From: Bactericera cockerelli
Taxonomy: Eukaryota > Arthropoda > Insecta > Hemiptera > Triozidae
Reading direction: 5' to 3'
Length of the DNA stretch: 64,000 bases
Assembly (NCBI GenBank): GCA_024516035.1
Contig: CM044963.1
Span: 30,692,403 to 30,756,402, forward strand
Shown piece after piece: positions 1 to 64,000 of this stretch (its first letter is position 1; each line of letters starts with the position of its first letter). The position numbers were made by a program, and so were the translations under genes. Below the pieces are notes generated by a model, which worked only from the letters and a program-made list of their open reading frames with translations, did no database searches and was not told where the DNA came from.

Positions 1-280
1 TCATAAAAAAAAAAAAATAGGAGTCTTTTCTTTTTGTCAGCCCAAGACAGGTATGTCCCATTTTGACAAAATTTTAAGTTTTACTCTCAAAATTTTTGAC
101 ACGCGGCATTTGGTTTGAAATCGTTTGTGCTGGAAGGCAAGAGGTTTGAAGTGGCAGGGTTTCTTGGTTTTTAATAACAAAAAGAGGTAAGAGACAAAAA
201 CACATTGGAAAAGTTTTGTCAGAAAAGAAAAACAGGTGAGCAAAGAAGTGAGAGAACATGAGAAAAAAATAAAGACATAA

Positions 281-410
281 GCGGGGCTTATGGTTTTTCA
301 GGGGGACTTATGATGCTTAAGTCGGACTTCTGATGTTTTAGTCGGACTTATGATGTTTTAGTGGGACTTATGATGATTTGTTGTTTAGTCGGGACTTTTA
401 TGTTGTTTTG
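281..410. repeat. short imperfect tandem repeat
   Basis: About five imperfect repeats of a unit containing GGACTTATGATGTTTTAGT. A further related copy sits near 735. The first 280 bases are AT-rich and hold nothing recognisable. The stretch lies downstream of the REXO1 stop codon, so it is 3' flank or distal 3'UTR. Confidence 0.6.
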
Positions 411-581
411 CTGTGCTAAAAAGTCCTATCTTAACTTTGAAATAATAAAGACCCATAGTCAGGGCTAATTAAATAGAAAATATTGGCTTTACTATTTCGA
501 GTCTGTACTTAAAATTGCCCATTTAAAACTTATATGCAAATTAAAGACTTAATTCCACAAAGGTATTACAAAAATGTCTTA

Positions 582-710
582 AGGCGAAATTAATAGACAA
601 ATTGTATAACTTAAGTCGTTCCTAAGCGTCGGTTTTCCATATCTTACACAGTACACAATCCGTGACTTAGCGCCACAGAGGTATTACAAAAACGTCTATT
701 GATTGCGCCC
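582..710 (+). mobile_element. 131-bp class MITE (GGGCGGAATTAA ends)
   Basis: One of four copies of a short non-coding element with inverted ends (GGGCGGAATTAATAGAC-type at one end, GTCTATTAATTCCGCCC-type at the other). This copy is diverged: it starts AGGCGAAATTAATAGAC and ends GTCTATTGATTGCGCCC. Other copies are at 9272-9728 (interrupted), 40097-40224 and 60731-60861. The 3-bp target duplications at the better copies (TTA, TAG) and the GGG start resemble PIF/Harbinger MITEs; that classification is inference. Confidence 0.7.
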
Positions 711-879
711 TCAATTTCACCTTAAATGGTATTAGTGGGACTTGTGGTGTTTGGTTGTCCAGAAGTCGGTTAACTTTTAAATAATAGTAAACATTATTTA
801 CACATTTTTTGGTGTCATTTCTCAATCAAACAAATAAAAATACATACATAGGGTGGATTTTTGTATGGAAAAAATTCTA

Positions 880-1128
880 GATTTTTTTGTTCAGTCGGAC
901 CTGGATATAAAAAAAACCTGGATATACAATTTACATAAAAGAGCAATTTCCACGTCAAATTTACCTCTTTATAAGAGAAATAAAACAGTCCCTTGAGTTC
1001 TTTTACATCCAAAATTCTCATCAAGAGACTTTTTTCCTTCATAGAGAGGTAAATCTGACCTGAATTTTTTCTCTTATAATAAGGTTTCTCTTATATCCAG
1101 GTTCTCTAATATCTAGGTTTGACTGCAA
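880..1128 (-). repeat. dispersed repeat with pogo-like terminus
   Basis: The stretch repeats variants of 'cctggatata' and 'cctctttataagagaaa' and ends, read on the minus strand, with CAGTCAAACCTAGATATTAG. A relative at 37414-37735 starts CAGTTGAACCTTGATAAT. The CAGT(C/T)(G/A)AACCT start resembles termini of pogo/Tigger-type elements; this is inference from the terminus only. Confidence 0.4.
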
Positions 1129-1640
1129 TTGATTTGAAAAGATCAATATTCATATTGAACTCAAACTCATTATTTAAGTTCAATACCATCAGCACATTTT
1201 TTTTAACCATACAGAGGCTACAGAGTGCAAAAAACACTTTCAATATTACTTTCGAGAAATTTCCAATATTAGAAATCGGAAGTATTTTTGGATATGTGCT
1301 TGGCAGTAAAATATGGTTACCCAAAAAAAAAAAGAAGAAAATGTTACGAAGTTGATCGTCCATTTCAATTTTTAAAAAATATTCTCCTCACAGTGACGAA
1401 ATTATAAAAAAAGCATATGTACAAAATTTGGTGTCAATTTTTCGCCAGTGGTCGGGAGTGCTGTTTTGAACAAGTAATATTCTAGAGATAACATTCACTT
1501 TCTGTCTTGACCTACTGTTGACTGTTGAGTTAGTCACGTCTGTCTCAAATAGAAACAAACAAGAAAAAAGGCTCCTCAGTGGGCGCTGGCCCAATACACA
1601 GAAACTCTTTTCAAAAAGTTCACGATAGAAAAACAACAGG
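1129..1640. other. AT-rich stretch, no gene seen
   Basis: 3' flank of the REXO1-like gene. The open frames here are low-complexity and on overlapping strands, and none looks coding. No convincing poly(A) signal could be fixed for the minus-strand gene. Confidence 0.5.
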
Positions 1641-1905
1641 AAATCATTTTTCAAAAAAATCTGTCACAAAAATCCAATCTTTGAAATCAAACCGCGATAA
1701 TCCAACAACATTAATCTTTGTCCTTTTCCAGAAAATCATTTTTCAAAAAAAATCTGTCACAAAAATCCAATCTTTGAAATCAAACCGCGATAATCCAACA
1801 ACATTAATCTTTGTCCTTTTCCAGAAAATCATTTTTCAAAAAAAATCTGTCACAAAAATCCAATCTTTCAAATCAAATCGCGATAATCCAACAACTTTGC
1901 CCTTC
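1641..1905. repeat. three-copy tandem repeat, 92-93 bp unit
   Basis: Units beginning 'aaatcatttttcaaaaaa' start at 1641, 1733 and 1826. Each also carries 'ctgtcacaaaaatccaatct'. The array ends about 110 bp downstream (in gene orientation) of the REXO1 stop codon, so it probably lies in the 3'UTR. The plus-strand open frame across it is a by-product of the repeats. Confidence 0.85.
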
Positions 1906-2014
1906 ATCAGCGGTTGACGATATGAAAGTGTTAACCCTCGGTCAACTCCATCCAACATTCAACAAAAATGTAATAAGTACAAAACCGTCACCTCTCTCTC
2001 TGACTGTCGGGACC

Positions 2015-2380
2015 TCAATGGTCGTACCTAAAATCGTTGAGCAACTTCCACAGGACCAAGTCGATGCATGCGCGCGCATCTTCGAAACTGTCATGCGTCC
2101 CGGACTGGATGCTTTGGTGCAGCAGCTGGGAGACAATGCTCTTCAGTGATCGCCTGTACGGCAGCCCGAACGCATGCGGGAAGAGCACGGAGGTGTCGAT
2201 AATGTTCGGGTGGAGGAGTTTGAGGGCGCGCAGGTCGTTTTCCAGCCCGTGACCCACGATGAGAGAGTCACGTGACACGAAGCCCATGAGGTCATTTTGG
2301 ACGTCACGCAGCGACTTGTAAGGGTTCTTGACGAAGTCCCGCGCCGAGATGCCGCTGTATTTGGTGTTGTAGTCGATGAT
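2015..2380 (-). CDS. REXO1: REXO1 last coding exon: exonuclease motifs II and III
   Basis: The exon has 121 codons plus a TGA stop (2015-2017), in phase 0 after the acceptor CTCCGCAG. The protein enters as IIDYNTKYSG, continuing the PDCE of the preceding exon exactly as in the REXO family. Exo II is visible in IVGHGLENDLRALK (catalytic Asp after Asn). Exo III is HDSFEDARACIDL, with His and Asp spaced as in the DEDDh subclass. DTSVLFPH and GLPYRRSLK are typical linking motifs of REXO/Rex-type nucleases. The C terminus is DFRYDH. GC content is far above the surrounding intron, as for the other exons. The acceptor just upstream is duplicated in a 35-bp tandem array. Confidence 0.95.
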   Translation of the reverse strand: MIDYNTKYSGISARDFVKNPYKSLRDVQNDLMGFVSRDSLIVGHGLENDLRALKLLHPNIIDTSVLFPHAFGLPYRRSLKSIVSQLLHQSIQSGTHDSFEDARACIDLVLWKLLNDFRYDH

Positions 2381-2684
2381 CTGCGGAGCGAAAGGTGTTG
2401 GGAATTAGTTATGATCTGGGGAGCGAAAGGTGTTAGGAATTAGTTATGATCTGGGGAGCGAAAGGTGTTGGGAATTAGTTATGATCTGGGGAGCGAAAGG
2501 TGTTAGGAATTAGTTATAATCTGGGGAGCGAAAGGTGTTAGGAATTAGTTATGATCTGGGGAGCGAAAGGTGTTGGGAATTAGTTATGATCTGGGGAGCG
2601 AAAGGTGTTAGGAATTAGTTATAATCTGGGGAGCGAAAGGTGTTAGGAATTAGTTATGATCTGGGGAGCGAAAGGTGTTTAGAA
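2376..2684 (-). repeat. tandem array of the last exon's 3' splice site (35-bp unit)
   Basis: Units start at 2376 (the real exon edge), 2411, 2446, 2481, 2516, 2551, 2586, 2621 and 2656, an exact 35-bp period. Read on the gene strand, each unit contains CCTTTCGCTCCCCAG followed by ATCATAAC or ATTATAAC. It thus repeats the pyrimidine tract, the AG and the first exon bases (ATCAT) of the real acceptor CCTTTCGCTCCGCAG|ATCAT. There are eight decoys upstream of the true site. The real site has CCGCAG where decoys have CCCCAG. Confidence 0.9.
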
Positions 2685-4125
2685 TTAGATTGAGAAGGTA
2701 ACATTATTTTAAAAAGCCAAACAAAAATGGCTTAGGATGGGTCAAAAAAGAAAAGGAAAATAAAACAAATGATTTGTTTAACGAAAAAAAAAACATTTGT
2801 AACTTTCTCTTCAAGCTACATCTCTGGGGAGTGAAGGGTGTTAGGAAATAGTTTGAAAGGTAACATTATCTTAAAAAGCCAAACAAAAATGGCTTAGGAT
2901 GGGTCAAAAAAGAAAAGGAAAAGAAAACAAATGATTTGTTTAAAGAAAAAAAGAAAAGAAAAAAAACATTTGTAACTTTCTCTTCAAGCTACATCTCTGA
3001 GGAGCGAAAGGTGTTAGGAATTAGATTGAAAGGTAACATTATCTTAAAAAGCCAAACAAAAATGGCTTAGGATGGGTCAAAAAAGAAAAGGAAAAGAAAA
3101 CAAATGATTTGTTTAAAGAAAAAAAGAAAAGAAAAAAATCTGGTGTAAACATCACACGACTTTCCTTATCTCCCAAAAAGGAGTCGAATTCCGCCACTGG
3201 TGACTGAACGGTAACAGATAACTAAAAATCAATGCCAAATTCGTGATCAGCACTTCAAAATCATTTAATTTGATATGTCACAACCCCCATCTAGGATGAA
3301 TAATAAAAAAGTTAGTCCAATCGGGTCCCCCTACAATACCGGTAAATTGGGGCCGGTTTCCAAAAAGTTAAAGATATCAAAAAAATGATCAGAGTGAACC
3401 CCTATTATTTTTTTAATTTGAGAAAATGTTGTTCTCTAACTTTTTTTGTATCTTTAACCAATTCAAAGAAGCGGTGCTTGCGGCCAATATTTGCGGCCCT
3501 GCGGCCGCAGAATGCGGCCGATTTCAACCAAAAGTTTCATGGTTCGTCTGGTGTATAAAATTAATTACCATGCCAAATTTCAAGTCTCTAGCTCTTACCG
3601 TTCTTGAGATATCCTGTTCACACACAGACACACACACAGACACACACACACACACACACAGACAGACGCACGGACCAATGGCTGAAAACCACTTTTTTGG
3701 TATCCTGAGGCTATGATTCGTCCAGAAATGTGAAAAGCTGGGTAGGTCAAATTTTCGACGAATACAATACTTTCCTTATTATAGGATAAGGAAAGTAAAA
3801 AACATTTGTAACTTTCTCTTCAAGCTACATCTCTGAGGAGCGAAAGGTGTTAGGAATTAGATTGAAAGGTAACATTATCTTAAAAAGCCAAACAAAAATG
3901 GCTTAGGATGGGTCAAAAAAGAAAAGAAAAAGAAAACAAATGATTTGTTTAAAGAAAAAAAGAAAAGAAAAAAAAACATTTGTAACTTTCTCTTCAAGCT
4001 ACATCTCTGAGGAGCGAAAGGTGTTAGGAATTAGATTGAGAAGGTAACATGATGTACATCTGTAGCTTTCTCTTCAGGGAACATATCTGGGGAGCGAAAG
4101 GTGTTGGGAATTAGATTGAGAAGGT
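2685..4125. repeat. A-rich ~176-bp tandem units carrying relic acceptor copies
   Basis: Units contain 'gaggagcgaaaggtgttagg', then 'attatcttaaaaagccaaac', then an A-rich purine tract. They begin near 2822, 2994, 3833 and 4009, with shorter relics near 4085 and 4425. They look like a second-order expansion of the 35-bp acceptor unit with captured intron sequence. One unit is split by the element at 3140-3795. Confidence 0.8.
3140..3795 (+). mobile_element. 656-bp interspersed element with 3' hairpin (Helentron/HINE-like?)
   Basis: It is nearly identical to 62192-62842. It starts CTGGTGTAAACATCACACG, carries ACTTTCCTTATC shortly inside, has an internal (CA)n-type tract and ends with a perfect 11-bp stem (ACTTTCCTTAT/ATAAGGAAAGT, loop TATAGG). 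It sits in an A-run that interrupts a 176-bp unit, so its limits are clear. A 5' subterminal repeat, a microsatellite core and a 3' stem-loop fit Helentron-associated elements, but no transposase or rolling-circle protein is present. The class is inference. Degenerate relatives are at 27890-28345, 43343-43404 (5' end, minus) and 50750-50850 (3' end). Confidence 0.75.
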
Positions 4126-4439
4126 AACATTAGACCTATTTTTCTTTTGGATTAAAAAAAAATTCTAGGTTCGATATTTCCATTTTACTCCAAAGTCAAC
4201 TTCGTCACATTCCTAAAAGAAAAATACGTTTCGGTATTTTTAAAGATAAACAATGGACTTAACCTATAAAAAGAACTGGAAGCAAGAATTTTCCTTACTT
4301 CCATTTTGGTTAAAAATGACTTGCTTCCAGTTTGGTTCATTTTATTCCCGTTTGGTTAACTTCGGTTAGAAAGAAAAATACGGCTTTTATGTACATCTGT
4401 AGCTTTCTCTTCAAGGAACATATTTGGGGAGCAAAAGAT

Positions 4440-4615
4440 TCTGTCCCAGTAGCTCAGTGGTCAAGGCATCTGTCCGGTAATCCAGAGGTCGCGCATTCGA
4501 AACCCATTCAGATCATGACAAATTATCCTCCCGTTCGGAAATTAAACCACATGATAATACGGCTTGGTCTCACTGCTGGAATATGGGACTCGTTCGTCCT
4601 AAGCGGGCAGTATAG
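4440..4615 (+). mobile_element. tRNA-headed SINE, family C
   Basis: The head is tRNA-like, with an A-box-like TAGCTCAGTGGTCAAGGC and a B-box-like GCATTCGAAACCC. It is followed by the family tail (catgacaaattatcctccc, then 'actgctggaata' and 'gggcagtata'). The same tail marks copies at 10245, 29500, 53011, 53705 and 57910. It is not a functional tRNA because the acceptor stem does not close. Confidence 0.75.
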
Positions 4616-4856
4616 TTCGTTTTCTGTGTATAGTCCTCTAGCGAGACACTGGTCTCGAAGTTAAGCGACATCCAGCGAGGTTATGACTTGGATGGGTGAC
4701 CATTCAAATTCTAATTCTCGTGACGCTGGCTTTTCCCGGCCCCACTCAGGCTGGGTGAGGTCCATGTGAGTAGCAGGTTTGTGAGTTTCCTGCGAATGGA
4801 GGGTAAAACCCCCGTCGTGATATGACCATGGTAGTTGAAAGCGACGTTAAACCCCA

Positions 4857-4888
<32 letters not shown>

Positions 4889-7143
4889 ACACTGGTCTTC
4901 CTCTGTGTATCTGTATAGTCCTCTAGCGAGACACTGGTCTTCTCTCTGTGTATAGTCCTCTAGCGAGACACTGGTCTTCTCTCTGTGTATAGTCCTCTAG
5001 CGAGACACTGGTCTTCTCTCTGTGTATAGTCCTCTAGCGAGACACTGGTCTTCTCTCTGTATATAGTCCTCTAGCGAGACACTGGTCTTCTCTCTGTGTA
5101 TAGTCCTCTAGCGAGACACTGGTCTTCTCTCTGTGTATAGTCCTCTAGCGAGACACTGGTCTTCTCTCTGTGTATAGTCCTCTAGCGAGACACTGGTCTT
5201 CTCTCTGTGTATAGTCCTCTAGCGAGACACTGGTCTTCTCTCTGTGTATAGTCCTCTAGCGAGACACTGGTCTTCTCTCTGTGTATAGTCCTCTAGCGAG
5301 ACACTGGTCTTCTCTCTGTATATAGTCCTCTAGCGAGACACTGGTCTTCTCTCTGTGTATAGTCCTCTAGCGAGACACTGGTCTTCTCACTGTGTATAGT
5401 CCTCTAGCGAGACACTGGTCTTCTCTCTGTGTATAGTCCTCTAGCGAAACACTGGTCTTCTCTCTGTGTATAGTCCTCTAGCGAGACACTGGTCTTCTCT
5501 CTGTGTATAGTCCTCTAGCGAGACACTGGTCTTCTCTCTGTGTATAGTCCTCTAGCGAGACACTGGTCTTCTCTCTGTGTATAGTCCTCTGGCGAGACAC
5601 TGGTCTTCTCTCTGTGTATAGTCCTCTAGCGAGACACTGGTCTTCTCTCTGTGTATAGTCCTCTAGCGAGACACTGGTCTTCTCTCTGTGTATAGTCCTC
5701 TAGCGAGACACTGGTCTTCTCTCTGTGTATAGTCCTCTAGCGAGACACTGGTCTTCTCTCTGTGTATAGTCCTCTAGCGAGACACTGGTCTTCTCTCTGT
5801 GTATAGTCCTCTAGCGAGACACTGGTCTTCTCTCTGTGTATAGTCCTCTAGCGAGACACTGGTCTTCTCTCTGTGTATAGTCCTCTAGCGAGACACTGGT
5901 CTTCTCTCTGTGTATAGTCCTCTAGCGAGACACTGGTCTTCTCTCTGTGTATAGTCCTCTAGCGAGACACTGGTCTTCTCTCTGTGTATAGTCCTCTAGC
6001 GAGACACTGGTCTTCTCTCTGTGTATAGTCCTCTAGCGAGACACTGGTCTTCTCTCTGTGTATAGTCCTCTAGCGAGACACTGGTCTTCTCTCTGTGTAT
6101 AGTCCTCTAGCGAGACACTGGTCTTCTCTCTGTGTATAGTCCTCTAGCGAGACACTGGTCTTCTCTCTGTTATAGTCCTCTAGCGAGACACTGGTCTTCT
6201 CTCTGTGTATAGTCCTCTAGCGAGACACTGGTCTTCTCTCTGTGTATAGTCCTCTAGCGAGACACTGGTCTTCTCTCTGTGTATAGTCCTCTAGCGAGAC
6301 ACTGGTCTTCTCTCTGTGTATAGTCCTCTAGCGAGACACTGGTCTTCTCTCTGTGTATAGTCCTCTAGCGAGACACTGGTCTTCTCTGTGTATAGTCCTC
6401 TAGCGAGACACTGGTCTTCTCTCTGTATATAGTCCTCTAGCGAGACACTGGTCTTCTCTCTGTGTATAGTCCTCTAGCGAGACACTGGTCTTCTCTCTGT
6501 GTATAGTCCTCTAGCGAGACACTGGTCTTCTCACTGTGTATAGTCCTCTAGCGAGACACTGGTCTTCTCTCTGTGTATAGTCCTCTAGCGAAACACTGGT
6601 CTTCTCTCTGTGTATAGTCCTCTAGCGAGACACTGGTCTTCTCTCTGTGTATGGTCCTCTAGCGAGACACTGGTCTTCTCTCTGTGTATAGTCCTCTAGC
6701 GAGACACTGGTCTTCTCTCTGTGTATAGTCCTCTGGCGAGACACTGGTCTTCTCTCTGTGTATAGTCCTCTAGCGAGACACTGGTCTTCTCTGTGTATAG
6801 TCCTCTAGCGAGACACTGGTCTTCTCTCTGTGTATAGTCCTCTAGCGAGACACTGGTCTTCTCTCTGTGTATAGTCCTCTAGCGAGACACTGGTCTTCTC
6901 TCTGTGTATAGTCCTCTAGCGAGACACTGGTCTTCTCTCTGTGTATAGTTATAGTCCTCTAGCGAGACACTGGTCTTCTCTCTGTGTATAGTCCTCTAGC
7001 GAGACACTGGTCTTCTCTCTGTGTATAGTCCTCTAGCGAGACCACTGGTCTTCTCTCTGTGTATAGTCCTCTAGCGAGACACTGGTCTTCTCTCTGTGTA
7101 TAGTCCTCTAGCGAGACACTGGTCTTCTCTCTGTGTATAGTCC
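4616..7143. repeat. 37-bp minisatellite, about 60 units
   Basis: The unit TAGTCCTCTAGCGAGACACT plus 'ggtcttctctctgtgta' is repeated almost perfectly. Rare variants recur in the same order in two blocks: TCAC at 5387 and 6531, GCGAAAC at 5444 and 6588, CTCTGG at 5591 and 6735, always 1144 bp apart. This indicates a block duplication of about 31 units. It grew from sequence beside the family C SINE tail and ends in a relic of a 5S-type SINE tail (7144-7185). It lies wholly in the last REXO1 intron. Confidence 0.95.
4656..4887 (+). mobile_element. 5S rRNA-derived SINE, 5'-truncated, with clean TSD
   Basis: It starts within the 5S-like head (CGAAGTTAAGCGACATCC, then 'gacttggatgggtgacc'), continues with the central domain (CCCACTCAGGCTGGGTGAGG) and the tail 'gaaagcgacgttaaacccc', and ends in 27 A residues. 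It is flanked by an 11-bp duplication, GACACTGGTCT (4645-4655 and 4888-4898), taken from the minisatellite unit. It therefore inserted after the minisatellite sequence existed. Confidence 0.93.
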
Positions 7144-7610
7144 CCCAGCAACACCTCGTCGTGATACAGTTAAAAGCAACGTTGAACCCTGAATTTATAA
7201 CAATTAATGGGGTTTTAACACCGCTTTAAACGCTGGGTTTCACCCTTTATTCGAGTGTGAAAGCCTTTTTTTCCCTTTTTTTTTCATCTCTGTTTACACG
7301 CAACAAGAATGCTGCAATTACGTAAACAGGTTTGAGGGACACTGCCTGCATACAGACTAAAGACCTATATCCTGGACCTCTCTACATCTTTGTTTAAATT
7401 TAAACCCTCCGCAGCCTGAGTGTGTTAGGTACTCTCACCAATAGAAGTCTTATATATTGTTCCTGTATATGTAACATGTTTAAATATTAAATAAAAGGGC
7501 TAGACCCATTTTCTTTTTTTTTTCGGTTTAACGGCGCTTTAACAAGGCGGTAGGCCTGTCGTTCACGCCGGTAGACCCATTTTATATTTTTTTTAAAAAG
7601 GTATTCTCAC
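7144..7610. other. intron remainder, no gene
   Basis: It holds a decayed SINE tail ('agttaaaagcaacgttgaac', 7170-7190), unclassified AT-rich sequence and a short 'ggtttaacggcgctttaac' fragment at 7522. Nothing coding is seen. Confidence 0.5.
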
Positions 7611-7801
7611 CTCACAGTCAGGTTTGACCAGCGTGTTGTAGATGAGTCTCCCGTCCACATTGACCACGGTCACGCGTGCCACCTCCAGCCCGTGCACCGT
7701 GTACACCATCTCCGTGTCCAGGGCGTACACGCCGTGCCCGTTAGGGGGCGGGGTCTTGCGGGGTTTCGTCTTCACGTAGCCTTCCAGTGGTCCGTTGATA
7801 C
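7611..7801 (-). CDS. REXO1: REXO1 exon: exonuclease motif I
   Basis: 191 bp, entering with two bases of a Gly codon and leaving in phase 0. The acceptor is CTCCCCTCAG and the donor GAG|GTGAGAAT. It encodes INGPLEGYVKTKPRK, then GHGVYALDTEMVYTVHGLEV, ARVTVVNVDGRLIYNT and LVKPDCE. ALDTEM is Exo I: the catalytic Asp and Glu are present, while the Cys usually found between them (DCEM) is Thr here. YTVHGLEVARVTVVN matches the family's YTTYGLELTRVTVVD type. LEGYVKT is the conserved lead-in to the nuclease. The exon is GC-rich in an AT-rich setting. Confidence 0.95.
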
Positions 7802-7861
7802 CTGAGGGGAGGAGGGGAGGGGCATGATTAGGTTAGTAACAGCATGGAAGACTAACTTGAC

Positions 7862-7923
7862 TAACCGACGCGACGCTTAGCCATGACTTGAGTTATAGAC
7901 TTTGTCTATTAATTTCTAACTTA
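7862..7923 (-). repeat. partial copy of the GGGCGGAATTAA MITE
   Basis: It contains 'accgacgcgacgcttagcc' and 'ttgtctattaatttct', matching one half of the MITE at 40097-40224. It lies in the 283-bp intron next to the donor array. Confidence 0.6.
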
Positions 7924-7932
7924 GTCCTGCGA

Positions 7933-8093
7933 GATGAACCACTCACCTGGTTTGAGATGAACCACTCACCTGGTTTGAGATGAACCACTCACCTGGTTTG
8001 AGATGAACCACTCACCTGGTTTGAGATGAACCACTCACCTGGTTTGAGATGAACCACTCACCTGGTTTGAGATGAACCACTCACCTGGTTTGA
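7933..8093 (-). repeat. tandem array of a 5' splice site, 7 x 23 bp
   Basis: Seven exact 23-bp units start at 7933, 7956, 7979, 8002, 8025, 8048 and 8071. On the gene strand each reads TCAAACCAGGTGAGTGG plus 'ttcatc', so each carries a full consensus donor CAG|GTGAGT. The first in transcription order is the real donor of exon 8085-8205 (KPG). The unit is not a multiple of three, so most downstream donors would shift the frame. Two extra units give a frame that meets TGA. Confidence 0.95.
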
Positions 8094-8205
8094 GTCCGGA
8101 CCACACGTGGAGCTTAGCGTACACACAGCCGAGTGTCTTGTATTGTTCCTCATTGCAGCAGGAGTAGATGCAGTTCTGAATGCCGTTGTTCCAGCTTTTA
8201 GTTAC
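8085..8205 (-). CDS. REXO1: REXO1 exon: Cys-rich segment before the nuclease domain
   Basis: 121 bp, phase 0 in and phase 1 out. The acceptor is CGACCCCTCAG and the donor CCAG|GTGAGT. It encodes VTKSWNNGIQNCIYSCCNEE, then QYKTLGCVYAKLHVWSGLKP. The CxxxCC...C spacing following the HYHWGK of the previous exon corresponds to the Cys/His region of REXO1 proteins (human has a similar YYHWG...CC...GC block). It is probably a metal-binding or structural segment, by inference. The donor forms the first unit of the 23-bp array. Confidence 0.93.
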
Positions 8206-8424
8206 CTGAGGGGTCGAAGAAAAAAACCAAAATGTTATTATTATCATTTAACACTTTATTGATCAACTACATGATAATTATATTCAACAAAATAGGATGA
8301 CATGAAAAAAAAAGAACAGAATAGAATATGTTGAAGTGAACCAAGGGGCGAGGTAAAAGCCCGTGGCTTTCTCTTCCACCGAACCCCATGTTATCTACAA
8401 GGTAATTCCAAAAAACAGATTGTG

Positions 8425-8630
8425 CACTGGTAGTGAAGTGTTTAACGCGCTAGTCTGGTAATCCAGGAAGCGTAGGGATCCGTTGGTTCGAATCTCACCC
8501 AGTGCATGAATTTTTCCTCATTAATTTGAGTTTGTGGCCACAAAATAATAAGAATCTGAGTGTTAGGTGTTAGAAAGTGCTTTAACCATTAACCTCACCT
8601 GGTGGTTACCTTCTACTAAAGAGTATTATT
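8425..8630 (+). mobile_element. tRNA-headed SINE, family B
   Basis: The head contains 'cgcgctagtctggtaatcc' and GTTGGTTCGAATCTCACCC. The body has 'cagtgcatgaatttttcct', and the 3' part 'ctggtggttacctt' runs into (ATT)n. The same family occurs at 35650, 42345 (minus), 43465 (minus), 49121, 53500 (minus) and 60911. Confidence 0.85.
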
Positions 8631-8849
8631 ATTATAAACAATACCATCTATACCCTTGGGTAATAAATAGTAAGTTAAAAAAATATGATCATATTTGTGC
8701 TTCTCACTTTCAAGAGGTCACAAATGGTCACAATTATTCAAACTCACACTCTTATGTTTTTACCCAACCTGGGACTCGAAGCACCGACATCTGGATTACC
8801 AGACCGAAATGAAGCCTTGATCACGGAGGAGCAACCGGGACTGACATGA

Positions 8850-9003
8850 CAAAGAAGACCGGATTATAAATCCGGATTAAAGTCAAGATTAAGCCAGATC
8901 CTCCCACAAATTGGAATTTCAACCAATCACAGCGCACTATGGCCTGACTTTAGAGACAGCCTGGCCCGTCTAAACACTAATCCAGTTTTATAGTTCGGTC
9001 CTT
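8850..9003 (-). repeat. short interspersed repeat (MITE-like)
   Basis: On the minus strand it begins GGACCGAACTATAAAACTGG and shares 'tttcaaccaatcacagcgca' (plus strand) with 48310-48350 and, in reverse, with 50862-50995. The opposite end (GGATTATAAATCCGG) is roughly inverted relative to the start. It is probably a non-autonomous DNA element. No coding sequence. Confidence 0.5.
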
Positions 9004-9092
9004 CATCTCCAATTCCTTCTTTTAGTAAATGCCACCAAGTTTAAAATTTTCTGGTTTTTTTCTGAAATAGACAAAAAGAAGTGATATCCCAC

Positions 9093-9250
9093 CTTTCCCC
9101 AATGATAGTGGCAGTGTTCCTGCGTCAAGTACTCGTAGTTGCCTTCCTGGCTTGCAGTTCTGTTGCTAGCGGTGCCTGGTGGCGACGACACCAAGTAGAA
9201 GCTCTTGTTACAACGAGCACAAATCTTCTCCTGTGCGTCTTCTTCTCGCT
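9093..9250 (-). CDS. REXO1: REXO1 exon: Cys/His (zinc-type) segment
   Basis: 158 bp, phase 1/2 in and phase 0 out. The acceptor is TTCTGTTCTATCAG and the donor GGAAAG|GTGGGA. It encodes EREEDAQEKICARCNKSFYL, then VSSPPG...NYEYLTQEHCHYHWGK. CxxC (CARC) followed by HCHYHWG matches the conserved CRCG...YLVS...CYYHWG block of REXO1 orthologues. The putative branch site CTAAC lies exactly where a MITE end meets the intron (see the mobile element at 9272). Confidence 0.94.
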
Positions 9251-9271
9251 CTGATAGAACAGAAAGAGTTA

Positions 9272-9728
9272 GGGCGGAATTAATAGACAAATTATCCATC
9301 ACAAGTCACTGCATGATCATATATCACAACGAGGGTTTTAGCCTCCATACGTTGGAAAATCACAAACCAGCTACTCAAATTAACCTCTCACTTAAATCTT
9401 AAAGTACCTAGTTACCGTTGCCGAGTGAGTTAGCGCGCAAGACATTGCACGCATGGTGACCAGGGTTCGATTCCCAGTGGGGCAGGAATTTTTCTGCTCT
9501 GTACTTAGATGTACGGGGTCCACTCATACCTCGTGATGAAAAATGAGAAGTGACTTGTATGAATAACGACATTACCAGAGTAAAAAAAAATAGTGTAATA
9601 GCTTCACCACAAATAAAATCATATAAGTATATTCTATGTAAATAAAACTTGATCCAATATGTTTAATAATACGCAATCCGTGACTTAGCGTCACAGAGGT
9701 ATTACAAAAACGTCTATTAATTCCGCCC
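9272..9728 (+). mobile_element. MITE split by SINE insertions, TTA target duplication
   Basis: The left end GGGCGGAATTAATAGACAAA is at 9272 and the right end GTCTATTAATTCCGCCC ends at 9728. TTA flanks both sides (9269-9271, 9729-9731). About 370 bp inside are foreign: a 5S-type SINE tail relic in reverse (about 9300-9390) and a family D SINE (9417-9560). The outer end lies only 21 bp from the exon 9093-9250 acceptor. Confidence 0.75.
9417..9560 (+). mobile_element. tRNA-headed SINE, family D
   Basis: The head is GCCGAGTGAGTTAGCGCGCA, the B-box region GGGTTCGATTCCCAGTGGGG, then the tail 'ggggtccactcatacctcgt' and 'gaaaaatgag'. Other copies are at 51157-51300 and, in reverse, 50305-50395. Tail-only or hybrid pieces lie at 18465, 26885, 27275 and 41100. 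Confidence 0.8.
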
Positions 9729-9739
9729 TTAATGTTGAT

Positions 9740-10240
9740 AAATAATAATTTTTGTAAAAGAATCTTTACAACAGAAGTATCTCAATAATATATTCTCAAT
9801 AATATATTGTAACACGAAGAATTCTTATTATAACAAGCATAATTTGTATTTATCATATATGAATTTCATTAAAAAATCAAAAAAAAAACCTGATTGAAAG
9901 TCTGCAAGACAATACAATAGAACTCCGATTTCATGAACCTATTGGAACCAAGGAAGTTCTTAAAATCAGGGTTGCATAGAAAGGAATCTCAAAACAATGT
10001 AGGTACCTGTATTATTAACATTTGTTCTTGCATATTAATTATTACCTATTATTCTAAGGTGAGGGAGGGTTTGAAGAAGTCATAAATTTCACTGCCGAGG
10101 TGAGACTAAAAAGTCACTTTATTTCAGCAGAATAAACAAGGTCATGTTTTTTTTTTCAAAATTAAACAGATATTTTGAACATACATTTACTATTATATAC
10201 ATAGAAAAAAACCTTCCTTAGGTTAGAAAAAATAAATTAT
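9740..10240. other. AT-rich intron sequence, no gene
   Basis: Unclassified, very AT-rich, with a small duplication ('ctcaataatatatt' twice near 9780). No gene or known repeat recognised. Confidence 0.5.
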
Positions 10241-10244
10241 AATA

Positions 10245-10445
10245 ATAATATCGCCTTATTTATACTGCCCTATAAGGACTATTAAGTCCCATTATTCTAG
10301 CAGTAAGCCCAAGACGTATTATTCTGTGGTAAAAAACCCAAATGGGAGGATAACTTGTCACGTCCCGGCTGGGTTTCGAACCCACGACCTGTGGAATCTC
10401 TGGATTCACAAAGTGCCGCCTTTACCACTGAACTACCTGGAAAAG
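10245..10445 (-). mobile_element. tRNA-headed SINE, family C
   Basis: The minus-strand copy has CCAGGTAGTTCAGTGGTAAA, GTCGTGGGTTCGAAACCC, the tail CATGACAAG-like 'gtgacaagttatcctccc', and ends in 'gggcagtataaataaggc'. Compare the plus-strand copy at 53011. Confidence 0.85.
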
Positions 10446-10469
10446 TAGATTAATTGTAATCTCTATATA

Positions 10470-11868
<1,399 letters not shown>

Positions 11869-11895
11869 AAATTGTAATAATACCACTTTTTTTTT

Positions 11896-12238
11896 ATTCC
11901 GTGTCCGTGAGGTAGGTATTGATACCTCAATCACGGTGGTGAGAGTATTATATAGACGCCCAGATCCAATGTAAATGGCTCCTTTCATGTCCATTGATTC
12001 TATTTGGTTTTAACGTGCTGACTTGAGGTAGACAGGACGGGGGTTTTACGCTCCTTTTGCTGGGAATCGTACCAGCTACCCACATGAACCTCACCCAGCC
12101 TGGGTAGGGCCGGAATTGCCAGCCTCACACGTTCGGAGGGAACAGAATTTTCTGTGTGCAAAAAGTCTGCTCCAACCGGGAATCGAACGCGGGATCTCTG
12201 GACGACGGGCAGTCGTCACAACCGTTACGCCACAGTGG
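11896..12238 (-). mobile_element. tRNA-headed SINE, family A, abutting a splice donor
   Basis: Near full-length minus copy. The head includes CTGTGGCGTAACGGTTGTGA and GTTCGATTCCCGGTTGG, then the central domain CCCAGGCTGGGTGAGGTTCA-type and 'acgggggttttacgctcc' (plus). The tail reads 'gtccgtgaggtaggtatt' on plus. Its head begins about seven bases into the intron after the donor GAAG|GTGAGT of exon 12247-12527, yet leaves the donor intact. Other copies: 16490, 29016, 31770, 34186, 36975, 45340 and 48434. Confidence 0.88.
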
Positions 12239-12246
12239 TGACTCAC

Positions 12247-12527
12247 CTTCGGGCGGCACATCGGGGCGCCACAGGACCTGCTGGTTCTGGAGCAGCCTCT
12301 TGTTGTGGCTCAGATTGTAGTGGTGGGCGTGGCCGGGGGCGTGGCCGGGGGAGGGGACGAACTCCCGGGCCTTGGGATCGAGTGTCTTCGGGTTGTATCG
12401 GCCGGGCGAGTAGATCACGGCCTTGTGGGCGTAGAACTTGGACTCGAACGGGAAGCTGAAGTTGATCAGCTGCTGCTGCGTCATCACGTAGTGGGACAGG
12501 TACTGTGGAGCTCGGCGTCCTTCAGGC
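12247..12527 (-). CDS. REXO1: REXO1 exon with a one-base frame break near its start
   Basis: The acceptor is GCTGACTCACAG|GCCTGAAG and the donor GAAG|GTGAGT. It encodes (G)LKDAELHKYLSHYVMTQQQ, then LINFSFPFESKFYAHKAVIY, SPGRYNPKTLDPKAREF and, later, LLQNQQVLWRPDVPPE. MTQQQLINFSFPFE corresponds to the LTPEQLRDNGYPF region of REXO1. As assembled it is 281 bp, one short of the 282 needed to stay in phase. Near 12502 it reads 'ggtactgtgg' where most decoy copies of this exon start read 'ggtacttgtgg'. Either the assembly dropped a base or the real exon is damaged. A Gly/His-rich insert (PGHAPGHAHH) is unusual. Confidence 0.87.
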
Positions 12528-13895
12528 CTGTGAGTCAGCACAAGCAGTACATTACATTACATATGTATTGTGAGTCAGCACAAGCAGTACATTACATTAC
12601 ATATGTATAAGTATATATATATATATATATATGGAAGCTGAAGTTGATCAGCTGCTGCTGCGTCGTCACGTAGTGGGACAGGTACTTGTGGAGCTCGGCG
12701 TCCTTCATGCCTGTGAGTCAGCACAAGCAGTACATTACATTACATATGTATTGTGAGTCAGCACAAGCAGTACATTACATTACATATGTATAAGTATATA
12801 TATATATATGGAAGCTGAAGTTGATCAGCTGCTGCTGAGTCATCACGTAGTGGGACCGTCTTTCATGCCTGTGAGTCAGCACAAGCAGTACATTACATTA
12901 CATTACATTACATATGTATATATATATATGGAAGCTGAAGTTGATCAGCTGCTGCTGCGTCATCACGTAGTGGGACAGGTACTTGTGGAGCTCGGCGTCC
13001 TTCATGCCTGTGAGTCAGCACGAGCAGTACATTACATTACATATATGGAAGCTGAAGTTGATCAGCTGCTGCTGCGTCATCACGTAGTGGGACAGGTACT
13101 TGTGGAGCTCGGCGTCCTTCATGCCTGTGAGTCAGCACAAGCAGTACATTACATTACATATGTATTGTGAGTCAGCACAAGCAGTACATTACATTACATA
13201 TGTATAAGTATATATATATATATATGGAAGCTGAAGTTGATCAGCTGCTGCTGAGTCATCACGTAGTGGGACCGTCTTTCATGCCTGTGAGTCAGCACAA
13301 GCAGTACATTACATTACATTACATTACATATGTATATATATATATGGAAGCTGAAGTTGATCAGCTGCTGCTGCGTCATCACGTAGTGGGACAGGTACTT
13401 GTGGAGCTCGGCGTCCTTCATGCCTGTGAGTCAGCACAAGCAGTACATTACATTACATATGTATATATATATATATATATGGAAGCTGAAGTTGATCAGC
13501 TGCTGCTGCGTCATCACGTAGTGGGACAGGTACTTGTGGAGCTCGGCGTCCTTCATACCTGTGAGTCAGCACAAGCAGTACATTACATTACATTACATAT
13601 GTATTGTATATATATATATATGGAAGCTGAAGTTGATCAGCTGCTGCTGCGTCATCACGTAGTGGGACAGGTACTTGTGGAGCTCGGCGTCCTTCATACC
13701 TGTGAGTCAGCACAAGCAGTACATTACATTACATTACATATGTATTGTATATATATATATATGGAAGCTGAAGTTGATCAGCTGCTGCTGCGTCATCACG
13801 TAGTGGGACAGGTACTTGTGGAGCTCGGCGTCCTTCATGCCTGTGAGTCAGCACAAGCAGTACATTACATTACATATGTATATATATATATATAC
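12528..13895 (-). repeat. tandem decoys: exon-start plus 3' splice site, nine copies
   Basis: Nine copies begin (plus strand 'atggaagctgaagttgatc') at about 12631, 12808, 12928, 13045, 13224, 13344, 13479, 13620 and 13761. On the gene strand each has TGCTGACTCACAG|GCATG followed by the first ~90 bases of exon 12247-12527 up to FSF, then breaks into (AT)n. Copies 2 and 5 share a deletion ('gggaccgtctttcatg'), and 12808/12928 recur at 13224/13344, giving a 416-bp higher-order duplication. Some gaps hold an extra 'gtgagtcagcacaagcagta' piece. The 275-codon plus-strand frame across it is antisense to these copies. Confidence 0.95.
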
Positions 13896-13984
13896 ATAGA
13901 TGTAAAAGCAGCACTTTCGACACTACATATAGGTTTGCAGCAGTTTCGACAAATCAGATTAAGGGATCCCAAACCATGGAATTC

Positions 13985-14340
13985 TTACATGTAGCAGCAG
14001 CATTTTGGACATGTCCAAAGTGCTTTAAAATACACTAGCGGGTTACACCCGCCGCTTCGCCAACCCATCAAACACACACAACGCTCACACATCACACCAT
14101 ACACACACACCACACCCAGACACACCCACACACATCACACCATACACACATCCACACCCACACACAACACACACAAACCCCCACACACTCATCGCACCAT
14201 ACACACACCCACACACATCACACCATACACACACCTACACCAGCACACAAACCCAAACACACATACACACCCACACCCACACACACCCACAAACACACCA
14301 CAACACACACAGACACACACACCACACACAGACACACACG
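13985..14340. repeat. palindrome copy, repeat terminus and (CA)n
   Basis: 13990-14030 holds one copy of the palindromic unit GGACATGTCC flanked by 'cagcag' and 'aaagtgcttt'. 14035-14070 is a 'gcgggttacacccgccgctt' terminus like that of the element at 10470-11868. The rest is degenerate (CA)n with 'atcacaccat' repeats. No gene. Confidence 0.7.
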
Positions 14341-14788
14341 TGCTGGCACTCTGGCCCAAACCAGGCTTGGTGAGGTTATTATGGCAAACAGGTTCTTTAG
14401 TTTCCTGCGAATGGTAGTTAAAATCTCCGTCGTTATAATATGATCATCCAGTTGAAAGCGACGTTAAACCAACAAAAAATATACGAGTTAAGCAACGTCC
14501 ACCGAGGTGAAGACTTCGAACCTTTTTTATAGTCAGCCATTAGATCGTGTAACTGAGACGTCTTGGATTCGATACCGCATCGTCTCATATTTTTTAATGT
14601 TTAACGATATAATAATAATAATAAAAGAAATGAGAAAAATAGGCATAAAAGACCGCCTAAATCACCCACCGGATCTGAGGATTTTGGTTAATTATTGATC
14701 CGGATTGGATTGAACGGAGGACATAATTGTACATTCATTTGCAGTTATAACTTTTCCTCTTGAATACTTGTCACAATAATAATAATAA
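14341..14788 (+). mobile_element. composite SINE, duplicate of 24298-24746
   Basis: It starts in a SINE central domain ('aaaccaggcttggtgagg'), continues with 'gaaagcgacgttaaaccaac', then a 5S-like 'gttaagcaacgtccaccga', then a tRNA-like 'gtcttggattcgataccgc', and ends in (AAT)n. The same composite recurs nearly base for base 10 kb away in the same intron, so the unit was copied as one piece. Confidence 0.8.
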
Positions 14789-15179
14789 TAACTCTTTATT
14801 GACAAGAATAATATTGACAAAGGGCGAGATTATTGACCGAGGCAATCTCTGCCATCAAACCCATGTCTTTGTGAATGTAACTTCACCCAGACTTATATTG
14901 AGCAGTCTTAGGGCTCAGGTTGGACTTTCATTATAAAGATTTTTAGAGATTCTTTTGTTACGGCTGTGTTACTCAACCTCAGACAGCCATTCTGTTTGGG
15001 GCTATATACGAGCATACAATACAATACAATCCTACAAGAATGAGACAGAGTCCCTTTACTCTCTCAGTCTAAACAAATCTCACAGTCTCATATTTATTGC
15101 TGAAAAACACAGAGAAATGAATAATTATTTACAATGAACTTTGTTTTAAAAATAAATAAATTAGACAATACATAAAACA

Positions 15180-15445
15180 TCCATACTTATTAAAGAAAGT
15201 TTCACTCACTGACTGACTCACTGATTCATCACTGTTTCTCCGAACTGGTAAGTCCTAGGAAGCTGAAATTTGGTAGGTATAAGCTTTGTCTTATTGTCTA
15301 ATAGATGTGCACTAAGACGGGATTTTTTCAAAATTCTCACTACAACACCTGCCATTGGGGAAAAAGGATTTTTCGCTTTCACCGCTATTTCTCCGCACGG
15401 CCATGCCTCGGCCCGCAAAGCGGGCGACAGTCCGCTAGTAATAGA
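15180..15445 (+). repeat. dispersed repeat with GCGGGC...CCGCTAG terminus
   Basis: It begins with 'actcactgactgactcactg', contains 'ccgaactggtaagtcctagg' and ends 'gcaaagcgggcgacagtccg' plus CTAGTAAT. It is followed by a 24-bp-unit (CA)-rich tandem ('acacaaacacagtcacat', 15458-15540). It probably belongs to the class of non-coding elements at 10470 and 33913. Confidence 0.55.
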
Positions 15446-15540
15446 TAAACGTACGTACACAAACACAGTCACATACACACAAACACAGTCACATACACAC
15501 AAACACAGTCACATACACACAAACACACACACACACATTC

Positions 15541-16489
15541 ACTCAAAAGATACTTGCTGACACAAGTGAGGGCGGGAGAGGGTCATTATTATGATTTTTT
15601 CAGTTTTCCTCTAACTACTAAACGCTAGGAGGTGAAGCAAAAAAGTACAAAATATAATAGTTTCAGAATATGTGGTATGCCGGGAATGCGTCTATTTTGA
15701 TACTAAGAAAAAAACAATATGACGCGCGATAACCAATAGCAATAACATCGCCTGGTGGTTGGTTACCTTTCACTAAAGAGTATATTATTTTGATATTGTC
15801 TTTAGTTCTTTTGACCTTTCCAGTTTTACCATGACTATAAAAACTAAATTTTTGGCAATGAATTTTAAATATAATGCTAAGTACCTATTTGTTTGTGGTA
15901 AAGGAATAATTCTGGGGAAACAAAAATTAAGATTTTTGGGGTGCAGAAGCACAATTGAGGAGTTTTTTTCTCAAGTCAACTTTTAAAAATCATAATACAT
16001 TTTTCGGATTATAGATTTCAGATTATTATTAGATCCGCCCAAATTTTCTGAAACAACACCAAACTTTATATATTCTGCTGAAAGCATTCTCTCGCAATAT
16101 CTCAATAATAAGTGAAAGAACACAAACTCAGTGTTAAAATACAATGAAGTGAAAAAAATATTTTTGAATATAACACCTTACTACCGTCATCAGCTCCTGT
16201 CGAGAGGCTTTTCAGCTCAGGGGGTCAAATTATGAAGAAATCGTCTTAGTGATTATTTATTTCAAACTTTGGTCATTTTGAAACATTACAAAAAAATAAC
16301 ATGTTCGTTAATTTGGTTTAATTTTCGCAAATGAATAAATTCAAGTTGTATACCTAATATTAAAAAAATAAAAGTAAAATGTGTTTAATTTTTTTTTATT
16401 ATTAATGTTCAACTCACTGCAGATATTATTATTAGAGGGGTTTTACCATCAGGCATTGGCTATTCCAGCGACTCAGATATTCAACTTGT
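15541..16489. other. AT-rich intron DNA, no gene
   Basis: A family B SINE tail piece lies at about 15745-15785 ('gcctggtggttggttacc'). Otherwise it is unclassified AT-rich sequence without coding potential. Confidence 0.5.
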
Positions 16490-16832
16490 ATAATTCCGTG
16501 TCCGTGAGATAGGTATTCATACCTAAATCACGGTGGTGAGAGGATTATATGGACGCCCAGATCCAATGTCCAAGCTCCTTTCATGTCCATTGATTCTATT
16601 TGGTTTTAGCGTCCTGACTTGAGGTAGACAGGACGGGGGTTTTAACTTCCATTCGCTGGGAATCATACCAGGTACCCACATCAACCTCGCCCAGCCTGGG
16701 TAGGGCCGGAATCACTAGCCTCACATGTTCGGAGGAAACAGAATTTTCTGTGCGAAAATTCTGCTCCAACCGGGAATCGAACTCAGGATCTCTGAACTAC
16801 GGGCAATAGTCACAACCGTTACGCCATGGAGT
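16490..16832 (-). mobile_element. tRNA-headed SINE, family A
   Basis: Minus-strand copy: plus sequence starts 'ttccgtgtccgtgagatagg', passes 'gacgggggttttaacttcc' and 'cccagcctgggtagggcc', and ends at the tRNA-like head ('ccgttacgccatgga'). Nearly the same extent as 11896-12238 and 34186-34535. Confidence 0.87.
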
Positions 16833-17435
16833 CTGGATAGAGAGTCACATTATCCTCAGATATGTATGTGCAGAAGCCACGTCTGGTCAAGCTGGTGATT
16901 CCGTGGTGCAACCATTTTTAATTTTGATTTCAGACATTAAATAGCTCAGTAACTTAACAAAGTTATAAAATAGTGATATGACAGCTAATCAAACTCAACT
17001 TTACTAAATTAACACTTAGGAAATAAAAAATAAAACAAAACCCCTTCATTTCTATAAAACCTATTCATTGATATAAAACCCCTTACTTGTTTTCGAATAT
17101 ACTACTCCAATGTACTGCATTATTTTTCTCTGAACTTCTCACTTTCATATGAAAAACAGATTTAAAACTGACTCATTTCTGTGTTCTACAAGAAAAATTT
17201 AATAGTTAATGGTCTAATAATGGATAAAATCCCAATGGGATAGGAACCATTGGGCTTAAAATAGCGGACTTCAAAAATTACCAATTCATTAAAAAAAAAA
17301 ATTGAAAAAAAAAAAATGAATAGTTAACAGCAAGATAACCCGTTCTAGGGCATTTTCGAACGAATTATGTATCGTATGCTGTACACAAACTTTGTATTAT
17401 TGTAGTCTAAATTACCCACTTTTAATATGTATTAG
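16833..17435. other. AT-rich intron DNA, no gene
   Basis: No coding sequence or recognised repeat. Composition is strongly AT with A-runs near 17290. Confidence 0.5.
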
Positions 17436-17439
17436 CGGG

Positions 17440-17645
17440 ATAGCGGGCTGCACCCGCTCCACTCAGCCATCACACACTCGCACCACCCACCCACATATCC
17501 GCAATCATCATCAGTGTACATTTCAAAATCCCGAGCCAAATCTATCATAGCGGATAATGTAGCAAACTGGCCTATATTTCGAAAATGGTTTTGTCAGAAT
17601 ATGGCAACAAAGGGCTCAAATAAAAGCATGTAATGTTCTCAGATT
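17440..17645 (-). repeat. fragment of the 10.5-kb element, reverse orientation
   Basis: It is the reverse complement of about 11105-11270, including 'gagccaaatctatcatagcgg' (read in part) and the terminus 'gcgggctgcacccgctc'. It directly precedes the 650-bp satellite. Confidence 0.7.
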
Positions 17646-17689
17646 GCCAATTTTACCTGTACCTAATCGTAAACATTTAGTAAAAAAAG

Positions 17690-20600
17690 AAAGACATTTT
17701 AACTCAAGAAAAAGACCCCTGTGTAATAAACGGGTTAACTAATTTTTACCTACTATTTCGATCAGTACGAACTTGTGGATTGTGTGATATACCTGCTTAT
17801 CTCGCATACGAAATTGTATTACTCTAGCTAATACTGTTCTTGAGATATTGAGCAAAACGTTCATCAAAAGTGTTTTTGTCAAAAAAGTGGCACTTGGGTT
17901 AATTTGGCAGAAAATACGCGATATTATAAATTCATGTATTTGCCAAGACACTTCTAAAACAGTTTAGTTTGTTCAATTCGGACAAACCGTTCAAGAGATA
18001 GGTTTGTGAAAATTTCGAAGATATTGAAAATATCAGGTCAAGTCAAAACTTACGAATAATTGTCTCCATTTTGTAACTCTTGAAGAGATTTTTTTGACAT
18101 TTTCATGTCTTTGCTCTGGCACATAACCAAAATTATGTGACGAAATTGTGTAACGAAATTAAGTAACGATATTATGTAACGAAATATCGAATTGTAAAGG
18201 GAGAGAAGTCTTCTAATATCGGATATCGATATTATGGTTTCGATATTATCGATATACCTAATATCGATATTTTCGTTTCGATATTGCAACCCTAAGAGAA
18301 GAGGGAAAGTGTGTGTCATGCGCACAATACGAAATTTGGTCAGTTGGGTTTTGGACCTTGAATAGTAAAGATGAAAATGTCGAAATGGTTGCAGACTCGT
18401 ATGCAAGCGTTTTTTTAAACAAAAATTTAACATTGCTTTCAACTGCATGGTCACATCAGTAGACACCGTGGTAGAGTGAGTTAGCGCGCTAATCATTGAA
18501 CCCATGGTGACCTGGGTTCGATTCCCAGCGGGGTAGGAATTTTTTTTTTGAATTTTGAACTGAAGCTTGCTGGTGGCAAAAGGAGCCTTCAAGAATGGAT
18601 TGTAACACAATTTTGCATACCTGGTCTTACTTGAAGGGGTAATATGTTATTTAGACTCTTTCACTAGGCAAATCTCGTTCATGGTACCTTTTTTGAGAAA
18701 ATTTCCGAGAATATTTTTAATTTCTATTGAAAAAATACACATTTTATGTTCTCATATATTTTTTCTATCTTGAAGTATAACAAGACAGCAAAAAAGAAAG
18801 ACTCAAGAAAAAGATCCCTGTGTATAAACGGGTTAACCAATTTTTACCTATTATTTCGATCAGTACGTATTTTTTATTTGTGTTTTATACCTGCTAATTT
18901 CATCGACAAAATTTATTATTCTAGTTAATAATGATCTTGAGATATTGAGCAAAACGTTCATCAAAAGTGTTTTTGTCAAAAAAGTGACACTTGGGTTAAT
19001 TTGGCAGAAAATACGCGATATTATAAATTCATGTATTTGCCAAGACACTTTTAAAACAGTTTAGTTTGTTCAATTCGGACAAACCGTTCAAGAGATAGGT
19101 TTGTGAAATTTTCGAAGATATTGAAAATATCAGGTCAAGTCAAAACTTACGAATAATTGTCGCCATTTTGTAACTCTTGAAGAGATTTTTTTGAATTTTG
19201 AACTGAAGCTTGCTGGTGGCAAAAGGAGCCTTCAAGAATGGATTGTAACACAATTTTGCATACCTGGTCTTACTTGAAGGGGTAATATGTAATTTAGACC
19301 CTTTCACTAGGCAAATCTCGTTAATGGTACCTTTTTTGAGAAAATTTCCGAGAATATTTTTTATTTGTTTTGAAAAATACACATTTTATGTTCTCATATA
19401 TTTTTTCTATCTTGAAGTATAACAAGACTGCAATAAAATAAGGAAATTTTAACCCAAGAAAAGACGCCTGTGTATAAACGGGTTAACCAATTTTTACCTA
19501 TTATTTCGATCAGTACGTATTTTTTATTTGTGTTTTATACCTGCTAATTTCATCGACAAAATTTATTATTCTAGTTAATAATGATCTTGAGATATTGAGC
19601 AAAACGTTCATCAAAAGTGTTTTTGTCAAAAAAGTGACACTTGGGTTAATTTGGCAGAAAATACGCGATATTATAAATTCATGTATTTGCCAAGACACTT
19701 TTAAAACAGTTTAGTTTGTTCAATTCGGACAAACCGTTCAAGAGATAGGTTTGTGAAATTTTCGAAGATATTGAAAATATCAGGTCAAGTCAAAACTTAC
19801 GAATAATTGTCGCCATTTTGTAACTCTTGAAGAGATTTTTTTGAATTTTGAACTGAAGCTTGCTGGTGGCAAAAGGAGCCTTCAAGAATGGATTGTAACA
19901 CAATTTTGCATACCTGGTCTTACTTGAAGGGGTAATATGTAATTTAGACCCTTTCACTAGGCAAATCTCGTTAATGGTACCTTTTTTGAGAAAATTTCCG
20001 AGAATATTTTTATTTGTTTTGAAAAATACACATTTTATGTTCTCATATATTTTTTCTATCTTGAAGTATAACAAGACTGCAATAAAATAAGGAAATTTTA
20101 ACCCAAGAAAAGACGCCTGTGTATAAACGGGTTAACCAATTTTTACCTATTATTTCGATCAGTACGTATTTTTTATTTGTGTTTTATACCTGCTAATTTC
20201 ATCGACAAAATTTATTATTCTAGTTAATAATGATCTTGAGATATTGAGCAAAACGTTCATCAAAAGTGTTTTTGTCAAAAAAGTGACACTTGGGTTAATT
20301 TGGCAGAAAATACGCGATATTATAAATTCATGTATTTGCCAAGACACTTTTAAAACAGTTTAGTTTGTTCAATTCGGACAAACCGTTCAAGAGATAGGTT
20401 TGTGAAATTTTCGAAGATATTGAAAATATCAGGTCAAGTCAAAACTTACGAATAATTGTCGCCATTTTGTAACTCTTGAAGAGATTTTTTTGAATTTTGA
20501 ACTGAAGCTTGCTGGTGGCAAAAGGAGCCTTCAAGAATGGATTGTAACACAATTTTGCATACCTGGTCTTACTTGAAGGGGTAATATGTAATTTAGACCC

Positions 20601-22540
20601 TTTCACTAGGCAAATCTCGTTAATGGTACCTTTTTTGAGAAAATTTCCGAGAATTTTTTTATTTGTTTTGAAAAATACACATTTTATGTTCTCATATATA
20701 TTTTTTCTATCTTGAAGTATAACAAGACTGCAATAAAATAAGGAAATTTTAACCCAAGAAAAGACGCCTGTGTATAAACGGGTTAACCAATTTTTACCTA
20801 TTATTTCGATCAGTACGTATTTTTTATTTGTGTTTTATACCTGCTAATTTCATCGACAAAATTTATTATTCTAGTTAATAATGATCTTGAGATATTGAGC
20901 AAAACGTTCATCAAAAGTGTTTTTGTCAAAAAAGTGACACTTGGGTTAATTTGGCAGAAAATACGCGATATTATAAATTCATGTATTTGCCAAGACACTT
21001 TTAAAACAGTTTAGTTTGTTCAATTCGGACAAACCGTTCAAGAGATAGGTTTGTGAAATTTTCGAAGATATTGAAAATATCAGGTCAAGTCAAAACTTAC
21101 GAATAATTGTCGCCATTTTGTAACTCTTGAAGAGATTTTTTTGAATTTTGAACTGAAGCTTGCTGGTGGCAAAAGGAGCCTTCAAGAATGGATTGTAACA
21201 CAATTTTGCATATCTGGTCTTACTTGAAGGGGTAATATGTAATTTAGACCCTTTCACTAGGCAAATCTCGTTAATGGTACCTTTTTTGAGAAAATTTCCG
21301 AGAATATTTTTTATTTGTTTTGAAAAATACACATTTTATGTTCTCATATATTTTTTCTATCTTGAAGTATAACAAGACTGCAATAAAATAAGGAAATTTT
21401 AACCCAAGAAAAGACGCCTGTGTATAAACGGGTTAACCAATTTTTACCTATTATTTCGATCAGTACGTATTTTTTATTTGTGTTTTATAACTGCTAATCT
21501 CATAGACAAAATTTATTATTCTAGTTAATAATGTTCTTGGGATATTGAGCAAAACGTTCATCAAAAGTGTTTTTGTCAAAAAAGTGACACTTGGGTTAAT
21601 TTGGCAGAAAATACGCGATATTATAAATTCATGTATTTGCCAAGACACTTCTAAAACAGTTTAGTTTGTTCAAATCGGACACACCGTTCAAGAGATAGGT
21701 TTGTGAAAATTTCGAAGATATTGAAAATATCAGGTCAAGTGTAAACTTACGAATAATTGTCGCCATTTTGTAAATCTTGAAGAGATTTTTTTGAATTTTG
21801 AACTGAAGCTTGCTGGTGGCAAAAGGAGCCTTCAAGAATGGATTGTAACACAATTTTGCATACCTGGTCTTACTTGAAGGGGAAATATGTAATTTAGACC
21901 CTTTCACTAGGCAAATCTCGTTAATGGTACCTTTTTTGAGAAAATTTCGAGCATATTTTTTATTTGTTTTGAAAAATACACATTTTATGTTCTCATATAT
22001 TTTTTCTATCTTGAAGTATAACAAGACTGCAATAAAATAAAGAAATTTTAACCCAAGAAAAGACGCCTGTGTATAAACGGGTTAACCAATTTTTACCTAT
22101 TATTTCGATCAGTACGTATTTTTTATTTGTGTTTTATACCTGCTAATCTCATAGACAAAATTTATTATTCTAGTTAATAATGTTCTTGAGATATTGAGCA
22201 AAACGTTCATCAAAAGTGTTTTTGTCAAAAAAGTGACACTTGGGTTAATGTGGCAGAAAATACGCGATATTATAAATTCATGTATTTGCCAAGACACTTC
22301 TAAAACAGTTTAGTTTGTTCAAATTGGACACACCGTTCAAGAGATAGGTTTGTGAAAATTTAGAAGATATTGAAAATATCAGGTCAAGTGTAAACTTACG
22401 AATAAATGTCGCCATTTTGTAACTCCTTAAGAGATTTTTTTAAATTTTAAAGTGAAGCTTGCTGGTGGCAATAAGAGCCTTCAAGAATGAATTGTAACAA
22501 AATTTTGCATACCTGGTCATACTTGAAGGGGCAATAAGCA
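17690..22540. repeat. 650-bp satellite-like tandem array, seven units
   Basis: The landmark 'taaacgggttaac' recurs at 17725, 18820-, 19469-, 20118-, 20769-, 21419- and 22068-, a period of 649-651 bp (the first interval is stretched by an insertion). The middle units are almost identical; the outer ones are more diverged, as expected from central homogenisation. Each unit has two short minus-strand open frames (62 and 80 codons, beginning MSWQIHEFII and MYFSKQIKN) that lack recognisable domains. Each unit also has two motifs of the 'cttgagatatt'/'ccgttcaagagata' kind. Confidence 0.93.
18094..18545 (+). mobile_element. insertion in first 650-bp unit, ending in a family D SINE head
   Basis: The 650-bp unit is interrupted after 'gaagagatttttttga' and resumes at 'attttgaactgaagcttgc'. 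The inserted 450 bp has AT-rich 'gatattatcgatatac' palindromes. At 18465-18540 it has a tRNA-like block with GAGTGAGTTAGCGCGCTAAT and GGGTTCGATTCCCAGCGGGG. Confidence 0.7.
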
Positions 22541-23472
22541 TGCGCGGATATAGGGGGGGGCACGGGGGGCACGTGCCCCCCCCAGATTTTTTCGGTAAGC
22601 GGTGTTTCTTAAATTTCATTATACCTAATCCCGTAAAAAAAAAAGATCTCAATGAGTTAGGGGGGCACGGGCCCCAAAATAATTCCTAATTCTAAGACTA
22701 ATCCCGTAAAAAAAAGATCTCAATAAGTTAGAGGGGCACGGGCCCCAAAATAATTCCCAATTCTAAGACTAATCCCGTTAACAAAAAAAGATCTCAATAA
22801 GTTAGGGGGGCACGGGACCCAAAATAATTCCCAATTCTAAGACCAATAAGAAATAACTAAATAATAAAAATTTCAAATCCACACAGATTGTCCGAGAAAC
22901 CTGAAATTTTACCTATAGGTCCATTTGGATCAGGGTTCAGCTACACGGGGTAAGGACAAAAAAAGGATAGGTGACGCTAAAAAATCACATTTTTCGACCG
23001 AAATTACATTTTTTTTTTTAATTTATCGTGACGGTGCCACGGCGGCGGCGTATCAACTCAAAAAGAGAAAGTTTTAAGCAAGGGTTCAATTTTTCATTTG
23101 AGATATCAATCACGAAATTCTGATGAGCCGTTCTTGAGCTACGTTGAGTAAGGACATAAAATGGATGGGTAAACAAAAAGTATTTACGTTTTTTGACCTG
23201 AATGACATTTTTTCTCGAAATATGTCGTGATGAACTATCAACTCAAAGCGAGAATTTTTTTGCAAGGGTTGGAGTGTTCATTTGACATTCTGATGAGCCA
23301 TTCTTGAGCTCCAGTAAAGACAAGAAATTGATACAAAAAATATTGAAATTTGTGTGTGTATGTGTATGTGTGTGTGTGTCTGTGTGTGTGATAGGCTTGC
23401 GAAGCGGCTTGCTAGTTAGGTATATTGTGCGATTGTGCCCCCCCAGTACAAGAGGGCTATATCCGTGCATGA
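22541..23472. mobile_element. element with short inverted ends and poly-G/C runs inserted in last 650-bp unit
   Basis: The left end 'gcatgcgcggatataggg' and the right end 'gggctatatccgtgcatg' are inverted. Inside the left end is GGGGGGCACGTGCCCCCCCC. Next come three repeats with 'gggggcacgggcccc' and 'ttctaagactaatcccgt' (22610-22850), then 'ccgttcttgagctacg' modules and a short (GT)n. The 650-bp satellite resumes at 23500 ('ggcaaatctcgttaatg'), proving insertion. Confidence 0.65.
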
Positions 23473-23699
23473 TAATAAGACAGTAATGTTGACCATTTCA
23501 CAAGGCAAATCTCGTTAATGATACATTTTTTTAGAAAATTTCCCAGAATATAGTTTTGTTAATTTTCTGCGGATCACCGCAGTCAAGAAACGTCCAGCTT
23601 CGTGATAATCGTGATGCTGGCACTCTGGCCCAAACCAGGCTGGGTGAGGTTATTATGGCAAACAGGTTCTTTAGTTTCTTGCGAATGGTAGTTAAAATC

Positions 23700-23945
23700 G
23701 GACATGAATGCTTTAATATACATTGAGCAGCAGCACTTTGGACATGTCCAAAGTGCTTTAATATACATTGAGCAGCAGCACTTTGGACATGTCCAAAATG
23801 CTTTAATATACATTGAGCAGCAGCACTTTGGACATGTCCAAAGTGCTTTAATATACATTGAGCAGCAGCACTTTGGACATGTCCAAAGTGCTTTAATATA
23901 TATGCAGCAGCATTTTTTTGGACATGTCTAAAGTGCTTTAATATA
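23700..23945. repeat. palindromic tandem repeat, ~54-bp unit, five copies
   Basis: Each unit carries the perfect palindrome CACTTTGGACATGTCCAAAG plus 'tg', flanked by 'cagcag' and 'ctttaatatacattgag'. The single copy at 13990 and the diverged GTCGAAAGTGCTG relatives at 26180-26480 belong to the same sequence family. Confidence 0.88.
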
Positions 23946-24144
23946 ATTATGATATTACTAACTGTTACACCCAGTTAAAAAAGTAATAATATTTGAGGTA
24001 ATAATTATTATAATGACAGAAAAAAATAAATAAATAAGAAAATCAGTTTGTCACCGTGATTTATTTTCCAGAGCTACAATTAGTAATAATGTATTTCTAA
24101 AATAGAGTTAAATTTCGCTACTGGTAACGCTACTGGTAACCCAA

Positions 24145-24746
24145 CGATAACAGCTTCTATCGAGCTTCGTGATAATCGTGATGCTGATGGCACTCCGTCC
24201 CAACCTATGCTGGATGAGGTCGTTTGGGTAAAGTAGTTTTGTTAATTTTCAGTGTATCACCGCAGTCAAGTAACGTCCAGCTTCGTGATAATCGTGATGC
24301 TGGCACTCTGGCCCAAACCAGGCTGGGTGAGGTTATTATGGCAAACAGGTTCTTTAGTTTCCTGCGTATGGTAGTTAAAATCTCCGTCGTTATAATATGA
24401 TCATCCAGTTGAAAGCGACGTTAAACCAACAAAAATATACGAGTTAAGCAACGTCCACCGAGGTGAAGAATTCGAACCTTTTTTATAGTCAGCCTTTAGG
24501 TCGTGTAACTGAGACGTCTTGGATTCGATACCGCATCGTCTCATATTTTTTAATGTTTAACGATATAATAATAATAAAAGAAATGAGAAAAATAGGCATA
24601 AAAGACCGCCTAAATCACCCACCGGATATGAGGAACTTGGTTAATTCTTGATCCGGATTGGATTGAACGGAGGACATAATTGTACATTCATTTGCAGTTA
24701 TAACTTTTCCTCTTGAATACTTGTCACAATAATAATAATAATAGCC
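24145..24746 (+). mobile_element. composite SINE (second copy) with extra 5S-SINE fragments
   Basis: 24298-24746 matches 14341-14788 closely. It is preceded by shorter pieces with 'cttcgtgataatcgtgatgc' and 'cgcagtcaagtaacgtcc' (24145-24297), also found at 23565-23700. These are head and central parts of the 5S-type family. Confidence 0.75.
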
Positions 24747-25059
24747 GAAGACGGGCATACATTTCCTGTTATATAAAACAAGTTCCGTTCAAATTGGACA
24801 CCAAAAGGTGTCTGAAAGGCTGTCTGGGGTTAAGTAACACAGCCTTAACAAAAGAATCTCTAGAAATCTTTATAATGAAAGTTCAACCTGAGCCCTAAGA
24901 CTGTTCAATATAAGGCTGGGTGAGGTTACATAAAAAAAACATGGGTTTGATGGCAGAGATAGCCTCAGGCCATAACCACGCCTTTGTCAATATATTTCTT
25001 GTCAATAAAGAAATATTATTATTATATCCTTAAACATTAAAGCAAATGTGCTGATGCGG

Positions 25060-25830
25060 TATCGAATTAAGGACCTCTCTGTTACACGACCTCGTGACTG
25101 GACGTTGGTTAGCTTGTAATTGTTTTGTTGTTGGTTTAACGTCGCTTTCAACTGGATGATCATATCACGACGGAGATTTTAACTACCATTCGCAGGAAAT
25201 TATAACAAACCTGCTAGCTTCAATAACCTCACCCAGCCTGGGTTGGGCCAGCATCACGATTATCACGAAGCTGGACGTTACTTAACTTCGGTGATCCGCA
25301 GAAAATTAACAAAGCTACTACCCAAACAACCTCATCCAGCCTGGGTTGGGACGGAGTTCCAGCATCACGATTATCACGAAACTGGACGTTACTTAACTTC
25401 GGTGATACACATAAAATTAACAAAGCTACTATCCAAACAACCTCATCCAGCCTGGGTTGGGACCGAGTGCCAGTATCAAGATTATCACAAAGCTAGACGT
25501 TACTTAACTTCGGTGATCCGCAGAAAATTAACAAAGCTACTACCCAACAACCTCATCCAGCCTGGGTTGGGACGGAATTCCAGCATCACGATTATCACGA
25601 AGCTGGACGTTACTTAACTTCGGTGATACACAGAATATTAACAAAGCTACTACCCAAACAACCTCATGCAAAAATATTCTCTCGTTATGTAGGCTATTCC
25701 CGGCCCGACTCAGGCGAGGTGAGGTTCATCTGAGTAACAGGTTGATATGTTTCCTGCGAATGGGGCCGTAAAACTCTTTCGTGTTACAATACATAACCAT
25801 GAAGTTGAAAGCGACGTTAACGGTTAAATC
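25060..25830 (-). repeat. 5S-SINE-derived tandem, four ~110-bp units
   Basis: Reverse-oriented SINE pieces lead into four units that each contain 'gattatcacgaagctggac', 'gttacttaacttcggtgat' and 'cctcatccagcctgggttgg', starting about 25248, 25363, 25470 and 25580. The unit combines a 5S-like head fragment and the SINE central domain. A plus-strand SINE tail follows (25690-25820). Confidence 0.8.
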
Positions 25831-25924
25831 CGATTTAAAAATATTACTACGATTTATTAATACGATAGGTATTTGCCTAGTGGTACGCATAAATATTATA
25901 GTAGGTAGTGCTTTATTTAGACTG

Positions 25925-26070
25925 TCGGCTTGAAACAAGAAGTCCCATTACGCTAACAGTTTATGCATAGTAATTCTCGATCAGGACTATTGAGTCCCAT
26001 TAATTTAGCAGTAAGCCCGAGACGTATTAAAATCTTCTAAAAATCATATTAATCGGAGGCTAACTTGTCA
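25925..26070 (-). mobile_element. decayed family C SINE
   Basis: It contains 'aggactattgagtcccatta', 'gcagtaagcccgagacg' and 'aacttgtcatgttatctcg', the reverse of the family C tail and head boundary. The head itself is lost. Confidence 0.6.
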
Positions 26071-26179
26071 TGTTATCTCGGCCAGGTTGTAGGCCATAGA
26101 AAGCAAAAATTAGAATAACAAAATATAATAATGTATCACTTTTAAAATAAATACTTGCGTCTATCAGATGAGATTGGTA

Positions 26180-26485
26180 AGAACGCAGTACATTGGACTT
26201 GTCGAAAGTGCTGGATCGTTATAAGATTTTCTACAAAATAATCTGCCTCGTACGTATCAAATAAACACGGGCAAATTAAGGAGTGAACACATCAAAGGAG
26301 AATATTTTGAGACACAATGAAAAACGCCTGTCGAAAGTGCTGCAATCTTATATGTAATACCTGAGGAAACTGCTGCTTTCTTACCTGTCACAGCATCACT
26401 TTCGACGCGTCGAAAGTGCTCCGCCTGAAGTCCAAAGTGCTGTTGTGACAGGTAAGAAAACGTCGAAAGTGCTGCTTTTAGAACA
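26180..26485. repeat. GTCGAAAGTGCTG inverted-repeat cluster
   Basis: Several copies of GTCGAAAGTGCTG in both orientations, including the palindrome CTTTCGACGCGTCGAAAG at about 26399, plus 'gacaggtaagaaa' in both orientations. The right edge ('gtcgaaagtgctgctttta') is the reverse complement of the sequence just right of the first decoy cluster (13897-13917). Confidence 0.7.
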
Positions 26486-26488
26486 ATA

Positions 26489-26880
26489 TATATGGAAGCT
26501 GAAGTTGATCAGCTGCTGCTGCGTCATCACGTAGTGGGACAGGTACTTGTGGAGCTCGGCGTCCTTCATGCCTGTGAGTCAGCACAAGCAGTACATTACA
26601 TTACATATGTATATATATATATGGAAGCTGAAGTTGATCAGCTGCTGCTGAGTCATCACGTAGTGGGACAGGTACTTGTGGAGCTCGGCGTCCTTCATGC
26701 CTGTGAGTCAGCACAAGTAGTACATTACATTACATTACATTACATATATATATATATATATGGAAGCTGAAGTTGATCAGCTGCTGCTGCGTCATCACGT
26801 AGTGGGACAGGTACTTGTGGAGCTCGGCGTCCTTCATGCCTGTGAGTCAGCACAAGCAGTACATTACATTACATTAGTAG
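26489..26880 (-). repeat. second cluster of exon-start/acceptor decoys, three copies
   Basis: Copies start at 26492, 26621 and 26760 with the same sequence as the 12.5-13.9 kb array: exon start, CTGACTCACAG acceptor, 'acattacatt' spacer and (AT)n. They lie in the same intron, only about 600 bp downstream of the 27479-27640 exon donor. They are therefore the first intact acceptor copies transcribed after that exon. Confidence 0.94.
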
Positions 26881-26945
26881 TCACAGTGGCCGAGTGAGTC
26901 AGCACAAGCAGTACGTACATTACATTACACGGGGTCCACTCATTA
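26881..26945. repeat. SINE family D / acceptor-decoy hybrid
   Basis: It reads 'gtcacagtggccgagtgagt' (SINE D head), then CAGCACAAGCAGTAC and 'acattacatt' (decoy spacer), then 'ggggtccactcat' (SINE D tail). The join occurs at the shared GAGTGAGT/TGTGAGT stretch, pointing to template switching or microhomology repair. Confidence 0.7.
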
Positions 26946-26994
26946 TTATAAAACCTGATTGCAGAGTTTCAGCTGAAACACCATACAATTATTA

Positions 26995-27285
26995 ACACTG
27001 CGACCTAGTGAGATCTATTGTGACCAGGGAGAAAATCTCTCGTCCTGTTTCCCAGTTCTGTGCCTATGACGGACCAAGTGGGCTTAGTTGGGAGTGGTTG
27101 TCCAATGCTGAACACCCCTAAGTCCAGAAACCTGTTCCCTTCATGAGAAGTGTCAGTCTCTGGACAAGGTGTTCTTGGTTATGGAGATCTTCGAGATTAC
27201 TAGATTCGAAAATCCTAAATCTCCTGTTATCCAGCGCCTCACATTCGAAGATAATGTGTGTTGCTATTTCTTCTTCACTCATACC
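26995..27285 (-). pseudogene. non-LTR retrotransposon 3' fragment (C-terminal knuckle region)
   Basis: The minus strand encodes EEEIATHIIFECEALDNRRF, then RIFESSNLEDL and LTLLMKGTGFWT before a stop. The pattern E-E...H-I-x-x-E-C-x-A-L...R-R-F followed by a short helix and 'GTG(F/W)' is typical of the C-terminal end of jockey/I-type LINE ORF2. The upstream coding part is replaced by SINE D and decoy sequence, so this is a fragment. Confidence 0.6.
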
Positions 27286-27312
27286 TCGTGAGGAAAAATG
27301 AGTAGTTACTTG

Positions 27313-27434
27313 TATGTACTTGTGTAGCTCGGCGTCTTTCATGCCTGTGTCAGCACAAACAGTACATTACATTACACAGGGTCCACTCATACCTGGTGAG
27401 GAAAAATGAGTAGTTACAGGTACTTGTGCAGCTC
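27313..27434 (-). repeat. degraded acceptor-decoy relics fused to SINE D tail
   Basis: 27313-27377 retains 'gtagctcggcgtctttcatg' and 'gtcagcacaaacagtac'. 27418-27434 retains 'ggtacttgtgcagctc'. A SINE D tail ('ggtccactcatacctggtga') lies between. These are diverged copies of the exon 12247-12527 start, lying less than 200 bp from the exon E donor. Confidence 0.75.
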
Positions 27435-27478
27435 TCACTCGAGAGAGCTCTTCCACCCAACCACGTATCTCATCTTAC

Positions 27479-27640
27479 CTAGTCGCTGGTAGAAGCGGGA
27501 GAGCTTGTTGATGGGGATGCGGGCGTTCAGCTCGAGGTTTCTCCGCACCCGGTTCTTCTTCTGTCGCCGCGTGAGAGTTGAGTTGCTCCCCGGTGGAGGC
27601 GATGACTTCTCAACCGAACGCGACAGGCTGGGCCGAGTTC
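27479..27640 (-). CDS. REXO1: REXO1 exon: basic segment
   Basis: 162 bp, acceptor CTCTCCCAACAG, donor ACTAG|GTAAGA, phase 1/2 in and 1 out. It encodes (G)TRPSLSRSVEKSSPPPGSN, then STLTRRQKKNRVRRNLELNA and RIPINKLSRFYQRLG. The RRQKKNRVRRNLE stretch is strongly basic and could be a nuclear localisation signal (inference). NKLSRFYQRL leads into the LKDAEL of the next exon, which starts the conserved REXO1 region. Confidence 0.92.
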
Positions 27641-27889
27641 CTGTTGGGAGAGAAATAAATTGTGAATATTTTCTCAAGTGTAGCCATTTCATGTTTCCGA
27701 TGTTTGTATTCTTATACATATAGGGTTATTCCCGTTCAATAAATATACCTATTTATTTATTCATTTTTAACCGAAACTTACGTACCATTTTAAGTTAATA
27801 TAGATATATATATTTTGTTTTTATTAAAGTATTCAATAAACCTTTTTTTTACATTGCGAAGAACACGGACGCTTCATGGATTAAAAATA

Positions 27890-28345
27890 AAAAAAAGTTA
27901 GCCAATGCGGGTTCCCCCAAAATACCTGAAAATTAGGGACGAGGTCAACAAATTTCAAGATATCAAAAAATGATAAGAACAGACCCCTATTATTTTTTTA
28001 TCATAAGAACAAGTTGTTATAATTATTGTTTTTTTTTTATCATATGAACAAGTTGTTATAATTATTGTATCTTTCATCGTTTAGCCAGAACCGCTAAACG
28101 CCGCCAGGTGAGGCCACCGATTTTTTCAAAAGTTTCGTGCTGCATCCTCTACATATTTATGACCTCTGTACCGAGCTCATGTCGTTCTTGAGATATTCTG
28201 TTTACATACAGACACCTAGACCAATGGCTGAAACTTTGGATTTAGGCTCTGGGGACCCTAACACGTGTTTTGGCACTGAAAACTGACAATCAAAATCTAG
28301 GGTGATTCCATTACTTTCCTTTCTATAGGATAAGGAAGGTAAGAA
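27890..28345 (+). mobile_element. diverged copy of the 650-bp hairpin-ended element
   Basis: It shares order and motifs with 3140-3795: 'gttagccaatgcgggttccc', 'gatatcaaaaaatgat', 'acccctattatttttttat', 'gtcgttcttgagatattctg', 'accaatggctgaaac' and the end 'ctttcctttctataggataaggaa'. Much more diverged and partly duplicated, so an older copy. Confidence 0.7.
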
Positions 28346-28489
28346 GTAGTATAATATTATTATTTTTTACTCTAGTGTTTCCTTTTTAAATGTTGGTGTG
28401 GAGTATTTTTTCAGTAAACAGTCTTGATACTTGAGAACTAATGAGCTACCATTTTACCATTTGATAAAAAAAAAAAAAAAATACTGTAC

Positions 28490-28653
28490 CTGAGATTTCA
28501 CTCGACAAGTTCGCTTGGATGGAACCACCCTGTATCTTGACAAAGCCGGGCAGACTGGATCGGACACCCTGTAGATTGGTCAGGGCCGGTCGGTTCTCCT
28601 TGTTGTAGTCGTCAGAGTCTCCTGGTGACTTGTCCAGCCCTGTGCCGTCGTCA
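28490..28653 (-). CDS. REXO1: REXO1 exon: Asp/Gly/Ser-rich segment
   Basis: 164 bp, acceptor TTTTTCCTCTCCAG, donor CTCAG|GTACAG, phase 2/1 in and 1 out. It encodes (S)DDGTGLDKSPGDSDDYNKE, then NRPALTNLQGVRSSLPGFVK and IQGGSIQANLSSEIS. No domain is recognised; the acidic start and polar composition suggest a disordered linker. Codon phase matches both neighbours, which supports the gene model. Confidence 0.92.
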
Positions 28654-28782
28654 CTGGAGAGGAAAAAGAGACATAAATTATTGAAATAGACATATTATTA
28701 TCCTGTAAAATATATAAGACCTGTTTGACTGCTGGTGTAAAGGGACTTTTCAGTCTTACCTCGGCAGTATAAACAAGGTATA

Positions 28783-28950
28783 TTCTATTCTATTCTATTC
28801 TATTCTATTCTATTACCGACCTCAGTGGCTTGATCGATAAGGCAGCGGACTTGTAACCTGGAGTTCGGTAGTTCAAGTCCCGGTTTCAGCGTAGATTTAG
28901 TAAAAGCGAGTTTGAGTAGTTGTGATATCACGAAAGTGAATAACACAAAT
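28783..28950 (+). mobile_element. (TATTC)n followed by tRNA-headed SINE, family E
   Basis: 28783-28814 is (TATTC)n. The SINE head reads CCGACCTCAGTGGCTTGATC with B-box-like GGTAGTTCAAGTCCCGGTT, then 'gtttgagtagttgtgatatc' and 'acaaatatgataac'. Same family in reverse at 33395-33517, 42800-42945 and 48890-48975. Confidence 0.82.
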
Positions 28951-29015
28951 ATGATAACTATTCTATTCTATTATTATTATTATAATTATGCTTTATTAGG
29001 TAAGATAAAATGGAG

Positions 29016-29262
29016 CAAGCCTTCGTGGCGTAATGGTTGTGACTACTGCCCGTAGTCCAGAGGTCTCGAGTTCCACTCCCAGTTGAGGCAGACTTTTCGA
29101 AGAAAATTCTGTTCCCTCCTGACACGTGGGGCTAGTAGCATTTCCAGCCCAACCCAGGCTGGGCGAGGTTAATGTAGGTAGCTGGTACGATTCCCAGCGA
29201 ACAGAGAGTAAAACCCCCGTCCTGACTATCTCAAATCAGGACGCTAAAACCGAATAGATTCA
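29016..29262 (+). mobile_element. tRNA-headed SINE, family A
   Basis: Head CTTCGTGGCGTAATGGTTGT with GTCTCGAGTTCCACTCCC, then 'cccaacccaggctgggcgag', 'gtacgattcccagcga' and 'aaaacccccgtcctga'. Head first, plus strand. Confidence 0.88.
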
Positions 29263-29339
29263 ACTGGTAACAATAGATCTAATTAGGTCGCAGTGTTAAT
29301 TGTAAGGGTTTCATTGAAAACCCTGCACCCAGGTCAGAT

Positions 29340-29645
29340 AATAATAATTATTATATTATGCTTTATTAGGTAAGACAAGATATATACAGTAAAATACAAT
29401 GAAATTATAAAGAAAAAATAAATAGATTGAAGTAAAGCTTATGTCCTACCTAAAGGGCGGGGTTATTGCCTGTGGCAATATCTTCTACCCAACTCTTTAG
29501 ACGGTCAAGGCGTCTGACTGGTAAGCCAGAGGGCGTGGGTTCAAAATCCCGCCGGTACATGACAAGTTATCCTCCCATTTGGGATTTTGACCACATAATA
29601 TTACGGAAAGGTCAGTGTGATAGTTGGGACTTCTCTTGTGGAACT
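29340..29645 (+). mobile_element. TTTATT/GGGCGGGGTTATTGCC repeat plus family C SINE
   Basis: 29340-29480 has 'tatgctttattaggtaagac' and 'agggcggggttattgcct', also found at 59500-59650 and in part at 63380 and 14800. From about 29500 a family C head (GTCAAGGCGTCTGACTGGTA; GGGTTCAAAATCCCGCC) and tail follow. Confidence 0.65.
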
Positions 29646-30580
29646 ACAGTTAGTTAACCAGACACAGTAAGGGAGTGAAGCTACCTTACTAAGTAATATT
29701 CTGTTTTAACTTGTATACTTAACGATTTGGCTTTCGTTTGTCTGTCTGTGTGTCCATATGTGTGTTTCTCTATTCCGCGATAACTCACGACTGGATTCTT
29801 CAAGATTGTTGAAATTTAGTATAGGTACAAGGTACATATTTATTGAGTACCTACCTAGAATTTTACATATTGTTTTTGGGCCAATTTGAGCCATTCGACA
29901 CCAATGGAGAGTCGTTTTGGTGAAATTTGAAAACGAATTTTCTTTTTTTCATTGAATTTAGCAAGGCTCTTAGGAGAATTGAAAACGATTTTTGTATTTT
30001 TATTGAATAAAACAAGGCTCTTGAAAGCCGTTAGAGTCGTTAAGAAAATATATTTGAGTTCAGTACTGTGGTAAAAATTCGAAAAAAGGCCAAAAAAGAG
30101 GTCCGGTTAATATTTTTTAATTCAAACGCATCGAGTGGGGTATTGAATGAAAGGTCTCGATGTCCTCATACTCGGGCGATTACGAACTCCACCTAATTGA
30201 CCTTTGCATACTCGAACTCCACCTAAATGAACATTTTCGCATGTTGCACTCCACCGATTTCAAAAAAGGTTCCAATACGAACTCCACCGATTTGTATTTT
30301 TCTACACCCCGTATAAGGTTTTGTTTATTCCTCCTCTAAAAAATTATACGTTAGAAAAAGGTATACGTTAATTCCTCATCTAAAAAATTAGAACACTCTT
30401 TTAATTTTTTATTAAGATTTCTTGTTTTTATTTTTATTCATAAATGAAAATGAAATTATTGTCTATTGGAAATTGATGCGTAAGTGAATTTTTTGTTAGA
30501 GGAATTTTGTAGTTAGGTAGGGTTAGGTAAAGTTAACAAGGTGAGATTGCACGATAGATCACTGACTTCAGTTTGTCGTG
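29646..30580. other. AT-rich intron DNA, no gene
   Basis: Includes a dispersed piece at 29725-29830 ('gtctgtctgtgtgtccatat') and small duplications around 30190 ('gaactccacctaa'). No coding sequence or clear element. Confidence 0.5.
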
Positions 30581-30711
30581 TAGGATGGTTGGGTGAGGGG
30601 CTTAGGTTAGGTTGAAATTAGCGCAGGCGGTTTTGCCGGGTCGCGCAGCGACCCGGTCTAACCCTGCGCTAATTTCAACCTAACCTAAGCCCCTCACCCA
30701 AGCTATCCTAG
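30581..30711. repeat. foldback (hairpin) sequence with palindromic core
   Basis: The arms 30591-30629 and 30664-30700 are near-perfect inverted copies ('gtgaggggcttaggttagg' / 'cctaacctaagcccctcac'). They enclose a second perfect palindrome, GGGTCGCGCAGCGACCC, at about 30639-30657. An RNA from either strand would form a stem of about 40 bp with a structured loop. No family recognised. Confidence 0.85.
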
Positions 30712-30825
30712 CCGGCTAACGAAACACAACATTTAGTCTCATGCTTGACATGATTTTTAATTTGATTATAGAGAATCTGTGTGAGGTTCACAGTTCACAG
30801 AACCACTAGTAATAATAATAACTAC

Positions 30826-31081
30826 CTTGAATTGCTGGAACAAGAAACATTGGAGGAGCGAGACCCTCCCGTGGAGACTCCCGATGAAGAAGTGAACGCT
30901 TCTGACTCTGTGGACTCGCTAGAGGCGGTGCTTGCCGTCGAGTGAGTGGTGCAGATCTCATCATCCTCCTCCTCCTCCTCCTCCTCGTCCAGTTTGTGGA
31001 TGAGTTTGGGCTCAAGGTCATCTGGCAGGATGGGATGAAGGTCATCTGTGACCGCTCCTGATGATGGACTGGAGTTACCGT
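30826..31081 (-). CDS. REXO1: REXO1 exon: acidic and Ser/Thr-rich segment
   Basis: 256 bp, acceptor ATTTATTCCAG, donor TCAAG|GTAGTT, phase 1/2 in and 2 out. It encodes (D)GNSSPSSGAVTDDLHPILP, then DDLEPKLIHKLD followed by seven Glu and DDE, then ICTTHSTASTASSESTESEA and a Ser-rich end (FTSSSGVSTGGSRSSNVSCS). It is low-complexity and probably disordered. The visible Met-initiated open frame here is in the wrong frame; phase continuity with exons at 28490 and 38586 fixes the reading. The Glu run comes from a (CTC)n repeat that could vary between individuals. Confidence 0.9.
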
Positions 31082-31179
31082 CTGGAATAAATTGGTTATG
31101 GTTATTATTAAAGTCCTTACTTATAAATTGAGTGGATCCATCATTATAATACTATAATAGTTCACATAACATATAGGTA

Positions 31180-31345
31180 GATCCATATAATAGTTCACAT
31201 AACTTATAGGTAGATCCATATAATAGTTCACATAACTTATAGGTAGATCCATATAATAGTTCACATAACTTATAGGTAGATCCATATAATAGTTCACATA
31301 ACTTATAAGTAGATCCATTAATCCATACACTAGTTCACATAACTT
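31180..31345. repeat. 33-bp tandem repeat, five units
   Basis: Units begin GATCCATATAATAGTTCACA at 31180, 31213, 31246, 31279 and 31312 (the last altered). It starts about 100 bp upstream (gene sense) of the 30826-31081 exon acceptor but does not contain a splice site. Confidence 0.9.
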
Positions 31346-31769
31346 ATAGGTAGGTAGGTACATAATTATGTTTATTTAATTCACACGTAGGTATTTACTT
31401 TGTAGGCAGGCACATCAGGTATCAAAAAGAACAATGTTTTAGTTCTTTGTTTATCTGAAATATATAATAAAATTGTAGATTTATACCTCCTACCTACCTA
31501 TATCTTTATTTTTTAAACACACGGTTAGTTGATTTTAAAAAATATATGTTCTTTGTTCATCAAGGTAACATTTTTTTTTTTAATTTACACGTAGAAGTAA
31601 CTGCAATTTAATGAATTAAAAAAATATGTTTAGATAAATATGTATCAATCTATTATACAATACATACCTACCTACACATGTACATATTTCTTTGTTTGCA
31701 CCTATACAATTAGTAGTTCTTTATTTACAGTTAGAGGTTCATACCCAAGGCACCCAGGGGTAATAATAT

Positions 31770-31982
31770 CGAAGAATTCAGGACGGGGGTTTTACCCTCC
31801 ATTCGCTGAGAATCGTACCAGCTACCAACATTGACGTCACCAACCCTCGGTAGGCCCAGAAATGTCAGCCTCACGTGTTCGGAGGGAACAGATTTTTTTC
31901 GAAAAGTCTGCCCCAACCGGGAGTCGAACTCGGGATCTCGTGACTACGGGCAGTAGTCACAACCATTACGCCACACAGGCTG
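31770..31982 (-). mobile_element. tRNA-headed SINE, family A (short)
   Basis: Plus-strand order: 'gacgggggttttaccctcc', 'ccaaccctcggtagg', 'ggagtcgaactcgggatc', 'aaccattacgccaca'. The 3' tail is shortened compared with 34186-34535. Confidence 0.83.
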
Positions 31983-32690
31983 GTTCTTTGTTTTGATAAA
32001 TTATATACATATTATGTATGCACCGTTAGAGGGTAATACCCGCGAGTAATGATGCTGTGATGAACTGCGCGATGTCAGTAAACGGTACACCGAATTAGCG
32101 GTCTTACCGTCGCTGCAGTAATGACTATGTAATTGCGTTGCCGGTCTGTTGCCGGCGTGTCATTACACTGGGATTGTTTCATGCTATGGAGATTGGTGAG
32201 TCAATATTTTGCTGATGTTTATACAGAGTGGTTTAGGTAATAGAGAGAAAGTACGATAAAAATCTATTTACTACAGTGTAAAAAAATATTTAAATTACCT
32301 ATTCCAAATAATGTGACAAGAAATTTACAACAGATTTTTTTTGTTTGTTGATATAAAGATAAAAATAAATAAAATAGTAAATTTGGATAATCATAAACTA
32401 ATTTTCCCCCTTGCTTTCTAATCTTTTCTTTAATTCTTTTTTTCTGACGGGTCATTCATAATTATATTTCAAGACCGTAATTTATTAATGTCAAGAAAAA
32501 ACAGAGAGATGAAAAACCACTAGGTATCTCACTAGAGAACTACGAACAGAGAACTGACTAGTTAATAACCCTAACAAGCCAGGCTAGCTTGCAGTTTCCT
32601 AAGGGTTTAATGGCATATAAAGAAAAAGTTGAATTTTTTTTCCTTTACTCATTGAAAATCCACTAGAAGTACGATTTTTCCCGCTGAAAT
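31983..32690. other. intron DNA, no gene
   Basis: 32025-32210 is a GC-richer unclassified block ('gtaatacccgcgagtaatga', 'ttgccggtctgttgccggcg') with no coding frame of note. The rest is AT-rich. Confidence 0.45.
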
Positions 32691-32694
32691 TCTA

Positions 32695-32950
32695 CCCCGG
32701 GAGCTCAGTGGTATTCAAGGCGTCGTCAGACTGGTATGGATTACCAGTCTGACGTTTTGAACCCCGCGGGTTTTGAACCCGCGAACTCTGGATGAGTTCG
32801 CGGGTTCAAAACCCAGCCGGGACATGACAAGTTATCCTACGTTTAGGGATTTTGAACATATATAATAATACGTGTTGGCCTTACTGCTGGAATAATGGGA
32901 CTTAATAGTCCTAATCGGGCATTATAAATAAGACGATATTATTATTATCA
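32695..32950 (+). mobile_element. rearranged family C SINE with inverted B-box region
   Basis: The head 'gggagctcagtggtattcaa' is followed by a snap-back: 'ccgcgggttttgaacccgcg' then 'tgagttcgcgggttcaaaac'. An inverted copy of the B-box segment therefore lies next to the normal one. The usual tail ('catgacaagttatcctac', 'gggcattataaat') follows. Confidence 0.75.
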
Positions 32951-33394
32951 AAGCCGTGGTCAACACAGTCATCAGCACCATCTTCATATTGTAATATCAT
33001 GTGTATAATCATTCTTGATATATTTGGTTGTGCTTAGTCCTAATAGTCGCGTAGTATAACTAGTACGAAATTATTATTAGTTTCTTGTATTATTTTTGCT
33101 ATGGTTTGTCAAGTGAGGTCACCCAGTATAAAGTGGACTTAACTGTACATTTACAGCGAGTAAAAACAGTGCACAGTAGCTGGGATAATTACGTAAAGAT
33201 ACAGGGTCTAACAGACAGAGGAAAGTAAACAATGACCGTAGTAAATTATATGAAAAAATTGAAATCGGAGCAACAAAATAAAACTGTGTGGCGTTGGTTA
33301 TAGAATTGTTCAAAGATGAAATGAGTACAACCAAATTGGGCCGCCCAGTATATAATTATGTACAGTAAAAATAGTTAGAATATTTGTGTTTACT

Positions 33395-33517
33395 TTCGAG
33401 ATATCACAACTACTCAAACTCGCTTTAAAAAAATACAAGCTGAAACCGGGACTTGAACCATCGACCTCCACATTACAAGTCCACCCCCTTGTTGATCAAG
33501 CTACTGAGGTCGGTCAG
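33395..33517 (-). mobile_element. tRNA-headed SINE, family E
   Basis: Plus-strand order 'cgagatatcacaactactca', 'gaaaccgggacttgaacc' and 'caagctactgaggtcgg' is the reverse of the 28815 copy. Confidence 0.82.
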
Positions 33518-33736
33518 TACATAATTATTAATATTGACTTTTATATTGAATAATATTGACTTTAATATTGATTAATATTGACTTTTCTAATAAAATGAGA
33601 TTGAGCTTACAAAATTTCGTGAGTAAAAAAAAAAATATTTGCAGTAGTACCTACAATACACACTCCTATGTAAAATATTTAATGAAATAGATCTACTAAC
33701 ATTTTTATAACAGAAGATACAATCATAGATATACCA

Positions 33737-33862
33737 GGAGAGAGAGGGAGAGAGAGAGAGAAAGAGAGAGAGAGAGGAGAGAGAGAGGAGAGAGAAAGAG
33801 AGAGAGAGGAGAGAGAGAGAGAAAGAAAAATAGAAAGACAGAGAGAGAGAGAGAGAGAAAGT
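33737..33862. repeat. (GA)n microsatellite
   Basis: Degenerate (GA)n/(GAGAGA) tract of about 125 bp with AAAG and GGAG interruptions. Confidence 0.95.
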
Positions 33863-33912
33863 TGACCGGAATGGTCAGTAGTTACATATCAATTATCCTG
33901 GATTATTTATTA

Positions 33913-34175
33913 CTAGCCGTTTGCCCGTGCTTTGCAACGGGACTAAATTTCAAATTTACTAAGGCATGGCCGTACTGCTGGACAGCAATGCCTTTTTGAA
34001 CTTTTTATAATTTTTCTGGACAAAGCGATAATGGTTTTGGGGGGGTCAATTCTGAGACATTTTTCGCTATCTCTTACCGTTTTGGCTAAACAACTCCGGA
34101 CAAACAAACAAACATAGGTAGGTAGGTAGGTAGGTAGGTAGGTAGTCCTTTTTTCTGTTTTATATATAGAGATTA
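33913..34175 (-). mobile_element. short member of the GCCCG...CTAGTA-ended element class
   Basis: On plus it runs from 'tactagccgtttgcccgtgc' through 'cgctatctcttaccgttttg' and (TAGG)n to 'tatatatagagat'. This is the reverse order of the 10470-11868 element (start 'tctatatataaatgag', end 'cccgctagtaat'). Internal parts are mostly missing. Confidence 0.6.
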
Positions 34176-34185
34176 GTAATAATAA

Positions 34186-34535
34186 TAATTCCGTGTCCGT
34201 GAGATAGGTATTGAAACCTAAATCACGGTTTTGAGAGGATTATATAGACGCCCAGATCCAATGTCTAGGCTCCTTTCATGACCATTGATTCTATTTGGTT
34301 TTAACGTCCTGACTTGAGGTAGACAGGACGGGGGTTTTACCCTCCATTCGCTGGGAATCGTACCAGCTACCCACATTAACCTCACCCAGCCTGGGTAGGG
34401 CCTGAATTGCCAGCCTCACATGATTGGAGGGAACAGAATTTTCTGTGCGAAAAGTCTGCTCCAACCGGGAATTGAACTCAGGATCTCTGGACTACAGGCA
34501 GTAGTCACAACCGTTACGCCACGGAGGCTGGCTTG
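34186..34535 (-). mobile_element. tRNA-headed SINE, family A (full length)
   Basis: Runs from 'ttccgtgtccgtgagatagg' to 'ccgttacgccacggaggctg'. It is the clearest full-length copy and shares the tail block 'aatcacggttttgagagg' with 11896 and 16490. Confidence 0.9.
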
Positions 34536-34554
34536 TACCACGGTGACTAGCCGA

Positions 34555-34805
34555 CTGGTCCCGTAAAGAACGGAGAATCCACTGGTCTGCTGTCGGCTAT
34601 AAATGTTATGACAGACCTATTGTGAGATCGCTGAAGTTGAGCAACGTCCAGTGAGGTGAAGACTTGGTCGGTGACCAGCTCCGCATAGAATGAAGAATAC
34701 ACTGTGGGTCTGCTGTCGACTATAGAAGTTATAACAGAGCTATTGTGAGATCGCTGAAGTTAAGCAACGTCCGGCGAGGTGAAGACTTGGATGTGACCAT
34801 TCAAA
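34555..34805 (+). repeat. 5S-like SINE head dimer
   Basis: Two copies of a 5S-like block ('agatcgctgaagttNagcaa' and 'aggtgaagacttgg') spaced about 125 bp, each preceded by 'actggtctgctgtcg'-like sequence. Only a short tail remains. Confidence 0.6.
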
Positions 34806-35649
34806 CTCGAACTTTTGTGATTTAAGTTCTTCAAAAAAAAAAGTTTTATAGTACTAGTTTATTTTTATTTATTTATAAAAAAACATTTATACAAAGGTAC
34901 TTCTCCTAAGCTTTGAAGGGCTTCTAAGAGATGCTGGCTATTTCCGGCCCAACTCAGTTAATCTGGGTGGTTGTGATTTTCCAGTGAAACGAGGTTAAAA
35001 CCCCCTTATTCTCGAATGACCTGGATATTAAAGAGACGGTAGCAAAAAAAGATGATTAACCTTCAATGAGGATTAGTTAATTACTTCCGAGAAATTTCTA
35101 ATATTAGAAATCGGAAGTATTGTGTTCGTTTTTGGAATAAAAAATATTTTTTTGTTCCGATTTTTTTTCCCAATTAGGCACTTTAACTCTGTGTTGCAAC
35201 AGGTCGTTCGCGCCGACTACCCCTTTTTAAATCATTCATGCTACTTAAACAGGTATTCGTTTGTTATACAAAAAATTTTGCTATGTAAGTTTGATCTGAA
35301 TTGTTTATGAATACTCCTGGCCAGGCTCGAAGGCTATCATATAACGCGGAAGTTAACTGAACCATAAAACAAAACATGATCAACCTAGCCTGGTTCTATG
35401 AATATTCAGACTACCTCCGTCTGGTTAGCATTTAGTATGGATTCATAATACTAATTTACGAAAAGTAGAGCTAATATGGCAAGTAGGACAAGTAGGTATC
35501 TACTCTAAGAAGTCACCTAATCGTATTTATTACATCTGCTTGGTTGCTTAACCTAGTGCTCACGTAACAGAGAATTGAATCGGTATTTGGCTAATTGTTA
35601 GATGCACCTAGTGGAGTGAATATCTCTGCTTCCGATTAAGTAGGTAAGT

Positions 35650-35850
35650 TCACTGGTTATAGTCATGTGGTTAACAAGCTAGTCTGGTTATCCAGGTAGC
35701 GTAGGGATCGGCTGGTTCGAATCCCACCCAGTGCATGAATTTTTCCACATTAATTTGAGTTTGTGACCACATAATAATGAGACTCTGAGCATTAACCTCG
35801 CCTGGTGGTTACCTCCCACTAAAGACTGTTTTGTTATTATTATTATACTT
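35650..35850 (+). mobile_element. tRNA-headed SINE, family B
   Basis: It has 'caagctagtctggttatcc', GGCTGGTTCGAATCCCACCC, 'cagtgcatgaatttttcc' and 'cctggtggttacctcccact', then (ATT)n. Confidence 0.85.
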
Positions 35851-35977
35851 ATATTTTTTGTTATTATTATTATATAACACTAGACGGATCACCTTACTTA
35901 GCCCTGGTGCTTAATTATTAACATTTTTTTTGTTGCAGTACCTAGATAAGTTTTGAAAAGTTATCATACTCGTGTCA

Positions 35978-36375
35978 GCGTCGATGGCGCGTTGAATGTA
36001 CCGATTCTCGGAGGATCACCGAAGTTAAGCAACGTCCAGTGAGGTGAAGACTTAGTGCCAGGCTGGGTGAGGTTAATGTTCGTAGCAGGTTTATGAGTTT
36101 CCTGCGAATGGAAGGTAACACCCCCGTCGTGATATGACCATAGCCCTCAAGATATAAGGCAAATCTGTACACATTGCTTGCTCACAATAAGCAGCCGTCA
36201 AGACACAAGGCAACACTGTACACATTGCTTGCTCACAATAATCAACCGTCAAGACACAAGGCAACACTGTACACATTGCTTGCTCACAATAATCAGCCGT
36301 CAAGACCTAAGACAACACTGTACAAGTGTACACATTGCTTGCTCACGGTAATCAGCCGTCAAGACAGATTCGGTA
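35978..36375 (+). repeat. 5S-SINE copy followed by 51-bp tandem repeat
   Basis: 35978-36150 is a 5S-headed SINE ('cgtcgatggcgcgttgaatg', 'caccgaagttaagcaacgtc', 'gaaggtaacacccccgtc'). Directly after it, units containing GTACACATTGCTTGCTCACA start at 36167, 36218, 36269 and, with a short internal duplication, about 36320. Confidence 0.85.
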
Positions 36376-36724
36376 AATTTTAAACACTGGCTAGTTCATT
36401 GTTGCCATTCGTTGCCATGGTAATTAGGACCAAAGAATTCCTCGACTAAAGCGTATCGATGCACAAGACATACCATTCTTAGAATTGCATAAGAAATGCC
36501 AGCCAGTTGCATAAGACGTTCAGGTGTATTTTTGATTGTTCAATTTCGCTACTGCATTTTTATTTTTGCTATTATTTTTGCTAATCATAACGTGGGAAAT
36601 GTTCGGCAACAGTGAGAAGTATCGGAGATATTTTCTCTTTACAAGGTACATGGTACCTGCTCTATTTACCTACGCTATCGTTGAGTGGTACCGCTTTAGC
36701 TTGGGTAATTTATTTATCTATTTT

Positions 36725-36960
36725 TTATTTCGTAGCCATGAAACGGGAGCTACTGTAGACGCTTGTGGTCTATGTTGCAGCCTGCCCATCCGGTAGTATG
36801 CCACCCCTCTGATGGGCGAGAAGTGACACAATACTTCCCATTTAGGTGCTGGGTCAACACAAGCGCACCGGAAGGTATACCTTACAAACAACTGTAACCA
36901 AATTATGAATACAATATTTTGTCGGCGCGGGGGTTCAGACTAGCGCGTGAATGGTTTCAA
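36725..36960 (-). mobile_element. tRNA-Ala-like SINE, family F (head lost)
   Basis: Plus-strand order 'cgtagccatgaaacgggagc', 'acgcttgtggtct', 'tgatgggcgagaagtgacac', 'gtgctgggtcaacacaagcg' and 'tttgtcggcgcgggggt' matches the family at 56695 and 61513. The tRNA-like head beyond 'gtcggcgcggggg' is missing. Confidence 0.75.
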
Positions 36961-36974
36961 CGTTGCTATTTGAA

Positions 36975-37205
36975 TAATGCAGGACGGGGTTTTATCCTCC
37001 AATCGCAAGGTTATAGGTTAATGAGGGTACTAGCTACCCTCATTAACCTATAACCCAGCCTTTGTTGGGCTGGATATGACAGCCTTGCGTATTCCCAACC
37101 TCAGATGGAACAGAATTTTTTGTTAAAAAAATTGTGCCCAACCCGGGGAGCGAACTCAGGATCTCTGGACTACAGGCAGTGGTCATAACCGTTACACCAC
37201 GGAGC
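36975..37205 (-). mobile_element. tRNA-headed SINE, family A (rearranged)
   Basis: It has 'caggacggggttttatcctc', a local inverted duplication of 'ggttataggttaatgagggt' around 37010-37050, 'gcgaactcaggatctctgga' and 'accgttacaccacgga'. Confidence 0.75.
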
Positions 37206-37413
37206 CACTACGGCTAAACGGTACGTAACTTTTCGTCGGTTACATAAGGTGAATATAAGATTTCACCGGAAGCAGTAATACGCAAAATTCACGTACCTAC
37301 TATTATTATAGGTACATCCTTATTATTTTAACTAACACCGACGACGATGGTACAATGGTTCATCCTCACAATAGACGAGTCTATCGAGAAGTTATGTAAA
37401 AAAAAAAAATAAT

Positions 37414-37735
37414 GTACAGTTGAACCTTGATAATCTGGATATTAGAGAACTGGATATAAGATGAAACCTGGATATTAGAGAACTGTGTATAATATGAAAC
37501 CTGAATATTAGAGAACTGTGTATACTCGTAATATGAAACTAGGATATTAGAGAACTGGATATAAGATGAAACTTGGATATTAGAGAACTGGATTTCCAGG
37601 GCAAATTTACCTCTCCTATAAGGGAAAATAACCTCTTTATAAGAGAAAATAACTTCTTTATAAGAGAAAATAACCTTTTTATTTGAGAAAATAACCTTTT
37701 AAAAAGACAACCTCTTTATTAGAGAAAGAATGGAG
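37414..37735 (+). repeat. tandem-rich repeat with pogo-like start
   Basis: It starts CAGTTGAACCTTGATAATCT. About four repeats of 'ggatattagagaactg' with 'tataatatgaaacctg' follow, then three of 'cctctttataagagaaaataa'. Same family as 880-1128. Confidence 0.6.
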
Positions 37736-38450
37736 CGAATGGAGGGTAAAACCCCCGTCCTAATCCAGGACGTTATATCAAATAGAATCGTTGGCGTTTG
37801 GAAGGGCATCCAGCCGTAAAAATGTGCCAAAACCAACCAACATCAACCAGCATGAGGTTGAACAACGTCGACCATGCTTAAGCGGGATAAGACAGAGTAA
37901 AAGAAGAAGAATCATAATGTGGTCCTAACCTGTTTCATAATTCGTCCAAAACCAACCAACATCAACCATGAGGTCGTAAAACGTCAACCCTGCTAAGCGG
38001 GATAAGACAGAGTAAAAGAAGAAGAAGAAGAATCATAATGTGGCCCTAACCTGTTTCATAATTCGTCCAAAACCAACCAACATCAACCATGAGGTCGTAA
38101 AACGTCAACCCTGCTAAGCGGGATAAGACAGAGTAAAAGAAGAAGAAGAATCATACTGTGGCCCTAACCTGTTTCATGGCAGGGGGACTATAAAAAGGGA
38201 GTAGACCAGCAGTCTGGCTGGGGGACTATAAACTGGGAGTAGACCAGCATCGGCTTAGTTCTGGGGGTTCTTGTCAATTATTTGCCTCCTTGTAAAGACA
38301 GTGGTAGAAGTGCTGAGTCATTCCTCCACTGTCTGATGGCTACCATCGTTCACGATGACGCCACCCTATGAACCTGTTTCATAATTCGAACATACATACA
38401 CACACACACATACACACACACATACATACAGACAGCTTTCTTTTATAGAT
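37736..38450 (+). repeat. SINE/LINE 3' tail with three-copy ~120-bp tandem
   Basis: The tail 'ggaagggcatccagccgtaa' is followed by units with 'aaccaaccaacatcaacc', 'gcgggataagacagagta' and (AAG)n. These repeat at about 37910, 38030 and 38150 with 'ctaacctgtttcataattcg'. 38180-38260 repeats 'gggactataaa..gggagtagaccagca'. A (CA)n tract ends the block. Confidence 0.7.
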
Positions 38451-38585
38451 ATAGATATGTATTTTTTCCAACTTTATACAATTGTATTTTAATATTATAT
38501 ACAATAAACATGGGTAAACCCCGTTAATTTGTTAAAAAAAAAAAAATCGGCCCTAATGAAGTACAAAGCAGAATCGATTGCTTAC

Positions 38586-38785
38586 CTAGGAGTGGCTCGG
38601 GCGGGGGCGGACTCCTCAGCCACACGGGCGGGCTGTGGCCGCCCCCCGACGCGTCATCCCAGGGGGGGGGCTCGCTGATGCGGGGGTTGCGCTTCCGATT
38701 GGGTTTGGAGGGGGAGGGGGGCTGGGTGTGACGTCACGGGGGGGCGGTGGTGGCGAGGTCTTCTGGTACAGAGAGTCGGGGGCGT
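38586..38785 (-). CDS. REXO1: REXO1 exon: Pro-rich segment with a poly-C frame break
   Basis: The acceptor is TTTCCTGTTCTCAG and the donor CTAG|GTAAGC. It starts in frame as DAPDSLYQKTSPPPPPRDVT and ends in a second frame as NRKRNPRISEPPPWDDASGG, then GHSPPVWLRSPPPPEPLL. The second frame leads in phase into the 30826-31081 exon. The two frames meet at a C6 run (38720-38726); one more C would make one continuous 201-bp frame. An indel in a homopolymer is a common assembly error, so the exon may be intact. No domain recognised. RKRNPR is a small basic cluster. Confidence 0.72.
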
Positions 38786-38799
38786 CTGAGAACAGGAAA

Positions 38800-39480
38800 T
38801 GAGGACGGGTACACATTAATTTGAGTTGGGCGAATTTTTTTTGTTAAAAACAACAAAAGTCAGAGCTTTTTTTTATACTTATACATATACGAAAACGATC
38901 ACGATAGTTCCGATATGTAGGTAATATAAGATTTTTTGAAAGTGAAGTATAAAACCAAAAAGACTTTTTTTTTCTTATTTATGAGGTATAGATATATAAA
39001 GAAAGAAAAGTCTGCTAAGGACTATAACATGGAGTAGACCAGCATCAGGTTGAAGACTTAAAAATATAAAAAAAAAACCAAAAAAGAAAACCTCATTAGA
39101 GTCATTAGTCACAACAATACGGAAACAATTAGAACAACCAGACATCAGCATAATAAACTATAAATATACAAACAATACAAAAATTACAACATAAATAATA
39201 AAACTCTATAATATTTTAAAGGTACATATAAATAGTAACGGGCAATATCTAAGGAATTAGAACAGATTAATCTCAGAACCAATTTTTCAAACGACCTTAG
39301 CTGTCAAAAACCAAACAAACAATCTACCTCATAACTCAATGAACGTTGCATCAACTTATCCCGCAACTTGTAAATCAAATGTAGGAAAAATCCGAATTAG
39401 ACGTTTTCGCGAATCCAATTTGTGACCCACCAAACAAACAATTGTAAGTCCTGGCGGTGGCGTTGAAAATTAATCACTAT
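38800..39480. other. AT-rich DNA, no gene
   Basis: Immediately upstream (gene sense) of the Pro-rich exon; unclassified AT-rich sequence with a 'ggagtagaccagcatcagg' piece shared with 38200-38260. Confidence 0.5.
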
Positions 39481-39484
39481 CCGC

Positions 39485-39830
39485 CAGACGCTGGCGCGTT
39501 GAATCATTGGTTCTCGAAGCACCGAGTTATCAACGTCCAAATGGTAAAGACCATCGAGGTGAAGATTTGTCGCGAAGTCCATTCGTGACCCACCCGCGAC
39601 AAAAATTGTATCTGGGGTGGCAGGTTGGTAAGTACCTTCCGCGCAGGTACAGCCTAAAATGCATTGGTTCTCGAAGGACCACCGAGGTTATGCAACGTCC
39701 AGCAAGGTAAAGACTTCATGATGGTGAAGAGGTGAAGGCATTCCGGCCAAAACCCCAACCAGGCTGGGTTGATTAAATGTGGGTAGCAGGTTTGTAAGTT
39801 TCCTGCGACGGTTAAACCAAAAAAAATCAC
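39485..39830 (+). mobile_element. 5S-type SINE heads, two diverged copies plus tail
   Basis: A first 5S-like head lies at about 39485-39600 ('cgctggcgcgttgaatcatt', 'caccgagttatcaacgtcc'). A second begins near 39655 ('gcattggttctcgaagg', 'caccgaggttatgcaacgtc'), with central domain 'aaccaggctgggttg' and 'gtttcctgcgacggttaaac'. A separate reverse tail lies at 39925-40050. Confidence 0.7.
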
Positions 39831-40096
39831 CGATGCCAATCTTTTTTTCTTCTTCTAGTCAATCGACAATCATCGTTGTTTAAGCAACGTTCAGCTTTGT
39901 TAGAACAAGGATTTGTTTTTTTTTATTTATTTTAACGTCGCTTTCAAATGCATGGTCAGATATCAGGAAGGGGGTGTCACCCTCCATTCGCTGGAAACTC
40001 ACAAACCAGCTACTCAAATTAACCTCACCCAGCCTGAGCGTGACAAGGAATGCATTATGTGCGCATTTCAAAGTGCCATCAAACCTATAAGACTAG

Positions 40097-40224
40097 GGGC
40101 GGAATTAACAGACATTTTTGTAATACTTCTGTGGCGCTAAGTCACGGATTGCGTACTGTGTAAGATAGAGAAAACCGACGCTTAGCAATGACTTGAGCTA
40201 TAGAATTCTCTATTAATTTCGCCC
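40097..40224 (-). mobile_element. MITE (GGGCGGAATTAA family), reverse copy
   Basis: Ends GGGCGGAATTAACAGAC and 'tctattaatttcgccc'. Internal 'gtggcgctaagtcacggatt' is the reverse of the 582 and 60731 copies. Confidence 0.8.
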
Positions 40225-40289
40225 TGAGACATCGTGTATGTTCTTTAGAGGACTTTAAGAGAATGTGGGGACTTACGACATAGATTTAG

Positions 40290-40860
40290 TGAATCCTCAT
40301 TCATTTGAGTTAGTGACCAGTGTGACCACATAATAATAAGACTCTGAGGGTTAGAAGAAAGAAAATGCTTTGAGCACTAACCTCGCCTAAGTGTTTACCT
40401 TCCACTAAATAGAAATTTTTTATATTTAAAAATCGCAAGTATCGTGTTTCTTTTTGTAGATTTTTATTATTATATATATATCTCCCTTGCCTTTATCCCA
40501 TGTTAGCTTATGTTGCTATTGGGGTCGGCATTGTTCAACCTCATTGTTGAGGTTGGTAGGATGGAGCACATTTTTTTATGACTGGAAGCCCTTCCTAACG
40601 GTAGCGTCACTTATTACTTTTATTATTATTAGATGCTAAATCTCTAAACTGTTGTTAAAATTAGAACGAATGAACTATACAATATACAACGTACAACACA
40701 AACACAAACACTTATGTATGTGGGATTCATGTATGTAGTTCTAGCTCTCTAGAATTTACATACGACTCAACAATGTATCAATACATCAAAACCAATTTGT
40801 TCAAGTCCCGGGTCACCTTGTCAGATTAGTGAACCAGGAAATTCCTCCAGTGTCAAGTCC
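40290..40860. other. family B SINE tail piece and unclassified DNA
   Basis: 40300-40410 has 'gaccacataataataagact' and 'cctcgcctaagtgtttacct', a headless family B copy. 40411-40860 is unclassified without genes. Confidence 0.5.
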
Positions 40861-41165
40861 ACTCCGTGCAATATACAGGGTGTAAAAAAAAACATTTGAA
40901 AGAAAATATACAGTCTAACCAAGAACTGTGCCTCCAGTGTCAAATCCACCCGGTGGATTATACAGGGTTACAGGGTGTTGAAAAAATCATTTGAAAGAAG
41001 ACATACAGTCTAACCAGGAACTGTGCTTCCTGTGTCAAGTCCACCCCGTGCAATATACAGGGTGTTGAAAAAATCATTTGAAAGAAGATATACAGTCTGA
41101 CAGGATTTTTTCTGCTCTGTTCTAGGGTGTTCGGGGTCCACTCATGCCTCGTTAGGAAAAATGAG
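40860..41165. repeat. tandem units with TATACAGGGTGT, then SINE D tail
   Basis: About 2.5 units each with 'caatatacagggtgt', 'catttgaaagaagatatac' and 'cagtctaaccaggaactgtg'. The last is cut by a family D SINE tail ('tctgctctgttctagggtgt', 41100-41165). 41166-41780 holds no recognised gene. Confidence 0.7.
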
Positions 41166-41784
41166 AAGCTTTGAGAAAAAGTGTGGAAGGAATGGTTTGG
41201 ACACTATTCCTTAACTTTTACTTTGACAACAACTGTACAGGTAATACCTAAGCTGGCCTTCGTAGCACTGTATATTTTACCCCTGTGGCGTCTAGATTTT
41301 CATAGAAACTCACAAAAATGTAAAGAAAAAGCCCTACAAATATGGAAGATTTCTACGCGGACTACACAGATTCGAGTAGTTATGTTCCCTCTGTGGAATT
41401 AATCCCACGGAGGAAAATCTTCTTTTAAAAAACCAAACAGCTGACCGACAGTCAGCTGATAAAATCGATAAGGATCGGCTTGGATTCACGGCCCTTAGTG
41501 GTACTGGTTCTTAAGTTATTTTTAATTTTTATTTATTTGTATTTACATAAAATGTTTTACAAAGGTTGGCAATAACAAGCATAATAGAATTGATGGTAGA
41601 TTATTAAAAAAAAAAAGTTATTACGGTTCTCGAGTTATTACGAAAACAACTAACAGTATTCGGATTCTCGTCGACCACCCAGTATACACCGGTGAGTTAT
41701 CAATCACCCACCTGTTAGATCGGTGGTTCCACCGGAAGCTTCAAGGTTCATTTGAGCTAGCATCGCTGGCAAGTTCAACACAGC

Positions 41785-42205
41785 AGTTCTCGTTCTGTCA
41801 CTGAAGTTAAGCTACGTCTAGCAAGGTGAGGACTTGGATGGGTGACTACTCAATTTTTGAATTCTCGTTATCGTTGAACACACCAGTTCTCGTTCTGTCA
41901 CTGAAGTTAAGCTACGTCCAGCAAGGTGAGGACTTGGATGGGTGACTACTCAATTTTTTAATTCTCGTGATCGTTGAACACACCAGTTCTCGTTCTGTCA
42001 CTGAAGTTATGCTACGTCTAGCGAGGTTAGGACTTGGATGTGTGGATATTCAACTTCGAACTCTCGTGATGTGGCTGTTTCCGACCCCATTCAGGCTTGG
42101 TGAGGTTATTTTGAGTGGCTGGTTCGTGAGTTTCCAGTGAATGGAGGGTAAAAATTCCGTCAAGATTTGACCATGCAGTTGAAAGCGCCGTTAAACGCAT
42201 AAAAA
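41785..42205 (+). mobile_element. 5S-headed SINE with head amplified three times (100-bp unit)
   Basis: AGTTCTCGTTCTGTCACTGA starts at 41785, 41885 and 41985. Each is followed by 'agttaagctacgtc' (one copy 'agttatgctacgtc'), and the first two by 'gacttggatgggtgactac'. Only the last unit leads into the central domain and tail ('aggcttggtgaggttatttt', 'gaaagcgccgttaaacgc'). Confidence 0.85.
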
Positions 42206-42249
42206 AGGTTCATTTGCGTTAAAGGATTCCATGTTGCATTTTTCACAGG

Positions 42250-42330
42250 AACCGACCGCGGTAGCTCAATTTCGGTAGCGCGGCAGACTCGTAACCGGGA
42301 GTCTCGTCCATGGTTCCAGTTTCGAGAATG
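42250..42330 (+). repeat. tRNA-like SINE head, unassigned family
   Basis: GACCGCGGTAGCTCAATTTC with 'cggcagactcgtaaccggg' looks tRNA-derived. It runs into (AAT)n of the adjoining reverse SINE. Confidence 0.5.
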
Positions 42331-42344
42331 GATAACTTTAGTAA

Positions 42345-42560
42345 TAATAATAATAATAATAACACTCTTTAGAGTAAGGTAACCACCAGGCGAGGTTAAT
42401 GCTCAAAGTATTTTCTTCTACCTAACCCTCAGAGTCTTATTATTAAGGGGTCACAAACTCAAATGAATGAGGAAAAATTCATGCACTGGGTGGGATTCGA
42501 ACCAACGGATCCCTACGCTACCTGAATTACCAGACTAGCGCGTGATGACTACCAGTGCAC
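42345..42560 (-). mobile_element. tRNA-headed SINE, family B
   Basis: Reverse copy: 'gtaaccaccaggcgagg', 'aaattcatgcactgggtgg', GATTCGAACCAACGGATCCC, 'accagactagcgcgt'. Confidence 0.87.
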
Positions 42561-42799
42561 TGTAGTAAGGCTGGTTTGAACCATTGTGACATCACCAAGA
42601 TAGACCATTCTATTATATCCTCTCCCATATTATTCTTTGAACGTCTCAGACTCTTAGCATAGCGTGTAGAATTAAGAAGTGTGGAAACCACCTCCCACCG
42701 TGGCGTCCTCAGCGCTAGTATCGCAAAGGAGTCTCCTCTCCTCGTCCCTCACAATTTTCTTCCTCCGTATCAAATGTAAACATAAACATAACTATGTAG

Positions 42800-42945
42800 T
42801 TAGTTATCATATTTGTGTTTAATCACTTTCGTGATATCACAACTACTCAAACTCGCTTTATTAAATCTACGCTGAAACCGGGACTTGAACCACCGACCTC
42901 CAGGATACAAGTCCGCCGCCTTATCGATCAAGCTACAGAGGTCGG
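42800..42945 (-). mobile_element. tRNA-headed SINE, family E
   Basis: Reverse copy: 'tcatatttgtgtttaatcac', 'tgaaaccgggacttgaacc', 'atcgatcaagctacagagg'. Confidence 0.85.
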
Positions 42946-43342
42946 ATTGCCATTGGCCATTTTTTTTAACATAAACATAATTAGACCGCGAGAAATATTC
43001 TACTCCTTTGCGATGGTGTCGTTCCATGTGGCGTTTCCATGCAACTGGGGTTCGTTTCCACACTTCTTAAATCTACACGCTAATGCTTTCAGTCTAACTA
43101 GGTAATACAAATAATTCTATTCTTTTCTTTTCTATTCTCTTCTGTTCTCTCCTGGGCTGTCCTGTCTCGCCGGGCCTCGTGATGGCTGCATATTCCAGCA
43201 TTGACCTAGATTCGTGCATTGTTCTGGAGGAACAATGAGCAGTCCCGTTGCTTCCTCCCGAGATCCTGATTGTGGGAGCTTTGCGGGGACCGATTCTCTT
43301 ATCTCCATCAGTAAGTTCGACTGAGTAAGAAAATCGCAAATC

Positions 43343-43404
43343 AAGTAAGTCCTCAGTGGCGGAATTCGAGTCAAAGGGATAAGGAAAGTTGTGGTCACAC
43401 CAGT
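43343..43404 (-). mobile_element. 5' end fragment of the hairpin-ended element
   Basis: On the minus strand it begins CTGGTGTGACCACAACTTTC and continues with 'cgaattccgccactga', matching the first 60 bases of 3140-3795. Confidence 0.7.
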
Positions 43405-43464
43405 TTATTTTCTTTCAGAATGCAAGTTGCCAAATTTTTGACCAGAGTTTCGATAAAGACCACC

Positions 43465-43700
43465 AGATAATAATAATAATAATAATATCACTCTTTAGTG
43501 GAAGGTAACTACCAGGCGAGATTAATGCTCAAAGCATTGTCTACCACCTAACCCTCAGAGTCTTATTATTATGTGGTCAGTGGGGTCACAAACTCAAATA
43601 AACGAGGAAAAATTCATGCACTATGTGGGATTCGAACCAACGGATCCCTACGCTCCCTGGATTATCAGACTAGCGCGTTAACCACTTGACTACCAGAGTT
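43465..43700 (-). mobile_element. tRNA-headed SINE, family B
   Basis: Reverse copy after (AAT)n: 'gtaactaccaggcgag', 'aattcatgcactatgtggg', 'accaacggatccctacgc', 'ttaaccacttgactacc'. Confidence 0.87.
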
Positions 43701-44029
43701 TTTTTTCATTTATTTGTTTTGTTTTTTAAGACGGTAATTTTTCCCCGTAACCGCTTACTTCAGGGCACTTTACCTTTACATTCATTCCATTCCGGAAACG
43801 GAAAAACTTGGTCTTAATTTTCCGCTCCGGCCGGGATTCGGACTCGCAACCTCCGAGTCAGTAGCCAAAGCTCTGAACCGCGCAGGTCGGCAGCGTCCAG
43901 AGTTCAGACAGTGCTTTGTGCTGGCACCCGATGACCAGCATCTGAGGACCTGATGGAGAGGGGCACGATATGATTTGGTTGTCAACCAGAAGAACAATCG
44001 TGCTGACTGCTGGCACTGCTACTCGCCTG

Positions 44030-45010
44030 GTTAACATCTATTGTCAGGTCTTGTGTTGGACTGATAATGGGACCATCAACATAAATTTGACTATACTGGG
44101 TGACTCAATAATAGTTAATATACTGTTTAGTGGAAGCTAACCACCAGGCGGGATGAACGCTCAAAGCATTTTCTACCAATATTTTTTATCTTTTGAAGGT
44201 GGGTATACCCTCATTGTTTGTAGAAGATGTAAGTGTAAAAAATATATAAATGGAAACTTAAAAAAAATAAAAAAAAAATAAAAATAATAAAGATACGTTA
44301 TAATGTACCTACCCTACCTACCTACTTCAAAAACGTAAGAATCCATTGATTTAAATATACTGGGTCTCCCATAAGCCCATAACATCTATTGTCAGGTCTT
44401 GTGTTGGACTGATAATGGGATCATCAACAAAAATTTGACTATACTGAGTGACTCAAAATCATATGACTGTGTGACTCAGTATAAAATATTGATTGTAATA
44501 CCTAATATTGGGACCATCAACAAACATAGAATCGGGTCTTTGGTCACATTGGGTGTCACAATCAGAAGTTGGTAAAATAAAAAACCATTTCGATTATACA
44601 GGGTCTCCCATAACATCTATTGTGAGGTCTTGTGTTGGACTGATAAAAAGACCATCAACATAAGTTTGACTATACCTACAAGGGGACTCAAGTTATGATG
44701 TACCTACATACTCTAAAACCATGGATTCCAGTGTAATTATTAATAAATTTAAATATACTGGGTCTCCCATAACATCTATTGCCAGGTCTTGTGTTAGACT
44801 GATAATACAAACATCAACATAAGTTTGACTATACCTACAAGGTGACTCAAGTTATGATGTACCTACATACTCTAAAACCATGGATTCCAGTGTAATTATT
44901 AATAAATTTAAATATACTGGATCTCCCATAACATCTATTGCCAGGTCTTGTGTTAGACTGATAATACAAACATCAACATAAGTTTGACTATACAATACAG
45001 GGTGACTCAA
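44030..45010. repeat. complex tandem repeat, ~161-bp unit when regular
   Basis: The block AACATCTATTGTCAGGTCTT, 'gtgttggactgataatggg', 'catcaacataagtttgac' and 'tatactgggtgactcaa' recurs at about 44031, 44383, 44610, 44772 and 44933. The last two also share 'ccatggattccagtgtaat'. No coding sequence. Confidence 0.85.
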
Positions 45011-45339
45011 TCACTTGAAAACGATCATGATGTTTTGTAACCCACAAGAATTGCGACATCCAAAAATGACGTATTCAAACAAATTACCTATAAGAAATTA
45101 CGGTTGGGTGGAAGAGGTCACTTTAGTGAGAAACCTAGCAGGTAAAAAAAAAGCCAAATAGAAAAAACATATTTTGGCCCTACATCCTTTGAGTACCTAT
45201 GTATGCCCCCCCTTACAAAAACAAGCTTGTGAAAAAATAGTACATTGTTATTATTAGGTATATTATAGACTGGTTGGAGGCACACAAGACAAGTACCAAC
45301 TATCACACTGACCTCTATTTAGATCTAGTGTGACCATTT

Positions 45340-45592
45340 GATTCTATTTGGTATAACGTCATGGCTTGCAGTAGTCAGTCAGGCCGGGGGTTTTACCCTA
45401 TATTCGCTGGGAATCGTACCAGCTACCCATATTAACCTCACCCAACCTGGGTAGGGCTGGAAATGCCCGCCTCACGTGTTTGGATGGAACAGAATTTTCG
45501 TCAAAAAGTCTGCCCAAACCGGGAGTCCAACCTCGGCATCTCTGGACTACGGGTAGTAGTCGCAACCATCACGCCACGGAGGCTGGCTATAG
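45340..45592 (-). mobile_element. tRNA-headed SINE, family A
   Basis: Plus-strand order 'gccgggggttttacccta', 'cccaacctgggtagggct', 'gggagtccaacctcgg', 'cgcaaccatcacgccacgg'. Confidence 0.84.
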
Positions 45593-46950
45593 TAGATACA
45601 TTCGGAGAAAAAGTAAATAGTAGATAATAATTCCACGTGTCTAAGCTAACTCTTTATTGTCCTCGATTAAAAACAATGATAATATCATTGGCAATTAGTT
45701 CTTTTAACTTTTGTGGTATTTGGTATAAATTTAATGTAATGTACTCTTAAGTACGAAGTACCTATTATATAAATAGTAATATTTTATACTACTATTAATA
45801 ATATTAATTATTATGATTAATAATTCATATATAATACAGGGGGGTGTTTCAAGAACAGATGAAAATATTGTCAGGCTAGGTCCGGACTCACACTCCAATA
45901 AGAGTGGAAGTTTTAATGTTGAGAGTAAGAGAGGGTTTTACCTCCCGGGCATCCTCACCAAAAAAAAAAAAATTCCGGTCTCTGTAGGAAAACAGGGATT
46001 TGGCCTTGACTTTTTTAAGAAACAAAATACGACACTGCAACTTCAGCTTACTTGATAGTCCATGAGGTGCCAAAACACCCCCCGCCTGCATCGTGGCGTC
46101 CTCAGCGCTAGTATCGCAAAGGAGTCTCCTCGTCCCTCACCCGTATCAAATGTAAACATAAACATAAATAATTATATACCCATAAAACATTAGCATCTGT
46201 TCCTGCTGGGATACCCTGTATAATCATAGTAATAGAAAAGATAGATAATAGTTATTTTAATAATAAAAAGAAGGTAAGTAAGTACCTACGAGACAAAACT
46301 AGGTTGTAAAGTCTTCGCTATTCCGACAATTTTAGTTGGTATGTGTTTACCTATGTTATTAACTAGATAAATTATTTATCTCATGATATCTATGTTAGCA
46401 ACAAGATATTTGCTTTGACATGAGTACCAGCATTGGTAGGTAACTTGAAAACCACTTAGAGAAGTAGGTATAGGTATAAGTGAGGTAAGTCACTTAAGTA
46501 AGTCATTAGTGTCGCGTATACAGGGTGACCAAAAAGAGAAGAAAGTATCCCCTTAAGGCCTAACTGCGCGGACACAACAGAGGCCTATACCCTGGACCCT
46601 GGGGTAGAGCCAGTATTACGTAAAATAATCTAACCATCTCACAAAAAAGAAAGAAAAAAAGTTGGTTGACTTGTTTTATAGATCGTAAAATAAAAATATC
46701 ATTAAAAAAATCTAACCATCTTATTAAATGTAAGCTCTGTTCACAATGTGAGAAGAATTAGTTGGTACACTCGATTGTCCACCGTATTCTCCCCCGTGGC
46801 CATTCAGCACATTAGCATGTACAAAACACACCTCAGGGGCATTTTTTGTTCCGTGTTACCCCCCGTAATGGTACCGTCATTAATCTTATAAGAAAGCACT
46901 TTTGGGACCTTAAAAGAAAAATAGTCAAACTCGCTTTGTATACTTTTATT
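45593..46950. other. AT-rich DNA, no gene recognised
   Basis: 46095-46165 repeats a stretch also at 42710-42790 ('gcgtcctcagcgctagtatc'). Otherwise it is unclassified. Short open frames show no domain. Confidence 0.45.
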
Positions 46951-46954
46951 CTGG

Positions 46955-47160
46955 GTGTTTAGCACTGCGTTTGCATTTCCCCTTTGGATTGACAACGATA
47001 TTTTTTCTGTCTGAAGAAGGTGCCTGCTCTGTTGTTTCCAGTGTGGTCAAACAACCTTTCTGAAATTTTGAATATCAGTGCTTTTGCTGCTCCAAATGCA
47101 CCTAAAGTTTCCACTTCAACAGGAACCAAGTTGTATTGCTGTCCAAAACTTATATAGTCA
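46955..47160 (-). pseudogene. non-LTR reverse transcriptase C-terminal fragment, decayed
   Basis: The minus strand reads GQQYNLVPVEVETLGAFGAA, then KALIFKISERLFDHTG, NNRAGTFFRQ and, after a frame slip, ISLSIQRGNANAVLNT. The pattern 'VPVxVETxGAxGxxA...RL...T...RAxxFxxQ(R)ISxxIQRGNAxxVL' is a recurrent C-terminal block of invertebrate RT-containing retroelement proteins. This is from family memory, so moderate confidence. It is a lone fragment with a frameshift near 47000. Confidence 0.5.
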
Positions 47161-47199
47161 GGTTAGTCAGTTCTCTATATATTTGAGAACTTCTCGACC

Positions 47200-48290
47200 G
47201 TGTGACACATCTGTCACCTGACTATTCAGTCCGGCTTTCCAAAATATTTTTTTATTATATAAAAATTAGTTTATAAATAACATGCAGAAATTGACACAGA
47301 AATGTGACGCAGGGACCTGAAATTTTCTCTATTATAAAGAGTTTTCTATTAGGTATATCCTGTTCTATTACGAGTATAATAACCAGATTCACATGTCATG
47401 CCTAGTAATTTTAGTTACTATTAGCTTATTAATTTATTTATAACTTTACAATCGCGTTCTGTCTGAAATGAAATAAGTAGAATTTTATCGATTTCAGGAA
47501 TGCTTTTAATACTAAGTCACCTTACATATTTGAAAATTAATTAGGCCTCCCACGATAAACTTGAATATGAAGAATGTAAAGAATTTGGGAACGAACAACT
47601 TGAATAGTACATGGACCCAAAAGATACTTACATTGTACATAGGTAGTTAGGGTACTAATTATGTATCATGAATAATTTTCAAAAAAAATTTCCGTCTGTT
47701 CGACAATTTTTTTTGTCGATTCTAATAATCTTTATAGAAAACAAATTAAATTCTTTCTAAAACCTATTTATTGATATTTAAAAAATAGTACATAATAGCT
47801 AGCTATTTTATTTTCTCCTTATAAACACAATAGTTAGTACGGATGAAAACCCATCTGCATAACTAATGTTTGCAATGTTTGCATAGATTGCCATAAATAC
47901 ACCCGGTATAATTTTTTATCTTACCTGAGGGAAAACAATGGCTGCAAGCAAAGTAGAACATGATGCTGAGGGAATAAAATCTCATCCCTTGAAACAGGAA
48001 CGGAGTTATATGGGCGTCTTGACGTTGAAGGGTTAACAACTTGACAATGTTCACTGGCGCAGTCGAGGGTTAAAATTTAATATTTTAATATATTATTATG
48101 ATTTAATGTTTTTCAGAGTAGGTGCTTTCTTATTTACCTTTATTGATTGTTTCTGTTTAAATGTATTTAAATTAATTTAAAAATTATTATTTATTTATTT
48201 AATTCGACATAATTATTTTGTTTTCTATATTCTGGGTTTAATATTGTAATACTTGAGAAAGAGAGAGGCGACTGACTTTTATTTTTTGTG
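47200..48290. other. AT-rich DNA, no gene
   Basis: No coding frame, repeat family or RNA gene recognised. Very AT-rich around 47650-48240. Confidence 0.5.
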
Positions 48291-48433
48291 ATGCAACACT
48301 CAGGTCTGAATTATGAAACAGGATCAACCAATTTCAACCAATCACAGCGCATTTTTATCAGCTGTCAAGTGCTACTGGATTGGATTGAAAAATCCAAGAT
48401 ATTTAATTATGTTTCATAATTTGACCTTCAGTC

Positions 48434-48808
48434 TCCGCAGCCTCCGTGGCGTAATGGTTCTGACTACTGCCCGTAGTCCAGAGTTCCCGAGTTCAACTCC
48501 CGGCTGGGGCAGACTTTTCGAAGAAAATTCTGTTCCATCCAAACACGTGAGGCTGCCATTTCCGGCCCTACCCAGGCTGGGTGAGGTTAATGTGGGTAGC
48601 TGGTACGATTCCCAGCGAATTGAGGGTAAAACCCCCGTCCTAACCCAGGACGTTAAATCAAATAGAATCGTTGGCGTTAGGAAGGGCATCCAGCCGTAAA
48701 AACATGTGCCAAAACCAAGCAACCTCAACCATAAGGTTGAACAACGTCGACGCTGCTTGAGCGGGATAAGACAGAGTAAAAGAAGAAGAAGATGAAGAAG
48801 AAGAAGAA
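48434..48808 (+). mobile_element. tRNA-headed SINE, family A with complete 3' tail
   Basis: Head CAGCCTCCGTGGCGTAATGG; GAGTTCAACTCCCGGCTGGG; central 'cccaggctgggtgaggtta'; 'aaaacccccgtcctaaccc'; then 'ggaagggcatccagccgtaa', 'gcgggataagacagagtaa' and (AAG)n. It is the longest family A copy and shows the 3' end that other copies lack. The GGAAGGGCATCCAGCCGTAA block resembles 3' ends of RTE-type LINEs (inference). Confidence 0.88.
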
Positions 48809-48889
48809 TTTGACCTTCAGTATTAAAATATACGGCGAATAATGTGAGTTAATTGTAGGCAAGTGCCTATAGGTATTGTAAAAATCTCT

Positions 48890-48975
48890 TTACTAAATTT
48901 TTGCTTAACTTTGGACTTGAACAACTGTCCTCCACATTACAAGTCCACCGCCATATCAATCAAGCTACTGAGGTC
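48890..48975 (-). repeat. family E SINE fragment
   Basis: 'tggacttgaacaactgtcct' and 'tcaagctactgaggtc' are the reversed B-box and head of family E. Confidence 0.65.
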
Positions 48976-49120
48976 TTTCAATATTAAAAATATTTAATAT
49001 TTTAATATATTTTAATATTTTTTTTAAAAGTAAGCAACACAAACCAAAAAAAAGTCATGAAACAGGACCATCCTTTCCATTACCACCAGTCTAAAAGGTG
49101 AATAATAAAATCATCAAAAG

Positions 49121-49311
49121 GCACTGGTTGTTAAGTGGTTGAGGCGCTAGTCTGGTAATCCAGGTAGCGTGGGGATCCGTTGGTTCGAACCCCACCGGAT
49201 GCATGAATTTTTCATTTGAGTATGTGACCACAGAAATTTAAGACTCTCAGGGTTAGGTGGTAGAAAATGCTTTAAACATTAGCCTCGACTGGTGGTTACC
49301 TTCCAATAAAG

Positions 49312-49342
<31 letters not shown>

Positions 49343-49345
49343 AGT
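49121..49345 (+). mobile_element. tRNA-headed SINE, family B
   Basis: Head 'gcgctagtctggtaatcc', GTTGGTTCGAACCCCACCGG, 'atgcatgaatttttcat', 'tcgactggtggttacctt' and (ATT)n. Confidence 0.87.
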
Positions 49346-49710
49346 CCCGTGGCAGAGTAATTTCTGTATGACTCTACAATGAAGCAACCTGAACAATTAT
49401 TCTTGTCGAGAAAACAGTTGGTTCAAGTACCAATCTTGTTGCAAAACGATGATCTTGAATTTGGCACACACGATGATGGCGAACCTTAAACAACCACTTG
49501 TTGCGACACTTGAAATAAAATGTTAACTCTGTGGTTGTTGAGTTCTTTAACTTCTCAAGTGGTTTTCGCAACTTGAACTCGAAGAATCCTTTTTAGGTTT
49601 CATTCGCGATTTGACGAATTTTGCGTAACTAGTTCTCTACGCTTCATTTGACACGGGAAAAAATTCAAATAAATAAGGCATGGCCGTGAGTGGTTGCAAG
49701 TGATTGGATA

Positions 49711-50152
49711 CAGGGTGGTCCAGAAAGTTTGCACCAAAATGATAGGGGTAATAAAAGAGACCATTTCCAACAAAAATATTCCCGGACATTTTCCTTTATT
49801 TTTTGTCGTTTTCAAAATGGCGGCCAAAACGTGTGTTTTTCAAATATTCCGACTTTGGTCGGCTTTTGATTTTTTTATTTTTTTTTGTACCACCTAGAAA
49901 AAAAACGGATTGCATTTTTGAATTGAAAATAAAATTTTAATTGAAATAAGTTAAATTAACCCGTTCAATGTTTTAATGATCTTGCTCATTTAGGCTGTCA
50001 ACGTTCTGAACGCACATATTTGAAAAACACACGTTTTGGCCGCCATTTTGAAAATGACAAAAAATAAAGGAAAATTTTCGGGAATATTTTTGTTGGAAAT
50101 GGTCTCTTTTATTACCCCTATCATTTTGGTGCAAACTTTCTGGACCACCCTG
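49711..50152. mobile_element. foldback element with 137-bp inverted arms (mariner-like ends)
   Basis: The arms 49711-49847 and 50016-50152 are inverted copies of equal length with only a few mismatches. The outer end is CAGGGTGGTCCAGAAAGTTT and the flanks are TA on both sides (49709-49710, 50153-50154). A TA target and a CAGGG... end fit Tc1/mariner-type MITEs (inference). The 168-bp centre is AT-rich and non-coding. A read-through RNA would fold into a 137-bp duplex. Confidence 0.92.
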
Positions 50153-50159
50153 TAGAATC

Positions 50160-50400
50160 AGTTCGGCCAATCTAGATATACAGCCGACCTCCGTGGCTCA
50201 GTAGTGGGTTCGGAGGTTGTGGATTCGAATTCCGCCTGGAGCGAAATATTCTGACCGAGATTCTTTAGCCATGAGTGTAAAGGTAAAGTGTTAAAAATCT
50301 CAAAAAGAAATTTTCCTGCCCCGCAGTGGATCAAACCCAGGTCACCATGCGTGTAATGCCTAGTGCGCTGACTCACTCGAGCACGGTCACTACTATTTAG
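50160..50400 (-). mobile_element. SINE pieces including reverse family D head
   Basis: 50178-50235 is a plus-strand tRNA-like fragment ('gacctccgtggctcagtagt', 'gtggattcgaattccgcc'). 50305-50395 is the reverse family D head ('gcagtggatcaaacccaggt', 'gcgctgactcactcg'). Confidence 0.65.
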
Positions 50401-50749
50401 TACGGAAAAACCAACCATTAAAAAATCTGGACGAAGATATAATCCCTGAGGCGTTCTCAAACATAATACCACAGCTATCTCTCTCCGGCCATTTGCTCAT
50501 GAATTTATACATCATAAATATTATTTACTCGACGTATCTACTCATCGACGAGGTTTGTTAGAAATTACTCGAAAGTTTACACATCAACTTTCTACCAATT
50601 ATCAAAACCCTAATTATTATCTATGCATCTTAATTTGAAACATAAGTATCTCATTAATCTCAACCTACTTTCAGAAATAAATCACTTTTTATTACAGGGT
50701 CAAACGGATACTTTTACACTTCGTTTTGTATAAAAAAAAATTGAAGTTT

Positions 50750-50995
50750 TAATGCAAAAATAGAATTTTTTAGGGTTTAAAAATTTGAAAAACAGAATAG
50801 GTCAGATTTTCGAGGAATACAACACTGTCCTTATTATAGGATAAGGAAAGTTAAAAAAATAAGGGCCGAACTATAAAACAGGATTAAGATAAACCTGAGT
50901 GTCCCACAACTCTGGCTTTAGTGCGCTGTGATTGGTTGAAACTTCGACTAGAGGGCGTGTCTGGCTTAACTTAACTTTATACCTGTTTTTAGAAC
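50750..50995. repeat. 3' end of hairpin element, then MITE-like repeat
   Basis: 50785-50850 has 'gtcagattttcgaggaatac' and the stem 'ctgtccttattataggataa'. 50862-50995 has 'ggccgaactataaaacagga' and 'gcgctgtgattggttgaaa', the reverse of 8850-9003. Confidence 0.65.
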
Positions 50996-51156
50996 AAAAA
51001 GTAACCCCTTTAAAATTTAAAATAAAATATTGTCACTGAGTTTACGATCGCACGTCACCCTATAAAATAATATAATTATGTACTAGTAAGTATCCATTAT
51101 AACTCTCAAGAGTATAACATTTCTATAATAATTTATTTAGTTATAATTTATTGAAG

Positions 51157-51300
51157 TCACCATGGCAGAGTGAGTTAGCGCGCTAGGCATTGCACGCACG
51201 GTGACCTGGGTTCGATTCCCAGCGGGGCAGGATTTTTTCTGCTCTGTTCTTGGGTGTTCGGGGTCCACTCATACCTCGTGAGGAAAAATGAGTAGCTGCT
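51157..51300 (+). mobile_element. tRNA-headed SINE, family D (best copy)
   Basis: CATGGCAGAGTGAGTTAGCG, 'gcattgcacgcacggtgacc', GGGTTCGATTCCCAGCGGGG, 'tctgctctgttcttgggtgt', 'cactcatacctcgtgaggaa'. Confidence 0.87.
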
Positions 51301-51599
51301 TTAATGTGAGCAGCGACCAGTGGCGGAATTATAGGCAAAAATAGGATATTGGGATATTAATGATATGGAAAAGTCCTATAATTCTGCGCTACCCACTACA
51401 ATTGTGATATAATAACACAAAGAAACACATTTATTTAATTATTATTATTATTATTATTAGTTATAATTTATTAATTTAATGCATAAAAATCTAAGTTGCG
51501 TGGAGTGATTATTGCACTAAATTTTGAATTTTTGAAATTAATCGTTAATGTGTTTTTTTTAGTTGCCTTTGAAAAATATGCATTAAAGAGTTGATGAAT

Positions 51600-51950
51600 T
51601 AGTGTTCATTGCCAGTGTCCATGGGGCGTTGAGTGCACCGGTTCTTGTAGGATCATTGTGGTTAAGCAACGTCCAGCAAGTTGAAGACTTCGTGATGCTG
51701 ACATTCCGGCCCAGGCTGAGCGAGGTTAATGTGGGTTGCAGGTTAGTGAGTTTCCTGCGAATGGAGGTTAACACCACCGTCGTGATATGTGCACGAGGTT
51801 TCAAGGCGTCGCGTCGGTCTGTAAGTAATCCAGAGGTCGCGAGTTCGAAACCAAGCCAGGACATGACGAAATAATTATCCTTCCATTTGAGATTTTAAAC
51901 ACATAAAAATACGTCTTGGCCTTACTGCTGGAATAATGGACATTTTACAT
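51600..51950 (+). mobile_element. 5S-SINE fused to family C SINE
   Basis: 51600-51795 is 5S-headed ('atggggcgttgagtgcaccg', 'ttaagcaacgtccagcaag', 'gcccaggctgagcgagg', 'gttaacaccaccgtcgtgat'). At 51797 it switches to a family C body ('caaggcgtcgcgtcggtctg', GAGTTCGAAACCAAGCCAGG, 'catgacgaaataattatcc'). Confidence 0.75.
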
Positions 51951-52518
51951 TAAAATAACAGATTACTGAGACTGCATTTGATTGGGAAATGTATGAGTAA
52001 CTGTTGGGATGCTTCCTTTATAAAAAGAGCACAGCATTCAGCAATGAAATCAAAATGTTTCTTCTTACGAAATTCATAAAATTACTGTTGATGGTGTTTA
52101 TTAAAGGCGATAAGAATAATGTTCAAGTAATCATGATCAGACCTCAGCCTTTTTCAAGTATAAGTAGTGCTTTATTTAGTATTCAATTAAACAAAATAAA
52201 TATGTTTCGTGTTAATACAGGCCAATGGCGAGTGCTACTTGAGGAGGCAAGCTTGATGTTAAAACTAAGAGAGAACCGACGATTTCGCGGTTGGATCCGC
52301 TCTATTAAAAGGTTTTACCAACCGACTCAGTCCATTCTATCTAATGACAAATTCAATAGCAAGGTTTAAAACGATTTTAACTTCCAAAATCGACAATTTC
52401 AAGACGGAATTCGTCTTTGTAAAAGCTGAAATCGACACTTCAAGAGCTGATTGACACCTACATACGTTTGCACTGGTCGAAACACTCGAAACGGACGAAC
52501 AGTTCAATGTTCTCAAGC

Positions 52519-52830
52519 CCGAGAACCGATAGTTCAACACAAAAACCGAACGTTCAACACCAAAACCCGACACAATCACGGCTGAGTCCGTCTCTTAATA
52601 GGCAAATAACCGACTTTTCCACGCCTCAATCAGACTAATCTGGATCTAAAACGATAGGTCTTACGTCCCAGAACCGATAGTTCAACACTAAAACCGAACG
52701 TTCAACACCAAAACCCGACACAATCACGGCTGAGTCCGTCTCTTTACAGGCAAAAAACCGACTTTTCCACGCCTAAATCACACTAATCAGAATGTCACAC
52801 TAATCAGAATCTAAAACGACAGACTTAACG
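52519..52830. repeat. two-copy tandem, 158-bp period
   Basis: AGAACCGATAGTTCAACAC starts at 52522 and 52680. Both are followed by 'cgaacgttcaacaccaaaac', 'acggctgagtccgtctctt' and 'accgacttttccacgcct'. 51951-52518 holds no recognised gene; a 121-codon frame there has no domain. Confidence 0.85.
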
Positions 52831-53010
52831 AGGGTTAAAAGGCCTACACACGCATGAACAGCCGTCTCTTGACAGAAGTCCAATACGTGAGCTGTTGCTG
52901 TCAAATCCAATATGGCGGCTTTGTTTTAGCCTCTTCATTACAGGAGACTTTGACCTGGTGATGAAAAAAAGTGATTTTTTTCCCCTATAAGCGCTTTAAC
53001 CATATCATTA

Positions 53011-53228
53011 TGTCCCGGTAGCTCAATGGTAAAGGCGGCACTCTGTGAATCCAGAGATTCCACAGGTTGTGGGTTCGAAACCCAACCGGAACATGACAAG
53101 TTATCCCCCCATTTGGGCTTTTTACCACATAATAATATGTCTTGGGCTTACTGCTGGAATAATGGGACTTTAGTAGTCTTAATTGGGCAGTATAAAAAAG
53201 GCGATATTATTTTATATATTATTATTAT
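53011..53228 (+). mobile_element. tRNA-headed SINE, family C (best copy)
   Basis: TCCCGGTAGCTCAATGGTAA, GTTGTGGGTTCGAAACCCAA, 'catgacaagttatccccc', 'cttgggcttactgctggaat', 'tgggcagtataaaaaaggcg', then (ATT)n. Confidence 0.88.
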
Positions 53229-53384
53229 ACACTATGCAGGTCGTTCGGGCCGTAAAAGAATTATTTATCAATGTGGTATTTTTACATCTTGATTCTTCTT
53301 CTAACTTCTATAACTTGGGGCATGGACCTTTGTATATTTGTGAATTGTAAATCTTAAAAAAAACTATTTTCAATAGAAATACCA

Positions 53385-53890
53385 CAGCCTCCGTGGCGTA
53401 ACCGTTGTGACTTCCGATCCTGAGTTCGAATCCCGGTTGATTCAGTAAGATTGTTTGTTTTATTGTATTCATGTTTTATTTAGTTTAAAAAAAATATCAT
53501 GTGGTCACAAACTCAAATTAATACAGAAATATTCATGCACTGGGTAGGATTTGAACCAACGGATCCCTACACTACCTGGATTACCAGACTAGCGCGTTAA
53601 CCACTTGACTATACACACACACTACATAGCCAGATATAACACAAAACACGTGAATGTAAAACAAAAGTAAAACTTTCGTTAAAAGCGTTGAATTAATAAT
53701 AATAATACCACCTTATTTATACTGTCCCGATTAAGACTACTATAAAGTCCAATTATTCCAGCAGTAAGACCAAGACATATTATTATGAGGTAAAAATCCC
53801 AAATGGGAGGATAAATTGTCATGTCCCGGTTGGATTTCGAACCCACGACCTCTGGTAACTTTGGATTCACCACTGAGCTTTCGGGACAGA
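53385..53890. mobile_element. SINE cluster: A head (+), B (-), C (-)
   Basis: 53385-53445 is a family A head only ('cagcctccgtggcgtaacc', 'gagttcgaatcccggttg'). 53500-53615 is a reverse family B head and body ('aaatattcatgcactgggta', 'gcgcgttaaccacttgac'). 53705-53890 is a reverse family C copy ('gcagtaagaccaagacat', 'tttcgaacccacgacctctg'). Confidence 0.78.
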
Positions 53891-54194
53891 CAGAAATTAG
53901 GGTCGAGTAGGACGAAAGAGGCTGAAAGCCATAATCAGACCGTATGATCTCATTACTGTCGTTAACTCTTCATTACTGAAAAACATAACTAAAACAAATA
54001 AATCAACCAGCCTCCGCAAAGCTGTTTTCTTTCTCATCCAATTGAAACTCACACAAAATCAGTTTTTACAACTTTAATGACACTAACGGACTGATTTAAC
54101 GATGAACTTAACTGGCCATTAGCCATTTGATATTGTATCATGTTATTCGTTAAGTTCTTCATTAAAATGGAGGGAAATAATAGTAGTACCCTTT

Positions 54195-55139
54195 TTGAAG
54201 CCTAATAAACCGGCCGACAGCCACTCCTCCTACCGCCCTATTTCCCTGGCTTCTTGTGTTCTAAAAACTTTTGAACGTATGATCAAGCTTAGACTCGATT
54301 GGTGGTTAGAACACAAAAATATTCTACCGGAATCGCAATTTGGTTTTAGGAAAACTAAATCCATTCAAGAGGCTCAAGCCTCACTGTTGTTGGATGTCCA
54401 GCAAGGCTTTGCAGAAGAGAAATCCACTCTAGCTGTACTATATGATGTATCAGGGGCGTATAATAACGTCCAAATTCCATTACTTATGCAAAAATTAGAA
54501 CGAATAAAAGTCCCTAAAAAAATAAGAAATATTATTTTTGAAATTATTCACCTTAGGAAATTGTTTTTAAGAGTTAATAATGAAATTCTGGAACCCCATT
54601 TTTCACTTTTGGGCTTAGGGCAAGGAGACATATTGAGCTGCCCCTTATACTCTATTTATATTTATGATATAGAGCAGGATCTTCCCCCTAACCTGTCAAT
54701 AGTCCAGTTCGTTGATGATTTTTGTATTTATGCCACTGATAAAAAATTTGAAAACTGTTTACAATATTCTACTCTAGGCGTTAATTATGCGTATGCATAC
54801 ATGGAAAAAAATGGCTTAACCCTGTCCCCTACCAAAACGGAAGCATGTGTTTTCACGAAAAAGAGAAAAATTATTATACCAGAAAATTTAACCACGGAGT
54901 ACATCACAGTTAAAATAAATAAAAAAGCCCGCTTTTTAGGACTTCTCGTTGAATCAAAATTAAATTGGAATGCTCATCTTGAATATATCTCTGGTAAATG
55001 CGAGAAATATTTAAACATAATGAAAATGATATGTAATAAGCACTGGGGCATGAATCCCACCATAGCCCTCAATTACTATAAGGCCACTATTCGCGCCACC
55101 CTAGATTTGGATCGGTTTTTTATTCGGACAGTTGTATGA
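54195..55139 (+). pseudogene. reverse transcriptase domain of the LINE
   Basis: This frame starts inside the domain at KPADSHSSYRPISLASCVLK. ILPESQFGFRKTKSIQEAQA and LYDVSGAYNNVQIPLL (with the first catalytic Asp) are typical RT blocks. The active-site box is VQFVDDFCIYA at 54702-54734, with Val replacing the more common Ala before DD. LGLGQGDILSCPLYSIYIYD is the preceding block. The frame is lost near 55105; in the next frame it continues as DKIQNRALRLAMGYLNSTPI, then shifts again near 55262. Confidence 0.92.
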
Positions 55140-55262
55140 GTAAACTAAGAAATTTAGATAAAATTCAAAACCGCGCCTTGAGGCTAGCTATGGGCTACCT
55201 GAACAGTACGCCCATAGACAATATACTAGTCGAGTGTAGAGAAAAGCCCGCCAGTAAAAGAT

Positions 55263-56049
55263 CCAACAATCAGTAAATAGATTCGTACTTAAGCTTTTAA
55301 GCACACACAAAAATTTAAACGCCAAAATAAATACCCTATCAGTAACTCATCTGACATCTAGACTCTGTAAAAATAAGCTCACGCCACCTATAGTGGACAG
55401 CTATTGTGAGCTCTCCCACCAGTTTGGAGGGGTGATTTTTAAAATGGAAAAACCTCTTTTATACGAGTGCAATAATTATAACTTAGGAACAACATCTATT
55501 CCAATTGTATCATTAAGTAATTACAGAACCTATCCGGACAGACTTCAAAACTCTGTTCTACAGAATGAAATTATAGAAAAATGCCCAAATACAGCCGTTA
55601 TATATACAGACGCCTCCAAGTTGAACGACAAAGTAGGCGCGGCTTGGGTATATCCTGCCAATAATAGCCATTACTGTATAAAACTGCATCCAGCTACCTC
55701 CACATACACAGCAGAGATGATTGGAATTCTCAAAGCAGTAGAGTATGTGCAAACTTTGGAATGTGACAATTTTTTAATATTATCAGACTGCAAAAGTGTT
55801 ATTCAAAAACTGTCAAGTAACTGTCTTACTAGCTTACCTACACATCAACACTTAGAAGTTTTAAAAAATTATAAAAAAATATTAGATAAGAAAAAGAGTC
55901 TAAAATTAGGGTGGATAAAAGGTCATGAAGGCATCAAAGGCAATCAGGAGGCGGATAGGTTGGCCAGACACGCCACTGTGCATGGAGAACCATCCAGTAT
56001 GAAATTTGTCTATCAGATGTCAAATGTTATATTGAAAAAGAAAACCTAA
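55263..56049 (+). pseudogene. connector and RNase H domain of the LINE
   Basis: The frame opens as IQQSVNRFVLKLLSTHKNLN. It then has the four RNase H acids: YTDASK, AEMIGILKA, ILSDCKSV and EADRLA. KGHEGIKGNQEADRLA is the classic last block. The frame is lost at about 56040; the knuckle coding sequence continues to about 56448 in other frames (RVNHCLCRAT, NCTECKEKEDFEHILMVCKK). Confidence 0.9.
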
Positions 56050-56694
56050 AAGAACTTAATGATTTACAGAATCAAACCAACTGCAAAGGACTTTTCTATA
56101 AAAATCTGTTTAAAAAAACCTCCAAAAAAACATGGTTCAATGACCGCTATTTAAGCTCAAGGAAATTTATTTATACTTTAATCGTTTAAGAGTCAATCAT
56201 TGTTTGTGTAGAGCTACCTTCACAAAATTAACATAGAACACGATTATAATTGCACTGAGTGTAAAGAAAAAGAGGACTTCGAACACATTCTAATGGTATG
56301 CAAGAAATACACTCTCACACGAAAAAGTTTATTTCAATCATTAACAAAAATATGTGACAACCCCTTTTCCTACAAAACCATACTGCATGATACCAGAACA
56401 TATGGATTCATTTATGATTTCATTAACCGAAACCAAATTCATTTTAATTAATCATAAATATGTATAGATGTAAGTTTTCACCTTTATTATGTATTAATTG
56501 TAATTTTATTTGGCTTTAATAACCTATAATTAAAGAACCCTTTGGCTGTATGGAATGGCTTTGCCTACCAATGCCAGAAAAAGAAGAAAAAAAAAAAAAA
56601 AAAAAAAGTTCTTCATTGAGTCTGTGCATTAGCAATCATGCAATAGGGCATTTTAAAAAAAAAAAAAAAAAATGAGTGTTTCATGGTCTTTTTG

Positions 56695-56950
56695 GTCAGG
56701 AGCTACAGTAGACGCTTGTGGTCTGTGTTTTACCTTTCCCATCCCCCCTCTGATGCCTCCCTCTGATGGGCGATAAGTAACAAAACACTTCCCATTTAGG
56801 TGCTGGGTCAACACGAGCGCACCAGATGCCATCCTTTACAAATAACTGTAGGTAACCAAATTTAGAATACAATTTTTTTGTCGGCTCGGGGGATCGAACC
56901 CAAGACCTTCCGCATGCCAAGCAAGTGCTTTACCACTGAGCTAACCGCGC
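56695..56950 (-). mobile_element. tRNA-Ala-like SINE, family F (full length)
   Basis: The minus-strand head GCGCGGTTAGCTCAGTGGTA, 'cttgcttggcatgcggaagg' and TTGGGTTCGATCCCCCGAGC resembles tRNA-Ala with a TGC anticodon position. The body (plus) has 'gtgctgggtcaacacgagcg', 'tgatgggcgataagtaac' and 'gacgcttgtggtctgtgt'. Confidence 0.85.
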
Positions 56951-57640
56951 GCTCTTTTGACCTTTGTGTAAACATGGATCCATGATCTGTGGATCGGATC
57001 CCACCAAAAGCTTGGAATTTTAATCATTAATTTAAGTTTGTGACCACATAGGTAACAATAGGACTCTGAGGGTCAGGTGGTAGAAAATGCTCTCAGCATT
57101 AACCTCGCCTAAGTAATAAAATTACTTATAACAGTGTCTAACCATAAAAGTCAAACTATCGTGATTCATTGTAAAGAATCAATAAAATATAAATAATTTC
57201 ATATTGATCCGTGAAGATGGAAAATTTACTATTAACATAAATTTACTGTCCTTCGAAAAATAATTACAATCTACCATCAAGATATACCCAATTTATTGAT
57301 AGGTACAATCTACAGATTCTACATCTACACTGTTGACTGTCTATTTACTGATTTATCTATTAAATCTACTGATAACTGATAGAATATCTACATATAATGA
57401 CATATAATATTATATATCTATCGAATCTATACATTTATTGATTCAATCTGATCTATCAATCAGTCATCCATTGATTCTTTTAATAAATAGATACACGAAT
57501 ATCAATACAATCATTTGCACAACAAAGATTGTCCTGACAAAGAACTGAGGTTCAAATTGAAGGATAACGAAAGATAATGATGTTCCAAGCAGCAGTGGCC
57601 AAACTGAGGAACGCGGGCAGATTTGATTTATAAACAACTG
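56951..57640. other. family B tail fragment and AT-rich DNA, no gene
   Basis: 57030-57115 carries 'gtttgtgaccacataggta' and 'gcattaacctcgcctaag' (headless family B). 57120-57600 is AT-rich with short 'tctactgat'-type repeats. Confidence 0.5.
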
Positions 57641-58075
57641 GCGGCCTGCGCCCGCTTCGCCCAGCTATCCACACCACACACACACAGACAAACACACACA
57701 CACACACACACGAAAATTTTAAGGGGTGTATTTAATGGGAAGTATTGTGTCACTTTTCTACCATCACAGGGAAGGCATACTATAGAAGATGGGCAAGCTA
57801 CACAGACCACAAGCGTCTACAGTAGCTGCTGTTTCATGGCTACGAAAAGAAAACATACACACACATCCACAAACACACCACACACACACACACACACACA
57901 CTCCAGCACACACAGTCCCATTATTCCAGCAGTAAGCCCAAGGCGTATTATTATGTGGCGAAAATCCCAATTGGGAGGATAACTTGTCATGTCCCGGCTG
58001 GGTTTCGAACCCGCGACCTCTGGAACTTCTGGATTCAAATGTGCCGCCTTTACCACTGAGCTACCTGGAAAAGTA
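57641..58075. mobile_element. repeat terminus, family F tail, (CA)n and reverse family C SINE
   Basis: 57641-57715 has 'gcctgcgcccgcttcgccca' and (CA)n. 57720-57855 is a plus-strand family F tail ('gggaagtattgtgtcacttt', 'acagtagctgctgtttcat'). 57856-57910 is (CA)n. 57910-58075 is a reverse family C SINE ('gctgggtttcgaacccgcg', 'actgagctacctgg'). Confidence 0.78.
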
Positions 58076-59500
58076 GGTTTGTGAACAGTAGAGCCAAAGA
58101 AGAACAAAGCAATATATTGGTACCTAATAAATAAGTGGTTATGCATGAAGTGGATTCAAAACAAAATACAAGTATAAGTATAAGTAGTGCTTTATTTAGA
58201 TTGTCAGCACAAGACAATATACTAGCAAAAAATACGTCAGACGCCACGGTGGATCAAATTATTTTGGCAATCAATCTTAAATTAATCTTTTTTGGAATCA
58301 AATATGCCCAAACAGGATATTACATAGTATCAATACTTTTATAGCTCTTATATTAGTAGGTATAATTATCTGAGGTGTGAAGAACGCCTTATACAAAAAG
58401 AAAGAGAGAAGAGAGAGGACTACACAGGAGATAGATTGTGTCGGTGTGTGTGAGTGAGAGAGAGATAGATTGTGTCGGTTGTGTGTGAGTGAGTGAGAAG
58501 AGATATCCTGTCTTATTTTGGCAGTGTCCCAGATCTTGTTCTCTAGACTCTATAACCATGTGGCCATGTCTTTATCTAAGTTACTTTCAACTCTGTCTAT
58601 CATGTCTAATTTATTGCCAAGTCTTTGTCTAATTTCCTGCCCGTTCTGGTATTGTCCCGCGTTGCTTCCGTATTGTGAGCGGTGATCTTCATGCTGGATT
58701 AGAATAGAATGATTGTTGTTACTGTTGTCATCATTCTCATCATCAGGATCATTTCTAGATTGTCATTGTCTTCGATGTTATCGTCAGTATCATCTACAAT
58801 TCTTTTTTTTTTTAGCAGGAACCTCTCTAAAGCTTCAGATATATTAATTGTCTGAAAAAGGCCTCATTTTCTGTAGGAAAAAGAGACATTAGTTTTAAAA
58901 AAAAAGTGAGAATTTCAGAAGATATAAAGGGTTTGTGAAAGAGGATCCCAAAAACAACCACACATGGAGGTATTAAAACATATTTGAAATCTGCTTATAA
59001 GAAACTTGAACGTTCTACTTGGGTAGTATACCTGTCCATTGCTCTATTGACAAAGTACATGGGCCAAATCAAAACTCATAAAGCAGGTATGATCCATCAT
59101 AGTAATGATCTTAAATAATAATAAAAAAAGCCACACACAGAGTAATCCAAAATCGAAAACAACTTACTTAAACAAGCTTCAGTCCTATTTAAGCAGTAAA
59201 CAAGTATAATTCTCTATATATATTTATATAAATGAGAATCTATATAAAAAAATAGGTACATTAGGACAGAATAACAAGGTATGTTGTCCTATTGATAAAA
59301 TAGACGCATCTTGCTATTCTTCTTTTGTCATAACAAGTTGGTACATGTGCGGATATCGTGTATGCCTATCCTAAGCGGAGATGTTATGGAAGTATATGAA
59401 CGACACCTGAACAATACTAATCAAGCACAACCAAATATAACAAGAATGATGATACAAATGATATTACAATATGAAGATGGTGCTGATGACTATTATTATT
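58076..59500. other. no gene recognised; possible decayed coding stretch
   Basis: 58165-58215 is a dispersed piece ('agtataagtagtgctttatt') also at 52155. 58440-58500 has (GT/GA)n. 58520-58800 on the minus strand has Asp/Asn-rich and helix-like segments across several frames (for example QRLGNKLDMIDRVESNLDKD) and may be an old coding relic. 58860-59500 is unclassified. Confidence 0.35.
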
Positions 59501-59650
59501 TTATGCTTTATTAGGTAAGACAAAGTAAAATATTCACAGTAAAATACATTAAAATTCTAGAGAAAAAATAAATAGATTGAACAGAAAAGACGACAAAGCT
59601 ACTGTTCTACTTAAAGAGCGGGGTTATTGTCTGAAGCAATCTCTTCCACC
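59500..59650 (+). repeat. TTTATT...GGGCGGGGTTATTG dispersed repeat
   Basis: It matches 29340-29480 ('atgctttattaggtaagaca', 'taaatagattgaa', 'agcggggttattgtct'). Weaker pieces occur at 8240-8380 and 14790-14870. 59651-59940 is unclassified apart from SINE tail-like text near 59890. Confidence 0.65.
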
Positions 59651-59952
59651 CAACCCTTTTGAAAGCTTTGTTGACCATGGCGTTAATAATCATGATGATG
59701 GGTTTGTTGATATTGACAAAGGTAATGATGACAATGAAGTTTTTGATGGTATAATGCAATGTCTCACCGGGGGACGTTAAACAGATACAGTACCAGCCAT
59801 GTCAGGCCAAAAGACAATAACACAAATCGTTGACGTCCTTAGAGGGGTTGCGGTTGGTTTCCAGCTGTCAACTTTGAAAGTAGGAGTGCCAGAACCAACC
59901 AACCTCAACCGTGGGGAAAAGGTTGGCCAATGTGGACGCCCGACTTCAAATA

Positions 59953-60223
59953 AGTTTTTTTTTTTTTTTTAAGTGGGGTTTAACGTCGCTTTCAACTGCC
60001 ATGGTCATATCACGACGGGGGTTTTACCCTCCATTCGCAGGAAACTCACAAACCTGTACTCACATTGACCTCACCCAGCCTGAGTGGGGCCGGGAAAAGC
60101 CAGCGTCACGAGAATTAGAATTTGAATGGTCACCCATCCAAGTCTTAAACTCGCTGGATGTCGCTTAACTTCGGTGTTCTGAAGGGAACCGGTGTATTCA
60201 ACATGCCATCGACGCTGGCTTTT
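59953..60223 (-). mobile_element. 5S rRNA-derived SINE, full length, with TSD
   Basis: Reverse copy. A poly-T block and 'aagtggggtttaacgtcgct' start it, the central domain reads 'cccagcctgagtggggcc', and it ends with the 5S-like head 'ggtcacccatccaagtctta', 'gtcgcttaacttcggtg' and 'catgccatcgacgctggc'. The flanks TTCAAATAAG at 59943-59952 and again at about 60224 are the target duplication. Confidence 0.92.
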
Positions 60224-60730
60224 CAAATAAGTTTGGAATAAAGCAAAGTAAAAAAAAGGAGAAGAAGATGATTATTAATTTGATATGCATCAATTGCATC
60301 ATAGATGATTTGGTGGGTTGGCAGAGATCGCCTCAGGCAATAATCACGCCCTTTGTCAATACTATTCTTGTCAATAAAGAGTTATTATTATTATTATGAT
60401 TATAATATTTACGATTATAATATTTAATGACGCATACCTAATATTTACAATGCTAATATGATAATATACGTACAATGTACAAACATCACATGATATAAAA
60501 CTGCGTGATACACACCAGATCGTATTTGAAGCAGTACCAACTACCAAACAAAGAGGCAGATCAAGTACTAGACCAAGTAGATGATAAGTGTACACAAGTA
60601 ACAACGGAGATGCGCACAACAAAGAAATCTAGTACCAACTGAACCAGTCCCCAGTTACAATGACTTGAATATTGCCTTACCTGCCACCAGAAACTCATTA
60701 CAGAAAGCACACTCACTCTCAAAAACTCTA
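60224..60730. other. intergenic or intron DNA, no gene
   Basis: 60240-60390 carries 'ggcagagatcgcctcaggca', a piece also near 14840 and 24950. The rest is unclassified. Confidence 0.5.
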
Positions 60731-60861
60731 GGGGCGGAATTAATTGACAAAATTAATAACTTAAGTTGTTGGTAAGTGTCACTTTTCCCTATCTTACATA
60801 GTACGCAATTCGTGAGTTAGCGCCACAGAGATATTAACAAAAACGTCTATTAAATCCGCCC
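60731..60861 (+). mobile_element. MITE (GGGCGGAATTAA family), complete copy
   Basis: 131 bp. Ends GGGCGGAATTAATTGAC and 'gtctattaaatccgccc', flanked by TAG on both sides (60728-60730, 60862-60864). Internal 'gtgagttagcgccacagag'. Best delimited copy in the window. Confidence 0.88.
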
Positions 60862-60910
60862 TAGATCTACCTCTCAATCCTCGAATTTCGTTTAAATAAC
60901 TCACTCTCAA

Positions 60911-61135
60911 GTGTCATTGTGGTAGTCAAGTGGTTAAGGTGCTAGTCTGGTAATCCAGGTAGCGTATTGATCCGTTGGTTCGAATCCCACCCAGTGCATG
61001 AATTTTTCCTCAATAATTTGAGTTTGTAACCACATAATAATAAGACTCTGAGGATTAGGTGGTAGAAAATGGTTTAAGCATTAACCTCACATAGTGGTTA
61101 CCTTCCACTAAAGAGTGTTATTATTATTATAATAG
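60911..61135 (+). mobile_element. tRNA-headed SINE, family B (full length)
   Basis: 'gtagtcaagtggttaaggtg', 'gctagtctggtaatccagg', GTTGGTTCGAATCCCACCCA, 'tgcatgaatttttcctcaat', 'ggttaccttccactaaag' and (ATT)n. Confidence 0.9.
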
Positions 61136-61175
61136 TTTCCAATTCTTCGTTATTGTTGTTATTTTTTTTTATCGC

Positions 61176-61435
61176 CCATCACTGATCATGCAAAAGGCGG
61201 ATATGCAAAGCAACAAATAAAGTCAACGAATGGTTATTGGCACGTGTTTTGCACAGAGCAACCCACTGGATTGGCAACCTGTGCCATTGAGATGTGCAAC
61301 GTTTTGCAATATATGGATCTAGGAATTAAGTATTGGATTAACAGAGCGTTAGGTGGATCGAGATATCTTCTGGTATCTAGATTAGCAAGTCTATTTAAAA
61401 CAGGTTGCGCGGATGTACTTATGTATGTACATTGA
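61176..61435 (+). pseudogene. orphan open segment of unknown origin
   Basis: An uninterrupted frame of roughly 85 codons with balanced, non-repetitive composition: DHAKGGYAKQQIKSTNGYWH, then VFCTEQPTGLATCAIEMCNV and LQYMDLGIKYWINRALGGSR, to a TGA. It has no start or splice signal that fits a gene, and no tail or target duplication is seen. It looks like a fragment of a real protein gene (host, transposon or integrated viral origin cannot be told apart). No function is assigned. Confidence 0.35.
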
Positions 61436-61512
61436 ACAACTGATCCAAACTCAAACTTCCTAATAAAAAAAATGATGCCTCATTAACAGAAATGATTTCA
61501 TATCAAATCAAA

Positions 61513-62040
61513 TATGAGCGCACGAATAGCTCAGTGGTTGCACTTGCTTGCCATGCGGAAGGTCCCGGATTCGAACTAACACGCCAACAAAAATTAGTAT
61601 GCCAGCGTCGATGGCATGTTGAATACACCGGTTCCCTTCAGAACACCGAAGTTAAGCGACATCCAGCGAGGTTAAGACTTGGATGGGCGACCATTCAAAT
61701 TCTAATTCTCGTGACGCTGGCTTTTCCCGGCCCCACTCAGGCTGGGTGAGGTCAATGTGAGTAGCAGGTTTGTGAATTTCCTGCGAATGGAGGGTAAAAC
61801 CCCCGTCGTGATATGACCATGGCAGTTGAAAGCGACGTTAAACCCCACTTAAAAAAAAAAAAAAAAAAAAAAATAGTATTTCGGTTCGCTCGTGTTGACC
61901 CAGCACCTAAATGGAGAAAGTATTGTGTCACTTCTCGCCCATCAGAGGGGAGGCATACTACGGGATGGGCAGGCTACAACACACAACACAAGCGTCTTCA
62001 GTAGCTCCTGTTTCATGGCTACGAAATAAAAAAGCGGTGA
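61513..62040 (+). mobile_element. tRNA-Ala-like SINE, family F, split by a 5S SINE
   Basis: The head 'gagcgcacgaatagctcagt', 'cttgcttgccatgcggaagg' and CCGGATTCGAACTAACACGC is at 61513-61605. The body resumes at about 61875 ('cgctcgtgttgacccagcac', 'cttctcgcccatcagagggg') and ends 'ctgtttcatggctacgaaat'. Between them lies a complete 5S SINE. Confidence 0.87.
61612..61873 (+). mobile_element. 5S rRNA-derived SINE, complete, nested in family F SINE
   Basis: Head GCCAGCGTCGATGGCATGTT, 'gaatacaccggttcccttca', 'gaacaccgaagttaagcgac' and 'gacttggatgggcgacc' is clearly 5S rRNA-derived. Then come 'cactcaggctgggtgaggtc', 'gaaagcgacgttaaacccc' and poly-A. TAGTAT repeats on both sides (about 61597 and 61874). 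Best copy for defining the family. Confidence 0.94.
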
Positions 62041-62191
62041 AACACTCATCTTAAAAAATTAAAAAATAATGTCTCAAAAACAGAAGTTGCTCTCAGATAG
62101 AATCAATTCTAAAGAAGTTAATAAAATCATCAAATTCGAGGATCTTACGAAATTATCCACCACTGTCATTTTAAATTATCTTTTAAAAAAT

Positions 62192-62842
62192 CTGGTGTAA
62201 ACATCACACGACTTTCCTTATCTCCCAAAAAGGAGTCGAATTCCGCCACTGGTGACTGAACGGTAACAGATAACTAAAAATCAATGCCAAATTCATGATC
62301 AGCACTTCAAAATCATTTAATTTGATATGTCACAACCCCCATCTAGGATGAATAATAAAAAAGTTAGTCCAATCGGGTCCCCCAATACCGGTAAATTGGG
62401 GCCGGTTTCCAAAAAGTTAAAGATATCAAAAAAATGATCAGAGTGAACCCCTATTATTTTTTTAATCTGAGAAAATGTTGTTCTCTAACTTTTTTTGTAT
62501 CTTTAACCAATTCAAAGAAGCGGTGCTTGCGGCCAATATTTGCGGCCCTGCGGACGCAGAATGCGGCCGATTTCAACCAAAAGTTTCATGGTTCGTCTGG
62601 TGTATAAAATCAATTACCATACCAAATTTCAAGTCTCTAGCTCTTACCGTTCTTGAGATATCCTGTTCACACACAGACACACACACACACAGACACACAC
62701 ACACACAGACAGACGCACGGACCAATGGCTGAAAACCACTTTTTTGGTATCCTGAGGCTATGATTCGTCCAGAAATGTGAAAAGCTGGGTAGGTCAAATT
62801 TTCGACGAATACAATACTTTCCTTATTATAGGATAAGGAAAG
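62192..62842 (+). mobile_element. second full copy of the 650-bp hairpin-ended element
   Basis: Nearly identical to 3140-3795 over its whole length (start CTGGTGTAAACATCACACG, end in the ACTTTCCTTAT hairpin). Differences are a handful of substitutions and the (CA)n length. It sits between 'ttaaaaaat' and 'taaaaaat'. Such close identity 59 kb away argues for recent activity. Confidence 0.85.
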
Positions 62843-63080
62843 TAAAAAATATATACCATTTTTTGAAAATATTACTGTGTCACCAAGCAAGCATCACTGA
62901 GATGTCAGTTATATGTATAAATATACCAACACATAATTATAATCTAGCTGGTTTGATTCAATCTCGTCTCCTGGGAGAATGGGGGTGTTTCACGAGACGA
63001 GTAGGTAATTTCTCCAACTTTTAAAGACGAGATAAGGAAAAACAATAATGAGTCATTAATGACATCAAAAGGTGTCTTAC

Positions 63081-63131
63081 CTTGCCCCTGAAATACTTCG
63101 AAAATGGTGCAGACAAAATGTTGAGACTCAC
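63081..63131 (-). CDS. possible upstream 51-bp exon of the REXO1-like gene
   Basis: A 51-bp block bounded on the minus strand by TTTGATTGCAG| and CAAG|GTAAGA, both strong splice consensus. In the frame that would join the 38586-38785 exon in phase (ending with one base of an Asp codon) it is open: ESQHFVCTIFEVFQGQ. It shows no known domain and requires a 24-kb intron. It could equally be an exon of another transcript or a chance match. Confidence 0.3.
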
Positions 63132-64000
63132 CTGCAATCAAAGAAAAGAAAGAATTTGTTAATTTTACATTACAATAAAGTTAGTAAATAATAAAAATCA
63201 ATAATGTTCTATATTTTATTGTATATATTTTTAAGTTTTTTTTTTTTAATTTATTGTTGATTGTTTTGTATGAAAAATAATGTGTAAATATATAAGTACA
63301 ATTATTAAACATATTCGGCGCCCTTAACAGAACTGGCGGTAGGAAGGGAATCCACCTGTAAAATGTGGAATATAGATGTCCTAACTAAAGGGCGGGGTTA
63401 ATCAGTATAAACAGAATAGTGAGAAGTTGTATTAGATGTACATGAATATCAGAACATACCTGGACAGCTGTTTCGAGCTTATTTGCTCTCATCAGCAGCT
63501 AATAGTTCTCAGTATCCATTCCATCAACTAACCTCTTATTTTAATCAGTATAAACAGAATAGTGAGTAGTTGTATTAGAATTGCCTATGGCAATCTTTCA
63601 ACCCAACCCTTACGTCTAACATTCTTCCGTTTCATTTATGATCGATTATGTGGATAAATAATCGAGATGACATTACATGTTCTACAAGAAAGTAATAAAC
63701 GTAATTATATCTGGACGACGCTATAACAAGTTCTACCAGAAAGGAGACGTCTGTCCTTATAGTGCAGGACCACATGACCACTTATCACTACCCTCTGGCG
63801 AGACCACTTTCATTTTCTTTCTATCTCGTTACTCTTGACCACCTGGTGACAGCTGCTCCACCAGTGGCGGAGCTACTAAAATAATACCCAACATAATTCT
63901 TAGAAGCTTTAGCTTAGGAAAAATACCTCTCTAATATGTTATCCTGTTATTAATAAATAAATAAATTTAAAAAATAATAATAATAATAATTTATTTTTCG
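63132..64000. repeat. unclassified end of window with a 141-bp direct duplication
   Basis: A ~37-bp block starting 'atcagtataaacagaatagt' occurs at about 63402 and 63543. Between copies is 'acagctgtttcgagcttatt' with 'tgctctcatcagcagct', a motif seen in dispersed arthropod repeats. AT-rich DNA flanks it. No gene recognised. Confidence 0.5.

Follow-up and report, generated by a model that had tools for sequence, protein, structure and literature searches.

The window analysed here, a stretch of 64,000 nucleotides from Bactericera cockerelli (contig CM044963.1, positions 30,692,403 to 30,756,402), carries on its minus strand a REXO1 gene for which splice consensus and open reading frames allowed us to place eight exons with 15 junctions, with homology as additional support for exons Ec to Eh. 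In the direction of transcription these are Ea (30826..31081) and Eb (28490..28653), both placed by frame and splice consensus without a homology test; Ec (27479..27640), Ed (12247..12527, by frame), Ee (9093..9250), Ef (8085..8205) and Eg (7611..7801); and the last exon Eh (2016..2380, by Pfam and frame), which encodes the C-terminus of the RNase_T exonuclease. When joined, Eg and Eh match the Pfam RNase_T domain (4.1e-11). A sequence-only reading of this stretch had counted nine exons, against the eight placed here. The three junction arrays that it reported are real, as all of them were found again by tandem-repeat and splice-site scans; they involve one donor, that of the exon at 8.1 kb (Ef), and two acceptors, those of the last exon (Eh) and the exon at 12.5 kb (Ed). 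A further array (31153..31322) was rejected as a fourth case, as the junction is not part of it: it is located in the intron preceding Ea, about 70 bp from the exon.

Array 1 (2376..2688, minus strand) comprises 8.9 copies of a 35-bp unit at the acceptor of the last exon, with nine acceptors at 2380–2660, exactly as first described; each unit contains a branch-like aactaat, a pyrimidine-rich tract, AG and five exon bases, and by eye the unit variants are arranged in a three-unit pattern. The tandem-repeat and acceptor scans additionally recovered an extension in longer units of 173 and 80 bp (2689..4130, minus strand), which holds five diverged acceptors with their exon-like side starting from 2823, 2996, 3832, 4006 and 4086. 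Only the exon-attached acceptor, one of the 14 sites, keeps the frame open, and the acceptor at the boundary (CTCCGCAG) differs from the inner copies (CTCCCCAG). Array 2 (7931..8094, minus strand), recovered by the tandem-repeat and donor scans, confirms the description of 23-bp units with seven sites: the unit AAACCAG/GTGAGTGGTTCATCTC (the slash marks the junction) is made up of 10 exon and 13 intron nucleotides, the units match each other at 100%, and all seven donors read CAG/GTGAGT. Exon Ef terminates at donor 1 of this array, the only one of the seven to keep an open frame; the boundary unit does not differ from the inner units, and by eye CTC is common to the exon-side and intron-side edges of the array. 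The intron between Ef and Eg is 283 nt long.

Array 3, at the acceptor of Ed, has 13 acceptors spaced 117–183 nt apart, namely the nine local and three distant copies of the sequence-only reading and, in addition, the exon's own. Its local part (12451..13902, minus strand) repeats about 77 nt of exon start, the acceptor and a (TA)n/tacat spacer, whereas the distant part (26486..26874, minus strand) has three acceptors with an open coding piece. That the units are anchored on junctions and keep the splice consensus holds; the copies described as distant, however, appear to belong to one and the same array, interrupted by about 12.6 kb, and the segment between the parts has a 19-bp inverted repeat at its left (13903..13921) and right (26462..26480) ends. 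A diverged single unit is located at 27316..27376 (minus strand), between two SINE-like 3' ends. A SINE at 9405–9610 was considered as the source of the array 3 acceptor and rejected, as it matches only the flanks of this 27.3-kb remnant and not the unit. The exon-attached unit consists of the first 76 nt of Ed and is 1 nt shorter than the corresponding piece of the other full-length units, which breaks the reading frame in this assembly; on paper, a different unit or a neighbouring AG could restore it. This boundary unit has two private differences, and in both arrays 1 and 3 the inner units are homogenised with the boundary unit deviating from them.

Tandem arrays with a period of at least 10 cover 38% of the REXO1 gene span, 21% of the window and 10.9% of 200 kb sampled elsewhere. 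We placed the 21 arrays of the gene (one exonic array was dropped) at random: without constraint, 2.4 junction-spanning arrays are expected and three or more arise with P = 0.43, and when the coding overlap is limited to at most 200, 100 or 80 bp P becomes 0.21, 0.03 or 0.02. With the 11 arrays of at least 100 bp the corresponding values are 0.37 (unlimited), 0.16, 0.011 and 0.006; limits of 40 and 10 bp give smaller values still, yet array 3 itself violates both. Because the placement P depends on the null chosen, REXO1 alone is weak evidence, and the earlier judgement that three such cases among nine exons can hardly be due to chance was too strong for this gene by itself.

The sequence-only reading had also proposed a genome-wide scan for tandem repeats spanning junctions. 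Run as a motif search of 565 Mb for three copies of CAGGTRAGT at a spacing of 19–49 bp, it revealed a large tandem excess at the 5' splice-site word: 2914 matches (1381 + 1533) versus 42 (22 + 20) for the reversed word. Further controls gave 28 matches for a permuted word and 222 for its reverse; the latter greatly exceeds the other controls, so that the excess amounts to between about 13-fold and 100-fold depending on the control. Triples made up of CAGGTAAGT only number 558 versus 6 in the control, and the two-copy pattern has 3629 matches versus 84. The donor word itself is no commoner than its control (18,223 single words versus 21,119 reversed words); however, about 24% of all perfect copies of the donor word belong to a tandem run, as against 0.6% of the reversed words. 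Subtraction of three-copy from two-copy matches yields about 715 donor runs versus 42 control runs, so that 4.9% of the donor-word loci are in tandem versus 0.20% of the reversed-word loci, an approximately 25-fold difference. Chance is therefore excluded genome-wide for donor arrays. Given so strong a donor bias, short tandem duplications must either form or persist far more often when they include a 5' splice site than when they do not.

We then inspected the context of every donor-array place in the scan listings, 13 in all and all on one contig, taking as an exon end a place where an acceptor could be recognised upstream by eye and the ORF terminated at the first donor. Nine of the 13 adjoin such an exon end (L028–L032, L046, L050, L051 and L052), so that arrays of this 5' kind are also present at the ends of various other, unrelated exons of this genome. 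Domain scans of these nine, excepting L029 and L051, confirmed three exons, with Rap_GAP (1.1e-30), Ldl_recept_b (2.1e-11) and RING (1.2e-08) domains; Pfam scans of the exons at L028, L030/L031 and L046 and a PDB search with the L028 exon gave zero matches. Three further places (L047–L049), which form one family, are ambiguous owing to a stop codon between ORF and donor, and at L053 an exon is absent. At L030 and L046 other sequence separates the exon's own donor from the main array. The 13 places have nine distinct unit families, eight of which originated in the terminal part of the exon that they adjoin, and certain units recur on contig C1 (at 14.83/14.99 Mb, 29.18/29.31/29.42 Mb and 45.461/45.467 Mb). 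Bases common to the exon side and intron side could be recognised by eye as TGGT (L028/L042), TC (L029/L043) and AA (L030/L044). The intron part measures 5–8 nt in six of 11 units, the remainder being exon sequence, and 11–39 nt in the other five; intron-side breakpoints at +5 to +8 are thereby found in six units versus 1.75 expected (P = 0.003), in a test devised post hoc on hand-picked unit variants.

The same scan showed no tandem excess for the two 3' splice-site patterns tried: genome-wide, acceptor triples of TTTTNCAG number 451 versus 560 in the control and those of CTTTNCAGG 20 versus 63, these being raw counts of weak motifs. The suggestion that some process preferentially duplicates exon-intron boundaries is hence upheld for the donor word (2914 versus 42 matches, with nine of 13 places at an exon end) but not for these acceptor patterns. 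Single acceptor arrays at real exons do occur despite the missing genome-wide excess. Of the more than eight TTTTNCAG arrays listed, flanks were checked for eight: two are acceptor arrays at exons (L038, matching a DOCK6 chain at 9.3e-07, and L037, whose Pfam scan gave no match), one (L035/L036) consists of donors at an exon resembling cadherins (Cadherin 0.0022, below the curated cut-off), which has arrays at both its boundaries, and at five (L033, L034, L039, L040 and L041) an exon is absent by eye.

Together, these observations make it likely that the arrays of REXO1 represent boundary minisatellites like those known as mirages in lancelets, and that array 2 belongs to a set of several hundred donor-word runs in this genome. 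Such an array would begin as a short junction-spanning tandem duplication between microhomologies of 2–4 nt, one within the exon end and the other just inside the intron; the repeat could then expand and be homogenised via unequal exchange or slippage. It may be tolerated because the outermost, exon-attached site would still define the exon and the extra copies would be removed with the intron. In human data, when the intron is long and two donors are identical, splicing uses the one nearer the exon, with a switch at 250 nt, and human acceptors display an upstream preference that is of no help for arrays 1 and 3 (PMC9225289). The donor rule may not hold here, as its extension to arthropods is uncertain and the Ef–Eg intron is close to the 250-nt switch.

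The donor bias most likely reflects preferential survival combined with repeated mutation of exon ends; a mutational process specific to donors ranks next. Survivorship as the sole cause, in which tandem duplications are frequent at GC-rich exon ends and the donor-carrying ones persist as the first donor excises the extras, agrees with the six of 11 units that have a short intron part and are otherwise exonic, and falls somewhat short of being the probable answer: survival should serve both junctions and yet acceptors lack an excess, so it is not the whole explanation, even if the weak motifs and raw counts keep the acceptor result from being decisive. The absence of bias at acceptors and the excess of +5 to +8 breakpoints favour a donor-specific process seeding duplications, for example where structures form co-transcriptionally across the 5' splice site; the 11–39 intron nucleotides of the other five units and the post hoc nature of the breakpoint test speak against it, and we regard it as possible but rather doubtful. 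We know of no mechanism for such a process. In its specific form, we tentatively propose that a process targeting 5' splice sites and not acceptors might seed exon-end duplications, with the intron breakpoint often just behind the U1-pairing GTRAGT, and that about one in 20 perfect-donor loci may by now have become runs of decoy donors.

The other readings are less probable still. That arrays form anywhere in a repeat-rich genome and some happen to cover junctions fits the repeat cover of REXO1 and its unconstrained placement test, and stands for acceptors, but is refuted for the donor word by the 25-fold excess of tandem loci; as a general account it is unlikely. Selection for redundant donors, be it for junction buffering, U1 recruitment or regulated unproductive splicing, could account for the perfect and identical donors of array 2 and for inner sites that would yield premature stops and so might regulate dosage; it is equally improbable, as recent identical units do not need it and the available text on lancelet mirages reports no effect on splicing (PMC3087553, PMC3902484). 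A mobile or satellite family scattered through the genome, with CAGGTRAGT in its sequence by coincidence, might explain the units present at two or three places but hardly nine unit families in 13 places, eight of them built from their own exon's end; we consider this very improbable. The same applies to an assembly artefact, which the frame-breaking 1-nt difference in the exon-attached copy of array 3 might suggest, given the long contigs (C1, 65 Mb), the patterned differences between units and the many loci.

The sequence-only reading knew of no named feature class for such arrays; however, mirages had already been named in lancelets (PMC3087553). The available text describes them in Adh3, the globins BflGb6/BflGb9, PGBD5 and troponin C as minisatellite-like duplications at either exon end, with units of 10–160 bp and AG/GT kept in many of these, under concerted evolution from which the boundary unit is excluded; RT-PCR suggested normal splicing (PMC3087553, PMC3902484). 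Like mirages, arrays 1–3 have a unit that spans the exon-intron boundary, both 5' and 3' boundaries are affected (one donor and two acceptor arrays, and both ends at L035), and AG/GT is kept in 7/7 donors and 9/9 and 13/13 acceptors, in scans that, being signal-based, would miss units without a signal. The boundary unit likewise stands apart from homogenised inner units in arrays 1 and 3, with no such difference in array 2. What is new relative to the lancelet cases is the arthropod host, with three arrays in one gene, the genome-wide scale and the strong bias to the 5' splice-site word.

NAGNAG tandem acceptors have two AGs within about 12 nt and a common branch site. They and other tandem alternative sites share with our arrays the several competing sites per junction; in contrast, acceptors here are 35 nt (array 1) or 117–183 nt (array 3) apart, and the arrays as a whole have spacings of 23–183 nt, up to 13 near-identical copies, and inner sites leading to early stops. 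The Rogers model of intron gain via tandem duplication of AG/GT proto-splice sites, with cases from Drosophila, is presented in the available text of PMC2891723; it has in common with our arrays a local tandem duplication with splice signals, but the latter multiply existing boundaries. Variable repeats at boundaries are also seen in human internal tandem repeats, which can alter introns and are, in the available text, tied to genes in segmental duplications, with no donor excess reported there (PMC2812944), and that on earthworm genes describes intronic minisatellites and no junction arrays (PMC12783039). Among the matches listed for our literature queries no donor arrays outside lancelets were found, a weak absence, as some of the queries used rare phrases. 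The many natural arrays of near-identical donors amount to an experiment already set up by nature on spliceosomal choice between equal sites, and bear on the movement and multiplication of intron boundaries and on the clustering of duplications at exon ends; a mutational origin of the donor bias would point to a hitherto unknown connection of splice sites with DNA rearrangement. The arrays are also a caution for gene annotation in this genome, where exon ends are easily miscalled.

The minus-strand gene is REXO1 by its RNase_T domain (Pfam, 4.1e-11), and also carries a match to EloA-BP1 (1.3e-4) that lies below the curated cut-off of that domain. It has 439 homologues; among the 120 listed, the best identity is 55% over part of the query and 50% over the whole query, and the named ones are arthropods, mostly insects. 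We placed eight exons (Ea to Eh, the last being Eh) via splice consensus and frame: Ec to Eh are consistent with insect homologues, and Ea and Eb rest on splice consensus and frame. The last intron contains, away from its junctions, a 37-bp minisatellite of 60 copies with 98% matches (4912-7143), and the Ec-Ed intron holds 6.2 repeats of a 649-bp unit (18543-22536), which scans limited to period 500 miss. Long ORFs at 54123-56049 encode, by eye, a putative reverse transcriptase-like and a downstream RNase H-like part.

Tandem amplification of three REXO1 junctions was confirmed. At the acceptor of Eh (array 1, 2376-2688), each of nine 35-bp units comprises a branch-like aactaat, a pyrimidine-rich stretch and an AG, with variants in a three-unit pattern by eye; the acceptor attached to the exon reads CTCCGCAG, the eight inner ones read CTCCCCAG, and five additional diverged copies lie at 2823-4086. 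The frame is open from 2380 only (1/14), each of the 13 upstream acceptors leading to an early stop. The donor of Ef (array 2, 7931-8094) is repeated in seven identical 23-bp units, all CAG/GTGAGT, of which donor 1 alone keeps the frame open; the exact unit has seven matches in the whole genome, every one in this array, and MAG/GTRAGT words in the gene span are confined to these donors and that of Ed.

The acceptor of Ed (array 3, 12451-13902 and 26486-26874) is amplified in units that join ~77 nt from the start of the exon to the acceptor and a TA-rich spacer, giving 13 acceptors: the exon's own, nine local and three distant. GMKDAELHKYLSHYV is found in 10 of the 12 extra coding pieces and is alignable to homologues; the other two have a 19-nt deletion in common. 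Two differences are confined to the exon-attached piece: it has L, the residue of most aligned homologues, where inner units have M, and at 12452-12527 it is 1 nt shorter than other full-length units, which in this assembly shifts the frame from Ec into Ed. The shortening could stem from a polymorphism or from an error in sequencing or assembly, or splicing could use a different AG instead. The two parts lie ~12.6 kb apart, and the intervening segment has a perfect 19-bp inverted repeat at its ends (13903-13921 and 26462-26480). Its flanks, placed together, resemble a normal unit spacer, and no target-site duplication was seen there by eye; we infer a single array split by an insertion. A diverged unit is also found flanked on both sides by a copy of a SINE 3' end (27276-27417), as if by template switching.

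The sequence-only reading held three such cases hard to ascribe to chance, but within this gene that depends on how far an array may overlap coding sequence. Arrays of period at least 10 occupy 38% of the gene span vs 10.9% of 20 stretches of 10 kb on four contigs (C1, C2, C5 and C9; two with runs of N). On random placement of 21 arrays, the probability of at least three spanning a junction is 0.43, 0.21, 0.03, 0.02 and 0.005 at coding-overlap limits of none, 200, 100, 80 and 40 bp. Restricting the test to the 11 arrays of at least 100 bp gives 0.37, 0.16, 0.011, 0.006 and 0.0007. With a 10-bp limit the value is zero after rounding, though array 3 is itself beyond both the 40-bp and the 10-bp limit. 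Since the gene was chosen for its odd look, we do not rely on this test.

The genome-wide scan was run in motif form over 565,017,811 bases in 1032 contigs, with each pattern read backwards as its control. Three copies of CAGGTRAGT at gaps of 10-40 gave 2914 matches vs 42 reversed, and CAGGTAAGT-only triples 558 vs 6; the two-copy CAGGTRAGT pattern gave 3629 vs 84, and the single word 18,223 vs 21,119. Subtracting three-copy from two-copy matches yields 715 runs vs 42, which hold 4344 of 18,223 donor words (24%) vs 126 of 21,119 reversed words (0.6%), or 4.9% vs 0.20% runs per locus. The 200 kb of sampled stretches held no triple of either word. For the permuted word CAGTGRAGT (triple counts only) there were 28 matches, 11 of them at places of one dispersed element, and 222 for its reverse. 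Runs outnumber arrays because a mutated unit breaks an array into several runs; extrapolating from five arrays in 11 runs among the matches listed for the first 15.7 Mb of C1, there would be roughly 300 donor arrays. Acceptor triples show no genome-wide excess (TTTTNCAG, 451 vs 560 reversed; CTTTNCAGG, 20 vs 63), a null that covers unit lengths of ~20-50 bp and motifs that neither REXO1 acceptor array matches; acceptor arrays are present at two other exons, one of them a DOCK exon. The proposal that some process in this genome preferentially duplicates exon-intron boundaries is partly supported, with an excess for the donor word and none for the two acceptor motifs.

We inspected the exon side at all 13 places, in nine unit families and all on C1, listed by the CAGGTRAGT and CAGGTAAGT triple searches. 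In nine, inspection by eye shows an upstream acceptor and an open frame running to the first donor: L028, L046 and the paralogous L030 and L031; a Rap_GAP (L032), a RING (L050) and an LDL-receptor class B (L052) exon; a signal-peptide-like first exon (L051, by eye); and a short exon, the weakest of the nine (L029). In L047-L049, which form one family, a stop lies between an exon-like ORF and the donor; L053 repeats the L052 unit in a second array that has no exon. L030 and L046 have interrupted arrays, most of the copies being set apart from the exon's own donor by intervening sequence, which at L046 (C1:27895341-27896000) is a T-run and an element-like insertion. Paralogous loci ~160 kb apart (C1:14825184-14826250 and 14985467-14987380) share a 34-bp donor array in differing copy number. 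A cadherin-like exon (L035/L036, C2:1058901-1060200) has a 49-bp donor array 3' and a duplicated acceptor and exon start 5'; its array units also contain TTTTTACAG ahead of a ~20-nt stretch ending at the donor, so that each resembles a very small exon flanked by an acceptor and a donor.

Pairing of U1 with a donor spans about -3 to +6. In 11 donor units, including REXO1 and the cadherin-like case, the intron part measures 5, 5, 6, 6, 7, 8, 11, 13, 14, 36 and 39 nt, and is at most 8 nt in six vs 1.75 expected for even breakpoints (P = 0.003, post hoc, taking in the ambiguous L047 and entering L031 and L046 as the unit variant nearest the exon). Four arrays have, by eye, 2-4 nt common to their exon and intron edges, which fits tandem duplication seeded by microhomology; the inner units have been homogenised.

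A feature class for such arrays, of which the sequence-only reading knew none, does exist: PMC3087553 and PMC3902484 describe lancelet mirages, tandem duplications of either exon-intron boundary with units of 10-160 bp, which RT-PCR suggests leave splicing undisturbed. The B. cockerelli arrays share the mirage sequence features tested, but differ in clade, genome-wide scale and donor bias, none of which we found reported earlier in the literature on donor arrays outside lancelets. We consider it probable that the REXO1 arrays are mirage-type boundary minisatellites, the donor array being one of several hundred donor-word tandem runs; our confidence is slightly lowered by the control word with 222 matches and by the interruptions in the arrays at L030 and L046.

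As to splice-site choice, PMC9225289 reports an upstream preference for acceptors, merely reduced under exon definition, so that its rule does not clearly explain arrays 1 and 3. For donors, it reports that equally strong competitors in human long introns tend to resolve to the exon-proximal site, which was used exclusively in minigenes with strong identical donors and 365-nt introns, and that human introns below about 250 nt prefer the intron-proximal donor. By that rule, array 2 would lie near the human switch, its intron measuring 283 nt with the array and 145 nt without the six extra units.
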